Below, piece by piece: positions 1 to 64,000 of a DNA stretch of 64,000 bases. The first letter of the stretch is position 1. Each line of letters begins with the position of its first letter. The notes beneath the pieces are model-generated. The model saw only the letters and a list, made by a program, of their open reading frames with translations. It did not search any database and was not told the origin of the DNA. The translations under genes were made by a program, and so were the position numbers. Source of the DNA: an uncultured Lachnoclostridium sp. (GTDB lineage Bacteria; Bacillota; Clostridia; Lachnospirales; Lachnospiraceae); contig CALWLW010000017.1 of assembly GCA_944381625.1 (NCBI GenBank), positions 1-64,000 on the forward strand, in the 5' to 3' direction.

Positions 1-288
1 CATGACTCCGCAGGCTACGGCGTTGCACAGTGGACGTTCTGGAGCCGGAAGGAGGCGCTGCTCAACTATGTGAGGGCACTCGGCGTTTCAATCGGGGATC
101 TGGAGGCGCAGCTCGGCTTTTTATATAAAGAGCTGAGCGAAAGCTACCCCTCTGTTTTGGCAGCTTTGAAAACAGCTACCAGCGTGAGGGCTGCAAGCGA
201 CAAGGTGCTGACCGACTTTGAAAGACCGGCCGATCAGTCCGAAGCGGTAAAAAATCAAACGGGCGGGCTACGGGCAAACGTATTATGA
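1..288 (+). CDS. Phage tail-tip lysozyme domain, 5' end outside window, frameshifted at 3' end
   Basis: The frame is open from base 1 and begins inside the protein with HDSAGYGVAQWT and RKEALLNYV. These, together with the closing FERP, are typical of the phage tail lysozyme family (Phage_lysozyme2), which cleaves peptidoglycan glycan strands. After AVKNQ the reading frame runs to a stop at 288. The +2 frame, starting near base 263, continues the expected family ending (AGYGQTYYDKYAKAAA) and then runs without a stop into the amidase at 338. One extra A in the CAAAC run near base 257-259 would explain this. The ancestral product was therefore probably a single lysozyme-amidase protein, now split. 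A sequencing error or a programmed slip is also possible. Confidence 0.7.
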   Translation, partial: HDSAGYGVAQWTFWSRKEALLNYVRALGVSIGDLEAQLGFLYKELSESYPSVLAALKTATSVRAASDKVLTDFERPADQSEAVKNQTGGLRANVL

Positions 289-337
289 CAAATACGCGAA
301 AGCCGCAGCTTCCACGCCCTCAGAAGGAGGCAACAAT

Positions 338-1309
338 ATGAGTAATAGTCCATTGGTAAACTGTACCGTAAAAAGCCCGAACCATAGCGGGAAACGTACA
401 CACAGCATTGACACACTGACACCCCACTGCGTTGTGGGGCAGCTCACAGCGGAAGGGATCGGCTCCTGCTTCCCGGCGGGGCGCGAAGCGAGTTGCAACT
501 ACGGGATCGGCAAGGACGGCCGCGTCGTCCTCGTAGTAGACGAGTGTAACCGGAGCTGGTGCAGCTCCAGCAAATCCAACGACCAGCGGGCCGTAACGAT
601 CGAGTGCGCAAGCGACAAAACAGATCCTTACGCTATGAACTCGGCCGTTTACGAAAAGCTGATCGAGCTCTGCGCGGACATCTGCAAGAGAAACGGGAAA
701 AACAAGGTTTTGTGGCTGGGTAGCAAAGAGAAAACTCTCGCATACACGCCAAAAAGCAACGAAATGGTGCTGACCGCGCACCGGTGGTTTGCAAATAAGA
801 GCTGCCCCGGTGACTGGCTCTACTCCCGCTATGGCGAGCTTGCCGACAGGATCAACGCTCTGCTGGGGACGGGAGGCAGCTCCGGATCCGGCGGCGGATC
901 CACTGGCGGCAGCTCCAGCTCCGGATCCGTTCTTTACTATGTCCAGAGCGGCGCGTACTCACAGAAAGCAAATGCCGACGCTCAGGCGGCGAGACTCAAA
1001 GCGGCTGGCTTCGAGGTGCTCATAAAGAAAGTCGGAAATCTTTACAAGGTGCAGACCGGGGCGTATTCCAAAAAGGCAAACGCTGACGCTCAGGTATCTA
1101 AGCTCAAAGCGAAAGGCTTCGACGCCTTTGTGACGACCAACGGCGGCGGTACCGCGGCTTCCGGCGATACCCCCAAGAAATCCAACACAGAGATCGCCAA
1201 AGAGGTGATCGCAGGAAAGTGGGGAAACGGAGCGGATCGCAAGAAACGCCTCGAAGCGGCCGGGTATAACTACGCAGCCGTTCAGAAAATTGTCAACAGT
1301 ATGCTTTAA
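338..1309 (+). CDS. N-acetylmuramoyl-L-alanine amidase with two SPOR domains and a Cpl-7 repeat (endolysin)
   Basis: This is a 323-residue phage lysis enzyme. Residues about 1-135 match the PGRP/amidase-type domain that cuts the bond between muramic acid and L-alanine (SPNHSGKRTHSIDT, GQLTAEGI, ASCNYGIGKDGRV, DQRAVTIECASD). A Gly/Ser linker follows, then two tandem SPOR-like peptidoglycan-binding repeats (YYVQSGAYSQKANADAQ and YKVQTGAYSKKANADAQ). The C-terminus is a Cpl-7 cell-wall repeat (EIAKEVIAGKWGNGADRKKR). The start is supported by AGAAGGAGG seven bases upstream. The frame upstream is open and in phase with the shifted lysozyme domain, so this may be the rear half of a larger protein that can still start on its own. 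A holin gene follows after 21 bases. Confidence 0.88.
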   Translation: MSNSPLVNCTVKSPNHSGKRTHSIDTLTPHCVVGQLTAEGIGSCFPAGREASCNYGIGKDGRVVLVVDECNRSWCSSSKSNDQRAVTIECASDKTDPYAMNSAVYEKLIELCADICKRNGKNKVLWLGSKEKTLAYTPKSNEMVLTAHRWFANKSCPGDWLYSRYGELADRINALLGTGGSSGSGGGSTGGSSSSGSVLYYVQSGAYSQKANADAQAARLKAAGFEVLIKKVGNLYKVQTGAYSKKANADAQVSKLKAKGFDAFVTTNGGGTAASGDTPKKSNTEIAKEVIAGKWGNGADRKKRLEAAGYNYAAVQKIVNSML

Positions 1310-1330
1310 TATCAAGGGAGGGACTCGAAC

Positions 1331-1867
1331 ATGGAAATGTTAGAACAGATCGCAGACGCTTTTGTACCGATCCTCTGCCTGCTTATCACGGCTGGTGGCG
1401 GTTATCTGGTGGCACTCCTGCGCCGCCAGACTCAGCAGATCGAGAAAGATCTGAACAGCGAGACGGCCTCGAAATATATCGAACTGGCAACGGACGCCGT
1501 GGAGCAGGCCGTGACATATACGGCCCAGACCTTTGTTGACGCCCTAAAAGCGGAGGGTGCTTTTACGAAAGAGAAGCAACTGGAAGCGTTTCAGAAGGCA
1601 CGGGACAAGGTGCTGGAGATCCTCGGAGATACCACCGTGAAGGCTCTGGGGGAGATCTACGGAGACTTCGACGCATGGCTGGACACCAAGATCGAGCAGG
1701 TGTGCCGGGACATTAAAGTGCCGGAGGTTGAAAAAGCAGCCACTACCACAGCGGCAGCGACGGCGGCGAGCGTAGCGAGCACGATCGCCACCACGGCAGT
1801 GCAGCAGATTGCAGCCGAAGCGACACCGGCAAGCGAGCCGGTAGAAACCGAAGAAAAAACGGAATAA
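1331..1867 (+). CDS. Phage holin, LLH family
   Basis: The 178-residue protein has one N-terminal membrane segment (about residues 9-30, FVPILCLLITAGGGYLVALL). A long charged, probably coiled soluble part follows (EKDLNSETASKYIELATDAVEQAV and onward), with an Ala/Thr-rich tail. This is the layout of LLH-type phage holins, which time lysis by opening the membrane for the endolysin. It lies directly behind the amidase and shares its transcript, ending at a strong terminator. A start at 1331 fits the GGGAGGG upstream. Confidence 0.85.
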   Translation: MEMLEQIADAFVPILCLLITAGGGYLVALLRRQTQQIEKDLNSETASKYIELATDAVEQAVTYTAQTFVDALKAEGAFTKEKQLEAFQKARDKVLEILGDTTVKALGEIYGDFDAWLDTKIEQVCRDIKVPEVEKAATTTAAATAASVASTIATTAVQQIAAEATPASEPVETEEKTE

Positions 1868-1895
1868 TAGCGGGGAAAACCCGCACAACGAGAAA

Positions 1896-1927
1896 GCCCG
1901 GCGGGAGAAATCCTGCCGGGCATTTTT
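1896..1927 (+). terminator. Intrinsic terminator of the lysis genes
   Basis: GCCCGGCGGGA and TCCTGCCGGGC form an 11-bp stem with one G-U pair and a GAAA tetraloop, followed by six T. It closes the amidase-holin transcript and lies against the 3' end of the convergent gene that ends at 1932. Confidence 0.92.
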
Positions 1928-1931
1928 TCTA

Positions 1932-2510
1932 TTATTCAACAGTCTGGCCGATAGCTTCGAGCGACTCCCGGATCTGGCTGAGGTTTTCCTGCGTGGCGTC
2001 GTTCTCCACGCTCTCGGCTCCCCGGTAAACATATTTAACGGCCTGCTCCAAGTCCATGCCAAGCTCCGCATAATCCCTCGCGGCCTCGTCGTTTTGGTAG
2101 GCGTATTCAAGCCAGTAACCGTAAGAAATGGCCTGCTCCATTGTTTCGTTATCTGCATAAAAATCAGGATAATGCTCTACAATGAAGGTCACGGCCTCGT
2201 CTCGTTTCGCGTCTGAAACTCCGTTTTCCTCAATATCCTGCTTTGCAGCCAAGGCCAGAGCGTCAACCTTTGCGCTTGTGTTTGCTTCCGGCTCCGCTTT
2301 GGCTTCCGTTTCACTCACTGCCTCAGTGGCAGGATCCTGAGTCTCCGGGGCCTCTGAGGTAGCCTGCGTTCCCGTAGTCTGCTGCTGCGTTTCGGTATTC
2401 CCTCCGACCGCCGCCGCAATCAAAACGACCGCTACAACCGCAATAATGATCCACTTCTTTTTGCCCCGTGGGGCCTCTACCTGCTTCTGATCTGCGTCCT
2501 TTTTCCGCAT
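1932..2510 (-). CDS. Membrane-anchored protein of unknown function, probable prophage cargo
   Basis: I do not recognise the family. A longer frame reaches 2564, but an ATG at 2510 has AGGAGG eight bases upstream and gives MRKKDADQKQ. The 192-residue product has a short basic cytoplasmic head and one membrane helix (WIIIAVVAVVLIAAAV, about residues 20-35). A Thr/Glu/Ala-rich linker follows, then a helical C-terminal domain rich in Tyr and acidic residues (AISYGYWLEYAYQNDEAARDY). It sits between the phage lysis genes and the phage regulators and points against them, as lysogenic-conversion or superinfection-exclusion genes often do. That role is inferred from position only. Confidence 0.6.
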   Translation of the reverse strand: MRKKDADQKQVEAPRGKKKWIIIAVVAVVLIAAAVGGNTETQQQTTGTQATSEAPETQDPATEAVSETEAKAEPEANTSAKVDALALAAKQDIEENGVSDAKRDEAVTFIVEHYPDFYADNETMEQAISYGYWLEYAYQNDEAARDYAELGMDLEQAVKYVYRGAESVENDATQENLSQIRESLEAIGQTVE

Positions 2511-2649
2511 AATGTTTTTACCTCCTGCACATGCTTGAATTAGCGTTTTTTCGCCTTTAGTCATGTTTGGGATAATTATACCGGGCGAAGCATGGTAATG
2601 TCAATATGCGTTCTACCTATCTTTGGCATAAAAGGGAGGCACTGAAAAA

Positions 2650-2898
2650 GTGAAAATTTACAAGCACAAAGACGGCAGGTGCAACGCTTCGGGGCCTCAA
2701 ATCAAGGCGCTGCGTGAGGCTGCGGGACTCTCTCAGGAGCAACTCGCGGCAAAGATACAGCTTGCCGGGCTAAACTTGAACCAGAAAGCGATCAGCAGGA
2801 TAGAAACCGGCGATCGAGTAGTCCCTGACTACGAACTTATATTTTTCTCTGAGGTGCTGGACGTACCGATCGAGCAGCTACTCAGTGCGGAAGAATGA
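2650..2898 (+). CDS. XRE-family HTH regulator
   Basis: The 82-residue protein is almost entirely one helix-turn-helix of the Cro/C1 type (IKALREAAGLSQEQLAAKI, KAISRIETGDRVVP, LDVPIEQLL). The start is GTG with GGGAGG upstream. It is divergent from the anchored protein at 1932-2510 and probably acts on the short region between them or on the neighbouring phage genes. The prophage setting suggests control of lysogeny or cargo, but no specific operator was identified for it. Confidence 0.8.
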   Translation: MKIYKHKDGRCNASGPQIKALREAAGLSQEQLAAKIQLAGLNLNQKAISRIETGDRVVPDYELIFFSEVLDVPIEQLLSAEE

Positions 2899-2944
2899 GG
2901 GCGGGAAACCGTCTTTTTTCTTATGCTAAAAAACGAAAACTCAC

Positions 2945-2997
2945 TTGACAACACGCCAATAATGGCGTATTATATAAACACGCCAATAAAGGCGTGT
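2945..2997 (+). promoter_or_regulatory. Sigma-A promoter with two palindromic operators before the second XRE gene
   Basis: TTGACA (2945-2950), a 17-base spacer and TATTAT (2968-2973) form a strong promoter. The inverted repeat ACGCC-6-GGCGT occurs at 2953-2968, inside the spacer. A second, longer copy ACACGCC-6-GGCGTGT lies at 2978-2997, over the transcript start and next to the ribosome binding site. The centres are 27 bp apart. This arrangement fits negative autoregulation by the XRE protein at 3011. Confidence 0.8.
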
Positions 2998-3010
2998 AAG
3001 GAGGTAAGCC

Positions 3011-3247
3011 ATGGAGATTGAGGAAATAAGAAAGCAGAGAGGACTCACGCAGAAACAGCTCGCTGAGCAGATCGGCGTCAGCCCTCGGTGGGTGCAAAAG
3101 CTGGAAGCTGGAGAGATAAAACTGGAAAATATCACATTTATAAACGCAATCAAACTGATCCGGGCGTTGACTCCACACGACGACGAAAAACAGATTGCGA
3201 GGGATCTATATGTCATAGCCCGGCGCATGTTAAGAGAGAACGCATAA
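3011..3247 (+). CDS. Small XRE-family HTH regulator upstream of the IS30 transposase
   Basis: The 78-residue protein has an N-terminal HTH (IRKQRGLTQKQLAEQIGVSPRWVQKLEAGEIKLENI) and a short helical tail with no effector domain. AAGGAGG lies seven bases before the ATG. Two copies of an inverted repeat overlap its promoter, pointing to self-repression. It is 64 bases upstream of the IS30-family transposase on the same strand and may share its transcript, so it may limit transposase expression. That link is inferred. Confidence 0.8.
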   Translation: MEIEEIRKQRGLTQKQLAEQIGVSPRWVQKLEAGEIKLENITFINAIKLIRALTPHDDEKQIARDLYVIARRMLRENA

Positions 3248-3311
3248 GGGAAATACATACGGGGAGTGACTGCGGCCGCTCCCTTATTTTTGTTTAGGGA
3301 GGAAAAAGGAC

Positions 3312-4361
3312 ATGGCGCGACGCTTCAAACATTTAACAAAAACCGATCGGCTGCGCATGGAGCAGCAACTCAAAGACGGAAAGGAGCCGAAAGAGATCGC
3401 AGAGAGCCTCGGCGTTCATGTCTCGACTATTTACCGGGAGAAAAAACGCGGACAGTATGAGCACCGCAATAGTGACTGGACAACGGAGATCCGATACAGC
3501 CCAGACATAGCCCACAATCAGTATCGGGAGAACCTGAAAGCCAAAGGGCCGGAGCTGAAACTGGGGAAGGATCGCAAGCTTGCCGAATATATCGAGCACA
3601 AGATCGCTGACGAGCAATACAGCCCCGCGGCGGTGCTGGGAAGGATCAAGGCGAAAGGCTTAAAATTCAACACTACGATCTCGGTAAACACCCTTTACAG
3701 CTACATAGAAAAAGGCGTATTTCTCCGGATCACAAACAAAGATCTCCCGGTAAAAGGAAACCGTAAACGAGAATACCGGCATACAAAAGCCCAGTCCAGA
3801 GCACCAAAAGGCGAAAGCATAGAGAAACGCCCGGAAGAAATCAATAACCGGGAAACCTTCGGCCACTGGGAAATGGACTGTGTAGAAAGCGCCAAGGGCT
3901 GCACCACAACGCTGCTCGTATTAACCGAGCGGCTCAGCCGCCGGGAAATCACACGGAGAATGGAAGCGAAGAAAGCGGAGAATGTCGTGGCCGAACTGGA
4001 CGCTCTGGAAAAGAGATACGGCGAGCTTTTCCCTCTAATTTTCAAGAGCATAACGGTAGACAATGGATCGGAGTTTGCGAACTGCGAAGGAATGGAACGG
4101 AGTAGCCTCCGTGAAGGCGAGAAAAGGACGAAGTTATACTACTGTCACCCGTATAGCGCATACGAACGCGGCAGCAACGAAAACCAGAACAAGCTCGTGC
4201 GCCGCCATGCTCCGAAGGGATCGAGCTTCGAGGACATGACGGACGAGCGAGCCGACTATATAGAGGGCTGGATGAACGACTATCCTCGGAAAATGTTCAA
4301 CTGGCATACCCCGGAGGAAGTATTTCAGGCAGAAATAAAGGCCCTCAGTGGGGCCTTATAA
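3312..4361 (+). CDS. IS30-family DDE transposase
   Basis: The 349-residue protein starts with an HTH (LTKTDRLRMEQQLKDGK, VHVSTIYREKKRG). It carries an RNase-H-fold DDE core: first Asp in FGHWEMDCVES, second Asp in SITVDNGSEFANC, and Glu in YERGSNENQN followed by KLVRRHAPKG. These are diagnostic of IS30 enzymes, which cut and paste DNA at short inverted ends. GGGAGG precedes the ATG. It is the last gene before the ribosomal operon, reads toward it, and takes the place where a prophage integrase might be expected. Clear terminal inverted repeats of a stand-alone insertion sequence were not found. Confidence 0.9.
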   Translation: MARRFKHLTKTDRLRMEQQLKDGKEPKEIAESLGVHVSTIYREKKRGQYEHRNSDWTTEIRYSPDIAHNQYRENLKAKGPELKLGKDRKLAEYIEHKIADEQYSPAAVLGRIKAKGLKFNTTISVNTLYSYIEKGVFLRITNKDLPVKGNRKREYRHTKAQSRAPKGESIEKRPEEINNRETFGHWEMDCVESAKGCTTTLLVLTERLSRREITRRMEAKKAENVVAELDALEKRYGELFPLIFKSITVDNGSEFANCEGMERSSLREGEKRTKLYYCHPYSAYERGSNENQNKLVRRHAPKGSSFEDMTDERADYIEGWMNDYPRKMFNWHTPEEVFQAEIKALSGAL

Positions 4362-4453
4362 AATATTTTTGACTTTTTTCGTATTTACTCTTGACATTTA
4401 CCCGTAACTATTTAGCCATGCGGCTGAGCGGACGGAAGGAGCACCTGGTTATG
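4362..4453. other. Probable right boundary of the prophage or transposable element
   Basis: No gene is seen here. The stretch is AT-rich just after the transposase (runs of T around 4369-4380, then CTTGACATTTACC at 4390-4402) and changes to host-like composition before the rplL terminator. The element end probably lies in the AT-rich part. The exact attachment or target duplication cannot be fixed because the left end is outside the window. Confidence 0.4.
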
Positions 4454-4473
4454 AAAAAAGAGGCACCGCCTCT
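4454..4473 (-). terminator. Terminator of the rplJ-rplL transcript
   Basis: Read on the minus strand, AGAGGC-GGT-GCCTCT is followed by a T run. It lies about 30 bases after the rplL stop and closes the ribosomal operon. Confidence 0.85.
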
Positions 4474-4501
4474 GCGATGCCCCTTCGTACGTATCTGTCA
4501 C

Positions 4502-4882
4502 TTATTTCAGAGTAACCTTTGCGCCCTCTGCCTCAAGTTTGGTCTTCATCTCCTCAGCCTCTGCCTTGGAAACAGCCTCTTTGATTACCTTCGGTGCGCC
4601 GTCAACCACATCTTTTGCCTCTTTCAGGCCAAGACCGGTTGCTTCACGAACCACTTTGATAACCTTAACTTTGTTCGGGCCAACCTCGGTCAGCTCTACG
4701 TCGAAGGAATCCTTCTCCTCAGCTGCCTCAGCTGCCGGGCCTGCTGCTGCCACAACAACACCTGCTGCTGCGGATACGCCGAACTCTTCCTCGCATGCTT
4801 TTACAAGCTCATTTAACTCTAATACGGATAACTCTTTGATTGCTTCAATAAATTCTGCAGTCGTTAACTTTGCCATTTTCAT
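4502..4882 (-). CDS. rplL: 50S ribosomal protein L7/L12
   Basis: The 126-residue protein has the L7/L12 N-terminal dimerisation helices ([22 protein letters not shown]), an Ala-rich hinge ([19 protein letters not shown]), and the C-terminal factor-binding domain ([28 protein letters not shown]). It forms the mobile stalk that recruits translation GTPases. Full length and normal. It is the last gene after rplJ. Confidence 0.98.
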
Positions 4883-4945
4883 TTACCTCCAATATTCATT
4901 CTCTGTTTGTTTCACGCCGCCTCTTCCGGGCAGCCTGTCTGTTTC

Positions 4946-5431
4946 TTACGCTTCCTTCTCCGCGATCTGGTTAAGCACACGGGCGAAGTTTGCAATCGGG
5001 CTCTGCATGCTTCCAAGCAGTCTTCCCAGAAGTACTTCTCTGGACGGAACGGCAGCGATGGCAGCCATACCCTTTGCGTCATAGTAAGCACCTTCCACAA
5101 CACCGGCTTTGATCTCCAGCTTGTCTGCCTTCTTCGCAAACTCAGCGAGGATTCTCGCCGGAGCGGTGGCGTCCGTCTTGGAAACTGCGATAGCGGACGG
5201 TCCTGCGAAATGCTGAGCCAGCGGCTCGAACTCCGTCCCCTTCACCGCAAAGTTCAGCATCGTGTTCTTATAAACCTTGTAGACGATACCTTCTGCTCTC
5301 ATCTGTTTACGAAGCTGTGTATCCTGCTCCACGGTCAGGCCGCAGGCATCAACCAGAACTACGCAGGCAGCGCCTTCCAGATGTGCAGAGATCTCTTCTA
5401 CAACCGGTTTTTTCAGTTCAACTTTTGCCAT
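4946..5431 (-). CDS. rplJ: 50S ribosomal protein L10
   Basis: The 161-residue L10 (MAKVELKKPVVEEISAHLEGA, ACGLTVEQDTQLRKQMR) anchors L7/L12 dimers to 23S rRNA at the stalk base. It follows a leader with an attenuator-like terminator and has its own promoter at 5635-5663, so the L10-L12 pair can be controlled apart from the upstream genes. Confidence 0.98.
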   Translation of the reverse strand: MAKVELKKPVVEEISAHLEGAACVVLVDACGLTVEQDTQLRKQMRAEGIVYKVYKNTMLNFAVKGTEFEPLAQHFAGPSAIAVSKTDATAPARILAEFAKKADKLEIKAGVVEGAYYDAKGMAAIAAVPSREVLLGRLLGSMQSPIANFARVLNQIAEKEA

Positions 5432-5634
5432 GAATGGTTTCCTCCTTATAGATTTTTAAGAGTGACAACCGTACGAATCAATTCCCGCCGGAATCCTCCG
5501 GCAAAAAAATCCCTCCGCGCCGCAGACGCAGAGGGATCACAAGTCATTCCATATCGAATGCTTTCCTCGGCAGGCGTATACTACTTACGCGCTCAGGCAC
5601 CTGCTGTCTTCGGGCAGTCATCTTTAACTTTTAC
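5432..5634 (-). ncRNA. L10 leader with attenuator hairpin
   Basis: This is the untranslated leader between the rplJ promoter and rplJ. It holds a hairpin with ATCCCTC/GAGGGAT arms (5509-5537 on the plus strand) followed on the minus strand by seven T, that is, a terminator before the gene. In Bacillus subtilis the L10-L12 complex is known to control rplJL by transcription attenuation through such a leader. Position and structure here agree with that. I did not match the full L10-leader consensus. Confidence 0.75.
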
Positions 5635-5663
5635 AAAATACCATAATTTATAGTGGATGTCAA
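5635..5663 (-). promoter_or_regulatory. Promoter of rplJ-rplL
   Basis: On the minus strand TTGACA (5658-5663), a 17-base spacer and TATTTT (5635-5640). It lies just after the rplA stop and supplies the leader transcript. Confidence 0.8.
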
Positions 5664-5679
5664 CACTATTTTGCGGCTT

Positions 5680-6369
5680 TTATGCCAACTTCAGCGGGTT
5701 CACCTTCACGCCCGGTCCCATGGTCGGGGTGATGGTTACGCTCTTCAGGTACTGTCCCTTTACAGCGGCAGGCCTTGCTTTGTTGATTGCATCCATAAGC
5801 GTCTGGAAGTTGTCCGCTAACTGCTCCTCGGTAAAAGATGCTTTTCCGATCGGCACGTGGATAATGTTGGTTTTGTCCAGTCTGTACTCGATCTTACCAG
5901 CCTTGATATCCTGAACAGCCTTGGTAACGTCCATGGTTACCGTACCGGCCTTCGGGTTCGGCATCAGGCCTTTCGGTCCAAGTACACGGCCCAGGCGTCC
6001 AACAACGCCCATCATATCCGGAGTTGCAACAACCACATCAAAGTCGAACCATCCGCCCTGGATCTTCGGAAGCAGATCCTCTGCTCCTACGAACTCAGCG
6101 CCGGCTGCCTGAGCCTCGTCTGCCTTCGCACCTTTTGCGAACACCAGAACGCGAACCTGTTTTCCGGTTCCGTGCGGCAGAACTACCGCACCGCGGATCT
6201 GCTGGTCAGCGTGACGTCCGTCGCATCCGGTTCTGATATGAGCCTCGATGGTCTCGTCGAATTTTGCGGTTGCCAGTTTCTTTACGATTGCGACTGCTTC
6301 GTCTTTATCGTACTGAGTCTGCTTGTCATACAGTTTCGCAGCCTCAACATATTTCTTACCATGTTTCAT
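5680..6369 (-). CDS. rplA: 50S ribosomal protein L1
   Basis: The 229-residue L1 ([36 protein letters not shown]; the C-terminal [10 protein letters not shown]) binds the mobile L1 stalk of 23S rRNA. In many bacteria it also represses translation of its own operon. Full length. A sequence resembling the L1 rRNA site lies just upstream of this gene and another upstream of rplK. Confidence 0.98.
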
Positions 6370-6386
6370 AATCTTTTAACCTCCTA

Positions 6387-6415
6387 GTGGTAATGGCGGG
6401 ATGAACCCTCCCACG
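6387..6415 (-). promoter_or_regulatory. Probable L1-binding site before rplA (copy 2)
   Basis: On the minus strand the RNA would read GTGGGAGGG, a short loop, then CCATTACCAC. The GTGG/CCAC ends pair, and both strands resemble the L1 site of 23S rRNA helices 76-78 (GUGGGAGG and AUACCAC). An identical 29-base copy lies at 6904-6932. Confidence 0.65.
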
Positions 6416-6455
6416 TCAATTTGTCAGCAACAGTTGTTTACTTCAAGCCGTACAA

Positions 6456-6884
6456 TTAATCGTCGACTACCGTGATGCCCATGCTTCTTGCGGTACCGGC
6501 GATCATGCTCATAGCTGCCTCCAGGCTGCCTGCAGTCAGGTCCGGCATCTTCAGCTCAGCGATCTTCTGAACCTCGGATTTCTTGATCGTCGCAACTTTG
6601 TCCTTCTTGGAGTTTGCAGAAGCGGTCTTCAGTCCGCATGCTTTCTTCAGCAGTACTGCTGCCGGCGGGGTCTTGGTAATGAAGCTGAAGCTTCTGTCCG
6701 CATACACCGTGATCACAACCGGGATGATCAGGTCGCCCTGGTCAGCGGTTCTTGCGTTAAACTCTTTCGTGAACTGCACGATGTTTACTCCGTGCTGTCC
6801 GAGAGCCGGTCCAACGGGCGGAGCCGGTGTAGCCTTTCCAGCCGGAATCTGTAATTTGATATAACCTGTAACTTTTTTTGCCAT
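6456..6884 (-). CDS. rplK: 50S ribosomal protein L11
   Basis: The 142-residue L11 ([62 protein letters not shown]) binds the GTPase-associated centre of 23S rRNA. Normal length and sequence. It lies between nusG and rplA, with probable L1 sites on both sides. Confidence 0.98.
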
Positions 6885-6903
6885 AACTAAGGCACCTCCT
6901 ATT

Positions 6904-6932
6904 GTGGTAATGGCGGGATGAACCCTCCCACG
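6904..6932 (-). promoter_or_regulatory. Probable L1-binding site before rplK (copy 1)
   Basis: Same 29 bases as at 6387-6415. It lies about 20 bases upstream of the rplK start, next to the ribosome binding site, where bound L1 would block translation of L11. Confidence 0.65.
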
Positions 6933-6965
6933 ATCTGCGAAAGCACTGCTTTATCGCAAACCAGT

Positions 6966-7481
6966 TTACATTTTCTTGATCTCTGTGAAACTTATCTCTA
7001 CCGGCGTTTCACGGCCGAACAGATCGACGTTGATCGTCACGCTCTGCTTGTTCTCATTGATCGCCTGGATAACGCCAACCGTATCTTTCCAGACGCCTCC
7101 GGTCACAACCACGGTGTCGCCCTCTGCATAATCGATCTGTACAGAATCTGAATGGATACCCAAGGGTCTCATTTCCTCGTCTGTGAGCGGAACCGGCTTA
7201 GATCCAGGGCCAACAAATCCGGTCACGCCTCTGGTATTGCGTACCACATACCAGGTGTCGTCGTTCATCACCATATTGATCAGAACATATCCCGGGAACA
7301 TCTTTTTCTGGACCTGACGGCTGACGCCGTCCTTCATCTCCACCACGTCCTGCATGGGAACCCTGACTTCAAGGATCTGATCCTCCAGATGTCTGTTTTC
7401 AATCGTTTTTTCGATGTTGGCCTTAACCTTGTTCTCATACCCTGAATAGGTATGGACTACATACCAGTTTGTCTCTGACAT
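6966..7481 (-). CDS. nusG: Transcription termination/antitermination factor NusG
   Basis: The 171-residue protein has the NusG N-terminal domain (NWYVVHTYSGYENKVKANIEK; MFPGYVLINMVMNDDTWYVVRNTRGVTGFVG). A C-terminal KOW domain follows (EGDTVVVTGGVWKDTVGVIQAIN). It binds RNA polymerase and affects pausing and termination. It lies 20 bases after secE in the usual order. Confidence 0.97.
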   Translation of the reverse strand: MSETNWYVVHTYSGYENKVKANIEKTIENRHLEDQILEVRVPMQDVVEMKDGVSRQVQKKMFPGYVLINMVMNDDTWYVVRNTRGVTGFVGPGSKPVPLTDEEMRPLGIHSDSVQIDYAEGDTVVVTGGVWKDTVGVIQAINENKQSVTINVDLFGRETPVEISFTEIKKM

Positions 7482-7501
7482 AAAATCACCTTTCTCCCAA
7501 C

Positions 7502-7720
7502 TTACAGCGTTACCAGAAAATCAATTCCAAAGGTCATGATCATATCCAGCACTTTAATGATGAGGGCCAGAACAATCGAGGTACTGATAACCGCGACCGT
7601 CTCTTTCGTGAGTGACTTCCTGTCCGTCCAGCTGATCTTTTTAAACTCGGCTTTCAAACCTGAAAACCAGCTGGTCTTCCTGGCCTTGGGGGCCTTCTGA
7701 GCCTTATTTGTCTCTCCCAT
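7502..7720 (-). CDS. secE: Preprotein translocase subunit SecE
   Basis: The 72-residue protein has a basic N-terminus, the amphipathic helix (SWFSGLKAEFKKISWTDRKSL) and one membrane segment (AVISTSIVLALIIKVLDMIMT). This is the short SecE form that clamps SecY. It sits between rpmG and nusG as in other Bacillota. Confidence 0.95.
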   Translation of the reverse strand: MGETNKAQKAPKARKTSWFSGLKAEFKKISWTDRKSLTKETVAVISTSIVLALIIKVLDMIMTFGIDFLVTL

Positions 7721-7752
7721 CTTCTCACATCCTTTACGATCCTTCGGCAGAA

Positions 7753-7902
7753 TTACTTCGTTTCCTTATGAAGGGTGTGCTTCCTGCAGAAACGGCAGTA
7801 TTTCTTGGTTTCCATTCTGTCCGGGTGATTCTTTTTCTCTTTTGTCATGTTGTAGTTACGCTGTTTGCACTCCGTACATGCCAATGTGATCCTTACGCGC
7901 AC
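7753..7902 (-). CDS. rpmG: 50S ribosomal protein L33
   Basis: A 49-codon gene starting at GTG 7902 ([18 protein letters not shown]) and ending HTLHKETK. The two CxxC pairs (CTEC and CRFC) mark the zinc-binding form of L33. A GAGGTGG ribosome binding site precedes the start. It is the first gene of the secE-nusG-rplK-rplA transcript. Confidence 0.95.
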
Positions 7903-8002
7903 AACTTTCCACCTCGCTTTTATACTTTTTTCTTTGGTGATCCTGCGAAAACCACCAATTTTTAGGCATAAAAAAAAAGCCTAAACTTCCATTCGCGTGA
8001 TT

Positions 8003-8032
8003 ACTATAGCATAGGGCGCATGGAACTGTCAA
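8003..8032 (-). promoter_or_regulatory. Promoter of rpmG-secE-nusG-rplK-rplA
   Basis: On the minus strand TTGACA (8027-8032), an 18-base spacer and TATAGT (8003-8008) preceded by an extended TGC. The run AGGC-A9-GCCT just downstream (around 7966-7984) lies in the 5' leader. Confidence 0.75.
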
Positions 8033-8068
8033 GGCTTTTTACTTTTGTTTTCTGTTTGTTTTGCTGAA

Positions 8069-8926
8069 CTAGCGCGTCTCCCCCAGCGTTTTCTCTAAAA
8101 ATGCCAGAATACGATCCAGGATCTCCTGCTGATAAAATTCATCAGCTCCGTGAGGGGCATCTTTTAATATGTAAAGTTCCGAATAAATCCCCTGTTCCTG
8201 CAGGCGGTTATACAGCGCTTCGCTCTGTCTCACCGGTACCAGCGTATCGCCGCTGCCATGCAGGATCAGGAACGGCGGCACCGAAGCGTCCACATAGTGG
8301 ATGGCGCTTGCTCTTTCAGCCGTCTCCTTTGAATACCCAACGCCCAGGAAATCCTGCAGCGCCCATTCGGGAATATCTTCCCTCGAACTCATCGGCGCAT
8401 CCGTCAGGTCCGTAAGGCCGTAGAAATCAACCACCGCGTTCACCCTGCTGTCTTCTTCCAGATAATCTCCTTTCTCATATTCCGGTATTCCTCCTGTCAC
8501 GCCAAGCAGGCTCGCCATAGTTCCTCCTGCCGACTCCCCCATAACGCAGATCCGGTTCCGGTCCACGCAGAATGCATCCGCATGAGCTTTCAGATACCGG
8601 ACAGCCGCTTTACAGTCAATTAAAGGATCCGGAAACTGAACTTCATTGCTTGTCCGGTATTCAATGCACGCCACCACATAGCCTTTCTGCGCAAAATACA
8701 CCATCTGAGGCAGCCAGACAGAACGGTCGACTACCCGGTACGCGCCTCCGCAGATCCATATAACCGCAGGACAGGGCGCATGCCCTTCTCTGTTTTTAGG
8801 CGCAATAAGATCCATTTTCAAATCCCTCCTGGTACTTCCATACCAGGACGGCACATTGGAAAAAGCAATATTCGGTATGAGAGAAAGCACCTCTTGCTCT
8901 ATCTTAACCGTTAAAATCTGTTTCAT
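8069..8926 (-). CDS. Alpha/beta hydrolase, carbohydrate esterase-like
   Basis: The 285-residue alpha/beta-hydrolase has the oxyanion region CPAVIWICGGAYR, the nucleophile elbow GESAGG (Ser near residue 150), the acid in LHGSGDTLVP and the His in KDAPHGADEF. It resembles the BD-FAE/acetylesterase group that removes acetyl or feruloyl esters from sugars. No signal peptide, so it acts in the cytoplasm. Its start overlaps the stop of the ABC ATPase by four bases, so it belongs to the importer operon and probably deacylates the imported sugar. The substrate is unknown. Confidence 0.82.
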   Translation of the reverse strand: MKQILTVKIEQEVLSLIPNIAFSNVPSWYGSTRRDLKMDLIAPKNREGHAPCPAVIWICGGAYRVVDRSVWLPQMVYFAQKGYVVACIEYRTSNEVQFPDPLIDCKAAVRYLKAHADAFCVDRNRICVMGESAGGTMASLLGVTGGIPEYEKGDYLEEDSRVNAVVDFYGLTDLTDAPMSSREDIPEWALQDFLGVGYSKETAERASAIHYVDASVPPFLILHGSGDTLVPVRQSEALYNRLQEQGIYSELYILKDAPHGADEFYQQEILDRILAFLEKTLGETR

Positions 8927-10482
8927 GACTCATGACCTCCCGCATTTGTCACGGGTGTTTCCCACATGGCTGATAATTCCATTATTTTTTCCTGCGTCCA
9001 TTCCCCTTCCTTCAAAATGCCCCGGATTCGCTGATCGGATATCACCATAATCCGGTCGGCCATGGACATCAGCTCCGGGAGTTCCGACGAGATCATAATG
9101 ATCCCTTTCCCTTCTCTGGCCAGCTTTACCATGATTTTATAGATTTCATACTTTGCCCCCACATCGATTCCTCTTGTAGGTTCGTCCAGAATGAGGATCT
9201 TCGGATCCCGCGCAATCCATTTGCCCAGAACGACTTTCTGCTGATTTCCTCCTGACAGCTGCCGCATAAGTGTTTCCGTTCCCGGCGCTTTTACCCCCAG
9301 CTCTTCAAAATACCTCCGGGAAATATCTTTTTCCCTTTTTCTGTCCATGATACCATTTCTGGATACTTTCTCCAGAAGGGGCATGGTCAGATTCTCCCGA
9401 ATGGACATCTCTGCCACAATCCCATCTTTTTTTCGATCCTCTGTCAGCAGTGCGATCCCATTTTTCATGGCGTCCGCAGGGGATTTTATGGATGCTTTGC
9501 GGCCATCGATCCATATTTCTCCCGACAATCTGGGATCTTTTCCGAAAATGGCGTTTACCAGTTCACTCCTCCCCGCTCCTACCAGTCCGGCAATTCCCAG
9601 AATTTCTCCTCTGTGAAGCTGAAAGGAGACCTGATCTATAATTTTCCGGTTGGGAATGGATGGATGGGGTACTGAGAAATCTTTGACTTCCATCACCACG
9701 TCCCCGATCTCCGCTTTCTCCTTGGGATAGTAATTGGATATTTCCCGTCCCACCATATCAGTGATCACCTTTTTCTCGCAGGTCTCCGAAAGCCGGCAGG
9801 AAGAGATAATATTGCCGTCCCTCAGCACTGTCACTCTGTCCGCGTTCTCGAATACTTCTTCCATTTTATGTGTGATCAGAATGCAGGCGATTCCTCTTTC
9901 CTTCAGCGAGTGCAGAATTTCGAACAGCATCCTGGATTCCTTTTGGGTCAATGGAGACGTGGGTTCATCCAGAACCAGTATTTTCGGATCTTTGCTGAGC
10001 GCCCTGGCAATGGACACCAATTGCTGCTGGCTGGCGCTCATCTGCCGGAGTATCATATCCGGTTCGGCCTGGAGTCCCACTAGCTCCATAAAAGTTACAG
10101 CCTGCTCATTCATTTCCTTCCAGTCTACTTTCCGGCCTTTTATGGGCCACCGGCCAATAAAAATATTCTCCGCCACTGTCAGGTCCAGATGCATGCTGAT
10201 CTCCTGGTAGATCATCCCGATCCCCATCTTCTCTGATTGCGCAGGTGAGGCAAAACGACACAGATTCCCATTTACAAAAATCTGTCCCTCATAGCTGCCC
10301 TCCGGATACGACCCGCTGAGAATCTTCATCAGCGTAGACTTTCCCGCTCCGTTCTCTCCGCACAAAGCGAGGATCTCCCCCTCATACGCACTGAATGACA
10401 CATCGTTCAGCGCAGTGACGCCCGAAAAGCTTTTTGTAATGTGCTTCATCTCCAAAACAGCCCGTCCACTCATATCTGTCAT
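8923..10482 (-). CDS. Sugar ABC transporter ATP-binding protein (tandem ATPase)
   Basis: The 519-residue protein carries two ABC domains, as in RbsA/MglA/XylG. Domain 1 has Walker A GENGAGKST (about residue 40) and Walker B ILVLDEP with a signature weakened to MSASQQQ. Domain 2 has GLVGAGRSE in place of a standard Walker A (the usual degenerate second site), LSGGNQQK and ILILDEPTRGIDVGAKYEIY. It powers uptake of a monosaccharide or small glycoside with the permease and binding protein upstream. It overlaps the permease stop by four bases. Confidence 0.93.
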   Translation of the reverse strand: MTDMSGRAVLEMKHITKSFSGVTALNDVSFSAYEGEILALCGENGAGKSTLMKILSGSYPEGSYEGQIFVNGNLCRFASPAQSEKMGIGMIYQEISMHLDLTVAENIFIGRWPIKGRKVDWKEMNEQAVTFMELVGLQAEPDMILRQMSASQQQLVSIARALSKDPKILVLDEPTSPLTQKESRMLFEILHSLKERGIACILITHKMEEVFENADRVTVLRDGNIISSCRLSETCEKKVITDMVGREISNYYPKEKAEIGDVVMEVKDFSVPHPSIPNRKIIDQVSFQLHRGEILGIAGLVGAGRSELVNAIFGKDPRLSGEIWIDGRKASIKSPADAMKNGIALLTEDRKKDGIVAEMSIRENLTMPLLEKVSRNGIMDRKREKDISRRYFEELGVKAPGTETLMRQLSGGNQQKVVLGKWIARDPKILILDEPTRGIDVGAKYEIYKIMVKLAREGKGIIMISSELPELMSMADRIMVISDQRIRGILKEGEWTQEKIMELSAMWETPVTNAGGHES

Positions 10483-11435
10483 TTCCCCCCGGACATGCGT
10501 TTTCTTTTAAAAGTATCCATCCCTACGGCAAGTATGATTACAATTCCAATTACAACTCTCTGCCAGTACGCGTTCACTTTTATCATCGTCATGGACACAG
10601 TCAGGGTCTCCATGATACCTACGCCGATGACCGCACCCAGGATCGTAGCAGAACCTCCGTACATGCTGACACCGCCTATGATTGCAGCCGCAATCACCGT
10701 CATTTCCCACCCGGAGCCAGCCGCGGCCTGAGCAGTTTCCAGCCTGGCTGTGGAGAGGATTCCGGCAAGCGCGCATAAAACCGCATTGATAATATATGCC
10801 GCATTGCGGATCAGTTTCACATTAATTCCGCAGGTCCGGGCAGTCTCTGGATTCCCTCCTACAGCCATAAGAGATCTTCCAAACACGGTGTATTTCAGCA
10901 CATATGCAGCGATCACCGCAACCATCAGGCTAATATAAATGCTCCATGGAATGCCGAAGAAACCCATTCCTCCGATTGCATTAAATCCGTCCGGAAATCC
11001 TGTGTAAGAACGCCCTTCGGATATCACATTTACAATTCCTCTGGCTATATACTGCGTTCCCAGGGTTGCTATAAAAGCCGGGACCTCAAATCCATTTATA
11101 ATCAGACTGTTAACCAATCCAAAAGCCACGCCCACCAGCAGTCCCGCCAGTATGGCGGCGGCCACAGGCATCCCCCAGTCCTTCATGGCAATCGCCGCCA
11201 GCATACCAGCCAGTCCGTAAACTGATCCCGCCGATACATCCATCATGCCGCCGCAGAAAACAAACGCCGCGCCAATCGCGCCCAGTGCCGTAATCGAAAC
11301 AGAGCGGAACAATGCGATCATATTGGTGGATGTAAAAAACGCGTGGTTAATAAAATATGTGATAATCCATAGAAGCAGCAGCGGAACCAGAACTCCAACT
11401 TCCCGCATTTTCATGGCTTTTTTTATTACCTTCAT
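10479..11435 (-). CDS. Sugar ABC transporter permease
   Basis: The 318-residue protein has about nine to ten hydrophobic segments and RbsC-family motifs (GGMMDVSAGSVYGLAGM, EVPAFIATLGTQYIARG, FGRSLMAVGGNPETARTCGI, GGVSMYGG). It forms the membrane channel of the importer. It sits between the binding protein and the ATPase. Confidence 0.92.
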   Translation of the reverse strand: MKVIKKAMKMREVGVLVPLLLLWIITYFINHAFFTSTNMIALFRSVSITALGAIGAAFVFCGGMMDVSAGSVYGLAGMLAAIAMKDWGMPVAAAILAGLLVGVAFGLVNSLIINGFEVPAFIATLGTQYIARGIVNVISEGRSYTGFPDGFNAIGGMGFFGIPWSIYISLMVAVIAAYVLKYTVFGRSLMAVGGNPETARTCGINVKLIRNAAYIINAVLCALAGILSTARLETAQAAAGSGWEMTVIAAAIIGGVSMYGGSATILGAVIGVGIMETLTVSMTMIKVNAYWQRVVIGIVIILAVGMDTFKRKRMSGGK

Positions 11436-11476
11436 CCTTACCGTACCCCTCTTGCGTGAACACGCTTATCAATATG

Positions 11477-12469
11477 TCAGTCTCTGTAGCTGTCAACATT
11501 GTCTATTGTCACAAATATTGTGCCCGTATCGTATACCTCCTGCTCCACGCTTCCATTATCAAGGTATTCTTTCAGAAGACGCACGCCTTCGTATCCCATG
11601 GTATACGGATCCTGTACCACAACGCCGCCAATGATTCCGTCTCTGATATAATTCAGCGTCTCCTCCTGATCGTCATAGCCTACCAGCACCAGATCATCCA
11701 GCCCTCTCTCTTCCTTTACCTTTGCGGCCGCCTGTACGTCATACGCACTGGTTCCCAGAACGGCAGTCATCTCCGGATAAGTGGAAACAAGCGCTTCCAT
11801 CTTGGTCACTGCTGTCGCCAGATCTCCGTTGGTCTCTTCCATAGCCAGTATCTCAATATCATAGTCTGCAACTGCATCTTTGAATGCTTCCACCTCTTCC
11901 ATCTCTTTTTCAGAAGAAAGGGAACTGCACAAAACAGCTACTTTAGCTGTACCTCCCGTCAGCTCTGCCATGCCTTCTCCGGACTGATATCCGGCATTAT
12001 AGGGATCTGTCCCGATATAGGCAAATCTGCTGGAATCTGGAGCATCACTGTCTATTGCCAGATAAGGAATCCCCAATTCCGTCGCTTTATCAATCAAAGG
12101 GCCCATAACTTCCAATCCGGAATATCCCATGATCGCATCCGGCTGGGATGAGATGGCCGCTTCCATATAATTTGCGATCTCCGTGGTAAACGTGGACGCA
12201 TCCGTAGGACCTACAATCTGCGTACTTGTTCCAAGTTCATTGTCTGCCTGCTCAATTCCGTCAGAACACATATTCCAGTATTCCATCCCCACAATCGGGC
12301 ACACGAAAATGAATTCGTATCCGTCTCCCTGCGCAGCCGCCTGCTCCGCATTTTCCTCTGAGGCGCTTCCCCCGCTGTTCTCAGATGGTTCCTGACTCGA
12401 CCCGCACCCATACAACATTGAGCATGCCAGTACGCCGGCCATCATCGCAGTCAAAATTCTTTTTCTCAT
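11477..12469 (-). CDS. Sugar-binding lipoprotein of the ABC importer
   Basis: The 330-residue protein begins with a lipoprotein signal (MRKRILTAMMAGVLACSML followed by YGC; Cys 22 would be lipidated). A periplasmic-binding-protein type I fold follows (FVCPIVGMEYWNMCSDGI, AIMGYSGLEVMGPLIDKA, DSDAPDSSRFAYIGTDPYNAGYQSGE, VLVGYDDQEETLNYI). Such proteins bind monosaccharides outside the membrane. GGAGG lies before the ATG. A LacI-type operator copy at 12509-12526 lies 40 bases upstream, so the importer may be controlled separately from the lacI transcript. Confidence 0.92.
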   Translation of the reverse strand: MRKRILTAMMAGVLACSMLYGCGSSQEPSENSGGSASEENAEQAAAQGDGYEFIFVCPIVGMEYWNMCSDGIEQADNELGTSTQIVGPTDASTFTTEIANYMEAAISSQPDAIMGYSGLEVMGPLIDKATELGIPYLAIDSDAPDSSRFAYIGTDPYNAGYQSGEGMAELTGGTAKVAVLCSSLSSEKEMEEVEAFKDAVADYDIEILAMEETNGDLATAVTKMEALVSTYPEMTAVLGTSAYDVQAAAKVKEERGLDDLVLVGYDDQEETLNYIRDGIIGGVVVQDPYTMGYEGVRLLKEYLDNGSVEQEVYDTGTIFVTIDNVDSYRD

Positions 12470-12508
12470 CAGTATGATCCTCCTTTTTAATAGTATTACC
12501 AGTTACTT

Positions 12509-12526
12509 TGCGGGGGCGTACCCGCA
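12509..12526 (-). promoter_or_regulatory. Operator copy before the sugar-binding protein gene
   Basis: The 18-base palindrome-like sequence TGCGGGTACGCCCCCGCA on the minus strand. Its first 15 bases recur at 13587-13601 next to the lacI promoter in the opposite orientation. Two such copies, one before the regulator gene and one before the structural genes, are best explained as LacI-family binding sites. Confidence 0.7.
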
Positions 12527-12547
12527 CCTGGCAGAAAATTTAGCGTA

Positions 12548-13579
12548 TCATCTATACGCCAAATTTTCTTTGATAACTACTTCGATTTTCGTATAGTAAT
12601 CTGTCTTAATCTCTTCATCCTGCAAAAGAGCTTTGCAGATCCTCTCTACCGCAATATACCCCTGTATCTCCGGCTCCTGGCCAATCGTAATATCTATGGT
12701 ATCATTACTGATATAGTCTTTTATCGTATCGGTCAAATCATGCCCCACCAGTTTTATGCGGTGCTGTACTCCCCGGTCAAACACCGCCCTGGCGACTTCC
12801 GAGACGACTACATTCGACACATAGATTGCATCAACGCTTCCTTCATCCAACAGTTCCAGCGTTCTTTCATACGCCTGTTTCCCGTCCTGTCTGCAGTTAT
12901 ATACCCCATGAAGTTCCATATCCGGACGACAGACATTCAAGATCTCTTTAAAGCCTTCATACCTCTGGTCAATTCCCTTCATGCCTTCAATCACAGGCGT
13001 GATTACCACGTATCTGCTGTTGGGAGGTGCTATCATTCCCATCAGACGCCCTGCGGTCCTTCCGCTTTGCAGAGAATCCTGTCCCACGTAACACAAACGC
13101 CGGCAGGCCTCATCGTTATTGAAAGTCACCACTTTCATTCCCTGGCTCACAGCCCGGTTCAAAGCATCCGATATGGATGCTGAAGAATAAGGCACAATAG
13201 CCAGCCCATCGTATTTTTCACGGATCGCATGCTCTATGAACTCCAGCTGCTTCTCGATACTGATCTTGGAAATTATGTACCGATCCACTACGATCCCCAT
13301 CTGCCTGTATTCTTCTTCCGCCCTGCTGATCCCTGACTCGACCTGTTCCCAGAAATCCCTCTCTGTATTGTGATAGACCACTGCAATTCTGTAAACATTT
13401 CTCTTAGCCAGCATACGCGCCGCCACATTCGGCTTATACCCTAATTCCTTTATACATCTTAGTACTTTCTCCCGCGTCTCTTCTGAAACTCTGCCGCGGT
13501 TATGCAGTACCCTGTCCACCGTCCCCTTTCCTACGCCAGCAGCTTCTGCTATGTCATTAATAGTAACTATTTTGTTCAT
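12548..13579 (-). CDS. LacI-family transcriptional regulator
   Basis: The N-terminus is the LacI HTH with hinge (VTINDIAEAAGVGKGTVDRVLHNRGRVSEET, LGYKPNVAARML). A sugar-binding-protein-like effector domain follows (YRIAVVYHNTERDFWEQVESGI, VTFNNDEACRRLCYVGQDSLQSGR). A longer frame starts at GTG 13615, but that codon overlaps the -10 element, so ATG 13579 (MNKIVTINDIAEAAG, 343 residues) is the likely start. It precedes the importer genes on the same strand and probably represses them and itself, with the imported sugar as inducer. Confidence 0.92.
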   Translation of the reverse strand: MNKIVTINDIAEAAGVGKGTVDRVLHNRGRVSEETREKVLRCIKELGYKPNVAARMLAKRNVYRIAVVYHNTERDFWEQVESGISRAEEEYRQMGIVVDRYIISKISIEKQLEFIEHAIREKYDGLAIVPYSSASISDALNRAVSQGMKVVTFNNDEACRRLCYVGQDSLQSGRTAGRLMGMIAPPNSRYVVITPVIEGMKGIDQRYEGFKEILNVCRPDMELHGVYNCRQDGKQAYERTLELLDEGSVDAIYVSNVVVSEVARAVFDRGVQHRIKLVGHDLTDTIKDYISNDTIDITIGQEPEIQGYIAVERICKALLQDEEIKTDYYTKIEVVIKENLAYR

Positions 13580-13586
13580 TTTGCCT

Positions 13587-13642
13587 TGCGGGTACGCCCC
13601 CTCTCTTTCGTTCACTATAACATTTACCTATTTATTTGTCAA
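13587..13642 (-). promoter_or_regulatory. lacI promoter with downstream operator
   Basis: On the minus strand TTGACA (13637-13642), 17 bases and TATAGT (13614-13619). The operator (13587-13601, TGCGGGTACGCCCCC on the plus strand) lies between the transcript start and the ATG. The -35 overlaps the stop codon of the gene ending at 13639. Confidence 0.85.
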
Positions 13643-14355
13643 TCCTCATTCTTACATCTCCGCACAAATTCCTTCAAAATCTTCCTGCTGTTCTCATCCG
13701 AGCGCCAGGAGAACTCCGGGTGCCACTGCACTGCCCACACAAATCTTCGATCCGGCATGTATACGCCTTCGGTCAGCCCGTCCTCCGAGACGGCCATGAC
13801 CTTCAGCAGCGGAGCCAGTTTTTTCACCGCCTGGTGGTGGTAACTGTTCACCGGGAGCCTGACGCATCCCAGCAGCCTGTGGAGAGGTCCTCCTTCCGTC
13901 AGCTCCACCTCATGCGCCGGCACGTCGTAGGGCGGCCGCTGGCAGTGCGTTACACCGGTCTCATACTGGCCCGGAATATCCTGGTACAAGGTTCCGCCCA
14001 GCGCCGCGTTGAGAAACTGGATTCCCCGACAGATGCCCAGTACGGGCAGGTCTTTCTGCAAAGCTCCTTTCAGCAGCAAGTCCTCCATGCGGTCGCGCTC
14101 CGGACTGCATTCTTTACAGTAATCGAGGCGCTCCTCACCGTAAACTTCCGGCGACACATCCTGTCCTCCTGTGAGCAGGAGCCCGTCCACGCTCTCCAGA
14201 ATCTGCTTAATCACGCCGCTGTCCTCCGTAAGCGGCAGCATCACCGGAAAGCCCCCCGCTTCCAGAATCCCTTCCATATAACCAGGAAGCATCCACCAGC
14301 TCTTTTTCTCATAATCCACAAGGGGAACCACGCCTATCACGCTCTTTTTCATCAT
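13639..14355 (-). CDS. Class I glutamine-amidotransferase-like hydrolase (peptidase C26)
   Basis: The 238-residue protein is of the gamma-glutamyl-GABA hydrolase (PuuD-like) group. It has LLLTGGQDVSPEVYG, the nucleophile Cys in VLGICRGIQFLNAALGG, and the catalytic His in VQWHPEFS. The family cleaves gamma-glutamyl bonds of small amides. It lies upstream of lacI on the same strand but lacI has its own promoter, so any link to the sugar genes is uncertain. Confidence 0.85.
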   Translation of the reverse strand: MMKKSVIGVVPLVDYEKKSWWMLPGYMEGILEAGGFPVMLPLTEDSGVIKQILESVDGLLLTGGQDVSPEVYGEERLDYCKECSPERDRMEDLLLKGALQKDLPVLGICRGIQFLNAALGGTLYQDIPGQYETGVTHCQRPPYDVPAHEVELTEGGPLHRLLGCVRLPVNSYHHQAVKKLAPLLKVMAVSEDGLTEGVYMPDRRFVWAVQWHPEFSWRSDENSRKILKEFVRRCKNED

Positions 14356-14410
14356 GCCTCATCCTTTTCCTGGGTATTCAGCCCCGGCCCCTGGCACGGG
14401 TCTTACATAA

Positions 14411-14450
14411 TAAAAAGGCAGCGGAACCATCCCCGGCGCCGTTGCCTTTT
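14411..14450 (-). terminator. Terminator after the PfkB kinase gene
   Basis: On the minus strand AAAGGCA and TGCCTTT pair around an inner CGG/CCG stem, followed by a short T run. It separates the kinase operon from the C26 gene. The rest of 14356-14535 shows no gene. Confidence 0.7.
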
Positions 14451-14535
14451 CCAAACCATACCATATTTTCCCGGGAAGCGCAACCCCGGTTTCTGCTCCG
14501 CCAGCCCGACTGTCCGCCTTGTCTCCCCGCCGCTG

Positions 14536-15444
14536 TTACAGCCACTCCGTCGCTCCGGTGACGCCCACCGCCCTGGCGCCGCACCGGTTGCCGTATTCGG
14601 CGCACTCCTGAAAACTCTTCCCTTCTGACAGCGCAAACAGGAATCCGGCCGCAAAGCTGTCCCCGGCTCCAGTGGTATCCACGCACCGGACCCCTGCCTC
14701 TGCGGGAACCCACCGTCCGCCCTCGCCGTCCAGCAGATAGCACCCCCGCGCACCGCATTTGACCGCCACATGAGCTGCCCCCGCGGCCCGCAGTTCTTCC
14801 GCGGCTTCCTCCACCGTTCCTCGCCCTGTGACCAGCATGGCCTCCTCGTCGTTGGGAAACAGATAATCCACACAGCCAAGCGCCGCCTTCAGGTCAGCGG
14901 CCGTCTCCCTGTTTTTCCGTTTTGTCATGTCCGCGCATACCATCTTGCCCTGTGCTTTTGCCTGGCTGAAAATCCGATACAGTTCTTCCGGACCCAGCTC
15001 CGGGAACACAAAAATACTGGCAAAACATACGATGCGGGCGCTTTCGGGAAACGGCACGGCAATGTCCTTAAGCGTCAGCTTTCGAAGAGTACTCTTCGGA
15101 TTCGTCAGGAAATGTCTGGCGCCTTTCTTGTCTATCAGAACCACATTGACGCCGGTGGGGATCTCTTCCCTCACACAGTTTTCCGGCAGCAGGATACCGT
15201 TCTCCAGGCAGTGGCCACGGATATAATCTCCCGCCCGGTCTGCTCCGATAATCGTCTCCAGGCGGACTTTCTTGCCCAGCTTCGCCAGCACGGTTGCCTC
15301 ATTGAGCGCATCCCCGCCCACTGACAGGCAGATCTCCTCTGCCGGAGACGATCCAGTCTGAAACACCTCCGCGTCTGCGGGATGAGCCAGCACATCCAGC
15401 ACCGACGCACCTATGATTACGATCTGCGGCTTTTCCATGCCCAT
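14536..15444 (-). CDS. PfkB-family sugar/nucleoside kinase
   Basis: The 302-residue ribokinase-like enzyme has the N-terminal VIIGASVLDVLAHP, the GGDALNEATVLAKLGKKV motif and the C-terminal signature VDTTGAGDSFAAGFLFAL with the catalytic Asp. It phosphorylates a sugar or nucleoside; the substrate cannot be read from sequence. MGMEKPQ offers two starts six bases apart. It begins immediately after the HAD phosphatase stop, so kinase and phosphatase are translated as a pair. Confidence 0.88.
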   Translation of the reverse strand: MGMEKPQIVIIGASVLDVLAHPADAEVFQTGSSPAEEICLSVGGDALNEATVLAKLGKKVRLETIIGADRAGDYIRGHCLENGILLPENCVREEIPTGVNVVLIDKKGARHFLTNPKSTLRKLTLKDIAVPFPESARIVCFASIFVFPELGPEELYRIFSQAKAQGKMVCADMTKRKNRETAADLKAALGCVDYLFPNDEEAMLVTGRGTVEEAAEELRAAGAAHVAVKCGARGCYLLDGEGGRWVPAEAGVRCVDTTGAGDSFAAGFLFALSEGKSFQECAEYGNRCGARAVGVTGATEWL

Positions 15445-16113
15445 CTACATTTCCTCCTCCAACAGCGTCCGAACCTCATCGAAATCCCGCGCGCTGTCCA
15501 CGCCCGGAGGAACCGGTGCTCCTTCCCTGTTCATCCAGATGCTCTTTATCCCCGCCTCCATGGGGCATCTCACGTCGCTCTCCAGAGAGTCTCCCACATG
15601 GATCACTTCCTGGGGGTGAAGCCTGGCTTTCTGAAGGGCATACAGGAAGATCTCCTTCCTGGGCTTTGAATACCGCGCCTGTTCACTGGTGATGATGCCC
15701 TGGGGATGGAGGCCGTACTTTTCCACCGACGCATACACATACGCGTCGTCGCTGTTTGTGACAAAATACACTGGAAGCTCTGCTTTCTCCAGAAACCGCG
15801 CCGCGTCCTCATACACCGGCGTCGTGCACCAATGCTCCTCCATGCGGGCCAACAGTTCCTGCGCGTCTTCCGTGGAGTGAAAACGCTCCAGCACTTCCCG
15901 GAAGCTGTCCAGCGCCACATCATGCTGGGAACGGAACTTCTCCCCGTTTGCCTCCGACAGCTTCTCCTTAAAAATCTTCCACCAGCAGCGGAAGATCTCT
16001 TCGGGAGAATCCGCGTCACTGTTCTTATAAATCCGCTTTACCACATCCACAGCGATGGGGCCGTTCTCATGAGTAACCGTTCCGTAATAATCCATAAAGA
16101 TCGCTTTTAACAT
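15445..16113 (-). CDS. HAD-superfamily hydrolase with an altered motif I
   Basis: The 222-residue protein is a HAD-IA type hydrolase with a helical cap: motif I MDYYGTV, motif II FVTNSDDAY, motif III Lys in SKPRKEIFLYAL and motif IV HVGDSLESDVRCPMEAG. The second Asp of DxDGT, the usual acid/base of phosphatases, is Tyr here (DYYGT; the codons are clear). The enzyme may therefore be slow, be specialised, or not be a phosphatase. It is operonic with the PfkB kinase. Confidence 0.82.
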   Translation of the reverse strand: MLKAIFMDYYGTVTHENGPIAVDVVKRIYKNSDADSPEEIFRCWWKIFKEKLSEANGEKFRSQHDVALDSFREVLERFHSTEDAQELLARMEEHWCTTPVYEDAARFLEKAELPVYFVTNSDDAYVYASVEKYGLHPQGIITSEQARYSKPRKEIFLYALQKARLHPQEVIHVGDSLESDVRCPMEAGIKSIWMNREGAPVPPGVDSARDFDEVRTLLEEEM

Positions 16114-16171
16114 GCTTCTGCTGCCTCCCGGTATATGATCATATCGACCGCCTTCCTGCGGCTCTGTATTC

Positions 16172-16939
16172 TTATAGGAAGAATTCGTTTTCCCTGCGGA
16201 CGTCCTTCAGCGCGCCCAGCATCTGCTCCATCCTTTCACTGAGGGGCGGCGGAAGGACGCGGGCATGCTCCGGACAGGCCGCTGTACAGGCCATACACAG
16301 GATGCATTTCTCCAGATCTGCCGCTGCCGTTCCATCCTTCATGACAATCGCGCCCGTGGGACAGGCCTTCTCGCATGTGCCGCACCCGGTACAGGACGGC
16401 AGGGATACCGGCGCCGCCGGCATATTCATCGCTGCTTTATAAGGAACATTCCCCGGCGCCTTCACCGGCGTCCCTAATCCCTCTTTTATTTTATCCAATA
16501 CATTCTCCGCGAAGTCAAGGATCTCTTTTCTGTCCTGCTCATCCGGCCTTCCTTTTGCCACTTCCGGCGCCATGGAGTGCTGTGCGATCAGCGCCGCAGA
16601 CGCCTCCACCCGGAACCCCTGCCCTTCCAGAGTCTGGTTCAGCTCCAGAAGCGCATCCTCGTAGGCTCGGTTCCCGTATACAGCCAGCGTCACCGCCTTT
16701 TTCCCTTCTCCATGGAGTTTTTTCAGTTTTTCTGTCACGACTCCAGGAATCCTGCCGCCGAACACCGGTGCGGCCACCACGATCCACTCGCTCTCCGTCT
16801 GCGCGGCCTCCGCTCCCTGAACGCTCAGGTCACGGAACACCGTCTCTTTCGCAAACCCTTCACAGAATATCTGTCCGGCCTTTTTCGTGCCGCCCGTGGG
16901 GCTGAAATAATAAAATTCGATCTTATCCAGCATCCTCAT
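16172..16939 (-). CDS. Flavodoxin/4Fe-4S ferredoxin fusion (EFR1-type ferrodoxin)
   Basis: The 255-residue protein joins an N-terminal flavodoxin-like domain (YYFSPTGGTKKAGQIF; WIVVAAPVFGGRIPG) to a C-terminal pair of 4Fe-4S clusters (CTGCGTCEKACP and CILCMACTAACP). It is a soluble electron carrier. AAGGGGG fits a start at 16933 (MLDKIEFYYFS) slightly better than at 16939. It is divergent from an Rrf2 regulator with overlapping -35 boxes, so it is probably controlled by iron-sulfur or redox state through that regulator. Confidence 0.88.
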   Translation of the reverse strand: MRMLDKIEFYYFSPTGGTKKAGQIFCEGFAKETVFRDLSVQGAEAAQTESEWIVVAAPVFGGRIPGVVTEKLKKLHGEGKKAVTLAVYGNRAYEDALLELNQTLEGQGFRVEASAALIAQHSMAPEVAKGRPDEQDRKEILDFAENVLDKIKEGLGTPVKAPGNVPYKAAMNMPAAPVSLPSCTGCGTCEKACPTGAIVMKDGTAAADLEKCILCMACTAACPEHARVLPPPLSERMEQMLGALKDVRRENEFFL

Positions 16940-16991
16940 ATCCCCCTTCCGCCTGCTCCCTTCATCCGGCGCAGGTTGTATATCTAATTTT

Positions 16992-17058
16992 TACAACAAG
17001 TATACGCCCCTGCCGTTGTATTGTCAATATTTACAACGTGTTTTAGATGGGGTATAAT
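16992..17058. promoter_or_regulatory. Divergent overlapping promoters with TACAAC/GTTGTA repeats
   Basis: Leftward promoter on the minus strand: TTGACA (17022-17027), 17 bases, TATACT (16999-17004). Rightward promoter: TTTACA (17030-17035), 17 bases, TATAAT (17053-17058). GTTGTA at 17015-17020 and TACAAC at 17032-17037 form an inverted repeat across both -35 boxes. A further TACAAC is at 16992-16997. This is a likely Rrf2 operator controlling both genes. Confidence 0.8.
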
Positions 17059-17078
17059 GTCCACGTAAGCAATGAGCA

Positions 17079-17331
17079 GTGCGGAAGCAGGTAAAAGCGC
17101 AGATGCCATGCTTGCATGAGCAGCGGCGATTTTGGCTGATTCTATAGGGCGAAGCCCGTGAGCGAGATGGAGCGAAGCGGAAGCGAGCGATGCACTGCGA
17201 AGTCAGGTGCGGAAGCGGGTAAAAGCGCAGATGCCATGCTTGCATGAGCAGCGGCGATTTTGGCTGATTCCATAGGGCGAAGCCCGTGAGCGAGATGAAG
17301 CGAAGCGGAGTCGAGCAAGCACTGCGGATAT
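17079..17331 (+). repeat. Tandem duplication of a 128-bp structured sequence in the Rrf2 gene leader
   Basis: Two near-identical copies start at 17079 and 17207. Each contains the palindrome CATGCTTGCATG, a GGGC-GAA-GCCC hairpin, and a run of short GAGCGA/AGCGAA words. The copies differ at few positions until the last 20 bases. They lie in the 360-base transcribed leader of the Rrf2 gene and do not encode a convincing protein. Function is unknown; a structured leader RNA or a small repeated element are both possible. Confidence 0.8.
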
Positions 17332-17423
17332 GACGAAATTAAAAAAACGATCCACAGCCGCCGAATACGCACGGGGCTGTGAATCGCAGCGAAAAACTAT
17401 TAGCAGGAAGGGGGATCGCGTCT

Positions 17424-17846
17424 ATGCGGCTGAATACCAAATGTTCCATCGCGCTGCACTGTCTCATATTCATATCCGAGTATGAGAACAGCGTTAAAGT
17501 GACCAGCGAACTGCTCGCTAAAAGCACCGGCTGCAATGCCGCCGCCATCCGGAACATTCTGAACGCACTGCAGAAAGCCCATATTGTCTCCGTCGTGCGC
17601 GGCGTCGGCGGCGCCCATCTGGAACGCGATCCCAGGAAACTTACTTTATGGGAGGTCTATCATGCGCTGGAGCCGGACGGGCTTTCTCACATGATCGGTT
17701 TCCATCCCAATCCCTCGGAAAAATGCCCCGTGGGAAGACAGATTTCATCCGTACTGAGCAAGCCCTATGCCCGAATCGGCGATGCCGCCAGGAAAGCCAT
17801 GGAAGAGATCACACTCCAGCAGCTGCTGGACGATTACCGCCAATGA
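17424..17846 (+). CDS. Rrf2-family transcriptional regulator
   Basis: The frame opens at 17379, but ATG 17424 has GGAAGGGGG upstream and gives MRLNTKCSIALHCLIFI (140 residues). The winged HTH follows (KVTSELLAKSTGCNAAAIRNILNALQKAHIVSVVRGVGGAHL). In the later part a Cys lies in PSEKCPVGRQ. The other two Cys that commonly bind an iron-sulfur cluster in IscR/NsrR types are not obvious, so the sensed signal is uncertain. It is divergent from a ferredoxin-flavodoxin gene. Confidence 0.88.
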   Translation: MRLNTKCSIALHCLIFISEYENSVKVTSELLAKSTGCNAAAIRNILNALQKAHIVSVVRGVGGAHLERDPRKLTLWEVYHALEPDGLSHMIGFHPNPSEKCPVGRQISSVLSKPYARIGDAARKAMEEITLQQLLDDYRQ

Positions 17847-17850
17847 ACAG

Positions 17851-18108
17851 TCAGCGCCAAACGTCTCCTTGCGCCAGAAGCTTCCCCTCTTTTTTCATAC
17901 GGGTAAGATAATAAAGGTTGATCACCACCAGCGAAAAATTCATGAGAGCCGTGGGATAAGACTGGATGATCAGTGCGTACACGGTAAATATGGACGCGCC
18001 GATGGAGTTCACGATTCTCAGCTTCACCATGGAGGTCATGAGCACCGATACCACCACCAGGATCGATCCAAGATATCCCACCAGCTCCACGATCATATGT
18101 ATATCCAT
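17851..18108 (-). CDS. Small YgjV-like inner membrane protein
   Basis: The 85-residue protein has three hydrophobic segments (VELVGYLGSILVVVSVLM, LRIVNSIGASIFTVYALII, LMNFSLVVINLYYLTRM). It resembles the short YgjV/CBU_0592-type membrane family of unknown function. AAGGAGG precedes the ATG. It converges with the Rrf2 gene, with four bases between stops. Confidence 0.7.
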   Translation of the reverse strand: MDIHMIVELVGYLGSILVVVSVLMTSMVKLRIVNSIGASIFTVYALIIQSYPTALMNFSLVVINLYYLTRMKKEGKLLAQGDVWR

Positions 18109-18235
18109 GTTTCCTCCTTTTTAACAACTATTCAGACATGGGGCGCTCAGCCCCTGTCAAGGATTCAGCGGCGCAAGCGGCGGCAGAGCAGCGTTAGCTG
18201 CGGAATCCGGGATGCATGGCTGAATCGCCACCTTA

Positions 18236-18757
18236 TTATTGTAACTGCTCCAGCACGGAAGTCCCTATGGTTCCCTCCGGCATGGAAAGTCCAAAATTGT
18301 CCGCAGCCGTGGCTCCGATCACCGCAAAGGTGTCCGTATCCGGCAATTTCCCACAGCCCGTCATGGACGGGGAGTAAGCCAGGAACGGAACCTTTTCCCG
18401 CGTGTGGTCCGTCCCCGTGTGGGTGGGATCATTGCCATGGTCCGCCGTGATCACCAGCAGATCGTCATCGCCCAGCTTCTCCAGCAGTTCTCCCAGCTTC
18501 ACGTCGAAGCGCTCCAGCTCCCTGGCGTAGCCGTCCGGGTCTCTCCGGTGCCCCCACAGAGCGTCAAAATCCACCAGGTTCACATAGCAAAGACCTGTAA
18601 AATCTCTTTCTTCAATCTCAATGGTCTGTTCCATGCCATGAACGGAGCTTTGGGATTTGTTGGATTCCGTCAGTCTTTCCCCGTCGAAGATATCAAAAAT
18701 CTTTCCCACGGAGATCACGGATAACCCCGCGTCCTTCAGGACGTTTAAAGCGGTTCT
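18236..18757 (-). pseudogene. deoB: Phosphopentomutase C-terminal remnant
   Basis: The frame encodes the last third of phosphopentomutase ([67 protein letters not shown]). The DHG and [10 protein letters not shown] segments carry metal ligands. The N-terminal part and start are missing. The upstream frame joins a nucleoside-ABC ATPase fragment near 18755, so the two were fused by a deletion. It is not expected to be active. Confidence 0.85.
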
Positions 18758-19121
18758 TGCCGTCCTCCACCAGCCGGTGCATAATTTCGATCAGATCCGT
18801 GATCTCCTGGGGCGTCAGCACCGCCGTGGGCTCGTCCAGGATCAGGATATCGCCGCCCCGGTACAGCGCTTTTAAGATCTCCACCCTCTGCTGCATACCC
18901 ACGGAAATGTCGGAGATATAGGCATCCGGATCCACCTCCAGCCCGTATTTCTCCACAATCCTCAGCACTTCCTGCCTGGCTTTTTTCATATCCATGACGC
19001 CGCACGCCTTCGTGGTCTCCTGTCCCAGGACAATGTTCTGCGTGACGGTAAAATTGTCCACCAGCATAAAGTGCTGATGCACCATACCGATGCCGTGGGC
19101 GATGGCCACGTTCGGGTTCTT
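18755..19121 (-). pseudogene. Internal fragment of a nucleoside ABC transporter ATPase (NupO/YufO-like)
   Basis: The fragment reads NPNVAIAHGIGMVHQHFML through DISVGMQQRVEILKALYRG and ILILDEPTAVLTPQE, matching the first ATPase domain of the BmpA-linked nucleoside importers. The signature region and Walker B are present. The Walker A, the second ATPase domain and both ends are absent. It is joined to deoB on one side and to a recombinase fragment on the other. Nucleoside importers and deoB often share an operon, so this is the scar of such an operon. Confidence 0.85.
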
Positions 19122-19418
19122 CACCCCTTGACAGGGCTTGTCTATTGCGCCGATTGCGGCAGTAAAATGACGCACCGGCAGCCAAGCCCCACCAACCGCT
19201 ATCTGCCCGTTGAGGTAATCATAGCCGCCACACAGGGAGAAGCCGCCGCCATTCAGACGGTACTGAAAACTTATGAAAGCTATATCCGCAACAAATGTAT
19301 CAAGACAGTTTATGACGAAAGGGGGTTTGTGCATTACGGGATAGACACCGATAAAAAAGACTTCATGGAACGCCGCTTAATCCATGCTGTCGTGGAGAAT
19401 TTCAAGATAAACAGATAA
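19122..19418 (+). pseudogene. Fused fragments of a serine recombinase and a conjugative-transposon HTH protein
   Basis: HPLTGLVYCADCGSKMTHRQ is the zinc-ribbon region of large serine recombinases. After about 30 codons the frame passes into LPVEVIIAATQGEAAAIQ, VLKTYESYIRNKC and DTDKKDFMERRLIHAVVENF. This second part is the small HTH_16 protein found in Tn916/Tn5397-like elements. Neither part has its start. The junction is near 19210. Confidence 0.75.
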
Positions 19419-19547
19419 GGCGGCAGGACAGACAGGGGCAGTCAGAAAAAAGCTGATTGCCCTTGTTGAATAGAGATAGGAAACACAGGCGAGGTGTGGT
19501 AGAATAAAGACATTAAAAACAGCGTTTGTGCGGAGGTGTCAGCATAC

Positions 19548-20087
19548 ATGAAAAGATATATTGCATTTCTACGAGGTATCAATATAAGCGGCAAAAACAA
19601 AGTGCCAATGGCAGAATTAAAACAGGGCTTTGAAAGGCTGAATTATACAGAAGTCAAAACCTATTTGAACAGTGGCAATGTGATTTTTTCAAGTGATGAA
19701 GCCGATACAATCAAGACTACAAGCCGGATTGAGGAAATGATTAAAAATCAGTTTTGTTTAGATATTCCTGTTTTTGTCATATCAAAGGAGGAACTCGAGG
19801 ACATTTTACATCATGCGCCCGACTGGTGGGGAGATGAGAATAAGGAGATTTATGATAATCTAATCTTTATCATGCCGCCTGCCACATTCAAAGAGGTATA
19901 TAACGAAATCGGAGAGCCTAAAGAGGGATTGGAAAAGATAGAGGAATACAAAGAAACGGTATTCTGGTCTTTTAGCCGGAAAGATTATCAAAAGACAAAC
20001 TGGTGGTCTAAAACAGCAAGCGCAAATATCAGCAGTAAATTGACGATAAGAACAGCGAATACCGTTAGAAAAGTAGTCAGAATGTAA
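19548..20087 (+). CDS. DUF1697 family protein
   Basis: The 179-residue protein matches DUF1697 (MKRYIAFLRGINISGKNKVPMAELKQ, YLNSGNVIFSS, LDIPVFVISKEEL, FWSFSRKDYQKTNWWSK). The function of the family is not established. ATG 19548 is preferred to 19536 because GGAGG lies ten bases upstream. It is first in a group of four cargo genes with short spacers. Confidence 0.85.
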   Translation: MKRYIAFLRGINISGKNKVPMAELKQGFERLNYTEVKTYLNSGNVIFSSDEADTIKTTSRIEEMIKNQFCLDIPVFVISKEELEDILHHAPDWWGDENKEIYDNLIFIMPPATFKEVYNEIGEPKEGLEKIEEYKETVFWSFSRKDYQKTNWWSKTASANISSKLTIRTANTVRKVVRM

Positions 20088-20124
20088 CCATATCAGAACT
20101 TTGATTTTGTGGGAGGTGTTAAAA

Positions 20125-20517
20125 ATGGCAACTTCAAATATGAAAGCCAGTATTCCTTGTGTTATTCATAAAGTATGGAAAGTTGTTACAGACGTTGAAA
20201 ATTACGCATGGCGTAGTGATTTAAGCAAAACAGAAGTCCTAAGCGACAAAGAGTTTATTGAATATACCAAAGAGGGTTATCCGACCACTTTTACAATCAC
20301 TGTCACAGAGCCATACAAGCGTTGGGAATTTGACATGGAAAACAGCAACATGAAAGGACACTGGGTTGGTATTTTCACTTCCAAAGGTAACGAAACAGAA
20401 ATTGATTTTACAGAGTGTGTAACGGCGAAAAAAATCTTTATGAAACCTTTTGTAAAATCTTATCTGAAAAAACAACAGGCAAAATTTGTTGCAGATTTAT
20501 GTAAAGCACTGTTGTAA
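20125..20517 (+). CDS. SRPBCC-fold small protein
   Basis: The 130-residue protein has the START/SRPBCC pattern: an N-terminal strand and helix with IPCVIHKVWKVVTDVENYAWRSD, central strands (TFTITVTEPYKRWEFDM, GHWVGIFTSKGNETEIDFTE) and a C-terminal helix (FVKSYLKKQQAKFVADLCKAL). Such proteins bind hydrophobic ligands; the ligand is unknown. GGGAGG precedes ATG 20125. Confidence 0.8.
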   Translation: MATSNMKASIPCVIHKVWKVVTDVENYAWRSDLSKTEVLSDKEFIEYTKEGYPTTFTITVTEPYKRWEFDMENSNMKGHWVGIFTSKGNETEIDFTECVTAKKIFMKPFVKSYLKKQQAKFVADLCKALL

Positions 20518-20540
20518 AGAATAGAAAGGGGCAAGCAACT

Positions 20541-20954
20541 ATGCAAATGCCAAAAGATAAAATTGATACGAGTATGTTCGCCCCTTGTGGAATGAATTGT
20601 AAGGTATGTTATAAGCACTGTTACCACAAGAAGCCTTGTGACGGTTGCTTGAACAGCGACAAGGGAAAGCCGGAACATTGCCGCAAATGCAAAATAAAGG
20701 ACTGTATCAAAGAAAAATCTCTGTCCTACTGTTTTGAGTGTGCGGAATACCCATGCAAGCTAATTAAAAATCTTGAAAAAAGCTATAACAAGCGGTATCA
20801 AGCAAGCCTTATAGAAAACAGCCATTTTGTTCAAACACATGGTTTAGTACGTTTTATGGAACAGCAGAAAGAAAAATATACCTGTCTGAAATGCGGCGGT
20901 ATCATTTCTATCCACGACAGAGAATGTAGCGAGTGTCAAGAAAAAATAAGGTAA
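20541..20954 (+). CDS. DUF3795 cysteine-rich protein
   Basis: The 137-residue protein is packed with Cys pairs (APCGMNCKVCYKHCYHKKPC, CRKCKIKDC, CFECAEYPC) and has a C-terminal zinc-ribbon-like CLKCGG...CSECQE. This matches DUF3795, a probable metal-binding family of unknown role. Its end overlaps the beginning of the longer frame of the next gene but not that gene's chosen start. Confidence 0.82.
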   Translation: MQMPKDKIDTSMFAPCGMNCKVCYKHCYHKKPCDGCLNSDKGKPEHCRKCKIKDCIKEKSLSYCFECAEYPCKLIKNLEKSYNKRYQASLIENSHFVQTHGLVRFMEQQKEKYTCLKCGGIISIHDRECSECQEKIR

Positions 20955-20968
20955 GGAGGCGAATATAT

Positions 20969-21733
20969 ATGGCATATTTCCAATATCAAGGTAAATCCGT
21001 TTTTTACAAAGAATACGGGCAAGGCGAGCCGCTTATCTTCCTACATGGCAATACGGCTTCTTCCAAAATGTCAGAACTTATCATGCCGTTGTATGAAGAA
21101 CATTTCCGATGTATTCTGATTGATTTTTTAGGCAATGGACAGTCAGACCGAGTAAAAAACTTTTCGCCGGATATGTGGTATGACGAAGCCTTGCAGACGA
21201 TTGCGCTTGCCGAGCATTTACAATGCGGAAAAGTAAGTCTTATCGGAACAAGCGGCGGCGCATGGGCGGCAGTCAATGCGGCGTTGGAACGCCCCGACCT
21301 GTTTCATGCTATCATAGCAGACAGCTTTGACGGACGTACTCTCAATGAAAATTTCTCTGCTAACCTTTTATCTGAAAGGAAAGCGGCGAAAGAAAATATA
21401 CAGTCAAGAGAATTTTATGAATATTGTCAGGGCGCAGACTGGGAAAAGGTGGTTGACCTTGATACCGAAGCATTATTGAAGTGTGCGGAAGAAAAACGCC
21501 CACTATTCCATAAGCCATTGGATGAATTAAAAACACCTATCCTATTCATGGGAAGTAGAGAAGATGAAAGTTGCCGGAACAATATGGAAGAAGAATACAA
21601 AGAAATGGCTTCTAAGTGTTCGCAATCTTCTGTATTTCTTTTCCCAAGCGGCGGACATCCCTCTCTTTTTTCCAATGCGGAACAATCCGCAACGCTGATA
21701 AAGAAATTCATAGACCAATACATAACTGAATAA
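20969..21733 (+). CDS. Alpha/beta hydrolase
   Basis: The 254-residue hydrolase has the oxyanion segment LIFLHGNTASSKM, the nucleophile elbow GTSGG (Ser near residue 95), the acid region LFMGSREDESC and the C-terminal His in SGGHPSLF. AAGGAGG lies before ATG 20969. Substrate unknown. It is the last of the four intact cargo genes of the island. Confidence 0.85.
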   Translation: MAYFQYQGKSVFYKEYGQGEPLIFLHGNTASSKMSELIMPLYEEHFRCILIDFLGNGQSDRVKNFSPDMWYDEALQTIALAEHLQCGKVSLIGTSGGAWAAVNAALERPDLFHAIIADSFDGRTLNENFSANLLSERKAAKENIQSREFYEYCQGADWEKVVDLDTEALLKCAEEKRPLFHKPLDELKTPILFMGSREDESCRNNMEEEYKEMASKCSQSSVFLFPSGGHPSLFSNAEQSATLIKKFIDQYITE

Positions 21734-21825
21734 CCGCTACCCTTACAGTAGCACCAACGAGCAGGAAATCCCGAAACGGACTTCCTGCTTTTCTTATGCC
21801 CGAAATCAGAAAGGAGATTTTAACC

Positions 21826-22086
21826 ATGACAGACATTGAAGAAAAGATTGCAAAAGCAGAGGAAGAAATCCGGCAGTTGCAGAACAGAAAGCGGAAACTT
21901 CTCAATCAGAAAAAGGACGCAGAACGCAAGGCAAGGACACACCGCCTTATTGAGCGTGGGGCGATACTGGAAGGCATAGAGCAGATCCACTCCAGATATA
22001 CCGTGGAGGGAATCGATATGATCTCACAGTCCGTCAGTGTGACGATGGTGATCCGATACTCCTCCAGGTCCCCCAGCACCTCATAA
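21826..22086 (+). pseudogene. DUF3847 protein, 3' truncated
   Basis: MTDIEEKIAKAEEEIRQLQ through ARTHRLIERGAILEG is the coiled N-terminal part of DUF3847, a small protein encoded near relaxases in Clostridia elements. After about codon 51 the frame runs antisense through the Crp/Fnr fragment and no longer resembles the family. GAAAGGAG precedes the ATG. The true junction is near 21980. Confidence 0.75.
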
Positions 22087-22358
22087 TCCCCAAGGAACGC
22101 CAGACCCGTATATTCCCGGAAACTGTAAGTGTTCCCGCGCATAAACAGATCTGATCCTTTGGCCCTGCCGCGCAGAAGCAGATAGACAGATTCACAGACG
22201 TCCCCGGCATTGATCAGGTGCCGTCCTTTGAGCGCCTCCTGAAACTGCATCGCCTCCATTACTTTGTCGGGACAATTTAAAAACATTTTTTTCAGATATT
22301 CCCTGCTCTCTTTCGGCATATGTTCCAGCCGGTCCATGAACTCCTGTCTTGCCCCCAT
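21982..22358 (-). pseudogene. Crp/Fnr-type regulator, C-terminal HTH lost
   Basis: ATG 22358 with AAAGGAGGA upstream opens MGARQEFMDRLEHMPKES. A cyclic-nucleotide-binding-like domain follows (GRHLINAGDVCESVYLLLRGRAKGSD, EYTGLAFLGDYEVLGDLEEY, VTLTDCEIISIP). The DNA-binding domain is missing because the frame enters the mobile island at about 21982. It should no longer act as a regulator. Confidence 0.8.
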
Positions 22359-22649
22359 GTCCTCTCCTCCTTTCGAGATCATTTTATTCAATACGCCAAA
22401 GTACAGATACGACACATGCCGTAATCCCGCGCACTTCGACAGCTTTCTATGCTTTTCACAAATATATTTTGGCATTTTTGTCTATTTTTCACAATTATAA
22501 ATTCATGCAAAAAGGACCGACTCCTTTTAGAACCGATCCTCTTATCCTGCCGCTTCTTTGAATGTTCTGCAATCGCACCCAAAGGCACTTTTTCCTCATC
22601 TTCTCCTGATTCAACGATCACACCAATATAACTATCAAATGACTTGTGC
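22359..22649. other. Intergenic stretch without a supported gene
   Basis: AT-rich near 22440-22510. A minus-strand frame (22388-22621) opens with ESGEDEEKVPLGAIAEHSKKR but has no recognisable family and overlaps the Crp/Fnr leader, so it is left uncalled. Confidence 0.4.
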
Positions 22650-23888
22650 TCACTTTTTCTTGTATCTCTGGTTCCTGCTGGTCGGCTTATCCGGAATAGT
22701 CATCACAATCCGGCCTGTCTCAAGCAATGGCACCAAGTAAGCCTTCCTAAAATAGTTGACATTCACTAAACCAAGAAATCTCATCATTTCCTGTTTACTC
22801 CTCGGTTCTATGCAATATTCAACTAAAGCTTTGCATTTGTCCTCACCATCTTGTCTGGCATCTTGGATGGTGACTTGGGTGGTATCTTGGGTGGTATCTT
22901 GGGTGGTTGGTCCCACAGTTGCCGTTGCAGCCTCTGAAAGCGGAATCACAATCGTAAAAACATCCGCCTCCGTGAAGACCGGCTCCCCTCCGGAGTACAT
23001 CTTCGTGTATTTGTAGCTGTTGCGCATACCGCTGCCCAGCTCGTCAGCAAGGCCGATCTCCCGAAACACTTTGGCAATCGGCGGATTCTTCGCAAATGGC
23101 TTAAAGGTCTTCAGATTCAGATTGCCGTGTCCATGTGCCAGATTGGCATTTTCCGTTGTGATCGTATCCCTTTCAATGAGAAGCTTCGGTACATACCCGC
23201 TCGAAAAATCCCGGTGCATCAACAGATTCGAGATAATCTCACGGAGAATTTTATCTCTGGCACTGACACGTTGAATGCCGTCCATCGTAAAGACATCGTT
23301 CAAGTGCTTCTTGCCGAATTCCATCAGGCGGTCATAACTCTCAATCAGGTTCGTTATAACAACATCTCGGTCATCATAACGGTCCACATTAAATACCCGG
23401 AAAATTGCATCCGTCTTATGCTGCGGAAGAACGGACATGATCGTCGTGTCTGAGCCAAAAAGCAGAATCGCCGCAAGCGTGATGCCCTCCTTGTTTGTCA
23501 ATGGATCTTCCAGAATCAATCCGCAGCTTCGCAGCATTTCCTCATCTGTCATATCCACCCACGGATGATGCTCCGTGTTTACTCTGGTCATGCGTCTCGC
23601 ACGATCCATTAGATCGTGTCTCAGTCTGGAAATCGGCAGCGCCGGATAAACCTTATTCACAAAATACGTGCTCTGCTTTCTGGCATAGAGCTGTAACACC
23701 ATATCGGCATTATCTGTAATGTCTATGTCTGATTCATTATTGCGGTCATATATTCTGCCCGCATTTCGATACACAGTCTTTCCGGTCGGAACATAAACAT
23801 ATAGGATAATGTTCCCATCCACCTCGTACTGCTCCGGCGTCAGGTACAACGGCGGATACATCTTACTGTCATTATTGATTGTCGTCAC
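22650..23888 (-). CDS. ATP-binding (AlbA_2/HATPase_c_4-type) protein, N-terminally shortened
   Basis: The 412-residue protein matches the central and C-terminal parts of the divergent-AAA/AlbA family (SDIDITDNADMVLQLYARKQ, ITLAAILLFG, RDKILREIISNLLMHRDFSSG, HGNLNLKTFKPFAKNPPIAKVFREIGLADELGSGMRN). The N-terminal AlbA_2 domain is absent, and a cysteine desulfurase tail lies 25 bases upstream, so the 5' end was probably replaced by recombination. A Thr/Gln/Asp repeat linker (TTQDTTQDTTQV) precedes a C-terminal winged helix (SKQEMMRFLGLVNVNYFRKAYL). Such proteins are often genomic-island regulators or defence-linked; the function is not established. Confidence 0.75.
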   Translation of the reverse strand: MTTINNDSKMYPPLYLTPEQYEVDGNIILYVYVPTGKTVYRNAGRIYDRNNESDIDITDNADMVLQLYARKQSTYFVNKVYPALPISRLRHDLMDRARRMTRVNTEHHPWVDMTDEEMLRSCGLILEDPLTNKEGITLAAILLFGSDTTIMSVLPQHKTDAIFRVFNVDRYDDRDVVITNLIESYDRLMEFGKKHLNDVFTMDGIQRVSARDKILREIISNLLMHRDFSSGYVPKLLIERDTITTENANLAHGHGNLNLKTFKPFAKNPPIAKVFREIGLADELGSGMRNSYKYTKMYSGGEPVFTEADVFTIVIPLSEAATATVGPTTQDTTQDTTQVTIQDARQDGEDKCKALVEYCIEPRSKQEMMRFLGLVNVNYFRKAYLVPLLETGRIVMTIPDKPTSRNQRYKKK

Positions 23889-23912
23889 AAAATATCAGCT
23901 TTTTCTTCGCCG

Positions 23913-24036
23913 CTATTTATTCAAAATGCTAATCAAAGCCTCCTCGACCTTGACCGCATCGTCATCATTATTATCTCTTCCAAAAGATATCCTAATCGTC
24001 CCTTCTGTATATTCCGTCTGTCTAATCCTGATTTAC
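23913..24036 (-). pseudogene. Cysteine desulfurase C-terminal remnant
   Basis: The frame RQTEYTEGTIRISFGRD... ALISILNK followed by a stop matches the last 35 residues of NifS/IscS-type enzymes. A stop lies just upstream in frame and no start is present. It is one of several gene tails in this recombined region. Confidence 0.6.
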
Positions 24037-24076
24037 TAAATCTTGATTTGATATTATTTTCTGGGCATTCCACGGA

Positions 24077-25717
24077 TTACTGCCTTCTCAGCGTCTCATA
24101 ATTGTATTTATCCGCCTCGCACACATGCTCCGTGCGGATCTGCTGCTCCTGGGAACTGAGAAGCAGGCGGCTGTTTTCCATATAAACGCGCAGATGTTCC
24201 GCCCACTCCCGGAACAGACTGTCGTCGTAGAGAAGCCTCCCCGTCTGCCATTCGAATGTGGAACCGGCGATTCTCACCGGCACGCCGTCCCCGTCCAGCC
24301 GGAACACCTCATAGCCATAGCCGCCGTAATCGTCCCTGTCTTCGATGTACAGGGTCATCAGGTACGCCTGTCCGTCCAGTTCGCCCAGATAAATATTATT
24401 CCAGCCCGCACGCGCGCCCAGGGCCGACATGCTGTACAGCACTTCCCCGCCGGCGGTTCTTACCAGTACGATCCCTCCGTCACCGTCCCCGATATTTCCG
24501 GTATAGGTCTCCAGAATCTCACTGCCTTCCCGATCCGATACATCCGCCTGGGTGGTATCCGCAAGCGTATAATAGGCATCCAGCATGTCTTCTCCGTCAA
24601 GTCCCACAATCTTCGATGCGTCTTCGTACCAGGTATCCGCGCTTATCTCCCGCAGTTCAATCCCATAGGGGTAGTAGGCGCTGGGCAGATACGCTTCCGT
24701 GATCACGCCGTCCTGGAATTTCACATAAATGGGCATCTGCTGGTTCTCATACGCCGGTTCCATCAGGGAGGCAAATTCTTCAAAGGATGCCACACGGTAT
24801 TCCTGGGTGTCCATGGCTTCATTCACCAGAAACAGACAGTCTTCCGAAAATGCAAAGTCTTCCGTCAGTTCTTCCCCCTCCGGGCCGCAGAGCGGATAAT
24901 CCTTTACCGCCCTCTCCTCCTGCGACAGCTTCCTTACTCTCAGCGTATAGATTCCGTCCAGCACGGTTCCATCCGCCATATTGACGGCTTCCAGTTCCGT
25001 TCCTCCTCCGGACAGAGCGTACATGATCACATTGTTGACGCCTTCCTCCCTGTCAGGCTCCCGCGGCTTTTCCTCTGACACAGAACAGGTCAGGCCAAAT
25101 CCATACCCGCTCAGAAACAGCTCCGTCTGCTCCCGGTCAAATTCCACCCAGGCCTGTTCCATTTCTTCGTTCAGTCCCTGAAGGGGCGTCAGCGCAAACC
25201 GCTCCCCTTTCAGACCGTTTCCATCACCGTTCAGATAAAAATCCAGCCAGACGCCGGGCTCCAGGATATCTCCGTCCTTCCCCTGGATCATGCCTGCGGG
25301 AAAAGCGAGATGGTACACATCCCCGCCTGCATATTCCAGCGCAAAAGGCCCCCTTCCCATGACTTCGATCTTTTCCGCCGCATGGTCAAACTGCCCCGGC
25401 CAGGTCTCCATAATCCCCACATCCTCCACGAAGGTGAGCCGCACCAGGTCTCCGGTCTCCAGGCCGTCAAAATCCGTCAGTTCTATATACGGTTCTATCC
25501 TTTTGGCTTCCGGAATCTCTACCTCGCCCATCCCGGGCAGAACGATCACCTGGCGTCCGTCTCCCGATTCCGCTTCGTCCGTGTCTGCCACAATTCCGTA
25601 TAAAATTGCCGAACTCCCCCTGTCCACCACCGGGTTCCAGAGCGGAAAAAGGATGAGCAGGGCGCAAAAAAGCGCCGCGCCCACCCCTGTCAATATTTTC
25701 CCTGCATGCTTTCTCAT
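24077..25717 (-). CDS. Membrane-anchored extracytoplasmic protein of unknown function
   Basis: I do not recognise the family. ATG 25717 (MRKHAGKILTGVGAALFCALL) has GGGAGGGG upstream and is preferred to 25744. The 546-residue product has one N-terminal membrane helix (about residues 7-26) and a long, acidic, beta-rich outer part (GDLVRLTFVEDVGIMETWPGQFD, YHLAFPAGMIQGKDGDILEPGV, YLGELDGQAYLMTLYIEDRDDYGGYGYEVF). No catalytic motif or cell-wall signal is visible. It stands alone, 86 bases after the MATE gene on the same strand. Confidence 0.7.
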   Translation of the reverse strand: MRKHAGKILTGVGAALFCALLILFPLWNPVVDRGSSAILYGIVADTDEAESGDGRQVIVLPGMGEVEIPEAKRIEPYIELTDFDGLETGDLVRLTFVEDVGIMETWPGQFDHAAEKIEVMGRGPFALEYAGGDVYHLAFPAGMIQGKDGDILEPGVWLDFYLNGDGNGLKGERFALTPLQGLNEEMEQAWVEFDREQTELFLSGYGFGLTCSVSEEKPREPDREEGVNNVIMYALSGGGTELEAVNMADGTVLDGIYTLRVRKLSQEERAVKDYPLCGPEGEELTEDFAFSEDCLFLVNEAMDTQEYRVASFEEFASLMEPAYENQQMPIYVKFQDGVITEAYLPSAYYPYGIELREISADTWYEDASKIVGLDGEDMLDAYYTLADTTQADVSDREGSEILETYTGNIGDGDGGIVLVRTAGGEVLYSMSALGARAGWNNIYLGELDGQAYLMTLYIEDRDDYGGYGYEVFRLDGDGVPVRIAGSTFEWQTGRLLYDDSLFREWAEHLRVYMENSRLLLSSQEQQIRTEHVCEADKYNYETLRRQ

Positions 25718-25803
25718 ACCGTACCCCTCCCATTCTGCCGCCATGTTTTATGCCATCATTGTAGCAGAAAGACCGTACTTTGGAAAGCGCCGCTTTTGAC
25801 TGC

Positions 25804-27135
25804 TCACGCATAATGATATTTCCTGCGGTTCCCCGCCAAAAATGCTAAAGATACAAAAAACGCAAGGATCTCCGCCACCGTTATGGAATACCAGATCCCG
25901 TCCAAACCCAGAAATACAGGAAGGGCCAGCACCGACGCGACCTGGAACACAAGCGTCCGCAGGAAAGAGATGGCCGCCGATACGCCGCCGTTGTTCAGCG
26001 CGGTAAAAAATGACGACGCGAAAATATTCACACCGGCCAACACAAACGAAAAAGCGAACATCCGGAAAGCGTGCTTGGTCATTTCAAACAGCTCCGTATC
26101 ATACCCCACAAACACCTGGGAGAGCGGACCTGCCAGCACCCATGCGGCGGCGGTCATGATTACCCCCGCAATGCTCACGGCGGTCAGGCTCTTTTTCAGC
26201 AGATTCTTCAGTTCCTCATGGTTGCGCGCGCCGTAATGGTAGCTGATGATGGGCGCGGTTCCAATGGTATACCCGATAAAAATTGCCATAAAAATAAACT
26301 GCACATACATAATCGTGCCATATGCCGCCACGCCGTTCTCCCCCGCGAACCGCAGAAGCTGAAAATTATAGATCACACTGATCAGGGAAGAAGAGATGTT
26401 GCTCATAAGCTCTGACGAACCGTTGGCGCAGGCCCGCAGCAGGGCTCCTCCCTCCATCTTTGCTTTTCTCAGGCGCAGGCGGCTGTCATTGGGCCGGATA
26501 AAATAAAGGAAGGGAAGCAGGCCTCCCACACATTGCCCTATCCCGGTGGCGATGGCCGCCCCGGCCACGCCCCATTCAAAACCGACCATAAACAGCGCGT
26601 CCAGAACCATGTTCGTGACGCCGGCCGCCGCCGTCACCGCAAGGCCCAGCTTTGGCTTCTCCGCCGCAGCCAGGAAGGTCTGGAATACATTCTGCAGCAT
26701 GAACGCGGTGTTGAACAGCAGGACGATTCTGCCGTAAATCACGCAGTCTTCGATCATGGATTCTTTCGCGCCCAGCAGATAAGAAATGGGACGCATGAAT
26801 ATCACGCCTGCAACGGTAAGCAGGACGCCCAGAATCACCGTCAGTTTTATCATCATGGTAAAATACCGGTCCGCCTTTTCCTGTTCGCCCTCTCCCAGCG
26901 TCTTGGCCACCAGGGCACTTCCGCCGGTTCCGATCATAAATCCCACGCCGCCCATGATCATGATAAACGGCATGACAAGATTGATGGCCGCAAAGGGGAT
27001 CTTCCCCACATAGTTGGAGACAAAAAATCCGTCCACCACTCCGTAGATGGAGGTAAATATCATCATCATAATCGGCGGAAAACAAAACGAAAACAATTTT
27101 TTATAAGTAAAATGGCTGGATAATTGAATACTCAT
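25804..27135 (-). CDS. MATE-family efflux transporter
   Basis: The 443-residue protein has 12 predicted membrane segments and MATE features (SIYGVVDGFFVSNYVGKIPFAAINL, GGVGFMIGTGGSALVAKTLGEG, GFEWGVAGAAIATGIGQ, YTIGTAPIISYHYGARN). These pumps export drugs or metabolites using an Na+ or H+ gradient. It follows a MarR regulator gene with 12 bases between them and is expected to be derepressed by a MarR ligand. Confidence 0.93.
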   Translation of the reverse strand: MSIQLSSHFTYKKLFSFCFPPIMMMIFTSIYGVVDGFFVSNYVGKIPFAAINLVMPFIMIMGGVGFMIGTGGSALVAKTLGEGEQEKADRYFTMMIKLTVILGVLLTVAGVIFMRPISYLLGAKESMIEDCVIYGRIVLLFNTAFMLQNVFQTFLAAAEKPKLGLAVTAAAGVTNMVLDALFMVGFEWGVAGAAIATGIGQCVGGLLPFLYFIRPNDSRLRLRKAKMEGGALLRACANGSSELMSNISSSLISVIYNFQLLRFAGENGVAAYGTIMYVQFIFMAIFIGYTIGTAPIISYHYGARNHEELKNLLKKSLTAVSIAGVIMTAAAWVLAGPLSQVFVGYDTELFEMTKHAFRMFAFSFVLAGVNIFASSFFTALNNGGVSAAISFLRTLVFQVASVLALPVFLGLDGIWYSITVAEILAFFVSLAFLAGNRRKYHYA

Positions 27136-27147
27136 ATTTTAGTTCTC

Positions 27148-27609
27148 TCATCCTTTCTTCCCCTTTTCCGGGTGTACGATTTCATCGTATCCCGCCTGCA
27201 GCCGGCCGCTGAAATATTCCAGCGCTTCCACAAATTCCGGGGAAAATTTTTGCAGGGTATCCATCATGGCCTGTTCCTCTGCACGGTAGATGCCGTTCAG
27301 CAGACTGCCCGCATGCTCCCGGCCTTTTTCCGTCAGCACAATCATTTTTTCCTTTGCGTGCTGCTCTCCGGTAAACGCAGCATATCCGTCGGATATCATA
27401 TTCTTGACAATGGAATTAATGGTCGTACGGGGAATCAGCCATTCGTCGCTGATCTCTTTCTGCGAATGAGGCATTCCGTCGTCCAGGGCATAGAGAAAAG
27501 CCAGCGCGTTTTCATTGATTCCATAATATTTTGCCAGCAGATAGTATGCGCCGTCCATCTTATTTATGGCCAGCATGATGCGCCGTATGATCTTATAATT
27601 CTCATCCAT
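27148..27609 (-). CDS. MarR-family repressor of the MATE gene
   Basis: The 153-residue protein has a winged HTH (LLAKYYGINENALAFLYAL, HSQKEISDEWLIPRTTINSIVKNMISDGYAAFTGEQHAKEKMIVLTEKGREHA) with the wing rich in Lys. ATG 27609 is chosen because AAAGGAGGG lies upstream. Two near-identical palindromes overlap its promoter, showing self-regulation. It is cotranscribed with the MATE pump. Confidence 0.92.
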   Translation of the reverse strand: MDENYKIIRRIMLAINKMDGAYYLLAKYYGINENALAFLYALDDGMPHSQKEISDEWLIPRTTINSIVKNMISDGYAAFTGEQHAKEKMIVLTEKGREHAGSLLNGIYRAEEQAMMDTLQKFSPEFVEALEYFSGRLQAGYDEIVHPEKGKKG

Positions 27610-27628
27610 AAGAATCCCTCCTTTTTTC

Positions 27629-27677
27629 AATACGAAATCGTATTACGCATTATAATACGATTTCGTATTAAAGTCAA
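27629..27677 (-). promoter_or_regulatory. MarR promoter with two operators
   Basis: On the minus strand TTGACT (27672-27677), 17 bases and TATAAT (27649-27654). The palindrome AATACGA-2-TCGTATT occurs at 27654-27669, filling the spacer, and again at 27629-27644, downstream of the -10. Centres are 25 bp apart. A bound repressor would block polymerase directly. Confidence 0.92.
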
Positions 27678-27733
27678 CAGGAGTTTTCAAAAATTGATCT
27701 CTGTCCGCTCCCTGTCTGTAAAGCATAAAAAAT

Positions 27734-27763
27734 CCGGGAGGCTCTCATAAGAGAACCTCCCGG
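27734..27763 (-). terminator. Intrinsic terminator of the 27851-28372 gene
   Basis: CCGGGAGG and CCTCCCGG pair, with an inner TCTC/GAGA step, followed on the minus strand by ATTTTTT. Confidence 0.85.
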
Positions 27764-27850
27764 TCATTCAATAGTTTTTACTGACAATCCGTAAAAACTT
27801 CTGAAATTTGAGAACTTTTTACTGGATGAGGAGCCGTTCCTTCGGTGGCA

Positions 27851-28372
27851 CTATGTATGCCCGCGCCCACTGCAATTTGGCTGCTCTGGAAGACAACGCC
27901 AGATCTCTACGATCTCACAATATGTATGAGGATGTTCAGGATATTTTTCATTTAGTTCCAACTGTGCGGTCACAGCCGCTCTATAAGATGGTAGTAAGCC
28001 GTATTTGTTAAGCGCCGCATAATCTATGGAATCAAATTCAGCGCCGCAATTAGTTATGGCGCTTATACTCGAAAAAACATCCACCAAATCATACCCGCAA
28101 AATTCAAACCGATCTTCTTGTCCCAATTTAACACTAGGCTCTATTTCAGGACGCACAATGACCGCAAGTAACTGCTCATTCTTTTGGAGTAATTCTATTC
28201 CTGTTCCTTCCACTTCTTTTAATTCCATCAGCCCGCAGTCAAACGTGACTAATTCTTTGGCTTTAATTTTTCCGCGGTTAAATTTCTGTAAATTCTTATT
28301 GTTCATACATCTGTCCGATTGGAAATACCGGACCACGCCAAATATATCCCCTTGAAGCATTGTGATTGCCAT
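27851..28372 (-). CDS. Hypothetical protein
   Basis: The 173-residue protein has no recognised family. It begins MAITMLQGDIFGVVRYFQSD; an internal Met at residue 5 is an alternative start. The body is soluble and acidic, with strands and helices mixed (FDCGLMELKEVEGTGIELLQ, FEFCGYDLVDVFSSISAITNCG). It has its own terminator downstream, which supports a real transcript. Its promoter is not clear. Confidence 0.55.
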   Translation of the reverse strand: MAITMLQGDIFGVVRYFQSDRCMNNKNLQKFNRGKIKAKELVTFDCGLMELKEVEGTGIELLQKNEQLLAVIVRPEIEPSVKLGQEDRFEFCGYDLVDVFSSISAITNCGAEFDSIDYAALNKYGLLPSYRAAVTAQLELNEKYPEHPHTYCEIVEIWRCLPEQPNCSGRGHT

Positions 28373-28707
28373 ATTTCACTCTCCGATTTACACGCCATTT
28401 TCCAGTATATTGGAATTGCATTTTGAGATTGCGCCGGACTTCTCTGGACGCCATCTACCTTCACAGCTTGATTATGTCTCTTTTTCATCCTACCACAATT
28501 CCTCACGCACGAAAATATTAACTTCCCGCGGCTCCCTCCCCCTGCGGTATACGGAATCTGCACCCATACCTCCCTGCCAGGCTCCCTCAAACTGTATGTT
28601 TCTCCACAATAACTTCACATTCCTGTGCTATACTCTGAAACAGTAAGGATTTATATGATGTATTTGAAAATCATGCTTTACGCAATATATTTTAAAGGTG
28701 AAGACTT
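28373..28707. other. Intergenic region before the two-component genes
   Basis: No gene is supported. An extended -10 (TGC then TATACT at 28629-28634) with a poor -35 may drive the response regulator gene 75 bases downstream. AAGGTG precedes its ATG. Confidence 0.4.
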
Positions 28708-29382
28708 ATGAGACGTATCTTAATTGTGGAAGACGAACCGGATATCCAGGAGCTGCTCTGCGCCTATCTGAGAGAAGCCGGCTATGAGACTGCCGTGGCC
28801 GGGGACGGCGTGACCGCCCTTTCCCTGTTCCAGAGCCAGTCCTTCGACCTGGTGCTGCTGGATCTGATGCTGCCCAGGATCGACGGCTTTGGGGTATGCG
28901 AACTGATCCGCCGCCAGTCCCAGGTGCCGATCCTGATGCTCACGGCCCTGGAAGGGGAAGAACACCAGCTCCGGGGATTTGATCTGAATATTGACGATTA
29001 TGTAACAAAACCCTTTTCCATGCCCGTCCTGCTCCAGAAGATCCGCGTGATCCTCCGCCGGAGCGCGGGTTCGGAGCCGGAAGCGGAGAGCTGTCTGCGC
29101 TACCGGGATCTGACCCTCCGTCCGGATACCCGGGAGGTGACGGTGAACGGCCGCCCGCTGGAGCTGACCGCGAGGGAATTCGACCTGCTCCATACCTTTC
29201 TAAGCTCGCCGGGGCGCGTGTTTACCAGGGAGATGCTGCTCTCCAGGCTGTGGGGTTACGATTTCTACGGGGACGAACGCGTGGTGGACAGCCACATTAA
29301 AAATCTCCGGCACAAACTGGAACGGGACTATATTGAGACAGTAAGGGGGGTGGGCTACCGTGCGGCAAAAGAAAATCTCTGA
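28708..29382 (+). CDS. OmpR-family response regulator
   Basis: The 224-residue protein has a receiver domain with acidic pair VEDEPD, phospho-acceptor Asp in FDLVLLDLMLPRIDG and switch Lys in YVTKPFS. The winged-helix effector domain follows (ELTAREFDLLHTFLSSPGRVFTREMLLSRLWGYDFYGDERVVDSHIKNLRHKLE). It overlaps the sensor kinase start by 23 bases. It may control the convergent ABC operon that ends 39 bases beyond the kinase; this is inferred from position. Confidence 0.94.
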   Translation: MRRILIVEDEPDIQELLCAYLREAGYETAVAGDGVTALSLFQSQSFDLVLLDLMLPRIDGFGVCELIRRQSQVPILMLTALEGEEHQLRGFDLNIDDYVTKPFSMPVLLQKIRVILRRSAGSEPEAESCLRYRDLTLRPDTREVTVNGRPLELTAREFDLLHTFLSSPGRVFTREMLLSRLWGYDFYGDERVVDSHIKNLRHKLERDYIETVRGVGYRAAKENL

Positions 29383-30841
29383 GAGCCTGACCGCCCGCAT
29401 ATTTCTCATGACTGTTTTTATCCTGCTCTGCGCCGGAGGCATTACCTTTGGCCTCATCGCCTGGGCCACGCCCAGCACCTATACTTCCGTGGTCAACGAC
29501 GAACTGGCCCGGCAGGTCAGTTCCCTCACGGACCGCCTCTTTGGAACCTCTCCGGAGGACTGCGGAGCTTTGCTGGATGAATTTATCCGCACCTCCGGCG
29601 CCAGCGTGATGCTCCTGGGCCCGGACGGACAGCCCGTGGACACAGGTTCCCGGCTTGCCATCCAGTCTGTCTATGAAGACGACTCCGTCGTCGTGACGGC
29701 CACAAAAATTTCATCCGTCACCTGCGCGCCCGGCCAGGCTCTGACAGAAAGCGCAGTAACCGTCACCATGTCCGAAGAAAGCACCATGGTCACGGACGTA
29801 TGGTTCCCCGGTTCGGATGATCCTTACGCGCTCTATGTAACGCCTCCCGTGAAGGCGGAAAATCTGGCCGTACGGGCGCTGGTCCAGATGGCGCCGTGGC
29901 TGCTGCTGGTTCTGCTTGTCTTTTCTCTGCTGTGCTCCCTGGTCTATTCCCGGTACATCACCCGCCCCATCGTGCGGCTCAGCGGCATTGCGGGCAGGAT
30001 GGCCGAGCTGGATTTTCAATGGGAATGCGGGGAAAGCCGCCGGGATGAGATCGGCAGGCTGGGACGGAGCCTGGATCAGATGGCCCGCAGGCTCTCCTCT
30101 GCCCTGACAGAGCTGGAAGCCGCCAACCATGCCCTTCGGGGGGAGATGGAACAGGAGCGGGAGCTGGAACGCCAGCGGACTGCGTTTTTCTCCGCGGCCT
30201 CCCATGAACTGAAGACGCCGGTAACCATCCTGAAGGGACAGCTCTCCGGCATGCTGGAAGGGGTGGACGTCTACCGGGACCGGGACAAATACCTGCTTCG
30301 TTCCCTTCAGGTGACGGGCCGTATGGAGAAACTCATCCAGGAACTGCTGGCGGTCTCCCGCATGGAGACCGGGGCGGCAGACGTCCACGGAGAATCCCTG
30401 GATCTGGCCGTCCTGATGGAACGGCAGATCTCACTCTACGCCGATCTTCTGGAACAGCGGGAGCAGCGCCTGACCGCTTCGCTGACGCCGGGAATCTCCG
30501 TCTTCGGAGATCCTGCCCTACTGGGCAAAGCCGTGGGGAATCTGCTCTCCAACGCCTCGCTCTATTCTCCCCAGGGGGCGGATATCCGGATCTGGTGCGG
30601 CATACAGCAGAACCGCCCTGTGCTGACGGTGGAAAATACCGGCGTCCATATCAGCGAGGCCGCGCTGCCCCATCTTTTCGAGGCATTTTACCGGGAAGAG
30701 GGCTCCCGGAACCGCAGTACCGGCGGAAGCGGCCTGGGCCTCTATCTGGCGCGGATGATTCTGGAGCGGCATGGAGCCTCCTGCGAGATCCAGAATACGG
30801 AGCAGGGCGTGATGGCGTCGGTGTACTTTCCGGAATCGTGA
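29360..30841 (+). CDS. Sensor histidine kinase
   Basis: The 493-residue kinase starts at GTG inside the regulator gene. It has a first membrane helix (IFLMTVFILLCAGGITFGLIAW), an outer sensor region of about 140 residues, and a second helix (MAPWLLLVLLVFSLLCSLVY). A HAMP linker, H-box FSAASHELKTPVTILKG, N-box GKAVGNLLSNASLYS and G-box STGGSGLGLYLARM follow. It is complete. The signal is unknown. Confidence 0.94.
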   Translation: MRQKKISESLTARIFLMTVFILLCAGGITFGLIAWATPSTYTSVVNDELARQVSSLTDRLFGTSPEDCGALLDEFIRTSGASVMLLGPDGQPVDTGSRLAIQSVYEDDSVVVTATKISSVTCAPGQALTESAVTVTMSEESTMVTDVWFPGSDDPYALYVTPPVKAENLAVRALVQMAPWLLLVLLVFSLLCSLVYSRYITRPIVRLSGIAGRMAELDFQWECGESRRDEIGRLGRSLDQMARRLSSALTELEAANHALRGEMEQERELERQRTAFFSAASHELKTPVTILKGQLSGMLEGVDVYRDRDKYLLRSLQVTGRMEKLIQELLAVSRMETGAADVHGESLDLAVLMERQISLYADLLEQREQRLTASLTPGISVFGDPALLGKAVGNLLSNASLYSPQGADIRIWCGIQQNRPVLTVENTGVHISEAALPHLFEAFYREEGSRNRSTGGSGLGLYLARMILERHGASCEIQNTEQGVMASVYFPES

Positions 30842-30879
30842 ATCATGGCCGGCCCGCCGGAGGGCGGGACACGGCTGAT

Positions 30880-31590
30880 TTACTGACTCCCTTCAGCAAC
30901 GGATACCGCCAGCAGCGCGGCTCCGGCCAGGCACAGAAGGACCTGGGCGGCTATGACGGCCGCTGGCAGGGAGAACACCGGGTCCAGCCCATTCAGGGTC
31001 AGGGGATATTCCGTGAAAAACGTCCCATTCCAAAGCCCCAGCGCCTCCGGAATCGGCAGTACCCTGCACAGCAGGGGCAGAAGCATCCAGGGATAGACCA
31101 GCCAGGCGCGCAGCCTGCCCAGGAACCATCCGCTTCCCAGCGCAAAGACCAGCGGGGGAACCAGCGTGGCCAACGAGGGAAGCAGAAGCCCGCCCCATTG
31201 CCGCCAGCCAAAATAGTAGCCGTAGAAGGCAGCCGCTCCCCCGGCGCAGGCCAGAGCCAGCAAAGCAGTCCCGGCCAGGGCGGCGGCGCACCGGGCCAGC
31301 GCATACCTCCCGGGAGATATGGGCGCAGCATCTGTGAGCGCCGCCGCCCGCCGGGCTCTGCCCGACGTAAAGAAAGTAAGGAAAAAGAGGCTTCCGATCC
31401 AGAGCAGGGGCAGCATACGGCCCAGATAATCCCCATAGCTCCAGGGAGAAAAGGGCGCGGTATGGGCAACGCCCCGGATGGTCATATGACTCAGTACCTG
31501 CCAGCCATAAAACAGAAACACCGGCAAAAACCCCGCAAAAAATTTATTCCACAACAACCGTCTGCATTCATATCGAAATATTTTCGTCAA
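30880..31590 (-). CDS. ABC-2 type permease, short form
   Basis: The 236-residue protein has about six hydrophobic segments (FFAGFLPVFLFYGWQVL, YLGRMLPLLWIGSLFFLTFF, ALARCAAALAGTALLALACAGG, WLVYPWMLLPLLCRVLPI). It is the last gene of a three-gene ABC set and overlaps the preceding permease-peptidase gene by 23 bases. It is a probable half of the membrane channel. Confidence 0.78.
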   Translation of the reverse strand: MTKIFRYECRRLLWNKFFAGFLPVFLFYGWQVLSHMTIRGVAHTAPFSPWSYGDYLGRMLPLLWIGSLFFLTFFTSGRARRAAALTDAAPISPGRYALARCAAALAGTALLALACAGGAAAFYGYYFGWRQWGGLLLPSLATLVPPLVFALGSGWFLGRLRAWLVYPWMLLPLLCRVLPIPEALGLWNGTFFTEYPLTLNGLDPVFSLPAAVIAAQVLLCLAGAALLAVSVAEGSQ

Positions 31591-33772
31591 GATTCAGATC
31601 CTCCCCGTCAAGCCCGCAGGCATCTAAAAATTCCTGATAAGTCAGATAAGGGTACATGGGATCCAGTTCCCGGTTGAACAGTCCGTTCAAAATCCGGTCC
31701 ATGGCCTCCTCCCCTCCCACCAGCCGCTCCGCTTTCAGAATCTTCAGCGGCATCTCGCAGTATTGCCTCACATACATCAGGTTGTTTGTAATCTCCAGCT
31801 GCCGCTCCTCCGGCAGCATCTCCAGATATTCCGGATGGCGGACATAAAAATCCAGATAATAATCGTCCACCGCCCGCCGCCACTGTTCCACATAATTTTT
31901 TCGGGCGTACTCTTCACCGTAGAGTTCCTTGACAATGCGATAGGTGGTATAGACGGTCAGGCCCTCGGCAGACCAGAGTTCCGATCCATCCCCCGTGTCA
32001 AACATATTTCCCAGTCCCCACCATTGATGCACCAGTTCATGAATCATCACCTCTCCGGCGGCGGCTCCCTTGCCGCTGTCGTTCAGATTTGCGGCCGTAA
32101 AATCCGCCTCGTCCAGCAGGCTGGCCCCATCCACGGCATAGCCGCCTCCGGCCGTCCGGCTCTGGATCAGCTTCAGGGTTTCGCCCGTTCCAAAAGAGAG
32201 CGCTCCGTAATGCTCCGTACAATAATCCGCCACTGCTTTCACCGCTTCCACTGCTCCTGCGGCTTCCATGACTTCCTGATGTTTCCGGCCATAGTACAGT
32301 TCTATGGTAATGCCCCCGGCTTCTATATCCTCACGGATGTAATCACCGGCATAGAGAATGCCCCCGGTGCTGTTGTATCTGTAACGCCAGGTGGCCGTGC
32401 CGTCTTCATGCACCGCCGCCAGTTCCGCCTCACTGGAACAAAAGGGAATGACGGTCATGGATACAGGCAGCGTAATCTCAATGACAGCCGGATACATCCC
32501 CTCATCCGGCAGCACGTTCATCAAACGTGGCGCGAGGCTGGCATTCTCCAGGCAGAGATAGCCGGCGCTGATCTCTGCATGCCCCTGCATGGTGGAGGTA
32601 CTGCGGCTCTCCTGGGGAAATCCGCCGTATTCCACCGCCACTTCCGCCTGCGCTTCCGCGGGCAGGGTGATCTCCAGCATGGCCTCATTGAATTCTTGAT
32701 AACTGCTGACCTGGAAAGGCGCCTCTTCCTCATTGATCCGGACCGAAGAGACGGTATAGCCGGGCGTCACGCCAAAGGCCGCTGTCTGTTCCCGGCCGGA
32801 AGCATTCTGGAACTGATAGACCGCCCGGCCGGCCACTGTGCCTGCGTCCGTATCTGGAAACACCTGGGCGGAGCGTCCGGTACAGACCACGCCTTCCGCA
32901 TAGGGAATCTCATAAAAGTCCATAACTGTCAGATCCGGATTGCTGTGATCCACAAAAGGCTGGGCCACATAGGCCGCGGAGGCGGCGGCCAATAATGCCA
33001 GGGCGACGGCCGGACGGTAAATCCGCCGCGCGCTCCGGGCCAGGGATCCCAAAAGCCCTTTTCCATACTGCCGGATGCAGAGCCAGGACGCCGCCCACAA
33101 TCCGGCAAGCGCCGCCAGCCAGGTCAGGCGCATATAGGCAACGGAACGGAAGATACGGAAATTGGTGAAATCATCGGACAGCGCCCACACGCAGGGATTC
33201 AGCCAGCAGAGCTGCCAGTTCCCCGCCCAAACCGTCAGGCTCAGCCCGGCAAAAGCGGCAAACAGCACCAGGGACAGATCAGCCCGATGGGTAAACTGAC
33301 AGGCCGAAGCCGCGGCAAGGACCGCCAGCGGCAGAGCAAGGCCCATGAACAAAAGGTAGGCCAGGACATAATCCGTCCCGCTGAACACTGCCCCCACAAG
33401 CTGCCAGGTCACAGGCAGCCAGACCAGCATGGTAAGGGCCAGCGCCGCGGCCGCCGCAGCCAGCAGGGCCATAAGGCGCGCCAGCGCCATGCTCATGGGC
33501 GATACGGCCGCGTTCATGAGCATATCCATGCGGCTCCGGCTGACCCGATCCAGTTCATAGATGCTCAGCAATCCGAACAGAATGCCGGCGGCCGCGCCGC
33601 CGGCCATGGCAGGATTGGCAAGATACACAGAATGCATGGTACTGGCCGTGGCCGGGCAGAAGAACGTCAGTCCCGCCGCGGGTGAGAGAACGGTCAGCAA
33701 AACCGTCAGCCAGGTCAGGCGGCTCTGCAGAAGCCGTTTCAGTTCCAGAAAAAACATCCGTAAAATTTTCAT
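31568..33772 (-). CDS. ABC-2 permease fused to an M1-like (gluzincin) metallopeptidase
   Basis: The open frame reaches 34039, but ATG 33772 overlaps the ATPase stop (ATGA) and gives MKILRMFFLELKRLLQ, 734 residues. The first 330 or so residues hold six to seven membrane helices. The outer C-terminal part has an Ig-like lead (YQFQNASGREQTAAFGVTPGYTV) and the M1 zinc site HELVHQWWG (near residue 578) with the following Glu in LWSAEGLTVY about 20 residues on, close to the HExxH-18-E spacing. Such permease-aminopeptidase fusions are known in bacteria, but their substrates are not. The peptidase would face outward. Confidence 0.85.
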   Translation of the reverse strand: MKILRMFFLELKRLLQSRLTWLTVLLTVLSPAAGLTFFCPATASTMHSVYLANPAMAGGAAAGILFGLLSIYELDRVSRSRMDMLMNAAVSPMSMALARLMALLAAAAAALALTMLVWLPVTWQLVGAVFSGTDYVLAYLLFMGLALPLAVLAAASACQFTHRADLSLVLFAAFAGLSLTVWAGNWQLCWLNPCVWALSDDFTNFRIFRSVAYMRLTWLAALAGLWAASWLCIRQYGKGLLGSLARSARRIYRPAVALALLAAASAAYVAQPFVDHSNPDLTVMDFYEIPYAEGVVCTGRSAQVFPDTDAGTVAGRAVYQFQNASGREQTAAFGVTPGYTVSSVRINEEEAPFQVSSYQEFNEAMLEITLPAEAQAEVAVEYGGFPQESRSTSTMQGHAEISAGYLCLENASLAPRLMNVLPDEGMYPAVIEITLPVSMTVIPFCSSEAELAAVHEDGTATWRYRYNSTGGILYAGDYIREDIEAGGITIELYYGRKHQEVMEAAGAVEAVKAVADYCTEHYGALSFGTGETLKLIQSRTAGGGYAVDGASLLDEADFTAANLNDSGKGAAAGEVMIHELVHQWWGLGNMFDTGDGSELWSAEGLTVYTTYRIVKELYGEEYARKNYVEQWRRAVDDYYLDFYVRHPEYLEMLPEERQLEITNNLMYVRQYCEMPLKILKAERLVGGEEAMDRILNGLFNRELDPMYPYLTYQEFLDACGLDGEDLNLDENISI

Positions 33773-34629
33773 CGCACCGCCTCCCTGGAAATCAGATAAA
33801 GGTAGGCGTCCTCCAGAGTGGGTTCCTCCTGCCGCGCGCAGGCCGGAAGCCGGTCCGCCACCGCCCGGCACCGGACGCCCTGGCCCGTATTGACTCTGGC
33901 CGTGATGTGCAGTCCCTCTTCCCGCACTCCATCCCGTTCCCAAAAGACGCCCACATGCCCGTCGGCAGACTGGATCAGCTGCTCCGGCGTACCGGTGAAC
34001 AGGATCTGCCCGTGATTCATCACCACAAGCTGACCGCATACGGATTGTACATCTTCAATGATATGGGTGCTGAGCAGCACCAGACGATCCTGCGCCGTCC
34101 GCGAGAACAGGTTGCGGAAATGAATGCGTTCTTCCGGGTCCAGTCCCACCGTGGGCTCGTCAAAGATCAGGAACAGCGGATTGCCCAGAAGCGCCTGGGC
34201 GATGGCCACGCGCTGGTGCTGGCCGCCGGACAGGGTGCGAATCCTGGCTTTTGCCTTCTCCTCCAGGTTGACGCTCCGGATAACCTCCTGGATCTGCGGC
34301 TCCGGACAGCGCAGGTCCTTCAGCGCCGCCATATAGTCCAGGAACTGCGTCACCGTCAGTTCGTCAAACAGGCCAAAGTCCTGGGGCAGATACCCCAGGC
34401 GGGCTTTCAGGTACCGCTCCGCTTTGTCCAAAGGCCGTCCATCCACCAGGATGGAACCGGACGTGGGCGTCAGCGCGGCCACCAATAATTTCATAAGTGT
34501 GGATTTTCCTGCTCCGTTAGGCCCCAGCAGCCCGATCAGGCTGGGCGCCTCCAGAGAAAGGTTCAGATCCTGGAGCGCCTGCTTCCCGTTGGGATAGGTC
34601 ATGCTCAGGTTTTGAAGTTCGATTTGCAT
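33769..34629 (-). CDS. ABC transporter ATP-binding protein
   Basis: The 286-residue ATPase has Walker A GPNGAGKSTL, Q-loop YLPQDFGLF, signature RTLSGGQHQR, Walker B LFLIFDEPTVGLDPEER and the H-loop LLSTHIIEDVQ. The C-terminal 70 residues are an accessory domain common in ABC-2 exporters. It is the first gene of the ATPase, permease-peptidase, permease set. Confidence 0.93.
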   Translation of the reverse strand: MQIELQNLSMTYPNGKQALQDLNLSLEAPSLIGLLGPNGAGKSTLMKLLVAALTPTSGSILVDGRPLDKAERYLKARLGYLPQDFGLFDELTVTQFLDYMAALKDLRCPEPQIQEVIRSVNLEEKAKARIRTLSGGQHQRVAIAQALLGNPLFLIFDEPTVGLDPEERIHFRNLFSRTAQDRLVLLSTHIIEDVQSVCGQLVVMNHGQILFTGTPEQLIQSADGHVGVFWERDGVREEGLHITARVNTGQGVRCRAVADRLPACARQEEPTLEDAYLYLISREAVR

Positions 34630-34760
34630 AGGCTGGTATCCTCTTTCTGTTCAGATTTCCAGAAAAGGATACCGGACGTATATGGAGGGGATTTGGAGGG
34701 AATGTGTGTTTTGTGTGGAGAAACAGGTTGGAGCGGGCAGGGGAAATACCCTAATACCAT

Positions 34761-35711
34761 CTATATTTCCTCTAACAGTTCTTCCAAACACATCTCGATT
34801 CGTTCGTCCTCATTGCCCAGAAAGGTACAGGCAAGCGAGACAGAGTCAACTACTCTGTTTTTCGCAAAATATGCCGGATCATACTTCCATAATTGCAATT
34901 TGACGCATCTGCTCTGATCTTCAAATCTAACATCCACGGTTTCCAACTGATCCACAAGTTCTGCGCCTTTATAAATAGCCCGTTCCTCGACACGCGGCAG
35001 GTTCAGCTCCGTGACGCTGCTCAGAGCTGTTTCTCCTGCCTCAAAACCAACTACAACTGCTTCTTCCGGTTTCACTATAACTACTTTTTGAACTGGATTT
35101 ATCAAATATTTTTTCGCTCTGTCATAATATTCTTTTCTCACGCAGTTCCTCATAATCCTAATTCCAGTGCCAGACTTCTTCTCCGTGATGAGATCCATCT
35201 CCTTAAGCTGTGCAGTTGCCCTTGTAATAGAGGTCTTCGTAAGGTTTAATTGATTGGCGATTTCACTCTTCAACGCGCTTACATTGTCATCCATATACAG
35301 CAGCTTCAAGAACACCATCTGTGTTGCAGGCATCATTCGGTCTGCTCTCACAGACTGCTTTTTATAAGTATCTTGCAGCACAATTCCTAAAAATGGCAAA
35401 AAAACATTCCCTGGCAAAGCAATAAATGCTATGCCGTTTTTTACCATTGCGTTTCTTGCAGAAAGACTATTTACAGAAACCTCATATGCCACCGGGCACC
35501 GCATAGCCTCTTCATACATTTTCCTCTGCTTTTTCATTGCCGAAGCGGACAAATCTGTTTCCTTTGTAATATCTACCAATGCAAAGGATATGCCATACAG
35601 TTCGACAATCCTTATATGTCTCATTACCATATAGATTGGCAGGGCTAATGCTTCTTTATATTCTTTTATATTCACAACACATCCAAAGAACTCTTCCAAC
35701 TGCTTTTTCAT
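34761..35711 (-). CDS. HTH regulator of unknown group, autoregulated
   Basis: The 316-residue protein starts at ATG 35711 (MKKQLEEFFGCVVNIKEYK). The middle holds a MarR/winged HTH-like part (VSALKSEIANQLNLTKTSITRATAQLKEMDLITEKKSGTGIRI). The N-terminal half resembles no family I know, and the C-terminal part (ELNLPRVEERAIYKGAELVDQ) recalls regulator-like antitoxin proteins, though weakly. Its promoter carries a palindrome consistent with self-repression. It lies beside an Abi gene, but on the other strand and with its own promoter, so I do not pair them. Confidence 0.6.
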   Translation of the reverse strand: MKKQLEEFFGCVVNIKEYKEALALPIYMVMRHIRIVELYGISFALVDITKETDLSASAMKKQRKMYEEAMRCPVAYEVSVNSLSARNAMVKNGIAFIALPGNVFLPFLGIVLQDTYKKQSVRADRMMPATQMVFLKLLYMDDNVSALKSEIANQLNLTKTSITRATAQLKEMDLITEKKSGTGIRIMRNCVRKEYYDRAKKYLINPVQKVVIVKPEEAVVVGFEAGETALSSVTELNLPRVEERAIYKGAELVDQLETVDVRFEDQSRCVKLQLWKYDPAYFAKNRVVDSVSLACTFLGNEDERIEMCLEELLEEI

Positions 35712-35740
35712 GCCGCGCCCCTTTATAACATATTTTTTAT

Positions 35741-35769
35741 ATAATAACAAAAATAATGTTATTTATCAA
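35741..35769 (-). promoter_or_regulatory. Promoter with palindromic operator for the 35711 gene
   Basis: On the minus strand TTGATA (35764-35769), 17 bases and TATTAT (35741-35746). AATAACA-7-TGTTATT (35743-35763) fills the spacer. Confidence 0.8.
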
Positions 35770-35812
35770 TATTTTATGTTATTTAAGTGCAAGAGATAAA
35801 ACTTGGTGATTC

Positions 35813-35936
35813 TTATAATCCCTTCAAATATTCTTCCACATTCAAGTACTGTATGCCATCTGCTTCCAGCATACTATTATCCCCTGTTATACCCCTTTGT
35901 TCCATCGTTAAGGGTATAACAACCAACAATCTCCAT
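35813..35936 (-). pseudogene. Internally deleted copy of the small gene at 37190-37534
   Basis: The start MEIVGCYTLNDGT and the end LEADGIQYLNVEEYLKGL match the intact copy (MEIVGCYTLDDGN and MEADGVQYLNGEE). The middle part is missing and the frame is broken. The 5' flank is also shared with the other copy. It lies upstream of the Abi cassette, which is thus bracketed by two copies. Confidence 0.75.
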
Positions 35937-35971
35937 ATTACCGCACAGACGCTCCCGCTCTTCTACAAACC

Positions 35972-36022
35972 AAAAAGGGTACTGCCAAATCACCTCCTGA
36001 GCGATTCAGCAATACCCTTTTT
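35972..36022. terminator. Long inverted repeat, possible bidirectional terminator
   Basis: AAAAAGGGTA (35972-35981) and TACCCTTTTT (36013-36022) form a 10-bp stem with a 31-base loop and T runs on both strands. No gene ends exactly here, so it may instead be an element end. The rest of 35937-36240 shows no gene. Confidence 0.5.
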
Positions 36023-36240
36023 AGTATTGGGGTCTGGCCCTGATCCGGCCTGAGCTAGCCTTATATGTGATTTCTGTCCGTCGGACCAGCGGTTTACTAA
36101 CAGATTCTTTCAGATTCCACCTCACGATGAACAGCTGTTCGACTATACATTTTCCACTATCCGAGCATGGTCTTTGTATATTTTCTGTTTTCTTCAAATA
36201 TAATAATCAAAGACAAAGCAGCCGGATTTGATAAAAGCCA

Positions 36241-36269
36241 TTGACTTTTGAACGGATCCGTGCTAGACT
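36241..36269 (+). promoter_or_regulatory. Promoter of the small RNA upstream of the Abi gene
   Basis: TTGACT (36241-36246), a 17-base spacer and TAGACT (36264-36269) with an extended TGC. Transcription would begin at about 36275, at the base of the RNA stem. Confidence 0.8.
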
Positions 36270-36271
36270 CT

Positions 36272-36345
36272 GTCTCAGTGATCAGGTTTCAGATACTCGT
36301 GAGGACTGAGACCGGGGGAGGACCTGCGGGCCCTCCTTTTTTATT
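36272..36345 (+). ncRNA. Structured small RNA preceding the Abi_2/AbiF gene
   Basis: GTCTCAGT (36272-36279) and ACTGAGAC (36305-36312) form a perfect 8-bp stem enclosing 25 bases. A terminator hairpin follows, GGAGG-A-CC / GG-C-CCTCC with a TGCG loop, and then six T (36318-36342). The unit is promoter, about 70-nt RNA, terminator, then the abi gene 25 bases on. Abi_2/AbiF genes are known to be accompanied by an upstream structured RNA acting as antitoxin or guide-like partner. The position fits; I have not matched the published covariance model. Confidence 0.75.
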
Positions 36346-36370
36346 CAGAAAACAGGAAGAGGGGATACTA

Positions 36371-37306
36371 TTGTCAAAACCGTTTCTTACATACGACCAG
36401 CAGCTTGATAAACTGCAGAATGAAAAGAAGCTTCAAATTCATGATCGGACAGTCGCAAAAGAAACTCTAAAAAATATCGGCTATTTTTCCTTAATTGGAG
36501 GATATAAAACACCATTTATCAACCCGATGACCCGTATTTATCAGAACAATGCTTCTTTTGAGGATGTCGTTGCCCTGTACCAGTTTGACCTTTCCCTGCG
36601 TGAACTTGTTTTCAAATATCTATGTGAAATAGAATGTAAAATCCGGCAACTTGTTTCCTACCATTTTTGCTGTTTCCATGGCGAGCAGCAGATTGCGTAT
36701 CTCACTCCTGAGAATTACAATCATACAAAAAGGAATGCTGCCGATATCAATCGCCTGATTCAGATTTTATCCTACCAGGCAAATAAAAATACGGAACATA
36801 ATTATGTCGTCCATCAACGAAAGGTTTACCATAATGTTCCTTTATGGGTGCTGATCAATACCCTAACTTATGGACAAATTTCCAAATTCTACGCATTGCT
36901 CCCCTTTCAGCTGCAAAGCAGCATCAGCAAGGATTTTCCAGGTGTAAATGAAAAGAATCTGGAACGTTATCTGAAAATCCTTACCCTGTTCCGGAACGTA
37001 TGCGCACATAACGAGCGGCTATATTCTTTTCGGATCCAGATAGATTTTCCAGACACAATACTTCACCAGAAGCTGAATATACCAAAGAAGGGGAATCAAT
37101 ATCTTTCTGGAAAACGGGATTTGTTTGGTTTGATCATTGCATTTCGTTACTTACTCCCCAAGCAAGACTTTCTGGAATTTAAACGCATCTTAATCGGTAT
37201 TATCAATAAGTACACAAAAAATAGTGGGCAGATCAGTGAGTCCTCTCTTTTGCACATGATGGGATTTCCCACAAACTGGAAAAATATTACCCGCTACCGC
37301 ATTTAA
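36371..37306 (+). CDS. Abi_2/AbiF-type HEPN RNase (abortive infection protein)
   Basis: TTG 36371 with GAAGAGGGG upstream gives LSKPFLTYDQQLDKLQ, the usual family start. A longer frame from 36248 would cover the small RNA and is unlikely. The 311-residue product has the Abi_2 hallmarks LKNIGYFSLIGGYKTPF, VVALYQFDLSLRELVFKYLCEIE and the HEPN motif R-x4-H (RNVCAH, Arg near residue 208, His near 213) followed by NERLY. HEPN Abi proteins cleave RNA on phage infection, and AbiF is considered related to the ancestor of Cas13. Activity is probably held by the upstream RNA. Confidence 0.88.
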   Translation: MSKPFLTYDQQLDKLQNEKKLQIHDRTVAKETLKNIGYFSLIGGYKTPFINPMTRIYQNNASFEDVVALYQFDLSLRELVFKYLCEIECKIRQLVSYHFCCFHGEQQIAYLTPENYNHTKRNAADINRLIQILSYQANKNTEHNYVVHQRKVYHNVPLWVLINTLTYGQISKFYALLPFQLQSSISKDFPGVNEKNLERYLKILTLFRNVCAHNERLYSFRIQIDFPDTILHQKLNIPKKGNQYLSGKRDLFGLIIAFRYLLPKQDFLEFKRILIGIINKYTKNSGQISESSLLHMMGFPTNWKNITRYRI

Positions 37307-37534
37307 AGAGGTCTCAAAAGATGGTTCTTCCCCATTCAAGTACTGTACGCCATCTGCTTCCATCGCTTCTCCCCGGTAAATCACATATCTTCCGGTAATC
37401 TCTCCATACCGGTGCTCTGTTAATTCACATTTTGCTTCATCCTTCAGATGGCAGTATTGAGCCTGCATCTGTTCCTTACTATACTTCACCTCATAATTTC
37501 CATCGTCAAGGGTATAACAACCAACAATCTCCAT
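37190..37534 (-). CDS. Small protein of unknown function with an altered C-terminus
   Basis: The frame begins MEIVGCYTLDDGNYEVKYSK and reads through HRYGEITGRYVIYRGEAMEADGVQYLNGEE. Its last 40 codons run antisense into the end of the abi gene. The parallel copy upstream ends with VEEYLKGL instead, so this C-terminus is probably not original. It is therefore likely a truncated gene. No family is recognised. Confidence 0.5.
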   Translation of the reverse strand: MEIVGCYTLDDGNYEVKYSKEQMQAQYCHLKDEAKCELTEHRYGEITGRYVIYRGEAMEADGVQYLNGEEPSFETSLNAVAGNIFPVCGKSHHVQKRGLTDLPTIFCVLIDNTD

Positions 37535-37572
37535 ATTACCGCACAGACGCTTCCGCCTTTATTTAATATGCG

Positions 37573-37611
37573 AAAAGCTGTAAAATCCAACTTGGAATTC
37601 TACAGCTTTTT
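37573..37611 (-). terminator. Bidirectional terminator at the end of the recombinase-like gene
   Basis: AAAAGCTGTA (37573-37582) and TACAGCTTTT (37601-37610) form a 10-bp stem with further AAT/CCAA pairing inside, and T runs on both strands. Confidence 0.88.
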
Positions 37612-37614
37612 CAA

Positions 37615-38850
37615 TCATCCATACATCCTTTTCAAAAGCTCGCTCCGATCCGGCCTGCCTTTGGGCATATAGCGTCGGATCACCTGCTGGGAAGTGGCGA
37701 ATCCCATCAGCTCCGCGATGTCGTCGGAGCTGGCCCCCGCCTGCACCGCGCGCATGGCGTAAGTATCCCGGAGCATCCGCACCGTCACGTTCCCAATCCC
37801 GCAGGAGATGGACCGGCGTCTGAGCGCCGCCCGCATCCGGTCCAGATTCACCGGTTCCTGATCCGCTCCGTACAGGACGAAATCCTTTTCCGCGGCCCGG
37901 TACCGCGCTTTGATCTGCTTCATGGTTTCCAGCAGGAAATCCGGAACCGGCACATCCCGCTTCTTTCTGCCCGTGAGAGGCTCCAGTCCGTACCGGGGTT
38001 CTTCGCCGCTTCCGACAGGCTGTCTCGCCACAAAATATTTCAGCATCAGCCGCCTGCTGGCAAAATCCACGTCCTGCCAGCGCAGGGCCGCCGCTTCGCT
38101 CAGAGTAATCCCCGCGTAAAGCACCAGCTGGAAGCCCAGGCCAAGAGGATACCCATGCTCGTCCTCATAGGAGGCCATGGCAGGCTCCAGCCTGCGGATA
38201 TCCGTTTCGCTCAGCCACTCCTGCTCCTCCCAGAGATTCTTGGGCCGGATCATCCAGGCCGTCTCCACACAGGGATTCTGCCCGATCAGGCCGTATTTCT
38301 GCGCGTCCCTCAGGCACCCGCTGAGCACGGACAGAGTATTGCGCAGCGTCCCCTCCGTCATATGGCCGTTCATGGTTCTGCGCACCTGCTCCTTCTCCAG
38401 CCTCCCGACCCAGTCCTGTACCTCCTTCTGCGTCAGTTCCCGGATCTTGCTGTTTCCAAGATAGGGAAGGATATGCCGCTCCATGGTCTCCGCATACATA
38501 CGGATCGTGGTGTCTTTGACCACGTTGGGCAGTACGTCCCTCAGCCACACATAGACCCACGCTTCCAGCGTGTCGATCTCCTCCGTCATCTCTTCCCGGA
38601 AGGCTTCCCGCTTTCTTTCCAGGGAAGCGTTCTGCCTGCTCCCCCAGAAATCTGCCTTTTTGCGCACCCGGTCACAGCCGCAGCTTGTGGCATTGCCCCG
38701 CTTCAGGCTCCGGACGGCGACGCTTTTTATCCTGCCGCAGTCGCAGCGGCAGATCACCTTTGGCAGCGTCGTCCTGTTCTCCTTGTCTTCTTCCAGCACT
38801 GTCAGTTTTCCAAAACGCTGTCCCACAATACTCTCCTGCCTCACTGACAT
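37615..38850 (-). CDS. Tyrosine-recombinase-fold protein with substituted catalytic residues and an N-terminal CDCG/SCGC module
   Basis: ATG 38850 with GAGAGGAG upstream gives 411 residues. Residues 9-60 form a small Cys module seen in phage DNA-binding proteins (VGQRFGKLTVLE, CRCDCG, SLKRGNATSCGCD). Residues 95-185 look like a SAM-like core-binding domain, and 210-400 like the catalytic fold. The first catalytic Arg position is Thr 249 (AGITLSEAAALRW for the usual GLRxxE), the HxxR His is Arg 358, and the GH is GF (384). Lys, the second Arg (361) and Tyr 394 remain. It is the last gene of the F1-like/surface-protein run. It may be a DNA-binding regulator rather than a working integrase; this is inference. 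Confidence 0.75.
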   Translation of the reverse strand: MSVRQESIVGQRFGKLTVLEEDKENRTTLPKVICRCDCGRIKSVAVRSLKRGNATSCGCDRVRKKADFWGSRQNASLERKREAFREEMTEEIDTLEAWVYVWLRDVLPNVVKDTTIRMYAETMERHILPYLGNSKIRELTQKEVQDWVGRLEKEQVRRTMNGHMTEGTLRNTLSVLSGCLRDAQKYGLIGQNPCVETAWMIRPKNLWEEQEWLSETDIRRLEPAMASYEDEHGYPLGLGFQLVLYAGITLSEAAALRWQDVDFASRRLMLKYFVARQPVGSGEEPRYGLEPLTGRKKRDVPVPDFLLETMKQIKARYRAAEKDFVLYGADQEPVNLDRMRAALRRRSISCGIGNVTVRMLRDTYAMRAVQAGASSDDIAELMGFATSQQVIRRYMPKGRPDRSELLKRMYG

Positions 38851-38869
38851 GGGTTTACTCCTCTCTTCC

Positions 38870-40681
38870 TCATCTGCTATCTGTCTTTTTCCGGTTGCCC
38901 ACATACAGAACTGTCATCAAGCATGCGCTGCCCAGCACTGCGGCCAGCGCTACGGCCAGGCCGCCCATCTGATCCTGAAGCGAGCCTGCGGCTGATACCG
39001 TCACAGTCTCCACATTCGTCTGGGTTACCACGCCGCCCTGGCCCTCCTGGCTCCGGCGCTCCTGACCGCCTGCCGACAGGTATTCCGCCGTACGGTAGAC
39101 CTGATAAGTCCTGGTAACCGGATCATAGACCGTCAGAAGCGCCGTGGGAGCCGCCTGTGTGGAAGCTGTCCCGCCGCCCGCCGATCCTGCGGACATGTCT
39201 CCATCCGAAGCCGCCAAAATTCCAGCGTCAGAAACATCGATGTCTCCACCGGCCATCTCGGCGGACACGCCTTCCGCCGCGGCAGTCTCCGCCGTGCCGG
39301 CGCTTTCTCCCGACTCTGCTCCAGCCATCGTCTCACCCGCAGAGTCTCCAGCGGCCAATTCCTCCGACAGTTCTCCGCCGACCAGTTCACCCGCGGGATT
39401 CCAAATCCCCGGTTCCTCCGCCGGAGTCCCGGCGGCAGTTTCGCCCGGCTCCTCCGCTGTGCCGTTCCCGTCTGCAGCGGCAGTCAGCGCCGTTCCGTCA
39501 AGCCCGAGGCCGGGATCTGCAGCCTGGCCTTCCCCGTCAGCCTCTTCTGTGAGCGCGCCGGCGCCTTCCAGAGTCCCTGACGGTTCTTCTGCCGGCAGTC
39601 CAGCCGCTCCGTCCTCCCCGGTTTCCGGGATTTCTTTTGACGGCTGTGACGGCTCTCCGTTTTCTGCTTCCTCCGTCCTGTCCTGGACGTCTGTAGATTC
39701 CGGTGTGCCTGCAGGCCGCGGGCCGTCCTCCGGCGCCGCTTCTTCCCCGGCCTCCGCCCGGAGACCGTCCGTTTCTGTCAGGCGGCCGTCCGCGATCACC
39801 AGGACCGTTTCCTTATCCGATCCCGATGCCGTTCCGTTGTCCGGGACAAATTCCGTTCCGGAAAGGCTTCCTGTCCCGGCCTCCAGGTTTCCTCCGTCTT
39901 CCGTCAGGAAGGTTTCACCCCCGGTATTCATCCCGTCCTGTACCGCCTGGCCGCCCGGCGGGAGAAATCCCACGGCATTTTCGTTGCCAGCCTGGTTCCA
40001 GGCTTCCTCCACCTGCACATAATTTCCATTCATGCCGCCGGTCAGGCCGTCCCAGGTATCGGTGAGCCATCCTTCCACGTACTCGCCGAACTCCAGCTCC
40101 GTCTTCTCCGATTCATCCCGGAACAAAAGCTTTCCCGTCACATAGTTGAACGCGGCCACCATCCGGTCGCTGTACCGTACCATCAGCACCGTGTCGCTGG
40201 TATCCAGCGTGCTGCTGATCTCCACGATATTACTGTTGGGCAGTTCATCGGGCCACTGAATGTCTGTATAATAATCCTCTATGGAGCGATCCTGCTCCAG
40301 CACCGACAGGTACTGGGTCGTCCCTGAGGATCCGGAGACCGAATCCACAACCACCTGATCCGGCCTTCCGTTGTAAAAATCAAATTCGGACGATACCAGA
40401 AGCATCGTGCCTCTCTTGTACAGCAGGCGGCTGTCTTCCAGCGCCGACGAGATCCCGCCGGCGTCGGTCATGCGGGTAAAACCGCCGAACACCTGGATCT
40501 GGTAGTCCCCACTGTCGTAGGTCTGCACCGGCTGGGCAGCCGGAAGCATCCGAAAGACGCCCCCTGTCGCTTCTCCGGACGCCGGATCCTGGAGTCCTGC
40601 CGCCGCGGCAGGGCTTACGCCTGCGCAGACGGCCGCGGCCGCCGCCATGGCTCCCGCCGCGTATCTTTTCCATCGCCGCAT
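38870..40681 (-). CDS. Type I surface protein with low-complexity stalk, F1-like cluster
   Basis: The 603-residue protein has a cleavable signal peptide (about residues 1-28, MRRWKRYAAGAMAAAAAVCAG...SPAAAAG). A folded domain of about 200 residues follows (YDSGDYQIQVFGGFTRMTDAGG; SRLLYKRGTMLLVSSEFDFYNG; DTVLMVRYSDRMVAAFNYVTGKLLF). Next come about 300 residues of Gly/Glu/Ala/Thr-rich stalk, then a C-terminal membrane helix (LAVALAAVLGSACLMTVLYVG) and a basic tail (NRKKTDSR). It is inserted the opposite way to its neighbours. It follows the giant protein gene by 16 bases. No known family; a role in the same surface assembly is inferred. Confidence 0.75.
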   Translation of the reverse strand: MRRWKRYAAGAMAAAAAVCAGVSPAAAAGLQDPASGEATGGVFRMLPAAQPVQTYDSGDYQIQVFGGFTRMTDAGGISSALEDSRLLYKRGTMLLVSSEFDFYNGRPDQVVVDSVSGSSGTTQYLSVLEQDRSIEDYYTDIQWPDELPNSNIVEISSTLDTSDTVLMVRYSDRMVAAFNYVTGKLLFRDESEKTELEFGEYVEGWLTDTWDGLTGGMNGNYVQVEEAWNQAGNENAVGFLPPGGQAVQDGMNTGGETFLTEDGGNLEAGTGSLSGTEFVPDNGTASGSDKETVLVIADGRLTETDGLRAEAGEEAAPEDGPRPAGTPESTDVQDRTEEAENGEPSQPSKEIPETGEDGAAGLPAEEPSGTLEGAGALTEEADGEGQAADPGLGLDGTALTAAADGNGTAEEPGETAAGTPAEEPGIWNPAGELVGGELSEELAAGDSAGETMAGAESGESAGTAETAAAEGVSAEMAGGDIDVSDAGILAASDGDMSAGSAGGGTASTQAAPTALLTVYDPVTRTYQVYRTAEYLSAGGQERRSQEGQGGVVTQTNVETVTVSAAGSLQDQMGGLAVALAAVLGSACLMTVLYVGNRKKTDSR

Positions 40682-40697
40682 ATCTGCTCACCTCCTT

Positions 40698-43600
40698 CTA
40701 TGGCAGATCCACTGCCGTTCCGTCCTCGCTGAGCGCCTGCCCATCATACAGATGGACAAATGCTCCCTCTTTCACCAGTTCTGTCTCTCCATCTGAAGTC
40801 ACCCGGTAGACGCCGTCGCCCTTCAGATAATAATAGCCGTCCGCCCAGGTCATGACCGTACTGCGAAGCTGGTCCGCCCGGTATGGATACGTCTTCTGAT
40901 CCGCATAGTCCGCGGAATACAGCACCACTGCGAAATCCGTCTGGAAATCATAGGATATGGTGCATACCTTTCCTGCTCCCGCCGCGGATTCCAGCGTGGT
41001 ATCTTCCATCAGCGTATTGCCGTAGGCGTCCACGATCTTGAAGCCGATCATGTCGCTGTCAATATGCGTGAAATCCAGGTTCAGCGTATTGATTCCGGAC
41101 GCATAGGCGATATTGTCCGCCGCCTCCAGGCTGAACAGAGAAGTCCCGGCAGTCTCTTCTATGGGAATTCCATCTCCGCCGTACACTGTCTCTTCGTAAG
41201 CGCCGTTCACAAGGGCTCCCGTGGTGTTCCAGTCCTCGTCCGTGATCAGGTTCACTTCTCCCGCTGTCTGGTAGGGGATCCGGATATATTTTGCCGAGGA
41301 TACATTAGCCATCAGATACGGATAATACCCGGCCTCCAGCCCTGAGGTATCCAGATAACCAGACGGGAATCCCGGGCCTCCGGTTTCCTGATCCTCCGCT
41401 TCCGTGCTTCCAAGCCCGCGGGCCGTCGCATAGTAAGTCTCGCTTTTCAGTGCATCGGATCCAATGACCGTCAATCCTTCTTTTCTTCCCACTGCTCCCT
41501 CCGTCCGATCCGGCAGTTTCAGCGGATTCGACGTGCCACTGACCAGCGTGCTTAAGATGCAGTCATACAGGGAATCCGTATTCCCGCTGAACGAGGAATT
41601 TTCCCCGGCGTAGTTGGCGTACCAACTAGAGCGTGCGCCGTTCGCGTTGGCAGTACTCAGACCTTTTGGCGCGATGGTGTTGCTGTGGAAGTTCCGGTTG
41701 CTCATATACTGGGTCCATCCCACGTCTTCGGAGATATCTTCTCCGGTCTCCGGATCATATACCCGGTCGCCGCTGCTGAACAGGCCCACCAGCCCGGCCA
41801 CATAGTTGATGCCGTGGATATTTTTATTCACTACCATGTTCCCGTACATCTGGGAGACATGGAAGCTGACGCTGCCTCCGGCGCTGGTACTGTTGCCGTA
41901 CCCCACCACCTCTCCGGCGATGCCGCCGATATTGTTGGCCAATCCCACCGACGCGCCCGAGATATTGTTGTAGGTCACGCAGCCCTCCAGTCTTCCGGCG
42001 ATGCCGCCTCCGGCGGTCTGGCTTACTTTCACGGACACACTGTCGTCGGTCTCGTTATAGTACACTCTGGAACAGTTCAGCCGTCCGGCCACGCCGCCGG
42101 CGTAATTGGCCGCCTGGACCTCCGTCCGGGACACGGTGTTGGAATATACGTCGCCCTGCCCATAACTGGAGGTCAGCTGGTACAGCCGTCCCACTACGCC
42201 GCCGGCATTGTCCTCCGTCGCTGCCACCCTGCTGGGCGTATCCTCCGCAGAGGCCGTGACCGCGCAGCCGCGCACCGAAGCATAGCCGCCGCCCATGATG
42301 CCGCCCGCATTGTTGGCCGCGCTGACGACCACGTCTGCCGCCTTGCAGAAGATCGCGCCGCCCGCGCTGTATCCCACCACGCCGCCGGCATTGCTGCCGC
42401 TGGGCGCTGAGACTTCCACGTCATAGGCCTGGGAATATCTCACAATCGCGTTGCCGAAGACGCCTCCCGCCGATCCCGACGACGTCCGGGCTTCCACCTC
42501 CGCCCCGGTGACCCGGGCGTTGCTGAACGTCGCCCAGGTGGCGCCGCCCAGGATTCCGCCCACCTGGCCGAATCCGCTTACCTTCACATTCATGGCGTCG
42601 TAGACCGGTTCCGCAAGGAGACCGCCGTTTTCCCCGGCGCGCATATAGCCCACCAGGCCGCCGGTTGCGGTCTTTCCTGTAACCTGCAGATTCTTTCCGT
42701 ACAGTTCCCGGCCGCTGCCCGACACATAGCCTGCGATGCCGCCGTAATAATTGCCATTCACTGTGGTATCCGTGCCGCCCATGGTGATGCTGTAGCCATA
42801 ACTGCCGCCGGACGCCTCCGAACCGAAGGCGTATACCTTCGAGATCTGCCTTGCATAGCCCGCCAGGCCGCCCACGTTCGAATAGTAGTAGGCGTTGTTG
42901 GTCCTTCCCTGTATGTTAATATCGTGCAGGCGCACATTCTCGATCTCACCGCTCACATAACCGATGCATCCCAGGTAGTTGTAGGTCTCCGAACCCGTGC
43001 GGTCGCCGGTGGTGATGGAGATATCCGAGAAGTCCGCATACTCCAGCGTCCCGGTCAGCTGGCCGATGATTCCGAAATAAGACGCATTATAAGTCTCGCT
43101 CAATTTTATGCCGCTAAAGTGAATCTCTCCCACCCGGCCGGACACTTCCGAGATCCAGGGCTGTCCGCCTGTGTTCATCTCCACATTTTTAATGGCAGTA
43201 AACTCCGACTTATCCGCCCAGCCTTCCGTTCTCAGTTCATAGTTCTCCAGATTATTCTTTGCGGTTCCTTCCAGACGGTTGAGTTTCAGCGAAGTTCCTG
43301 TGCCGGTTTTGCCGGCAAAATCCAGATCCTGTTCCAGCCTGAAGTTCTCAAAGGTGCTTCCGTGGCCGCCTGTTGCCAGCAGACTGGTCCAGTCATCCGT
43401 CGTAGACAGATGCCAGTACAGTGGTACGGCTGCCAGAGAGCCGTCCTCTGCCGGCGCCGCGTCCGGCGCATGGAAGATCAGCTTCTGCGTCACCTTCGCC
43501 CCCGCCGTGTCTTCATAGCGCAGCAGGTAGCTGTCCCAGCGGTTCACCGCTTTTGCATTCCGGTAAACGGCTTCCACACAGTCTATCGTATTTCCGTCAT

Positions 43601-46600
43601 TCGCCGTCATCTTGGACGGGTACAGTACCACATCCGCAGTCCCGTTATAACTTTCATACGCTTCCGCGCTGTTCAGGCAGTCTATCGTAGGATCAGCACT
43701 TACCAGTTCCAGGCCTTCCGCGCTCACCTGATTCTTCAGGTACTGGTTGAAGTAGTCTTCTGAAGCGGTTCCTCCGCCCATCTGCACGGTGATCTCCAGA
43801 TCATAGGTTCCCCGCTCTGCTACGGCATCCTTCAGTTCCGCGGTCGCGTCCTTCAGCGCGAAGTCCGGCATGGGCAGTTCATAATAGACCGCCGCCTGAT
43901 CCGGCAGAAGTTCGCTTCCGTCCGCCGTATAGAGAATGGGGTAGACATAGGCTTCCTTCACATCAGGAATCTCCTCCCCGTACTCCTCCCGGGATGTGCC
44001 GTACAGGTACCAGGACTCTCCAAGCGCCGCCTGGTTGGTCCAGAAATAATACTCCTTCATGGTATCCGCGCTGCTGAGCACCTTCACATCCATCAGCTCC
44101 TCGCTGGGCGCGCTGTTGATCAGCTGGCCGCTGTAGGCATAGCTCTGCGGGAAGTCCTGAACAGAACCCTCCCACAGCCCCATCAGCCGTCTCTCCACCG
44201 TTCCCGAAGAGGTGTACAGTTCTCCGCTAACCACCACACTGCTGTGGACATTATAGCTGGCATTTCCCGTAGCCAGCACATAGCCCAGGATGGAACCCAC
44301 ATGGTTGCTTCCATAGATGTTCACCGCCGTCCAGCAGTTTCCTACGGAGCCGTTGGCCCGCCCCGCGATCCCGCCGCAGTAGCTGAACCGGGTGTTAATA
44401 TCACCCTGCACATAACAGTTTCTGATGGTGGGAAGGGCAGTATTGCTGGCCATGTACGCATAGCCGATCAGTCCGCCCGTACCGCTGACGCTGACACCCT
44501 CAGATGTATTCATATCCAGTTCCCGCACGAAGCAGTTCCGCATGGAAAAGCTGGTTCCGCTGGCGTTGCTGCCCACCATGCCTCCCGCATACAGATTCTG
44601 CGCTGCGGACGAGCTTGTCAGCTTCACATTCACCGCCGTACAGTCCTCGATCGTGGCGTTCTGGGTGTAGGCCGCCAGGCTGCCCGCGTACTGGTACGCG
44701 TTCTGGATCTCTATATTCTCCAGATGGATGCCCTTCAGCACCACGTTGGCCGCCGTCTGGCGGATCAGGCCCAGATAGCTGGCATTGTTGGTGCTTCCCA
44801 GAGTCAGATTCCGCACATACAGGTCGTGCAGCTGGGCGCCCGACGCGATCCCGTTGAAGATATAAGCCCTCGGCTGGATCCCTTCGTAGTCCAGACAGTA
44901 GCCGCCGCCGTCGAACTCGCCCCGCAGATCCGTATCGGCAAATTTGTTCAGCGATACGGTCAGGTTTTCCATAGTTTCAAAACGAATATCTTCCACCAGG
45001 CGGTAATTGATCACCTGGGTGGCGCTCACCGGCGCGCCGCTCCAGCTCTGCCAGGAAAGCGGATAATAGAACCTCACGTTCACAAACCGGCTGTCCAGCG
45101 TCACCACCCGGTTCATGCCTGCCAGTCCATAGGTGTAAGAGGTCAGCTGGTAGCTGTCCCCATAGGAGACGGGGTTGGTATTTTCCCAGGTTCCCGGCGT
45201 CAGAAGGGCCGTCACCGTGGAGAATTCCTCCCGGTCCGCCGCCAGCTGTACCGTCGTCAGTCCGTTCACCACCAGGCCGGACAGATCGTAGCCGCCGGCA
45301 TTGGAGAAGATAAACTGTACCAGGGCGAACTGCTGGCGTACACGGAAGCTTCCGTCCGCCTGGGCCTCCAGATACGTTTTCCATCCCTCTTCCCCCAGGC
45401 TGGCCGTCAGCGCCGATTCTTTCAGCGCAGCCGCTTCCTCCGCGGAAAGTACGTCTCCTTCATAATAGACCGCATCCTCCGAAGCGCCCGGCAGATAGAC
45501 GTCTTTCTTCACCACGGAGGAGGACAGGTAGCTGGGATACGCGCCCATACCGCTGTTCCTCAGGGAGATGCTGGTCTGTATGCCGTCCATGCACTCCGGC
45601 ATGTCCACGATGGGATAATAGCCCGCCGCCAGCTGTTCCTCCACCACAAAGCCGCCGCCTCTGTTCACGCTTCCGTGGTAGAAAGCCGCCGACTGCAGGG
45701 TGGCCGGAGAACTGACAAACTGAGTGTATACGTCGTTCTTCAGATACGCGCTGTTGGAATAATAGTAGCAATTGTCCTCATAGCTCTTCCCCTGGACGGC
45801 TGTGCCCGGCCAGTTCCGGTAAGTATTCACCGGCGCGCTCACCAGGGAGGCGGATCCTGCCGCGTCCCTCTCCCACGCCTGGTAGTACATCTCCCCGTTG
45901 GTAAAACAGTTGCGGATCATGCCCGTATTGCTTCCCACGATCAGCCCCCATCCCGACAGGGAACCGATCTGCTTCGCATTGGAGTTCTGCTCCACGCCCA
46001 TGGAGAGCATGGCGTATACATTTTCGATCAGGCCGCCGCTCTGGTTGCTTCCGCAGACACCTCCGGTGGATGCAATGCCAATATCCGTGGTGCCGCCGTA
46101 CACGCCGGTACTCACCCTCAGGATACTGCTGCTGTAGACGATGCCGTCCCGGATGATTCCCCGGTTAGTGCCGCACACGCCGCCCATGGAGCCTCCCAGG
46201 ATATTGGAGTCTCCGGTGCCCGTGGTGAAATACACCGCAAACCGCTCGATGGTCCCCAGGTTCCATCTGCACAGGCCGCCGCCGTCCGTATGCCGGTAGT
46301 TGCCCTGGCCCAGATTGTACCGAAGCACCACGTTGCGGATCGTTCCATAATTAATCTGTAAAAAGCCATTGTATATCAGATTGGTCCGGTTGGTCCTTCC
46401 GTCCAGGGTATAGTTGATCTCCAGGTTCTCAATCACGCCGCTGCTTCCCAGGGAGTTGAACAGCCATCCGGAATTGAAGCTGGCAGTATAATCCAGAGAA
46501 TGCCCGTCCCCGTCCAGGGTTCCATAGAACCGGTACTGCTGGATCATGTTGCGGATCGTAGTATCCGTCTCCAGATCCTCCAGCACCAGGAACGACGCGG

Positions 46601-49600
46601 AGGGCCACGTCACCATCTTCAGCAGCTGCTTGCCGGTGGATATGGTGTACACGTTTCCGTCCGCTTCCACCTCCAGGCTGTCCAGCTCATACTCCGTGCC
46701 GCGCCATACAATGGACAGGGTGATCCGGTAGGTGTATCCGGTCTCGCTCTGGAAGGACCGGGTATTCTCCCAGGAACCGTCCACATACTCCGTCACGCCG
46801 GAAGAGGTGTCCTCCCGGTAGTTTCCGGTCTTCGCCGTATAGCACTCGCTGGTATACTCTGTCTCTCCGCCCGACGGCGCCATGCTGTAGACCCGCACGC
46901 GGATATTGTCCCCGCCTGCCGGCGCGTAGAGGCTGCCGGTGCGATCCTGCACCGAAGCGGTATAGTTGGTCACCAGGTTGTCGAAGAGCATGTCGGCAAA
47001 GCCGTCCAGCTTCTCCGTATCGATCACCCGCACCTGCCAGGGCGCGGCTGCCCCCGTATGATCCACCAGCGAACCAGTAAAACTCATCTGTACTTTCACC
47101 GTATCCGCTTCCGTCACTTCCAGAGACGCGCCCGGGTAACAGTTCAGCGTGCCGGATCTCAATACACGCCCGTCCGCGGACAGTTCATCATAGTCCGCTT
47201 TCCAGGCTATGTTGGACAGGGTGCTGCTTGTCCACTCCGCGTTGACCACGGCCACCTTATCGCCCCGGGACGCCGCGACTTCCACCGCCGTCCCTTCCGC
47301 TTCCTGCTGTTCCTTGATCAGCCCCAGTTCTGTCAGCTGCTCATCCTGAACGTCATAGATCTTAATGGCCTGGGTCAGCGCCGAACAGGGCACTGTCCTG
47401 CCGTCCCCGGCGGCCATGGTTCCCTGCATAAGGAACTGTATATAGGCCGCTCCCTCCGGGATCCGGATATAGCTGTCCGAATATACCGTCCGCAGGCTGC
47501 TTCCCAGCACGTTCTGCTCCGCATCCAGCAGGATCAGACTGGAAGCATCCGTGGGGTTAGACCTCAGATTGTGAAGATAATAAATCTCTCCCGGGTTTAC
47601 AGCAATGGGCGTGGCTGTCTGGTAATAAGTCCCCGGCTCCTGATAAGTCACCTTTCCGTCCGTGATGGCCGGCCTGCCGTACTCAAAGTTTCCGGGTTCG
47701 TACTTGCTGTACTCGTCCATGACGTGCTGCTGTTCCCCGTTGCTCAGGTTCTTCAGGGGGTAGGTCAGGCTGTTCAGCCGTATCCTGCCGCTGACGCCTT
47801 CCCCTGCCGTATACCCATAGGTGTAAAGTACCTCATTCTGGTAGCGGTAGGTCGCCGTGCTTCCGCTCCTGCGGATGTCGTTGGCCAGCACCTGCAGTTC
47901 GTAGGCCCTGCCTTCCCGCAGTCCGCTGATGTCCACGTTGGCGATATAGCCGCCTTCCCGGCTGTAGTCCAGCGTATAGCTCAATACCTGCTCATTCCCG
48001 GTCTGCTGGTCCTTGTTGATGACCGTAATGGCCCCGCCGTTGACAGAGCGGTCATAATCATGGAATTCCAGCCCCACCAGGTACAGGCTGCTGCCCACCT
48101 GGAGCATATCCTCCAGGGTAACGTAAGGCATATCCTTCAGCGTGGTAAAGTTTACCTGCCGGTAGGTGCTGCTGGACGCGGTCACCGTATGTTCCCGTCC
48201 GCCCTGGGAAGCGATGCTGGCCGCAGACAGCGTATAGCCGGTATAACTCTCCAGGTCGCCCTCGTCGAAATAAAACTCCAGCTGCGGCATCTCCACGGCG
48301 AAAAGTACCTCATCCTGCTGGCGGCTGATCCCGCACAATGCTTCCCAGAGGGTAAAGAAATAATAATCCTCCGTCCCATTTCCATCATTCTGAGCGGTAA
48401 ACATCTTTGTCACCGGTATCCGCAGGCTCACGTCCGGAAGCCGGTTCGCCGGCAGGCTTCCCGGCAGTTCTACTGTATAATCTGTTCCTGCTTCCAGTTT
48501 CACAGAGTACCAGCCTTCCTCATCCAGTTCGGAAAGTTTCACCGTGATTCCCCGGTCCATGCCCTGGTCCCGGTTAAAATAAAACTGGGCAAGGGTATCC
48601 TTCAGTCCGCTGCGGTGCTTCAGTTCCACTTCCAGCCGGTTAAAGAAGTCGTTTACCAGCACGGGCTGGGTCGTCCGCGCGGTATTGATCTCCATGGTCA
48701 GTTTCTGGGCCGTGGAGCTTTCATATTTCTCATGGTCGTAGGACAGCACGCCTTCCGGCTGCGCAGTCTTCACGTGTTCCGTCTGGAACCGGTAATAAAT
48801 CCTCCCGTAACTGGTCATGGCGGTGGTGGAGAAGCGCATGCTGCCGATCTCCACATCCCCGGTCAGCTCCGGATGGCTGTCGTTCAGGTCATAGGTGGCA
48901 TAGATGCGGATCGTGTAAGTCTCGCCCGCTGTCAGCCCCCGGAATTCCACCTGATTGCCGCCGCTTCCTCCCGGCAGGCTGCCTCCCTGTACATAGGCGT
49001 ACAGCCCTGCTCCCGCCGTATCCGCGCCGTACCGGTGGTACACGCCGTCGCTGTCCGTCTCACCCACGGTCAGGACCGGCTTACCGTTCTCATCCTGATA
49101 TGTAAAATACAGGGGATCTCCGGTCTGCGTGTTGGAGAGGGACAGATAGATCTTATATTCTTTTCCTCCCGCCTGCGGGATCTGCCCCAGGGCAGTTCCC
49201 TGGCTGCCTCCCGCGTCCGGGGTCAGGGCGCTGTGGGGATCCGCGATCTTTACCGTCACGCCGATGTCCGACAGCGTCGTCAGCTTGTCCGGGTTGACCA
49301 CCGTCTCCATGGAAGCGGAAGGAACCGTCTTGCTGGTATGGGTATAGCCCCAGTAGAAACTCTCCGCTCCCACCTTATCATGGCTGTCCGGCCACTGCTG
49401 GGACGTCTTCGGCTCATAAGCCTCGCCTTCCGCGCCGTAGCCCTCCGCGCGTATCCAGTCCGCCGGGTTCTGCGCTTCCGCCTCTCCCCACAGCACCTTT
49501 CCTTCCCCGTTGAAGGAATTGCCGTACCGGTCGAAGAACTCCAGCCGGTAACGGTACCGGGTGTCCGCCGGAAGGACATACTGGGAAAGCAGCGTCTGAT

Positions 49601-51650
49601 AGTCCAGCCCCTGCGATGTTTTATATTTATTCAGGGTACCGCTGGTGATATTGAACACTGCCAGCGGGTCCGAAATATTCTCCTCCTTATATACCTCCAG
49701 CTGCGCCCGGTACACCTTGCTCAGCACATTGCTGTTGGTACTGCCAAGTTTCAGTTTGTAAGCCTCGATCTGGTTCTCATAGTACCAGCCGGACGTACTG
49801 TCCTCCAGCGCATCGCTGAAGCTTACGAACATGGGGTCCACATATTCGAAAGGTTTTGTCTCTATCACAAAGGTCTGGAACGGCTCCGTCTCCTGGATCT
49901 TGGTTCCATCCTCCGCATAATAATACATATATGCCGCCACGAAGATCTTCTCTCCCGGAGGCAGGCTGTCGATGGAGAAATCTCCCCGTTCCCGCAGCGT
50001 CCGTCTCAGCTGCAGCTGCGTATCCGCAGTGGGGGTATCGTTGGGATCGTCCAGATCCCAGGACAGCATCAGCACCACCCGGTCAAAACAGCCGTAAGTG
50101 TCCCGCACGCGCAGGGAAGCTTCCATGGAATAGATGCTGATATCCCCGTCTTCACAGATGATCTCAGGCGTGGGCTTCGTCCACACCGGCGGGTTCACTT
50201 CTCCCGGCACCGTCACCGTACCGGACCCGCCGCCGCTGCCGTCCGTGTCGCCTTCTATGGGTTCCGAAGAGCTTCCGCCTGATCCGGGTTCTCCCTGTTC
50301 CCCGCCGTCGCCGCCGTCCTCGTCTTCTCCCGGTTCTTCCTCTTCCGTATCATCCCCGCTTCCGCTGTCTGTGCCGGGCTGGAGCTCTGATCCCGGATCT
50401 CCGGGCAGGAGGCCTCCCTGGCCGCCATCGCCGGTTCCGGCCCCGTCTTCCGGACCTGTCCCCGGTTCCGTCTCCGTACCTTCGCCGCCTGCATTCTCTT
50501 CCGAATCTCCGGCCCCGCCGGGCTGGGCGTCTTCTGATCCGTCATCCCCGGTTTCTTCATCGCCGGTCTCCTCTTTGCCGTCCTCATCCTTTCCGTCCTG
50601 GCCATCGCCGTCATCGCCGCCCGTTTCATCGCCAGTTTCATCCCGGCCGGTACTTCCGGCTTCGCCGCTCACACTTCCCTGATCGCCCTGGGGCTGTGCC
50701 GCCGCCTGGCCGCGGGTTCCCGGAGTGCTTCCGCTTTCACCGGCATCCTTCTTATCTTCCTCTTCCCGGCTGTCGTCCCTGGCAGTATTGTCACGGTCAT
50801 GCCCTGCCTGGTCCCCGTCCTCCTGGGGCGCGTTTTCCTGAGCCGGTTCTTCCGCCGTCACTTCGTCCTGATCCTCTTCGGGAATCGCCGCCTCCTGGTC
50901 TTCCTGCAGGATGCCCAGGCGGATCAGCAGTTCTTCATAGGTCAGCTCCTCGCCGTTCACTGTCACCCGCATGCCAAAAGCAGCGGGAAATTCGCTGTAG
51001 ATCAGCTTTTCTCCCGCCTGCCGCGACAGATAATAGATCCCGTCTTCCTTCAGGTCCAGATAACTGTTGGACGGGACCGAAAGGCTGCTGCCGGCCCCGT
51101 CTATCCGGAAGGAGACCGTATTTACAAATACATTGTTGGAAAGCCGCAAAAATAAAATATCCGGATCGCCTGTGGAGCTTCCGTCAAAATTAAACGCTTT
51201 TCCGGCGCTGACGTACATCCCCGCCGGCGCGTCGCCGGCCTGCCAGTCCGCGTCATACATCCTGGCGTCCTTCACGCCCAGGAGCCACAGGTAATTGCCG
51301 TCGTTCACATAGAGCGGCGCGGTTCCCGCGAATGTCCTGCGCTCTTCCCCTGCGAACCAGGTATTCCCCCTGCGGTAAAGCACCTCGTTTTCCCTCAGCT
51401 GCTCCAGCCACACGGCCTCGTCCCGCTCCAGGGAATGCTCCCTTAAGCTGTTCAGGGTCTCTTCCCCCGGCAGCGCCGCCGCATCCAGTTCCAGCACTGT
51501 CACCTGCTTCATGGTATACAACTGCAGAACCAGGAGAATACACGCGGCGGCAGCCACACAGGCCAGGATCACCGCTACGCGCTTGTCCAGTCTGATCTTC
51601 TTACCCATATCCTTCCATCTTTCTTTCCAATTCTTCATCTTCTCACCCAT
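40698..51650 (-). CDS. Giant (3650-residue) membrane-anchored surface protein with beta-helical GLUG-type repeats
   Basis: A basic cytoplasmic head (KNWKERWKDMGKKIRLDKR) and one membrane helix (about residues 24-46) give a type II topology with the C-terminus outside. Residues about 55-255 form a juxtamembrane domain (NEVLYRRGNTWFAGEERRTF, YVNDGNYLWLLG). Residues 257-485 are an acidic Glu/Asp/Gly linker. About 490-1600 are fibronectin/Ig-like modules (VRDTYGCFDRVVLMLSWDL, YRYRLEFFDRYGNSF). About 1650-3330 are imperfect GLUG-like repeats (GGVCGTNRGIIRDG, GGIAGRANGSVGNC, GGLAGYARQISKVYA, GGVVGRLYQLT) expected to form a right-handed beta-helix. No LPxTG motif. An ATG at 51638 is an alternative start. 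The gene follows the F1-like subunits in one run. Confidence 0.85.
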   Translation of the reverse strand: MGEKMKNWKERWKDMGKKIRLDKRVAVILACVAAAACILLVLQLYTMKQVTVLELDAAALPGEETLNSLREHSLERDEAVWLEQLRENEVLYRRGNTWFAGEERRTFAGTAPLYVNDGNYLWLLGVKDARMYDADWQAGDAPAGMYVSAGKAFNFDGSSTGDPDILFLRLSNNVFVNTVSFRIDGAGSSLSVPSNSYLDLKEDGIYYLSRQAGEKLIYSEFPAAFGMRVTVNGEELTYEELLIRLGILQEDQEAAIPEEDQDEVTAEEPAQENAPQEDGDQAGHDRDNTARDDSREEEDKKDAGESGSTPGTRGQAAAQPQGDQGSVSGEAGSTGRDETGDETGGDDGDGQDGKDEDGKEETGDEETGDDGSEDAQPGGAGDSEENAGGEGTETEPGTGPEDGAGTGDGGQGGLLPGDPGSELQPGTDSGSGDDTEEEEPGEDEDGGDGGEQGEPGSGGSSSEPIEGDTDGSGGGSGTVTVPGEVNPPVWTKPTPEIICEDGDISIYSMEASLRVRDTYGCFDRVVLMLSWDLDDPNDTPTADTQLQLRRTLRERGDFSIDSLPPGEKIFVAAYMYYYAEDGTKIQETEPFQTFVIETKPFEYVDPMFVSFSDALEDSTSGWYYENQIEAYKLKLGSTNSNVLSKVYRAQLEVYKEENISDPLAVFNITSGTLNKYKTSQGLDYQTLLSQYVLPADTRYRYRLEFFDRYGNSFNGEGKVLWGEAEAQNPADWIRAEGYGAEGEAYEPKTSQQWPDSHDKVGAESFYWGYTHTSKTVPSASMETVVNPDKLTTLSDIGVTVKIADPHSALTPDAGGSQGTALGQIPQAGGKEYKIYLSLSNTQTGDPLYFTYQDENGKPVLTVGETDSDGVYHRYGADTAGAGLYAYVQGGSLPGGSGGNQVEFRGLTAGETYTIRIYATYDLNDSHPELTGDVEIGSMRFSTTAMTSYGRIYYRFQTEHVKTAQPEGVLSYDHEKYESSTAQKLTMEINTARTTQPVLVNDFFNRLEVELKHRSGLKDTLAQFYFNRDQGMDRGITVKLSELDEEGWYSVKLEAGTDYTVELPGSLPANRLPDVSLRIPVTKMFTAQNDGNGTEDYYFFTLWEALCGISRQQDEVLFAVEMPQLEFYFDEGDLESYTGYTLSAASIASQGGREHTVTASSSTYRQVNFTTLKDMPYVTLEDMLQVGSSLYLVGLEFHDYDRSVNGGAITVINKDQQTGNEQVLSYTLDYSREGGYIANVDISGLREGRAYELQVLANDIRRSGSTATYRYQNEVLYTYGYTAGEGVSGRIRLNSLTYPLKNLSNGEQQHVMDEYSKYEPGNFEYGRPAITDGKVTYQEPGTYYQTATPIAVNPGEIYYLHNLRSNPTDASSLILLDAEQNVLGSSLRTVYSDSYIRIPEGAAYIQFLMQGTMAAGDGRTVPCSALTQAIKIYDVQDEQLTELGLIKEQQEAEGTAVEVAASRGDKVAVVNAEWTSSTLSNIAWKADYDELSADGRVLRSGTLNCYPGASLEVTEADTVKVQMSFTGSLVDHTGAAAPWQVRVIDTEKLDGFADMLFDNLVTNYTASVQDRTGSLYAPAGGDNIRVRVYSMAPSGGETEYTSECYTAKTGNYREDTSSGVTEYVDGSWENTRSFQSETGYTYRITLSIVWRGTEYELDSLEVEADGNVYTISTGKQLLKMVTWPSASFLVLEDLETDTTIRNMIQQYRFYGTLDGDGHSLDYTASFNSGWLFNSLGSSGVIENLEINYTLDGRTNRTNLIYNGFLQINYGTIRNVVLRYNLGQGNYRHTDGGGLCRWNLGTIERFAVYFTTGTGDSNILGGSMGGVCGTNRGIIRDGIVYSSSILRVSTGVYGGTTDIGIASTGGVCGSNQSGGLIENVYAMLSMGVEQNSNAKQIGSLSGWGLIVGSNTGMIRNCFTNGEMYYQAWERDAAGSASLVSAPVNTYRNWPGTAVQGKSYEDNCYYYSNSAYLKNDVYTQFVSSPATLQSAAFYHGSVNRGGGFVVEEQLAAGYYPIVDMPECMDGIQTSISLRNSGMGAYPSYLSSSVVKKDVYLPGASEDAVYYEGDVLSAEEAAALKESALTASLGEEGWKTYLEAQADGSFRVRQQFALVQFIFSNAGGYDLSGLVVNGLTTVQLAADREEFSTVTALLTPGTWENTNPVSYGDSYQLTSYTYGLAGMNRVVTLDSRFVNVRFYYPLSWQSWSGAPVSATQVINYRLVEDIRFETMENLTVSLNKFADTDLRGEFDGGGYCLDYEGIQPRAYIFNGIASGAQLHDLYVRNLTLGSTNNASYLGLIRQTAANVVLKGIHLENIEIQNAYQYAGSLAAYTQNATIEDCTAVNVKLTSSSAAQNLYAGGMVGSNASGTSFSMRNCFVRELDMNTSEGVSVSGTGGLIGYAYMASNTALPTIRNCYVQGDINTRFSYCGGIAGRANGSVGNCWTAVNIYGSNHVGSILGYVLATGNASYNVHSSVVVSGELYTSSGTVERRLMGLWEGSVQDFPQSYAYSGQLINSAPSEELMDVKVLSSADTMKEYYFWTNQAALGESWYLYGTSREEYGEEIPDVKEAYVYPILYTADGSELLPDQAAVYYELPMPDFALKDATAELKDAVAERGTYDLEITVQMGGGTASEDYFNQYLKNQVSAEGLELVSADPTIDCLNSAEAYESYNGTADVVLYPSKMTANDGNTIDCVEAVYRNAKAVNRWDSYLLRYEDTAGAKVTQKLIFHAPDAAPAEDGSLAAVPLYWHLSTTDDWTSLLATGGHGSTFENFRLEQDLDFAGKTGTGTSLKLNRLEGTAKNNLENYELRTEGWADKSEFTAIKNVEMNTGGQPWISEVSGRVGEIHFSGIKLSETYNASYFGIIGQLTGTLEYADFSDISITTGDRTGSETYNYLGCIGYVSGEIENVRLHDINIQGRTNNAYYYSNVGGLAGYARQISKVYAFGSEASGGSYGYSITMGGTDTTVNGNYYGGIAGYVSGSGRELYGKNLQVTGKTATGGLVGYMRAGENGGLLAEPVYDAMNVKVSGFGQVGGILGGATWATFSNARVTGAEVEARTSSGSAGGVFGNAIVRYSQAYDVEVSAPSGSNAGGVVGYSAGGAIFCKAADVVVSAANNAGGIMGGGYASVRGCAVTASAEDTPSRVAATEDNAGGVVGRLYQLTSSYGQGDVYSNTVSRTEVQAANYAGGVAGRLNCSRVYYNETDDSVSVKVSQTAGGGIAGRLEGCVTYNNISGASVGLANNIGGIAGEVVGYGNSTSAGGSVSFHVSQMYGNMVVNKNIHGINYVAGLVGLFSSGDRVYDPETGEDISEDVGWTQYMSNRNFHSNTIAPKGLSTANANGARSSWYANYAGENSSFSGNTDSLYDCILSTLVSGTSNPLKLPDRTEGAVGRKEGLTVIGSDALKSETYYATARGLGSTEAEDQETGGPGFPSGYLDTSGLEAGYYPYLMANVSSAKYIRIPYQTAGEVNLITDEDWNTTGALVNGAYEETVYGGDGIPIEETAGTSLFSLEAADNIAYASGINTLNLDFTHIDSDMIGFKIVDAYGNTLMEDTTLESAAGAGKVCTISYDFQTDFAVVLYSADYADQKTYPYRADQLRSTVMTWADGYYYLKGDGVYRVTSDGETELVKEGAFVHLYDGQALSEDGTAVDLP

Positions 51651-51672
51651 CCTGCAGTTATCCTTCTATCCG

Positions 51673-52776
51673 TTAATCTTCCTCTGCCTCCGGCTGTTCC
51701 GTCTCTTTGCCGGCCGGCGCCTGCGCCGCTTCCATCCGATCCAGAAGCTTCTGCGACAGTTCATCTGTGTAGTCCAGATCCAGGAACGTCAGCCGGTACG
51801 ACCCGTTGGGGTAATACAGGATGTCGTTCCCGATATCCACCCTCGCCCCGTTCCTGAAGGACGCACAGACCTCCGTTTCCAGCGGCGCGTAGATCCCTTC
51901 CCCGCCGTAGGGATAGATCTCCACCGCCCCGTTCATCCGCACCTTCACACTGCTCAGCGCAGGCAGATCCAGCTTTTCTCCGTTGTATTCCAGCAGCGTC
52001 CCTTCCAGAAACAGATAGCAGTCGTCATTGTCATAGATCATGCCTTTCAGAAGCAGGGAATCGCCCCCCTTCTGGTGGATCAGACAGCCGCCCTCTCCCT
52101 GCTCCACGCTGCTGAATCTCTCGATACGCCCCCAGTTTACCGTCTGTGAATCGTACCAGACGCCCCTGACCGGCCACAGCACCCGGTCCTGGCCCTCATA
52201 GTAGTAGGGCTCTCCCGCAACCGGGATCTCCTGACCATTCTCCTTCTTCACAGTGGAGCCGTCGTCGGCCACAGCGAAGGAGACGCCGTCCGGGCAGGGG
52301 TTCCGCATGCCCATGTCCACCGTGTACAGGCTGTCCGCCGTGCGGAAATGGTTCCGCAGGTGGATGGACGCCCTGGTGAATCCCAGCACTGAGATCACGG
52401 CCAGGATCAGCACAAAGAATACGGCCCAGTCCCTTCTTGTGATGGTATCCGCGCCCTTGCGGAAGGGCTTCAGGATCGGCGCGAACGCGAACAGCAGAAG
52501 CTTCCATACCGGCCTGCCGGCCTTCTGGAATATGCCCGAAATCTTCTGGAACAGGCTCACCGAGAGATCCGGCTCCTCCGCCGGCACGGCCGCCTCTTCC
52601 CGGGGCGCTTCCTCCCCGCTTTCTTCCGTGTCGATAAATTCCAGGCCGGTGATCTCCAGATCCTTTTTCACCTTCCCCCGGTACACGAACTCTTCCTGTT
52701 CTTCTTTTTTATCCTCCCTGTCATTCTCCGTATGCAGGGCGCGCAGAAACGCTTCCCTGGACGTCTCTCTATCCAT
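51673..52776 (-). CDS. Single-span anchored protein with cytoplasmic head, F1-like cluster
   Basis: The 367-residue protein has a soluble charged N-terminal part of about 115 residues, partly acidic (TEESGEEAPREEAAVPAEEPD). A membrane helix follows (WAVFFVLILAVISVLGFTRA, about 116-135), then an outer domain of about 210 residues (YYYEGQDRVLWPVRGVWYDS, DDCYLFLEGTLLEYNGEKLDL, RMNGAVEIYPYGGEGIYAPLE). The topology matches the giant protein. The large cytoplasmic head could contact the ATPase. It overlaps the preceding gene by eight bases. Family unknown. Confidence 0.75.
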   Translation of the reverse strand: MDRETSREAFLRALHTENDREDKKEEQEEFVYRGKVKKDLEITGLEFIDTEESGEEAPREEAAVPAEEPDLSVSLFQKISGIFQKAGRPVWKLLLFAFAPILKPFRKGADTITRRDWAVFFVLILAVISVLGFTRASIHLRNHFRTADSLYTVDMGMRNPCPDGVSFAVADDGSTVKKENGQEIPVAGEPYYYEGQDRVLWPVRGVWYDSQTVNWGRIERFSSVEQGEGGCLIHQKGGDSLLLKGMIYDNDDCYLFLEGTLLEYNGEKLDLPALSSVKVRMNGAVEIYPYGGEGIYAPLETEVCASFRNGARVDIGNDILYYPNGSYRLTFLDLDYTDELSQKLLDRMEAAQAPAGKETEQPEAEED

Positions 52777-53359
52777 AGGTCTCCTCCAGCTCTTTTAATG
52801 CCCGCTTCTTCCGGTTCCATCTCTCCTTCTTCCGTCTGGCCCCCCGTTCCAGGGAGTCTTTCCCCAGGAGCATCTGGAAACTGTGCAGAAAGTCGTACAC
52901 CGCATACTCCAGGATGAAGATCTGGAGCATCCAGTACACCGCCATCAGCCAGGGATCGAAAGAAGCCTGCCCCATAAATCCCCGCAGAAGGGACGAAGCC
53001 AGCAGGGTCAGGATCAGGAACGCCGTGTAGAGCAGATCCGTCAGAAAACTGAGCGCGTGGGGCAGCGCCGCCAGTTTGACCAGGCAGAGCGCCCCCGCCG
53101 TCAGGATATGGACGGTCTGCAGCTCCGTCCGGCATACCAGACAGCTCACCGCAAAGGCCAGCTGCAGCACATCCGCCGCCAGATACGCGGATTCCTTCCA
53201 GGTCTGGCGGAAGAACAGCGCCTGTATCCCGTAATGGGCCGCGCCGCGTTTGGGCCGCACCGCCATGGCCAGGAACAGCACCATCAGTACGGCCGCCATG
53301 ATCCCGGCCGTGAGGATAAATTCCTTCAGCGCAAGCACCTGATAGGTCAGAAAACTCAT
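52769..53359 (-). CDS. Five-helix membrane protein, F1-like cluster
   Basis: The 196-residue protein has about five hydrophobic segments (ILTAGIMAAVLMVLFLAMAV, AADVLQLAFAVSCLVCRT, VHILTAGALCLVKLAALPHAL, LTDLLYTAFLILTLLASSLL, MAVYWMLQIFILEYAVYDFL) and a basic, helical cytoplasmic tail (RGARRKKERWNRKKRALKELEE). It is the only multi-span protein of the cluster besides the c-like subunit. It might take the place of subunit a, but I see no conserved a-subunit helix with its essential Arg. No family recognised. Confidence 0.7.
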   Translation of the reverse strand: MSFLTYQVLALKEFILTAGIMAAVLMVLFLAMAVRPKRGAAHYGIQALFFRQTWKESAYLAADVLQLAFAVSCLVCRTELQTVHILTAGALCLVKLAALPHALSFLTDLLYTAFLILTLLASSLLRGFMGQASFDPWLMAVYWMLQIFILEYAVYDFLHSFQMLLGKDSLERGARRKKERWNRKKRALKELEETYG

Positions 53360-53641
53360 CTAGATCTCCTCCCTCTTCTCCTTGAGCATCAGACGGAACT
53401 GATTGTCCTGATGCATGTAAAAGCCGTAGATCCCTTCCAGGGTGAAGACCTCGTCCTCCGACTGGATCGTCACGTCCCCGTCGATCTCTCCCAGCACGGG
53501 CATATAATCCTCCATGATCAGGAGATTGTATTTCCGGCTCTTGATCCGGATCAGGCGCACATGCTGGATCTCCTTTACGCCGTTTACGATGCTGTACACC
53601 CGCGCCGTCACGTTTTTAGGCTGGTATTGCCGTCCTGCCAT
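53360..53641 (-). CDS. Epsilon-like small subunit of the F1-like ATPase
   Basis: The 93-residue beta-rich protein (YNLLIMEDYMPVLGEIDGDV, EDEVFTLEGIYGFYMHQDNQ) lines up weakly with the N-terminal beta-sandwich of AtpC, which has the sequence order ILPGHxPL, xxxLKPG, GGFLEV. The C-terminal helical hairpin of epsilon is absent. It lies nine bases after the beta-like gene, in the atpC position. The identification rests on order plus weak similarity. Confidence 0.6.
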   Translation of the reverse strand: MAGRQYQPKNVTARVYSIVNGVKEIQHVRLIRIKSRKYNLLIMEDYMPVLGEIDGDVTIQSEDEVFTLEGIYGFYMHQDNQFRLMLKEKREEI

Positions 53642-53650
53642 CTTCCACCT

Positions 53651-55801
<2,151 letters not shown>

Positions 55802-55805
<4 letters not shown>

Positions 55806-57130
55806 GGCTGCTCCTCTTGGTACAGGTGGCGGAACCGTCCGATGATCTCGTCATGGCTTAAGGGGCTGTATTTATACTGGCAGAGCGCGGACATGATCTC
55901 CTCGCCCCTGCGGATCTTTTCCTGCAGTTCCTTCCCCATCTCGTCCATGTTGGTCAGCTGGTAGACCTCCCTGGTCTCCAGGTAGGACAAAAGTTCCCGG
56001 CGCACTCTGGCGCCCATCTTCTTCACCGGCTCCGGCTGCACCGCGCCTCCCAGACGGGATACGGACAGGCCGTAGTTGATGGCCGGCTTCTGGTTCTGGT
56101 CAAAGGATTTTTTGCTCAGTACGATCTGTCCGTCGGTGATGGAGATGATGTTGGTGGAGATGTAGTCCGTGATATCCCCTCCCCTGGTCTCCACGATGGG
56201 CAGGACCGTGATGCTGCCGCCGCATTTATGCTGGCAGCCCTTCTCCAGCATGCGGCTGTGGGTATAGAAGATGTCCGGCGGATACGCGTCCCTGCCCGGC
56301 GTCTTCCCCACCAGCAGGCTGATCTCCCGGTAGTTGTCCGCGTGGCGGGACAGGTCGTCCAGCACCACCAGCACATCCTTCCCCTGCATCATGTATTTTT
56401 CCGCGATGGTCAGTCCCACGTACGGGGTCAGGTACAGAACCGGCGGCTGGTCGTCGTTGAACGCGGCCAGCATGATGGTATAATCCAGCGCCCCCCTGCG
56501 GGACAGGTCGGCATAGATCTCTTTCATGCTTTTCTTGGTCTTGCCGATGCTCACATAGATGCACAGCACGTCCTTGCCCCTCTGGTTCACGATGGCGTCC
56601 AGGGCGATCTGGCTCTTTCCTGTCTTCTTATCCCCGATGATCAGCTGACGCTGGCCTTTTCCGATGGGATAGATCAGGTCGATGCCGGCGATGCCCGTCT
56701 CCAGGGGACGGTTCACCGCGGTCCGGTCCATGATCGGCGTGGTCCGGTTCTCGATGGGGAGCTGCTCCAGGCAGTCGAACTGCAGCCCGTTCATCCGGTC
56801 CCGTCCGAAGATGTCGATCATATGCCCCACGGATTCCTCCGAATAGGACGCCTCAAAGATCTCTCCGGTGGCCACCACTTCCGAATCCGTGTAGATCCGG
56901 CCGCCTTCCCGCACCACCGCCACCATCACATGGTTGCGGTAGATATTGTTCACATAGCCCTCCGAATGTCCGTCAATGATCACCTTCTCGTAAAACATCA
57001 CGTTGGTCAGCCCGCTGACCTCCAGGATGTATCCCTGTACAGAAGACACATACCCCACTTCCTGCATCTGATCGGGAGAAAATCCCATCTCTGTCTTTTT
57101 CTGAATCATTTCTTTTATATGCTGTTCCAT
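55802..57130 (-). CDS. F1 alpha-like subunit
   Basis: ATG 57130 with GAGGGAGG upstream is preferred to the longer frame from 57199, which overlaps the previous gene. The 442-residue product has the P-loop GDKKTGKS (166-173), KDVLVVLDDLSRHADNYRE and the arginine-finger segment INYGLSVSRLGGAVQ (Arg 359) that completes the beta catalytic site. The C-terminal helical domain ends with LCQYKYSPLS. It is about 60 residues shorter than AtpA, mainly at the N-terminus, where AtpA contacts delta. The family is clear, but the branch is not the housekeeping one. Confidence 0.92.
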
Positions 57131-57146
57131 TGTTCCTCCCTCTGCC

Positions 57147-57899
57147 CTACAGGCTGTAGTCCAGCACGCCGGCGCCCACATGCAGCCGGATGCCTTCATG
57201 GATCTGCGGATTGTACTCTACCCGGAGCCCGTCTTCCTCCGGCCGGTTCTGCGCGTCAGGATCCCCGCTCTCCACCCGGACCACCGGATCATGCAGCTTC
57301 AGGTACTGGCGTGCCGCGTCCATCCGGCCGGAAAAATCCGGGTACAGTTCCACTGGAGCCGCCTGCTCCAGCGCCGCCTGCTCTTCCTCCGTCAGCAGTT
57401 CCGAAAGAGCCGTCTCCCGCTCCCCGTCCTGCATCAGAATCAGGCCGTACATGGTCTGGAAATCCAGTTTGTCCATCACGCCCTTCAGGCGCGTCCAGAC
57501 CTGGTCCGGCTCCGGCCGCCAGTCCAGAGCCTGCCGGATATAGCCGCTGTAGTCCAGCCTCATATGGTCCCGGATATACCGGTAGGTCTCCAGCGATTCC
57601 TCGCTGCGGTATCTGGGATGGGAGAATCCGGGTACCTGGGAGAGGCCTCGGGAGACAGGCCGCGCCGCCCCCGGCTCTCCTGAAGCCTTCTCCTTCCTCT
57701 CCGTCTCCTGCAGCTCTCTTCTGGCTTCCGCCAGGCGTTCCAACGCCCCTTCCACTTCCTCGCCCAGAGTCTCCAGTTCCACTGTAAAATGCCGCTGCAC
57801 CTGCCGGTTGGTGATCACTACGATCTGGCGGATGACGAACAGTAAGAACACGTTCAGCACGGCCATCACCAGCAGCACGGCTGCAAGAATGATCTGCAT
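57147..57899 (-). CDS. Stator-like subunit: b-type membrane anchor joined to a delta-like C-terminus
   Basis: The 250-residue protein has an N-terminal membrane helix (ILAAVLLVMAVLNVFLLFVIRQIV). A coiled coil rich in Glu and Leu follows (VELETLGEEVEGALERLAEARRELQETE), as in subunit b, then a soluble domain. The last residues EGIRLHVGAGVLDYSL resemble the GGIRIRVGDKVIDGS end of AtpH (delta). Its place between the c-like and alpha-like genes is that of atpF-atpH. I infer that one protein replaces both b and delta. Confidence 0.7.
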   Translation of the reverse strand: MQIILAAVLLVMAVLNVFLLFVIRQIVVITNRQVQRHFTVELETLGEEVEGALERLAEARRELQETERKEKASGEPGAARPVSRGLSQVPGFSHPRYRSEESLETYRYIRDHMRLDYSGYIRQALDWRPEPDQVWTRLKGVMDKLDFQTMYGLILMQDGERETALSELLTEEEQAALEQAAPVELYPDFSGRMDAARQYLKLHDPVVRVESGDPDAQNRPEEDGLRVEYNPQIHEGIRLHVGAGVLDYSL

Positions 57900-57924
57900 G
57901 GTCTTTCCTCCTTCCGGCCTCTTC

Positions 57925-58176
<252 letters not shown>

Positions 58177-58192
58177 TTATTCTCCTTTATAT

Positions 58193-59950
58193 TTATGGAT
58201 TTTGCTGTGACTCGTCCGGGCGGATGATCACTCCGCCCTCGTCTCCCTCTGCCGGTTCCTGCCAGATGCTCATGCCGTAATACGGGTTCCTCACCACCTG
58301 GGAGGACAGAATCTGCCAGTTGCCGTCGTAGAGGCCGGCTACCAGCACCACCACATAGTGCTTGCTCTCATCCACAACGCCCTCTTCCTCGTTGATCAGC
58401 GCCGTCGTTCCCACCTGGCAGGTGGTTCCGCTCTCGCTCTGCATAGCCCCGATGAATTCGCTCAGCGCCGTACCCTCGGTTCCAATGGAGGCCAGACGTC
58501 CCGATACGTCGCCCAGTTCCGATTCCTCCTGGGTGTAGACCAGCGCGTACACCTCTTCCGGAGTATCCGCCACCGGATCAATCTTGATATCCAGGGACAG
58601 GTTGTACCAGGTGATCTCCTGGATCTTCAGGTAAGTGTCCATGGAAGACGTGGTAAAGGTGGTATAGTCTTTCTGGGTAAAATCCCCGTTCTCGTTGTAA
58701 CAGCCCAGGATCACGGAATACTGCCGGTTGGGCTTCAGTCCCGTGAACAGCGCCGAATCATCCGACGGGGTGATGGACATCTTGGTCAGGGTCAGGTTGT
58801 CGTTCTCTGCCTCCTGCCGCACCGTCTCCGCGTCCGATACCACATTCCCGGACGCGTCCGAGAACGTCTCATACAGCCACAGTTCGCCCACGGCATAATA
58901 GTTGAAAGGATCGTACATGGATACGTCCAGGGTGGCGGAGGTGGATGTGGTCGCCGCGCTTTCTATATGGAAGGAAGCCAGGGACTGCATCAGTTCTTCC
59001 GGCACGCCGGCTCCGGTACCTCCGGCTCCTCCGTTTCCGCCGGCCCCGCCGCTTCCGCCGCTTCCGCCGATGCCTCCGACGCCTCCGGTTCCACCGATAC
59101 CTCCGGCTCCTCCGGCTCCGCCTGTTCCCCCGGTTCCGCCCGTTCCGCCTGTTCCTCCGGCTCCTCCGACGCCTCCGGTTCCGCCTGTTCCTCCGGCTCC
59201 TCCGACGCCTCCGGCTCCTCCGGCCCCGCCGGTTCCACCGGCTCCGCCGTTGCCGCCGTTGCCGCCCCGGATCACATAGCTGTAGGTCTCGCCGCCCTCA
59301 GAGATGAAATCCCTGGTGCTGCCAAGCTCGATGCTGTTGTCCCCCATGCGGAGCACGTCGTCCTCCAGGGACCACACCATGCCGTCCGCATGGATGACTT
59401 CGTCATTCAGAAGGCGGATGCTCACCTCCCGGTTCAGGGCGCGGGCGTTGCCCGCGCTGTCTATGATCAGATACAGATACCCGGTGTCTGTGCTGAGGAC
59501 GCCGCTCTCGGTGGTGATACTCCTGCCCACCACCACGTAGCGGTTGGTATCCAGCCGGTACACCGCCGTATCCGTCAGGTCCTCCACCCGGCTGTGCTCC
59601 TCCAGCGTCACTACGCTTCCGTCCTCCTCATAGCAGTACATGCCGCCGAAGAGATCCAGCGCGTCTCCCGTGGAGTCGCAGGATACGGTGGAATTCCCCA
59701 GATCCCATACTCCGGAACCGGCGTAGAGCGTATAAGCGCCGCCGCCCCGGTTCTGCACCGCCCCGGCCGCTTCCAGCGTCACCGGGGTGTACACGTTGTC
59801 ATACACTGTTGCGCCCGCCCCCAGCTGCCAGGAGGCGCCGCGGGCGTTCATCACCAGAACCATGCAGGCCGCGATGCCGCCTGCCGTCAGCAGGCAGCAC
59901 ACCGCGAACAGCACAATCCCGCGTTTTGCTTTCTTGTCCAATTTCCGCAT
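58193..59950 (-). CDS. Single-span anchored protein with polyglycine GGX rod, F1-like cluster
   Basis: The 585-residue protein has a basic head (MRKLDKKAKR) and one membrane helix (GIVLFAVCCLLTAGGIAACMVLVM). A beta-rich outer domain (about 40-225; TAVYRLDTNRYVVVGRSITT, TDTGYLYLIIDSAGNARALN) precedes about 84 residues of strict GGX triplets. Two fibronectin-like modules then follow (SATLDVSMYDPFNYYAVGELWLY; GLKPNRQYSVILGCYNENGD). It is type II with the C-terminus outside. It lies directly upstream of the c-like gene, so it is part of the same unit. Confidence 0.8.
   Translation of the reverse strand: MRKLDKKAKRGIVLFAVCCLLTAGGIAACMVLVMNARGASWQLGAGATVYDNVYTPVTLEAAGAVQNRGGGAYTLYAGSGVWDLGNSTVSCDSTGDALDLFGGMYCYEEDGSVVTLEEHSRVEDLTDTAVYRLDTNRYVVVGRSITTESGVLSTDTGYLYLIIDSAGNARALNREVSIRLLNDEVIHADGMVWSLEDDVLRMGDNSIELGSTRDFISEGGETYSYVIRGGNGGNGGAGGTGGAGGAGGVGGAGGTGGTGGVGGAGGTGGTGGTGGTGGAGGAGGIGGTGGVGGIGGSGGSGGAGGNGGAGGTGAGVPEELMQSLASFHIESAATTSTSATLDVSMYDPFNYYAVGELWLYETFSDASGNVVSDAETVRQEAENDNLTLTKMSITPSDDSALFTGLKPNRQYSVILGCYNENGDFTQKDYTTFTTSSMDTYLKIQEITWYNLSLDIKIDPVADTPEEVYALVYTQEESELGDVSGRLASIGTEGTALSEFIGAMQSESGTTCQVGTTALINEEEGVVDESKHYVVVLVAGLYDGNWQILSSQVVRNPYYGMSIWQEPAEGDEGGVIIRPDESQQNP
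59014..59266 (-). repeat. GGX triplet repeat region within the anchored protein gene
   Basis: About 28 successive Gly-Gly-X codon triplets, with X being Ala, Thr, Val, Ile, Ser or Asn. Only the third residue varies. Such repeats form polyglycine II bundles in some phage adhesins. The 9-bp units are a likely site of length variation. Confidence 0.85.
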
Positions 59951-59965
59951 GCTGTATTCCTCCTA

Positions 59966-62900
59966 TCAGTTGGCCACGAAGCCCTGGGGGACTGTGTAGG
60001 TTATTGTTCCGTCCGCGTTGGAGAAGGTGAACGACGCGCTGCAGTTTCCTTTCAGCTTGCTCGTCTCCGAGGCAGGGATCGTAAACCTGCAGGTATTCCC
60101 ACTCCACTGCGCGTGGTCAACCGACACCGTAACCACTCCGCCGGTTTCTGTGCAGACCACTGTCAATGTCGCCGCTCCCGTCAGCTGATCGATACCGCTT
60201 CCGTTCAGCACGTTCAGCGTCAGGGTTCCTCCGGCGCTGTAGGTCACCACTATATCCAGGAACACGATACCGCTTTCCTCCGGCATGGTCAGGTAACGGT
60301 CAAAGCCGGGGGTGCTGGTGGTCAGACGGATATTTCCATAAGCGTCCACTTCTCTGTCTCCATGGCTCTGTTCACACTCACAGCTGCTGCCTATTGTATG
60401 CCTGATTCCGTTGAGCGTTCCCCATACTTCGTTGTAATAGATATGTTCATAATTGGGGTTGTTCGCCCACTTCAGGCTGTGGGTTACATTGGTCCGTATC
60501 AGAGTGTATGTTCCCTGATTATACAGCGGGGCGCCATTCAGCGTAAACTTCTCTGTCACATCAGCTCCGGATCCGGTTTTCTCCAGGATCTTCACATAGA
60601 TCTGGCCGCTGTACAGCTTGCCATCCGTTCCCCACACTCCTGTGTTGAAATCCTCATCCACCGAGCGCAGGCTGATGGTCATATCCAGTCCCGCCGTATT
60701 CTTTTCATATGTGGCGCCCACCGTCTGCGTGGGATTGCTGCCCGCCGGGATCGTAAAGGTGATGCTGGTCTCTCCGGCGACAAGGCCTTTGGCTGTGATC
60801 ACATCCTGATCATTCGTATTCGTATCCCATTTCTCGGTCGTCTTTTCAAATTTATCAGAGTCCATATTCACAAGTTCCTGATCCGTATAGCAGATCCTGG
60901 CCTCCAGCTTATAGGTCTGTCCCGCGATCAATGTACGTTCATCCAGCAGCTCCTTCACCCCGGTCAGGTTCAGCTTTTCATTTCCCGTAGGCGGCGTATA
61001 GATGCTGGTGGGATCTCCATTTTTTACATAGATCGTGATCGTCCGCTCTTCTGCTTCATCTCCAGTAACAGGATCATATGTCTTCACCGTCGCTGTCACC
61101 GGGATATACCCGTTGGCCGCCATGACCTGCGCATGATCCAGCACAACGTCCCCGGCGTTATCCAGCAGCCGGTATTCTATGTACTCGTCATAGATCGTTT
61201 TTGTATTATAAGTTGTCCCACCTGCTTCATAGATTACGGTGCGGGTTCCCAGATTCACTTCCTGAAACCTTTGATCCACATCGAAGACCACCGATACGGT
61301 CTTATCGTCATAGCTCTTTGCCGTATAGGATGCGGCCGGTACGGGGTTGCTGGTCTTGAATCTATTCCGGCTGTTGGTCATCAGACGGAACCAGCAGTTG
61401 TAGCCGATCTGTGAATAGTAACGGTTGGATACGGCGTTGTTCATATTGGTGTTGTCAATCACATAGTGCTTCAGACCTTCGAGTGCATCCGCTGTCAGAG
61501 TGCTGTAATCAATCTCCTGTGAACTGTCATCTCGTACCGGCAGCACATAGACCCTCAGGGAATAGTTCTTCGCCCCGCTGCCCGAATTATTTTTCTCCGG
61601 ATCCAGGTTCCTCAGGGTCCACCGGAAGACGTTATTCGTTTCCGTGTTCGAAACATCCACTTTCACTGCAGGCAGATCCAACAACACCTCATTTCCTGCT
61701 CCGCCGATAATCTCTGTATCCTCTCCGGCAGCTGCGCCGATCACTCCGGATCCGAAATGTTTCTTGTCCGTCAGAAGGTCTCCGTGTGTAGCTTTATCTA
61801 AACTCAGTTGGTAAATGTACTTTGAGTCCTCCTCCCAATAAGTTCCGCCGCTTGGTTTATACTCCGTATCCTCTCTCAGTTCCAGGAACAGGTACGGATA
61901 AAACTCATATTCATCGTCCGGATCATTTTTGTTCAGCTTCTTCAGGCTGGCTTCCGGCATGGTCAGGGATACCGTGACCGTATCCATGGAGGACGTCACC
62001 GTCAGGTTTTCCGTAAACTGCACGGTAGATTCCGGCGTGGAGAAAGTAAACAGGGTTCCAGGCTCATAAATATCGCTGCCAATCTCCATCGGATCCGCAT
62101 TTACCTCCAGCTCTCCCGGCGACTGCTTCGACGCCTGCAGTCCGGCGCCCGACATGCCCAGCGCGCCCAGTACCACCGGCACGCTGTTCTCCCGGTCCGT
62201 CCATCCGCCAACAGCGGCATTATAATAATTCGTCTCGCTCAGATATCCGCTTCCCGTCACCACCGCGTTCCTCAGATATACTCTGGATTCTAATGTGGTG
62301 GTAGACAGTTTGTCACCGAGGATATCGTATGGGTGCAGATACCAGGCTCCGTCTACGACGTCAAATTTCTCCTTGTCCGGCTCAGCGTTATACTGCCATA
62401 CAGTGCTTCCATAAGGCAGGCTTCGGTTTCCGCTCAGCTTCCAGCTGTTCCCATTATAGGCCGCACCTGCGGTGCCGGTGTACCAGGTGCCCGATTTCTG
62501 CTGGCGGACCAGATAGGAGTTCCTGTCTCCAGCCGGATCCGCGTTCCAGATCCAGGAAATGTCCGGATATGTTTCAACTTCCGTGCTCCTCATATATGCA
62601 TCCTGTCTGCTTCCGTACAGGCCGGTGTCATAGATCACCTTCACCTGAACGGCCGCCGGCCGGTTGGCGGAATAATTTCCCAGATCCGCGATGTTGAACG
62701 AAGCCACGATGTTGCTCTGCGCGGCGGGGTTATAACTCAGCCGCTTTGTACCTTTCTCTTCCCATTGAGGGGTAACATCATTTCCCATGTTCAGCCATGC
62801 GGTAACCTCCAGCGCCACGATACGGTCCTCCAGGCCATTGGTCGACGCTTCGTAGAACTGCAGGTTGCCGCCCACCAGCTGGGCTTCCAGCACCAGGCCG

Positions 62901-64000
62901 GCCGGGGTCCCATCGTCCGCATGGATCTTCAGCGTATCCCGCACCTTCTCATACCGCGCTGTGGCGGCGGCCATATAGCGGAGGCTGGACATACTGTTCA
63001 GCTCATAACCTGCGCCTTTCTCATATTCGTCCGTACCCGCGGCGGAGGAGTTGGTCACATAGGCGCTGTCGTTCAGCACCCGGCCCAGGTGAATGCTGTA
63101 GACCGTATAATCCCCGATCCATCCATCCGACGGGGTCAGGGTAAAGGTTCCTTCCCAGGAGACGCCGGCCGTAACCGAATTTGCGCTGTCTACTATGATA
63201 TGGGCCCCTGGGGCAGAGGACTGCGAATACCCATAGATATCGGAGATCTCATCTTCCGACAATGCCTTTATGTCGCTTCCCGGCATACTGATCCCAGCCG
63301 CTGCATAGGTCCTCAGCGATACGTCCGACAGCAGCGGATACAGCGCATATGTATATTGTTTCATGCCGTCCGACGTTGTTCCCAGGATATAGCCTTTGCT
63401 CCAGTCAATTGGATCGGCCTCAAACTTCCCTAATTTTTCATACAGTTCCTGCCAGAGCATCCTGTCCCCGTCGGCGGGATCTACGATCCCCAGCGCCTGA
63501 TCCGGGTCATAGGCAGTGAAAGACCACACCTGATCCCCGTCCAGCGTCGTATGATCCAGGGTCATCTGCACCTCCGGCGCCTGGCGATCCATCTGCTGCG
63601 GCTTGCTCCGGATCATGAGCTTGTTGCTCTTGGCGTACAGGACATCGTCATAGGGAAACTGGTACAGCGGATTGCCGTCCGCATCCTGTTCGCAGCGGTC
63701 CCACTCGGAGAAGCTGAACAGGTACGTCTGTCCCCTTTTCAGATTGTTGGTATAGTACACATAACCGCCGGTGGCGCTGTTTTTCTCCGCCCTGTCACCA
63801 TTCGTGGCATCATTGGGATCATCCACATAGATCACGTCCAGGAACGGCGCTTCGATGGAATCCCATTCTTTCTCATCGATCTCAATGGTCACAGCAGTCA
63901 CTTTGTCCGCCCAGTATCTTTCAGTACTTTCAGTACTATTTTGTTTATGGGCCACCGCCGCCTGAGCGATGTCCTGATATATTGCGGTATCATGTTCCTG
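59966..64000 (-). CDS. Large extracellular modular protein, 5' end beyond window
   Basis: The frame is open to the window edge and has no stop upstream of the apparent GTG at 63955, so this is the C-terminal portion (at least 1344 codons) of a longer protein. It is built from beta-sandwich-like modules (WSFTAYDPDQALGIVDPADG, TFTLTPSDGWIGDYTVYSIHLG, QTYLFSFSEWDRC, GQTYKLEARICYTDQEL). It ends without a membrane helix or sorting motif (NADGTITYTVPQGFVAN). It is rich in Asp, Tyr and Thr and poor in Cys. It precedes the GGX protein by 15 bases. The N-terminal anchor, if any, lies outside the window. Confidence 0.75.
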   Translation of the reverse strand, partial: QEHDTAIYQDIAQAAVAHKQNSTESTERYWADKVTAVTIEIDEKEWDSIEAPFLDVIYVDDPNDATNGDRAEKNSATGGYVYYTNNLKRGQTYLFSFSEWDRCEQDADGNPLYQFPYDDVLYAKSNKLMIRSKPQQMDRQAPEVQMTLDHTTLDGDQVWSFTAYDPDQALGIVDPADGDRMLWQELYEKLGKFEADPIDWSKGYILGTTSDGMKQYTYALYPLLSDVSLRTYAAAGISMPGSDIKALSEDEISDIYGYSQSSAPGAHIIVDSANSVTAGVSWEGTFTLTPSDGWIGDYTVYSIHLGRVLNDSAYVTNSSAAGTDEYEKGAGYELNSMSSLRYMAAATARYEKVRDTLKIHADDGTPAGLVLEAQLVGGNLQFYEASTNGLEDRIVALEVTAWLNMGNDVTPQWEEKGTKRLSYNPAAQSNIVASFNIADLGNYSANRPAAVQVKVIYDTGLYGSRQDAYMRSTEVETYPDISWIWNADPAGDRNSYLVRQQKSGTWYTGTAGAAYNGNSWKLSGNRSLPYGSTVWQYNAEPDKEKFDVVDGAWYLHPYDILGDKLSTTTLESRVYLRNAVVTGSGYLSETNYYNAAVGGWTDRENSVPVVLGALGMSGAGLQASKQSPGELEVNADPMEIGSDIYEPGTLFTFSTPESTVQFTENLTVTSSMDTVTVSLTMPEASLKKLNKNDPDDEYEFYPYLFLELREDTEYKPSGGTYWEEDSKYIYQLSLDKATHGDLLTDKKHFGSGVIGAAAGEDTEIIGGAGNEVLLDLPAVKVDVSNTETNNVFRWTLRNLDPEKNNSGSGAKNYSLRVYVLPVRDDSSQEIDYSTLTADALEGLKHYVIDNTNMNNAVSNRYYSQIGYNCWFRLMTNSRNRFKTSNPVPAASYTAKSYDDKTVSVVFDVDQRFQEVNLGTRTVIYEAGGTTYNTKTIYDEYIEYRLLDNAGDVVLDHAQVMAANGYIPVTATVKTYDPVTGDEAEERTITIYVKNGDPTSIYTPPTGNEKLNLTGVKELLDERTLIAGQTYKLEARICYTDQELVNMDSDKFEKTTEKWDTNTNDQDVITAKGLVAGETSITFTIPAGSNPTQTVGATYEKNTAGLDMTISLRSVDEDFNTGVWGTDGKLYSGQIYVKILEKTGSGADVTEKFTLNGAPLYNQGTYTLIRTNVTHSLKWANNPNYEHIYYNEVWGTLNGIRHTIGSSCECEQSHGDREVDAYGNIRLTTSTPGFDRYLTMPEESGIVFLDIVVTYSAGGTLTLNVLNGSGIDQLTGAATLTVVCTETGGVVTVSVDHAQWSGNTCRFTIPASETSKLKGNCSASFTFSNADGTITYTVPQGFVAN

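Follow-up and report, generated by a model that had tools for sequence, protein, structure and literature searches.

The window, a stretch of 64,000 nucleotides from an uncultured Lachnoclostridium sp., carries on its minus strand a gene set in which F1Fo-type ATPase genes lie among genes for large surface proteins (Table 1). In 5' to 3' order, the set encodes the large surface protein 'big', the GGX protein, the c-like, b-like, alpha, gamma, beta and epsilon-like subunits, a five-helix membrane protein, a 367-aa anchored protein, a giant surface protein and a 603-aa protein. As the first-pass annotation proposed, the six atp-type genes follow the classical order in one tight run, separated by gaps of at most 25 bases or joined by short overlaps. 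The giant, anchored and five-helix genes that it placed around them are present as well, but the region it delimited also takes in a tyrosine recombinase gene that is no member of the set. The start of alpha was set at 57130 rather than at the first ATG of its reading frame, based on a ribosome-binding site and homologues. With its remainder on contig C17, outside the window, 'big' encodes a protein of about 2,490 aa. No Pfam match over cut-off was obtained for the b-like, epsilon-like, five-helix and 367-aa anchored proteins.

Table 1. Positions and main characteristics of the features discussed, numbered along the window
Feature	Position	Strand	Characteristics
'big', large N-anchored surface protein, 3' part	59966..64000	-	open past window end
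GGX protein, N-anchored, 585 aa	58193..59950	-	juxtamembrane domain and Gly-Gly-X run
c-like subunit, 82 aa	57925..58173	-	ATP-synt_C 5.6e-9 (Pfam); RNPE loop kept
b-like protein, probable b-delta fusion	57147..57899	-	single membrane span, then a long helix; C-terminal part delta/OSCP-like
alpha subunit, 442 aa	55802..57130	-	Pfam 9.6e-74; P-loop and Arg finger kept
gamma subunit, 257 aa	55032..55805	-	Pfam 1.2e-24
beta subunit, 455 aa	53651..55018	-	Pfam 2.6e-66; catalytic residues kept
epsilon-like subunit, 93 aa	53360..53641	-	match to epsilon N-terminal domain
five-helix membrane protein, 196 aa	52769..53359	-	weak fold resemblance to subunit a
anchored protein, 367 aa	51673..52776	-	outer domain akin to giant's first outer domain
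giant N-anchored surface protein, 3650 aa	40698..51650	-	fn3 and GLUG matches below cut-offs
C-terminally anchored protein, 603 aa	38870..40681	-	signal-like segment at N-terminus, membrane span at C-terminus
tyrosine recombinase, outside set	37615-38904		Phage_integrase 9.8e-16

The 603-aa protein matches the C-terminal part of other giants in BLASTP comparisons, namely that of a second copy of the set in the same genome (2e-8) and those of G019 (7e-17), G290 (3e-9) and G134 (6e-5). These matches lead us to conclude that the giant of the window is split over two genes. The surface proteins share domains near the membrane. Two of the six pairings of juxtamembrane domains are related, 'big' with GGX and the 367-aa protein with the giant's first outer domain (hhalign 84.8 and 93.4; 40 column shuffles gave no more than 0.98), and the remaining four are unrelated (0.9-10.7). 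Beyond its juxtamembrane domain, 'big' has 78 residues in a collagen-like Gly-X-Y run (Collagen 8.4e-7, over cut-off), and the Gly-Gly-X run of the GGX protein spans 84 residues (87 if counted as Gly-X-Y). Both runs are present in 7 of 14 loci and both are absent in the other 7. Their joint presence could reflect genome G+C, which is 43-58% in loci with the runs and 25-29% in six of the seven without them; B. colobi, at 59.6% and without Gly runs, is the sole locus breaking the pattern. The low G+C of run-absent loci thus weakens the argument from joint presence. The lengths of the two runs correlate with r = 0.984, a match that is free of the G+C effect and rests on six loci, with G134 and L058 counted once. 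In those surface proteins that were searched for enzymatic or immunoglobulin-related domains, none was found, the only matches being collagen, fn3-like, GLUG-like and weak unrelated ones.

Head, ring and stalk subunits

The residues for ATP hydrolysis are kept, as the first-pass annotation had read them in alpha and beta. The P-loop, the catalytic Glu, the beta Arg and the alpha Arg finger are retained in 19/19 alpha and 19/19 beta sequences; L066, in which alpha and beta each lie in two frames, was left out of this count and of the trees described below. The C-terminal domain of alpha is shortened.

The c-like protein was reported to lack its ion-binding acid, and the acid is indeed missing from all 33 c-like proteins read. 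The ion-site column holds an acid in 22/25 canonical c subunits versus 0/18 c-like proteins, and further series gave 0/3 and 0/12, with two loci read twice. The window's protein has Thr at this position. Helix 2 of the c-like proteins has no charged residue except a His near its start, found in 11/18. With the RNPE loop, the c-like subunit retains the polar loop by which c docks gamma and epsilon in ATP synthase.

For the predicted model of the b-like protein, the 37 best Foldseek matches are all ATP synthase entries, one of them the M. smegmatis b-delta protein; the best E is 0.0014, none is at or below 0.001, and query TM-scores are 0.13-0.32. Sequence comparison gave 21.6 versus b and 15.2 versus delta. 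Judged by this model, the b-like protein is probably a b-delta fusion acting as stator, and the set appears to keep a peripheral stalk. A sequence search of the b-like protein against solved structures returned as best match a complex I chain (E 0.008), which was taken as chance. The epsilon-like protein matches the epsilon N-terminal domain (hhalign 55) and is too short for the C-terminal helices; we hold this sequence-based assignment with moderate confidence.

The five-helix model has its best Foldseek match to subunit a at a non-significant E of 0.89. Among the 50 matches listed (134 in all), 8 are ATP synthase a or engineered Fo chains, and four of these have the highest query TM-scores among those listed. 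Sequence comparison gave no homology with subunit a (0.5-0.7). The alignment has a Lys/Arg column at the start of the fourth span in 16/19 rows, occupied by Leu in the window, and no column with Arg in 60% of rows. L058, L060 and G134 have the five-helix protein as a fusion with an outer domain like that of the adjoining anchored protein.

Recurrence, carrier genomes and kinship

The set is present in Lachnospiraceae, other Clostridia, Bacilli, Bifidobacterium colobi, of which LC6 is a named strain carrying it, and a Coriobacteriales MAG. The scan for relatives kept the best 80 loci, and their true number may be larger. In the 32 loci read, the set is conserved in the order of the window or in a Bacilli order, with the c-like gene displaced in L052/L057 and L185 cut inside alpha, and this recurrence argues against a chance arrangement. 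Surface-protein neighbours recur too, with at least one of four anchored families in 29 of the 32 loci. The three others (L062, L063 and L064) are all Bacilli. The sequence before the c-like gene amounts to 229 bases in L062 and to 856 bases in L064, where it contains an unrelated partial ORF, and the L063 contig starts inside the c-like gene; downstream, no anchored gene lies in the approximately 1.4, 6.9 and 0.6 kb visible in the three. The dN/dS ratios, obtained from 20 of 25 comparisons (5 were saturated and many dS exceeded 1), were 0.007-0.076 for alpha, beta, gamma, c-like and epsilon-like, 0.07-0.16 for b-like and five-helix, and 0.10-0.20 for the surface proteins. Such ratios indicate purifying selection on the set. 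A plasmid- or phage-borne system was rejected, since all alpha matches in those collections lie below 60% identity; the 12 of 513 records listed have 38.9-41.3%, and the annotated ones are ATP synthase alpha. In titles and the opening parts of abstracts on F1-like or rotary ATPases in Lachnospiraceae, Clostridi- taxa, Bifidobacterium and Firmicutes, a scope outside which most subscription journals and preprints fall, the set is undescribed.

The genome of the window contains, besides the second copy of the set, a separate canonical atp operon on contig C1, which the first-pass annotation had suggested looking for. This operon encodes a, a Glu-bearing c, b, gamma and beta, with delta-alpha as a single frame, and the set is therefore not the sole ATP synthase. 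The proteins of the set itself gave no match to PF00119, in agreement with the reading that it lacks an a subunit. Across whole genomes, subunit a (PF00119) was not found in 9 of 19 carriers and in 22 of 22 carriers of a further series, 9 of which are at least 90% complete with at most 5% contamination; two genomes are common to both series. In 9 of 18 genomes, the alpha and beta of the set are the only PF00006 proteins, save a Rho-like one in 3, and where they are the only rotary ATPase found (9/18) subunit a was not found either. On these whole-genome counts, an ATP synthase with a distant a subunit was rejected. In one homologue search, matches with E of 1e-118 and above were classed as canonical by score, not singly.

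Alpha and beta fall short of every NCBIfam cut-off with which they were compared. Alpha reaches 443.6 of 554 and 404.3 of 484.45 bits with the AtpA models, and beta lies just under the AtpD cut-off (458.9 of 462.85). The N-ATPase (alternate F1F0) models TIGR03324/TIGR03305 gave 369.3 of 750.5 and 417 of 752. For the Type 3 models MSC_0619/MSC_0618, alpha scored 299.7 of 520 and beta 397.2 of 570, and for the Type 2 models MMOB1660/MMOB1670, 381.8 of 600 and 384 of 850. In the trees, the alpha and beta of the set group in a single clade, distinct from the canonical sequences and from those of mycoplasma Types 2 and 3, and set, Type 2 and Type 3 are each a clade with bootstrap 100. The alpha tree joins Type 2 with Type 3 (89/81) and places the set elsewhere. 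In the beta tree the set groups with Type 3 (98/95), under a long-branch warning; we do not read this join as kinship, given that warning and its absence from the alpha tree. The trees drew on 20 of the 61 canonical beta rows that were parsed, together with L143, and on 19 of the 64 alpha rows. Left out of the alpha tree were L074 and L111, whose rows in the beta tree were odd and long, the partial L143, and two Type 2 rows, L149, which has no alpha, and L151, which is short. The L056 alpha was trimmed to its first 450 residues, and, of the rows named, the parsed beta set lacked L067 and L085 and the parsed alpha set lacked L085. The earlier idea of an independent solution in Bacillota is thus supported as regards the separate lineage, but not as regards the restriction to Bacillota, given Bifidobacterium colobi and the Coriobacteriales MAG.

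Candidate mechanisms and known systems

The retained catalytic residues, the lost ion site and the surface genes favour the first-pass view of ATP hydrolysis turned into work, of which the part concerning proteins outside the cell stays conditional. Judged from sequence, the set is probably an ATP-driven rotary motor uncoupled from ions, and beyond the membrane it would act on surface proteins. The c-like proteins would form a ring turning with gamma, and b-delta, perhaps with the five-helix protein in place of a, would hold alpha3beta3. Hydrolysis would then yield torque with no ion flow. Less certainly, the load may be the co-encoded single-span giant proteins and, in the Lachnospiraceae forms, may include a length-matched collagen-like/Gly-Gly-X stalk. 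The likely outcome would be cyclic movement or resetting of an adhesin-like surface apparatus, comparable in outline with the gliding legs and the MIB-MIP antibody handling of mycoplasmas. In a more specific version, which we regard as rather unlikely, torque from the turning acid-less c-ring would cross the wall through a rigid collagen-like and Gly-Gly-X stalk of two co-anchored proteins, twisting or rotating the giants; a low-complexity linker would replace the stalk in forms without Gly runs.

An assembly or export machine is unlikely. Here hydrolysis would help to push out, fold or assemble the giants, like type III secretion ATPases, and large anchored proteins do adjoin the ATPase in most loci, and FliI/SctN are distant relatives of alpha and beta. 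However, scores with the FliI/SctN export ATPase models (176-213 bits) fall well short of the cut-offs of 605-619 bits, the surface proteins bear N-terminal membrane anchors, for which Sec export is expected, and a c-like ring with a peripheral stalk typifies a torque machine, not export ATPases. A clutch or scaffold without rotation appears more doubtful: an F1-like head would slowly hydrolyse ATP and switch a static assembly, with the c-like ring as a mere anchor. Such an anchor would hardly need gamma, the stalk-like protein and the c-like protein, all of which are kept and constrained, although loss of the acid would be tolerable if nothing turned, and PMC11864180 reports slow turnover, 0.18 per s per beta, for the Type 2 G1-ATPase. 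It is very improbable that the set still pumps ions or makes ATP by way of an atypical ion site, with the five-helix protein as subunit a; the subunit a matches of the five-helix model and its Lys/Arg column are opposed by the missing site acid, the nearly uncharged helix 2, the lack of an Arg column and the canonical operon already in the genome. That the set belongs to mycoplasma Type 2 or Type 3 and spread by horizontal transfer has next to no probability: the shared idea of an F1-like motor beside surface proteins and the beta-tree join speak for it, but the clades, the alpha-tree pairing and the unreached cut-offs speak against it, as does the comparison of the 12-TM, GliD/protein 2 and epsilon-like proteins, which are unrelated to any protein of the set (at most 1.6).

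If the reading as an uncoupled motor is true, the set would be a rotary ATPase outside mollicutes doing mechanical work at the surface of walled bacteria, and would offer a plausible picture of an intermediate on the way from ATP synthase to the motors of mycoplasmas. In Bacillota and Actinomycetota it keeps more of the ATP synthase, namely the c-like protein and a probable b-delta stalk, with the ion site gone. An acid-less ring and a stator beside their load would make the transition from ATP synthase to mechanical motor testable. Should the outer proteins be adhesins, ATP-powered structures would let some commensals grip host or food. New here are the probable b-delta stator, the two juxtamembrane domain pairs and the length-matched Gly runs.

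Among known systems, the Mycoplasma Type 3 F1-like X0 ATPase with MIB-MIP (PMC3369863, PMC12994834) likewise has extra alpha, beta, gamma and epsilon-like subunits beside large surface proteins and likewise lacks a canonical a. M. mycoides subsp. capri mutants in this ATPase are reported to lose protection from antibody agglutination (PMC12994834). Type 3 includes a 12-TM protein and a large one whose spans lie at the C-terminus; it is described as having no b or delta homologue, and its other proteins as dissimilar to a, b and c (PMC3369863, PMC12994834), whereas the set has a c-like and a probable b-delta protein. The Type 3 alpha is described without the N-terminal helix that the set's alpha appears, from sequence, to keep. 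The gene content of the set differs from the Type 3 seven-gene set (12-TM protein 1, protein 2, large protein 5), and proteins 1 and 2 are unrelated. The Type 2 G1-ATPase of Mycoplasma mobile, the twin motor of gliding, is an F1-like ATPase proposed to drive surface 'legs' (PMC11864180; PDB 9io5). The origin proposed for its GliD is a b-delta fusion (PMC11864180), as the set's b-like protein probably is, but the two show no sequence relation (0.12). GliD is spanless, the Type 2 complex forms dimers, and its beta has an N-terminal extension, in contrast to the set's beta of 455 aa.

The collagen-like run of 'big' resembles the Gly-X-Y runs of streptococcal Scl1/Scl2 (NCBIfam NF038330, NF038329), far below cut-offs; Scl1/Scl2 have an LPXTG anchor, whereas 'big' has an N-terminal membrane span and other outer domains. 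Compared with F1Fo ATP synthase, the set has alpha, beta, gamma, c-like and probable stalk genes in the general order, but lacks the c acid, a canonical a and the epsilon C-terminal helices, and its alpha C-terminus is short. The V-ATPase, whose c-ring holds single-span outer proteins (Ac45 and the prorenin receptor), offers a precedent for such an arrangement, but that ring moves protons.

Gene content of the window locus and its genome

The set comprises c-like, b-like, alpha, gamma, beta, epsilon-like and five-helix genes, together with four families of N-anchored surface proteins named 'big', GGX (Gly-Gly-X), small and giant. In the window it forms one run with spacers of at most 25 bases and some slight overlaps. 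This order and spacing agree with the first-pass annotation, which had placed c, b/delta, alpha, gamma, beta and epsilon-like genes in a single minus-strand run with surface-protein genes. Its region of 37615-64000 holds for the ATPase and surface genes at 38870-64000, but its left end is a phage-type integrase. Pfam matches in the set were ATP-synt_C (one), ATP-synt_ab (two) and ATP-synt (gamma, one); the b-like, epsilon-like, five-helix and 367-aa anchored proteins had no match above the cut-off. Profile comparison with canonical subunits from fetched loci gave scores of 99 for gamma, 96.8 for c and 54.8 for epsilon (controls: shuffled no more than 0.5, reversed 1.0), and no relation was found between the five-helix protein and canonical subunit a. 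Since the cluster sits between two tyrosine recombinases, we suggest that it is an island.

The source genome (3.43 Mb, 30 contigs, 94.7% complete) carries four alpha/beta-type pairs, on the window, on C2 (a second copy of the set), on C1 and on C12. Whether a separate canonical atp operon exists, a question raised by the first-pass annotation, is answered by C1, which encodes a, c with Glu, b, delta-alpha in one frame, gamma, beta and then epsilon. The frame sizes of the adjacent pair on C12, 597 and 457 aa, suggest V/A type, and a single protein on C5 is read as Rho. The genome thus has other genes for ATP synthesis. Alpha open frames of at least 590 aa are common in its family. Gene order in the C2 copy is the same as in the window set. 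Identities between the two are 75% for c, 69% for beta, 65% for alpha, 42% for gamma, 42% for epsilon, 30% for the b-like and 26% for the five-helix protein, so conservation is highest in the parts nearest catalysis and the ring.

Features of the window locus, its second copy and related loci (C, contig; L, locus read; G, genome)
Feature	Position	Strand	Match	Remark
Whole run	38870-64000	minus		rotary-ATPase-like and surface-protein genes
'big', large N-anchored protein				first (upstream) gene; cut at window end, completed on C17
GGX, c-like, b-like, alpha, gamma, beta, epsilon-like, five-helix membrane protein				in this order after 'big'
Anchored 367-aa protein, 3650-aa giant, C-terminally anchored protein				in this order after five-helix
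603-aa protein (the C-terminally anchored one)	38870			resembles C-terminal part of giants from four other copies
Phage-type integrase (tyrosine recombinase)	37615-38904		Phage_integrase 9.8e-16	left end of region first annotated
Second tyrosine recombinase	C17:67733-68572 (L014:7733-8572)		Phage_integrase 4.8e-25	other side of cluster
Abi-like gene	36248-37306	plus	Abi_2 4.6e-47	directly downstream of cluster
Collagen-like protein, 849 aa	L010:2483-5032		Collagen 3.1e-9	additional, before 'big' of C2 copy
Transposase gene	L011:14759-15955		PD-(D/E)XK	after C2 copy
Canonical delta-alpha	L012:7097-9124			one 675-aa frame
Long-tailed alpha	L056:10001-12490			829-aa frame; very long C-terminal tail, acidic and repetitive
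Long-tailed alpha	L188:3660-7910			1416-aa frame; very long C-terminal tail
Genes ahead of set, G019	L048:1-8412			resemble a type I-C CRISPR-Cas set, as read from sequence alone
Five-helix fusions, 400-405 aa	L058:13813-15024; L060:13793-15010; G134 C8:38775-39977		small-anchored-protein profile	outer domain

Occurrence among relatives

Relatives were sought with an alpha alignment. The set was present in 4/299 genomes of the source genome's family, own included (E at most 3e-203; next match 1e-118), and in 3/391 of the class, own included. It was also found in 11/195 genomes of a family of small Clostridia, 12/193 of the family of a Bacilli MAG (G311) and 1/189 of the family of Bifidobacterium colobi. 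Among the best 80 loci of the named collection, 15 had 56-70% identity, from Lachnospiraceae, Clostridia, Firmicutes and Bacilli MAGs, an Erysipelotrichaceae MAG, a Coriobacteriales MAG and B. colobi LC6. The next loci had at most 43%, and the first five of these (L067-L071) had ordinary atp neighbours.

Gene order is conserved in most loci of the set. Four and three Bacilli loci from two surveys have the order c, b, alpha, beta, epsilon, five-helix, gamma; the c-like gene lies elsewhere on the same contig in L052 and L057, and the sequence of L185 is cut inside alpha. A resolvase lies beside the set in L052. At least one anchored protein adjoins the set in 29/32 loci read (5/5, 12/15 and 12/12). 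As L054 and L055 were read twice, the surface neighbours, whose recurrence the first-pass annotation had left as a question, recur in 27/30 distinct loci; the three exceptions are Bacilli contigs whose sequence stops inside the c-like gene or a short way ahead of it.

Ring, stator and membrane subunits

The proposed loss of the ion-binding acid was confirmed by alignment with canonical c: the ion-site column holds Glu or Asp in 22/25 canonical proteins and Ala, Thr, Ser or Val in 18/18 c-like proteins, and 3 and 12 further c-like proteins also lack the acid. Helix 2 has no charged residue but a His near its start (11/18), and the RNPE loop is retained. As the c-like gene has a dN/dS of 0.02-0.03 (two pairs, dS about 1.1), the loss does not result from decay.

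No canonical a was found in the set, as first annotated. Of 19 carriers, 10 have PF00119 and 9 gave no match, and a search of 22 further carriers, 9 of them with completeness of 90% or more and contamination of 5% or less, found it in none. Two genomes recur across the lists (G908 is G302, G1297 is G301), leaving 29/39 distinct carriers in which it was not found. When 18 carriers were searched with PF00006, 9 had alpha and beta of the set as sole members, bar one Rho-like protein in three of these. Because some organisms keep the set without another rotary ATPase and without canonical a, it can hardly be regarded as an ordinary ATP synthase.

For the b-like protein, AlphaFold2 gave a model (mean pLDDT 81.7, pTM 0.52) in which the first helix, of 72 residues, includes the span, alongside a helical bundle and four strands. 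The best 37 Foldseek hits of this model were ATP synthase entries, among them the b-delta protein of M. smegmatis. Their E-values start at 0.0014, with none at or below 0.001, and their query TM-scores are 0.13-0.32; by name, we take the chains to be mostly delta/OSCP. Sequence comparison alone firmly supports neither b nor delta. Judged from the model, the protein is probably a b-delta fusion stator. The five-helix model (mean pLDDT 84.3, pTM 0.71) gave no significant Foldseek hit. Among the 50 hits listed of 134, eight are presumably, partly by chain name, subunit a or engineered-Fo chains (query TM-scores 0.34-0.43), and these include the four highest TM-scores listed. Fusion to an outer domain of the anchored kind in three relatives suggests, as a lead only, that the five-helix protein lies beside the anchored proteins.

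Surface proteins, origin and possible mechanism

Each anchored family begins with a single span followed by a domain of ~200 residues. By hhalign, these juxtamembrane domains are related between 'big' and GGX (84.8, E 6.6e-6) and between small and giant (93.4, E 2.5e-7); the remaining four pairings are unrelated (0.9-10.7; 40 column-shuffled controls at most 0.98, reversed 2.8). In 7 of the 14 loci with both genes readable, this domain is directly followed by a collagen-like run in 'big' and by a Gly-Gly-X run in GGX; in the other 7, a low-complexity linker replaces the run in both. G+C is 25-29% in 6/7 run-less loci and 43-58% in loci with runs; B. colobi is run-less at 59.6%. The joint presence of the runs may be due to G+C content, which does not explain their matching lengths ('big'/GGX 78/87, 51/60, 69/75, 93/105, 117/120 and 99/99; r = 0.984 over six loci, 2/720 permutations as high). 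To us, this agreement suggests that the two strands run side by side.

The beta tree (64 rows) and the alpha tree (60 rows), both unrooted, each recover the set as one clade (100/100 in both). Mycoplasma Type 2 (gliding G1-ATPase) and Type 3 (F1-like X0 with MIB-MIP) form two separate clades, and Type 1 groups with canonical sequences. Because an alpha branch (96/98) splits canonical and Type 1 sequences from the set, Type 2 and Type 3, these non-canonical F1 lineages may share a common origin. Long-branched beta proteins of L111 and L074 (Gammaproteobacteria and Omnitrophota MAGs), among the canonical rows, are perhaps N-ATPases. B. colobi and the Coriobacteriales MAG fall among Bacillota, which points to probable horizontal transfer. 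The idea of an independent solution in Bacillota thus keeps its separate clade but not its confinement to that phylum.

As read from the sequences, and as first annotated, alpha and beta keep their catalytic residues and gamma is present, together with the acid-less c. Such a machine would rotate without ion flow. One step further, its load would be the anchored proteins, because apart from the ATPase subunits these are what constantly recurs in the set. Among the Type 2/3 proteins compared, only Type 3 gamma matched the set (gamma, 85.6), whereas the 12-TM, GliD/protein 2 and epsilon-like proteins matched none of its proteins. Mutants in which the Type 3 ATPase is deleted or altered in Walker A are reported to be no longer protected against antibody agglutination (PMC12994834), and the G1-ATPase is proposed to drive gliding legs (PMC11864180). 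These mycoplasma systems are the precedent for an ATPase acting on surface proteins.
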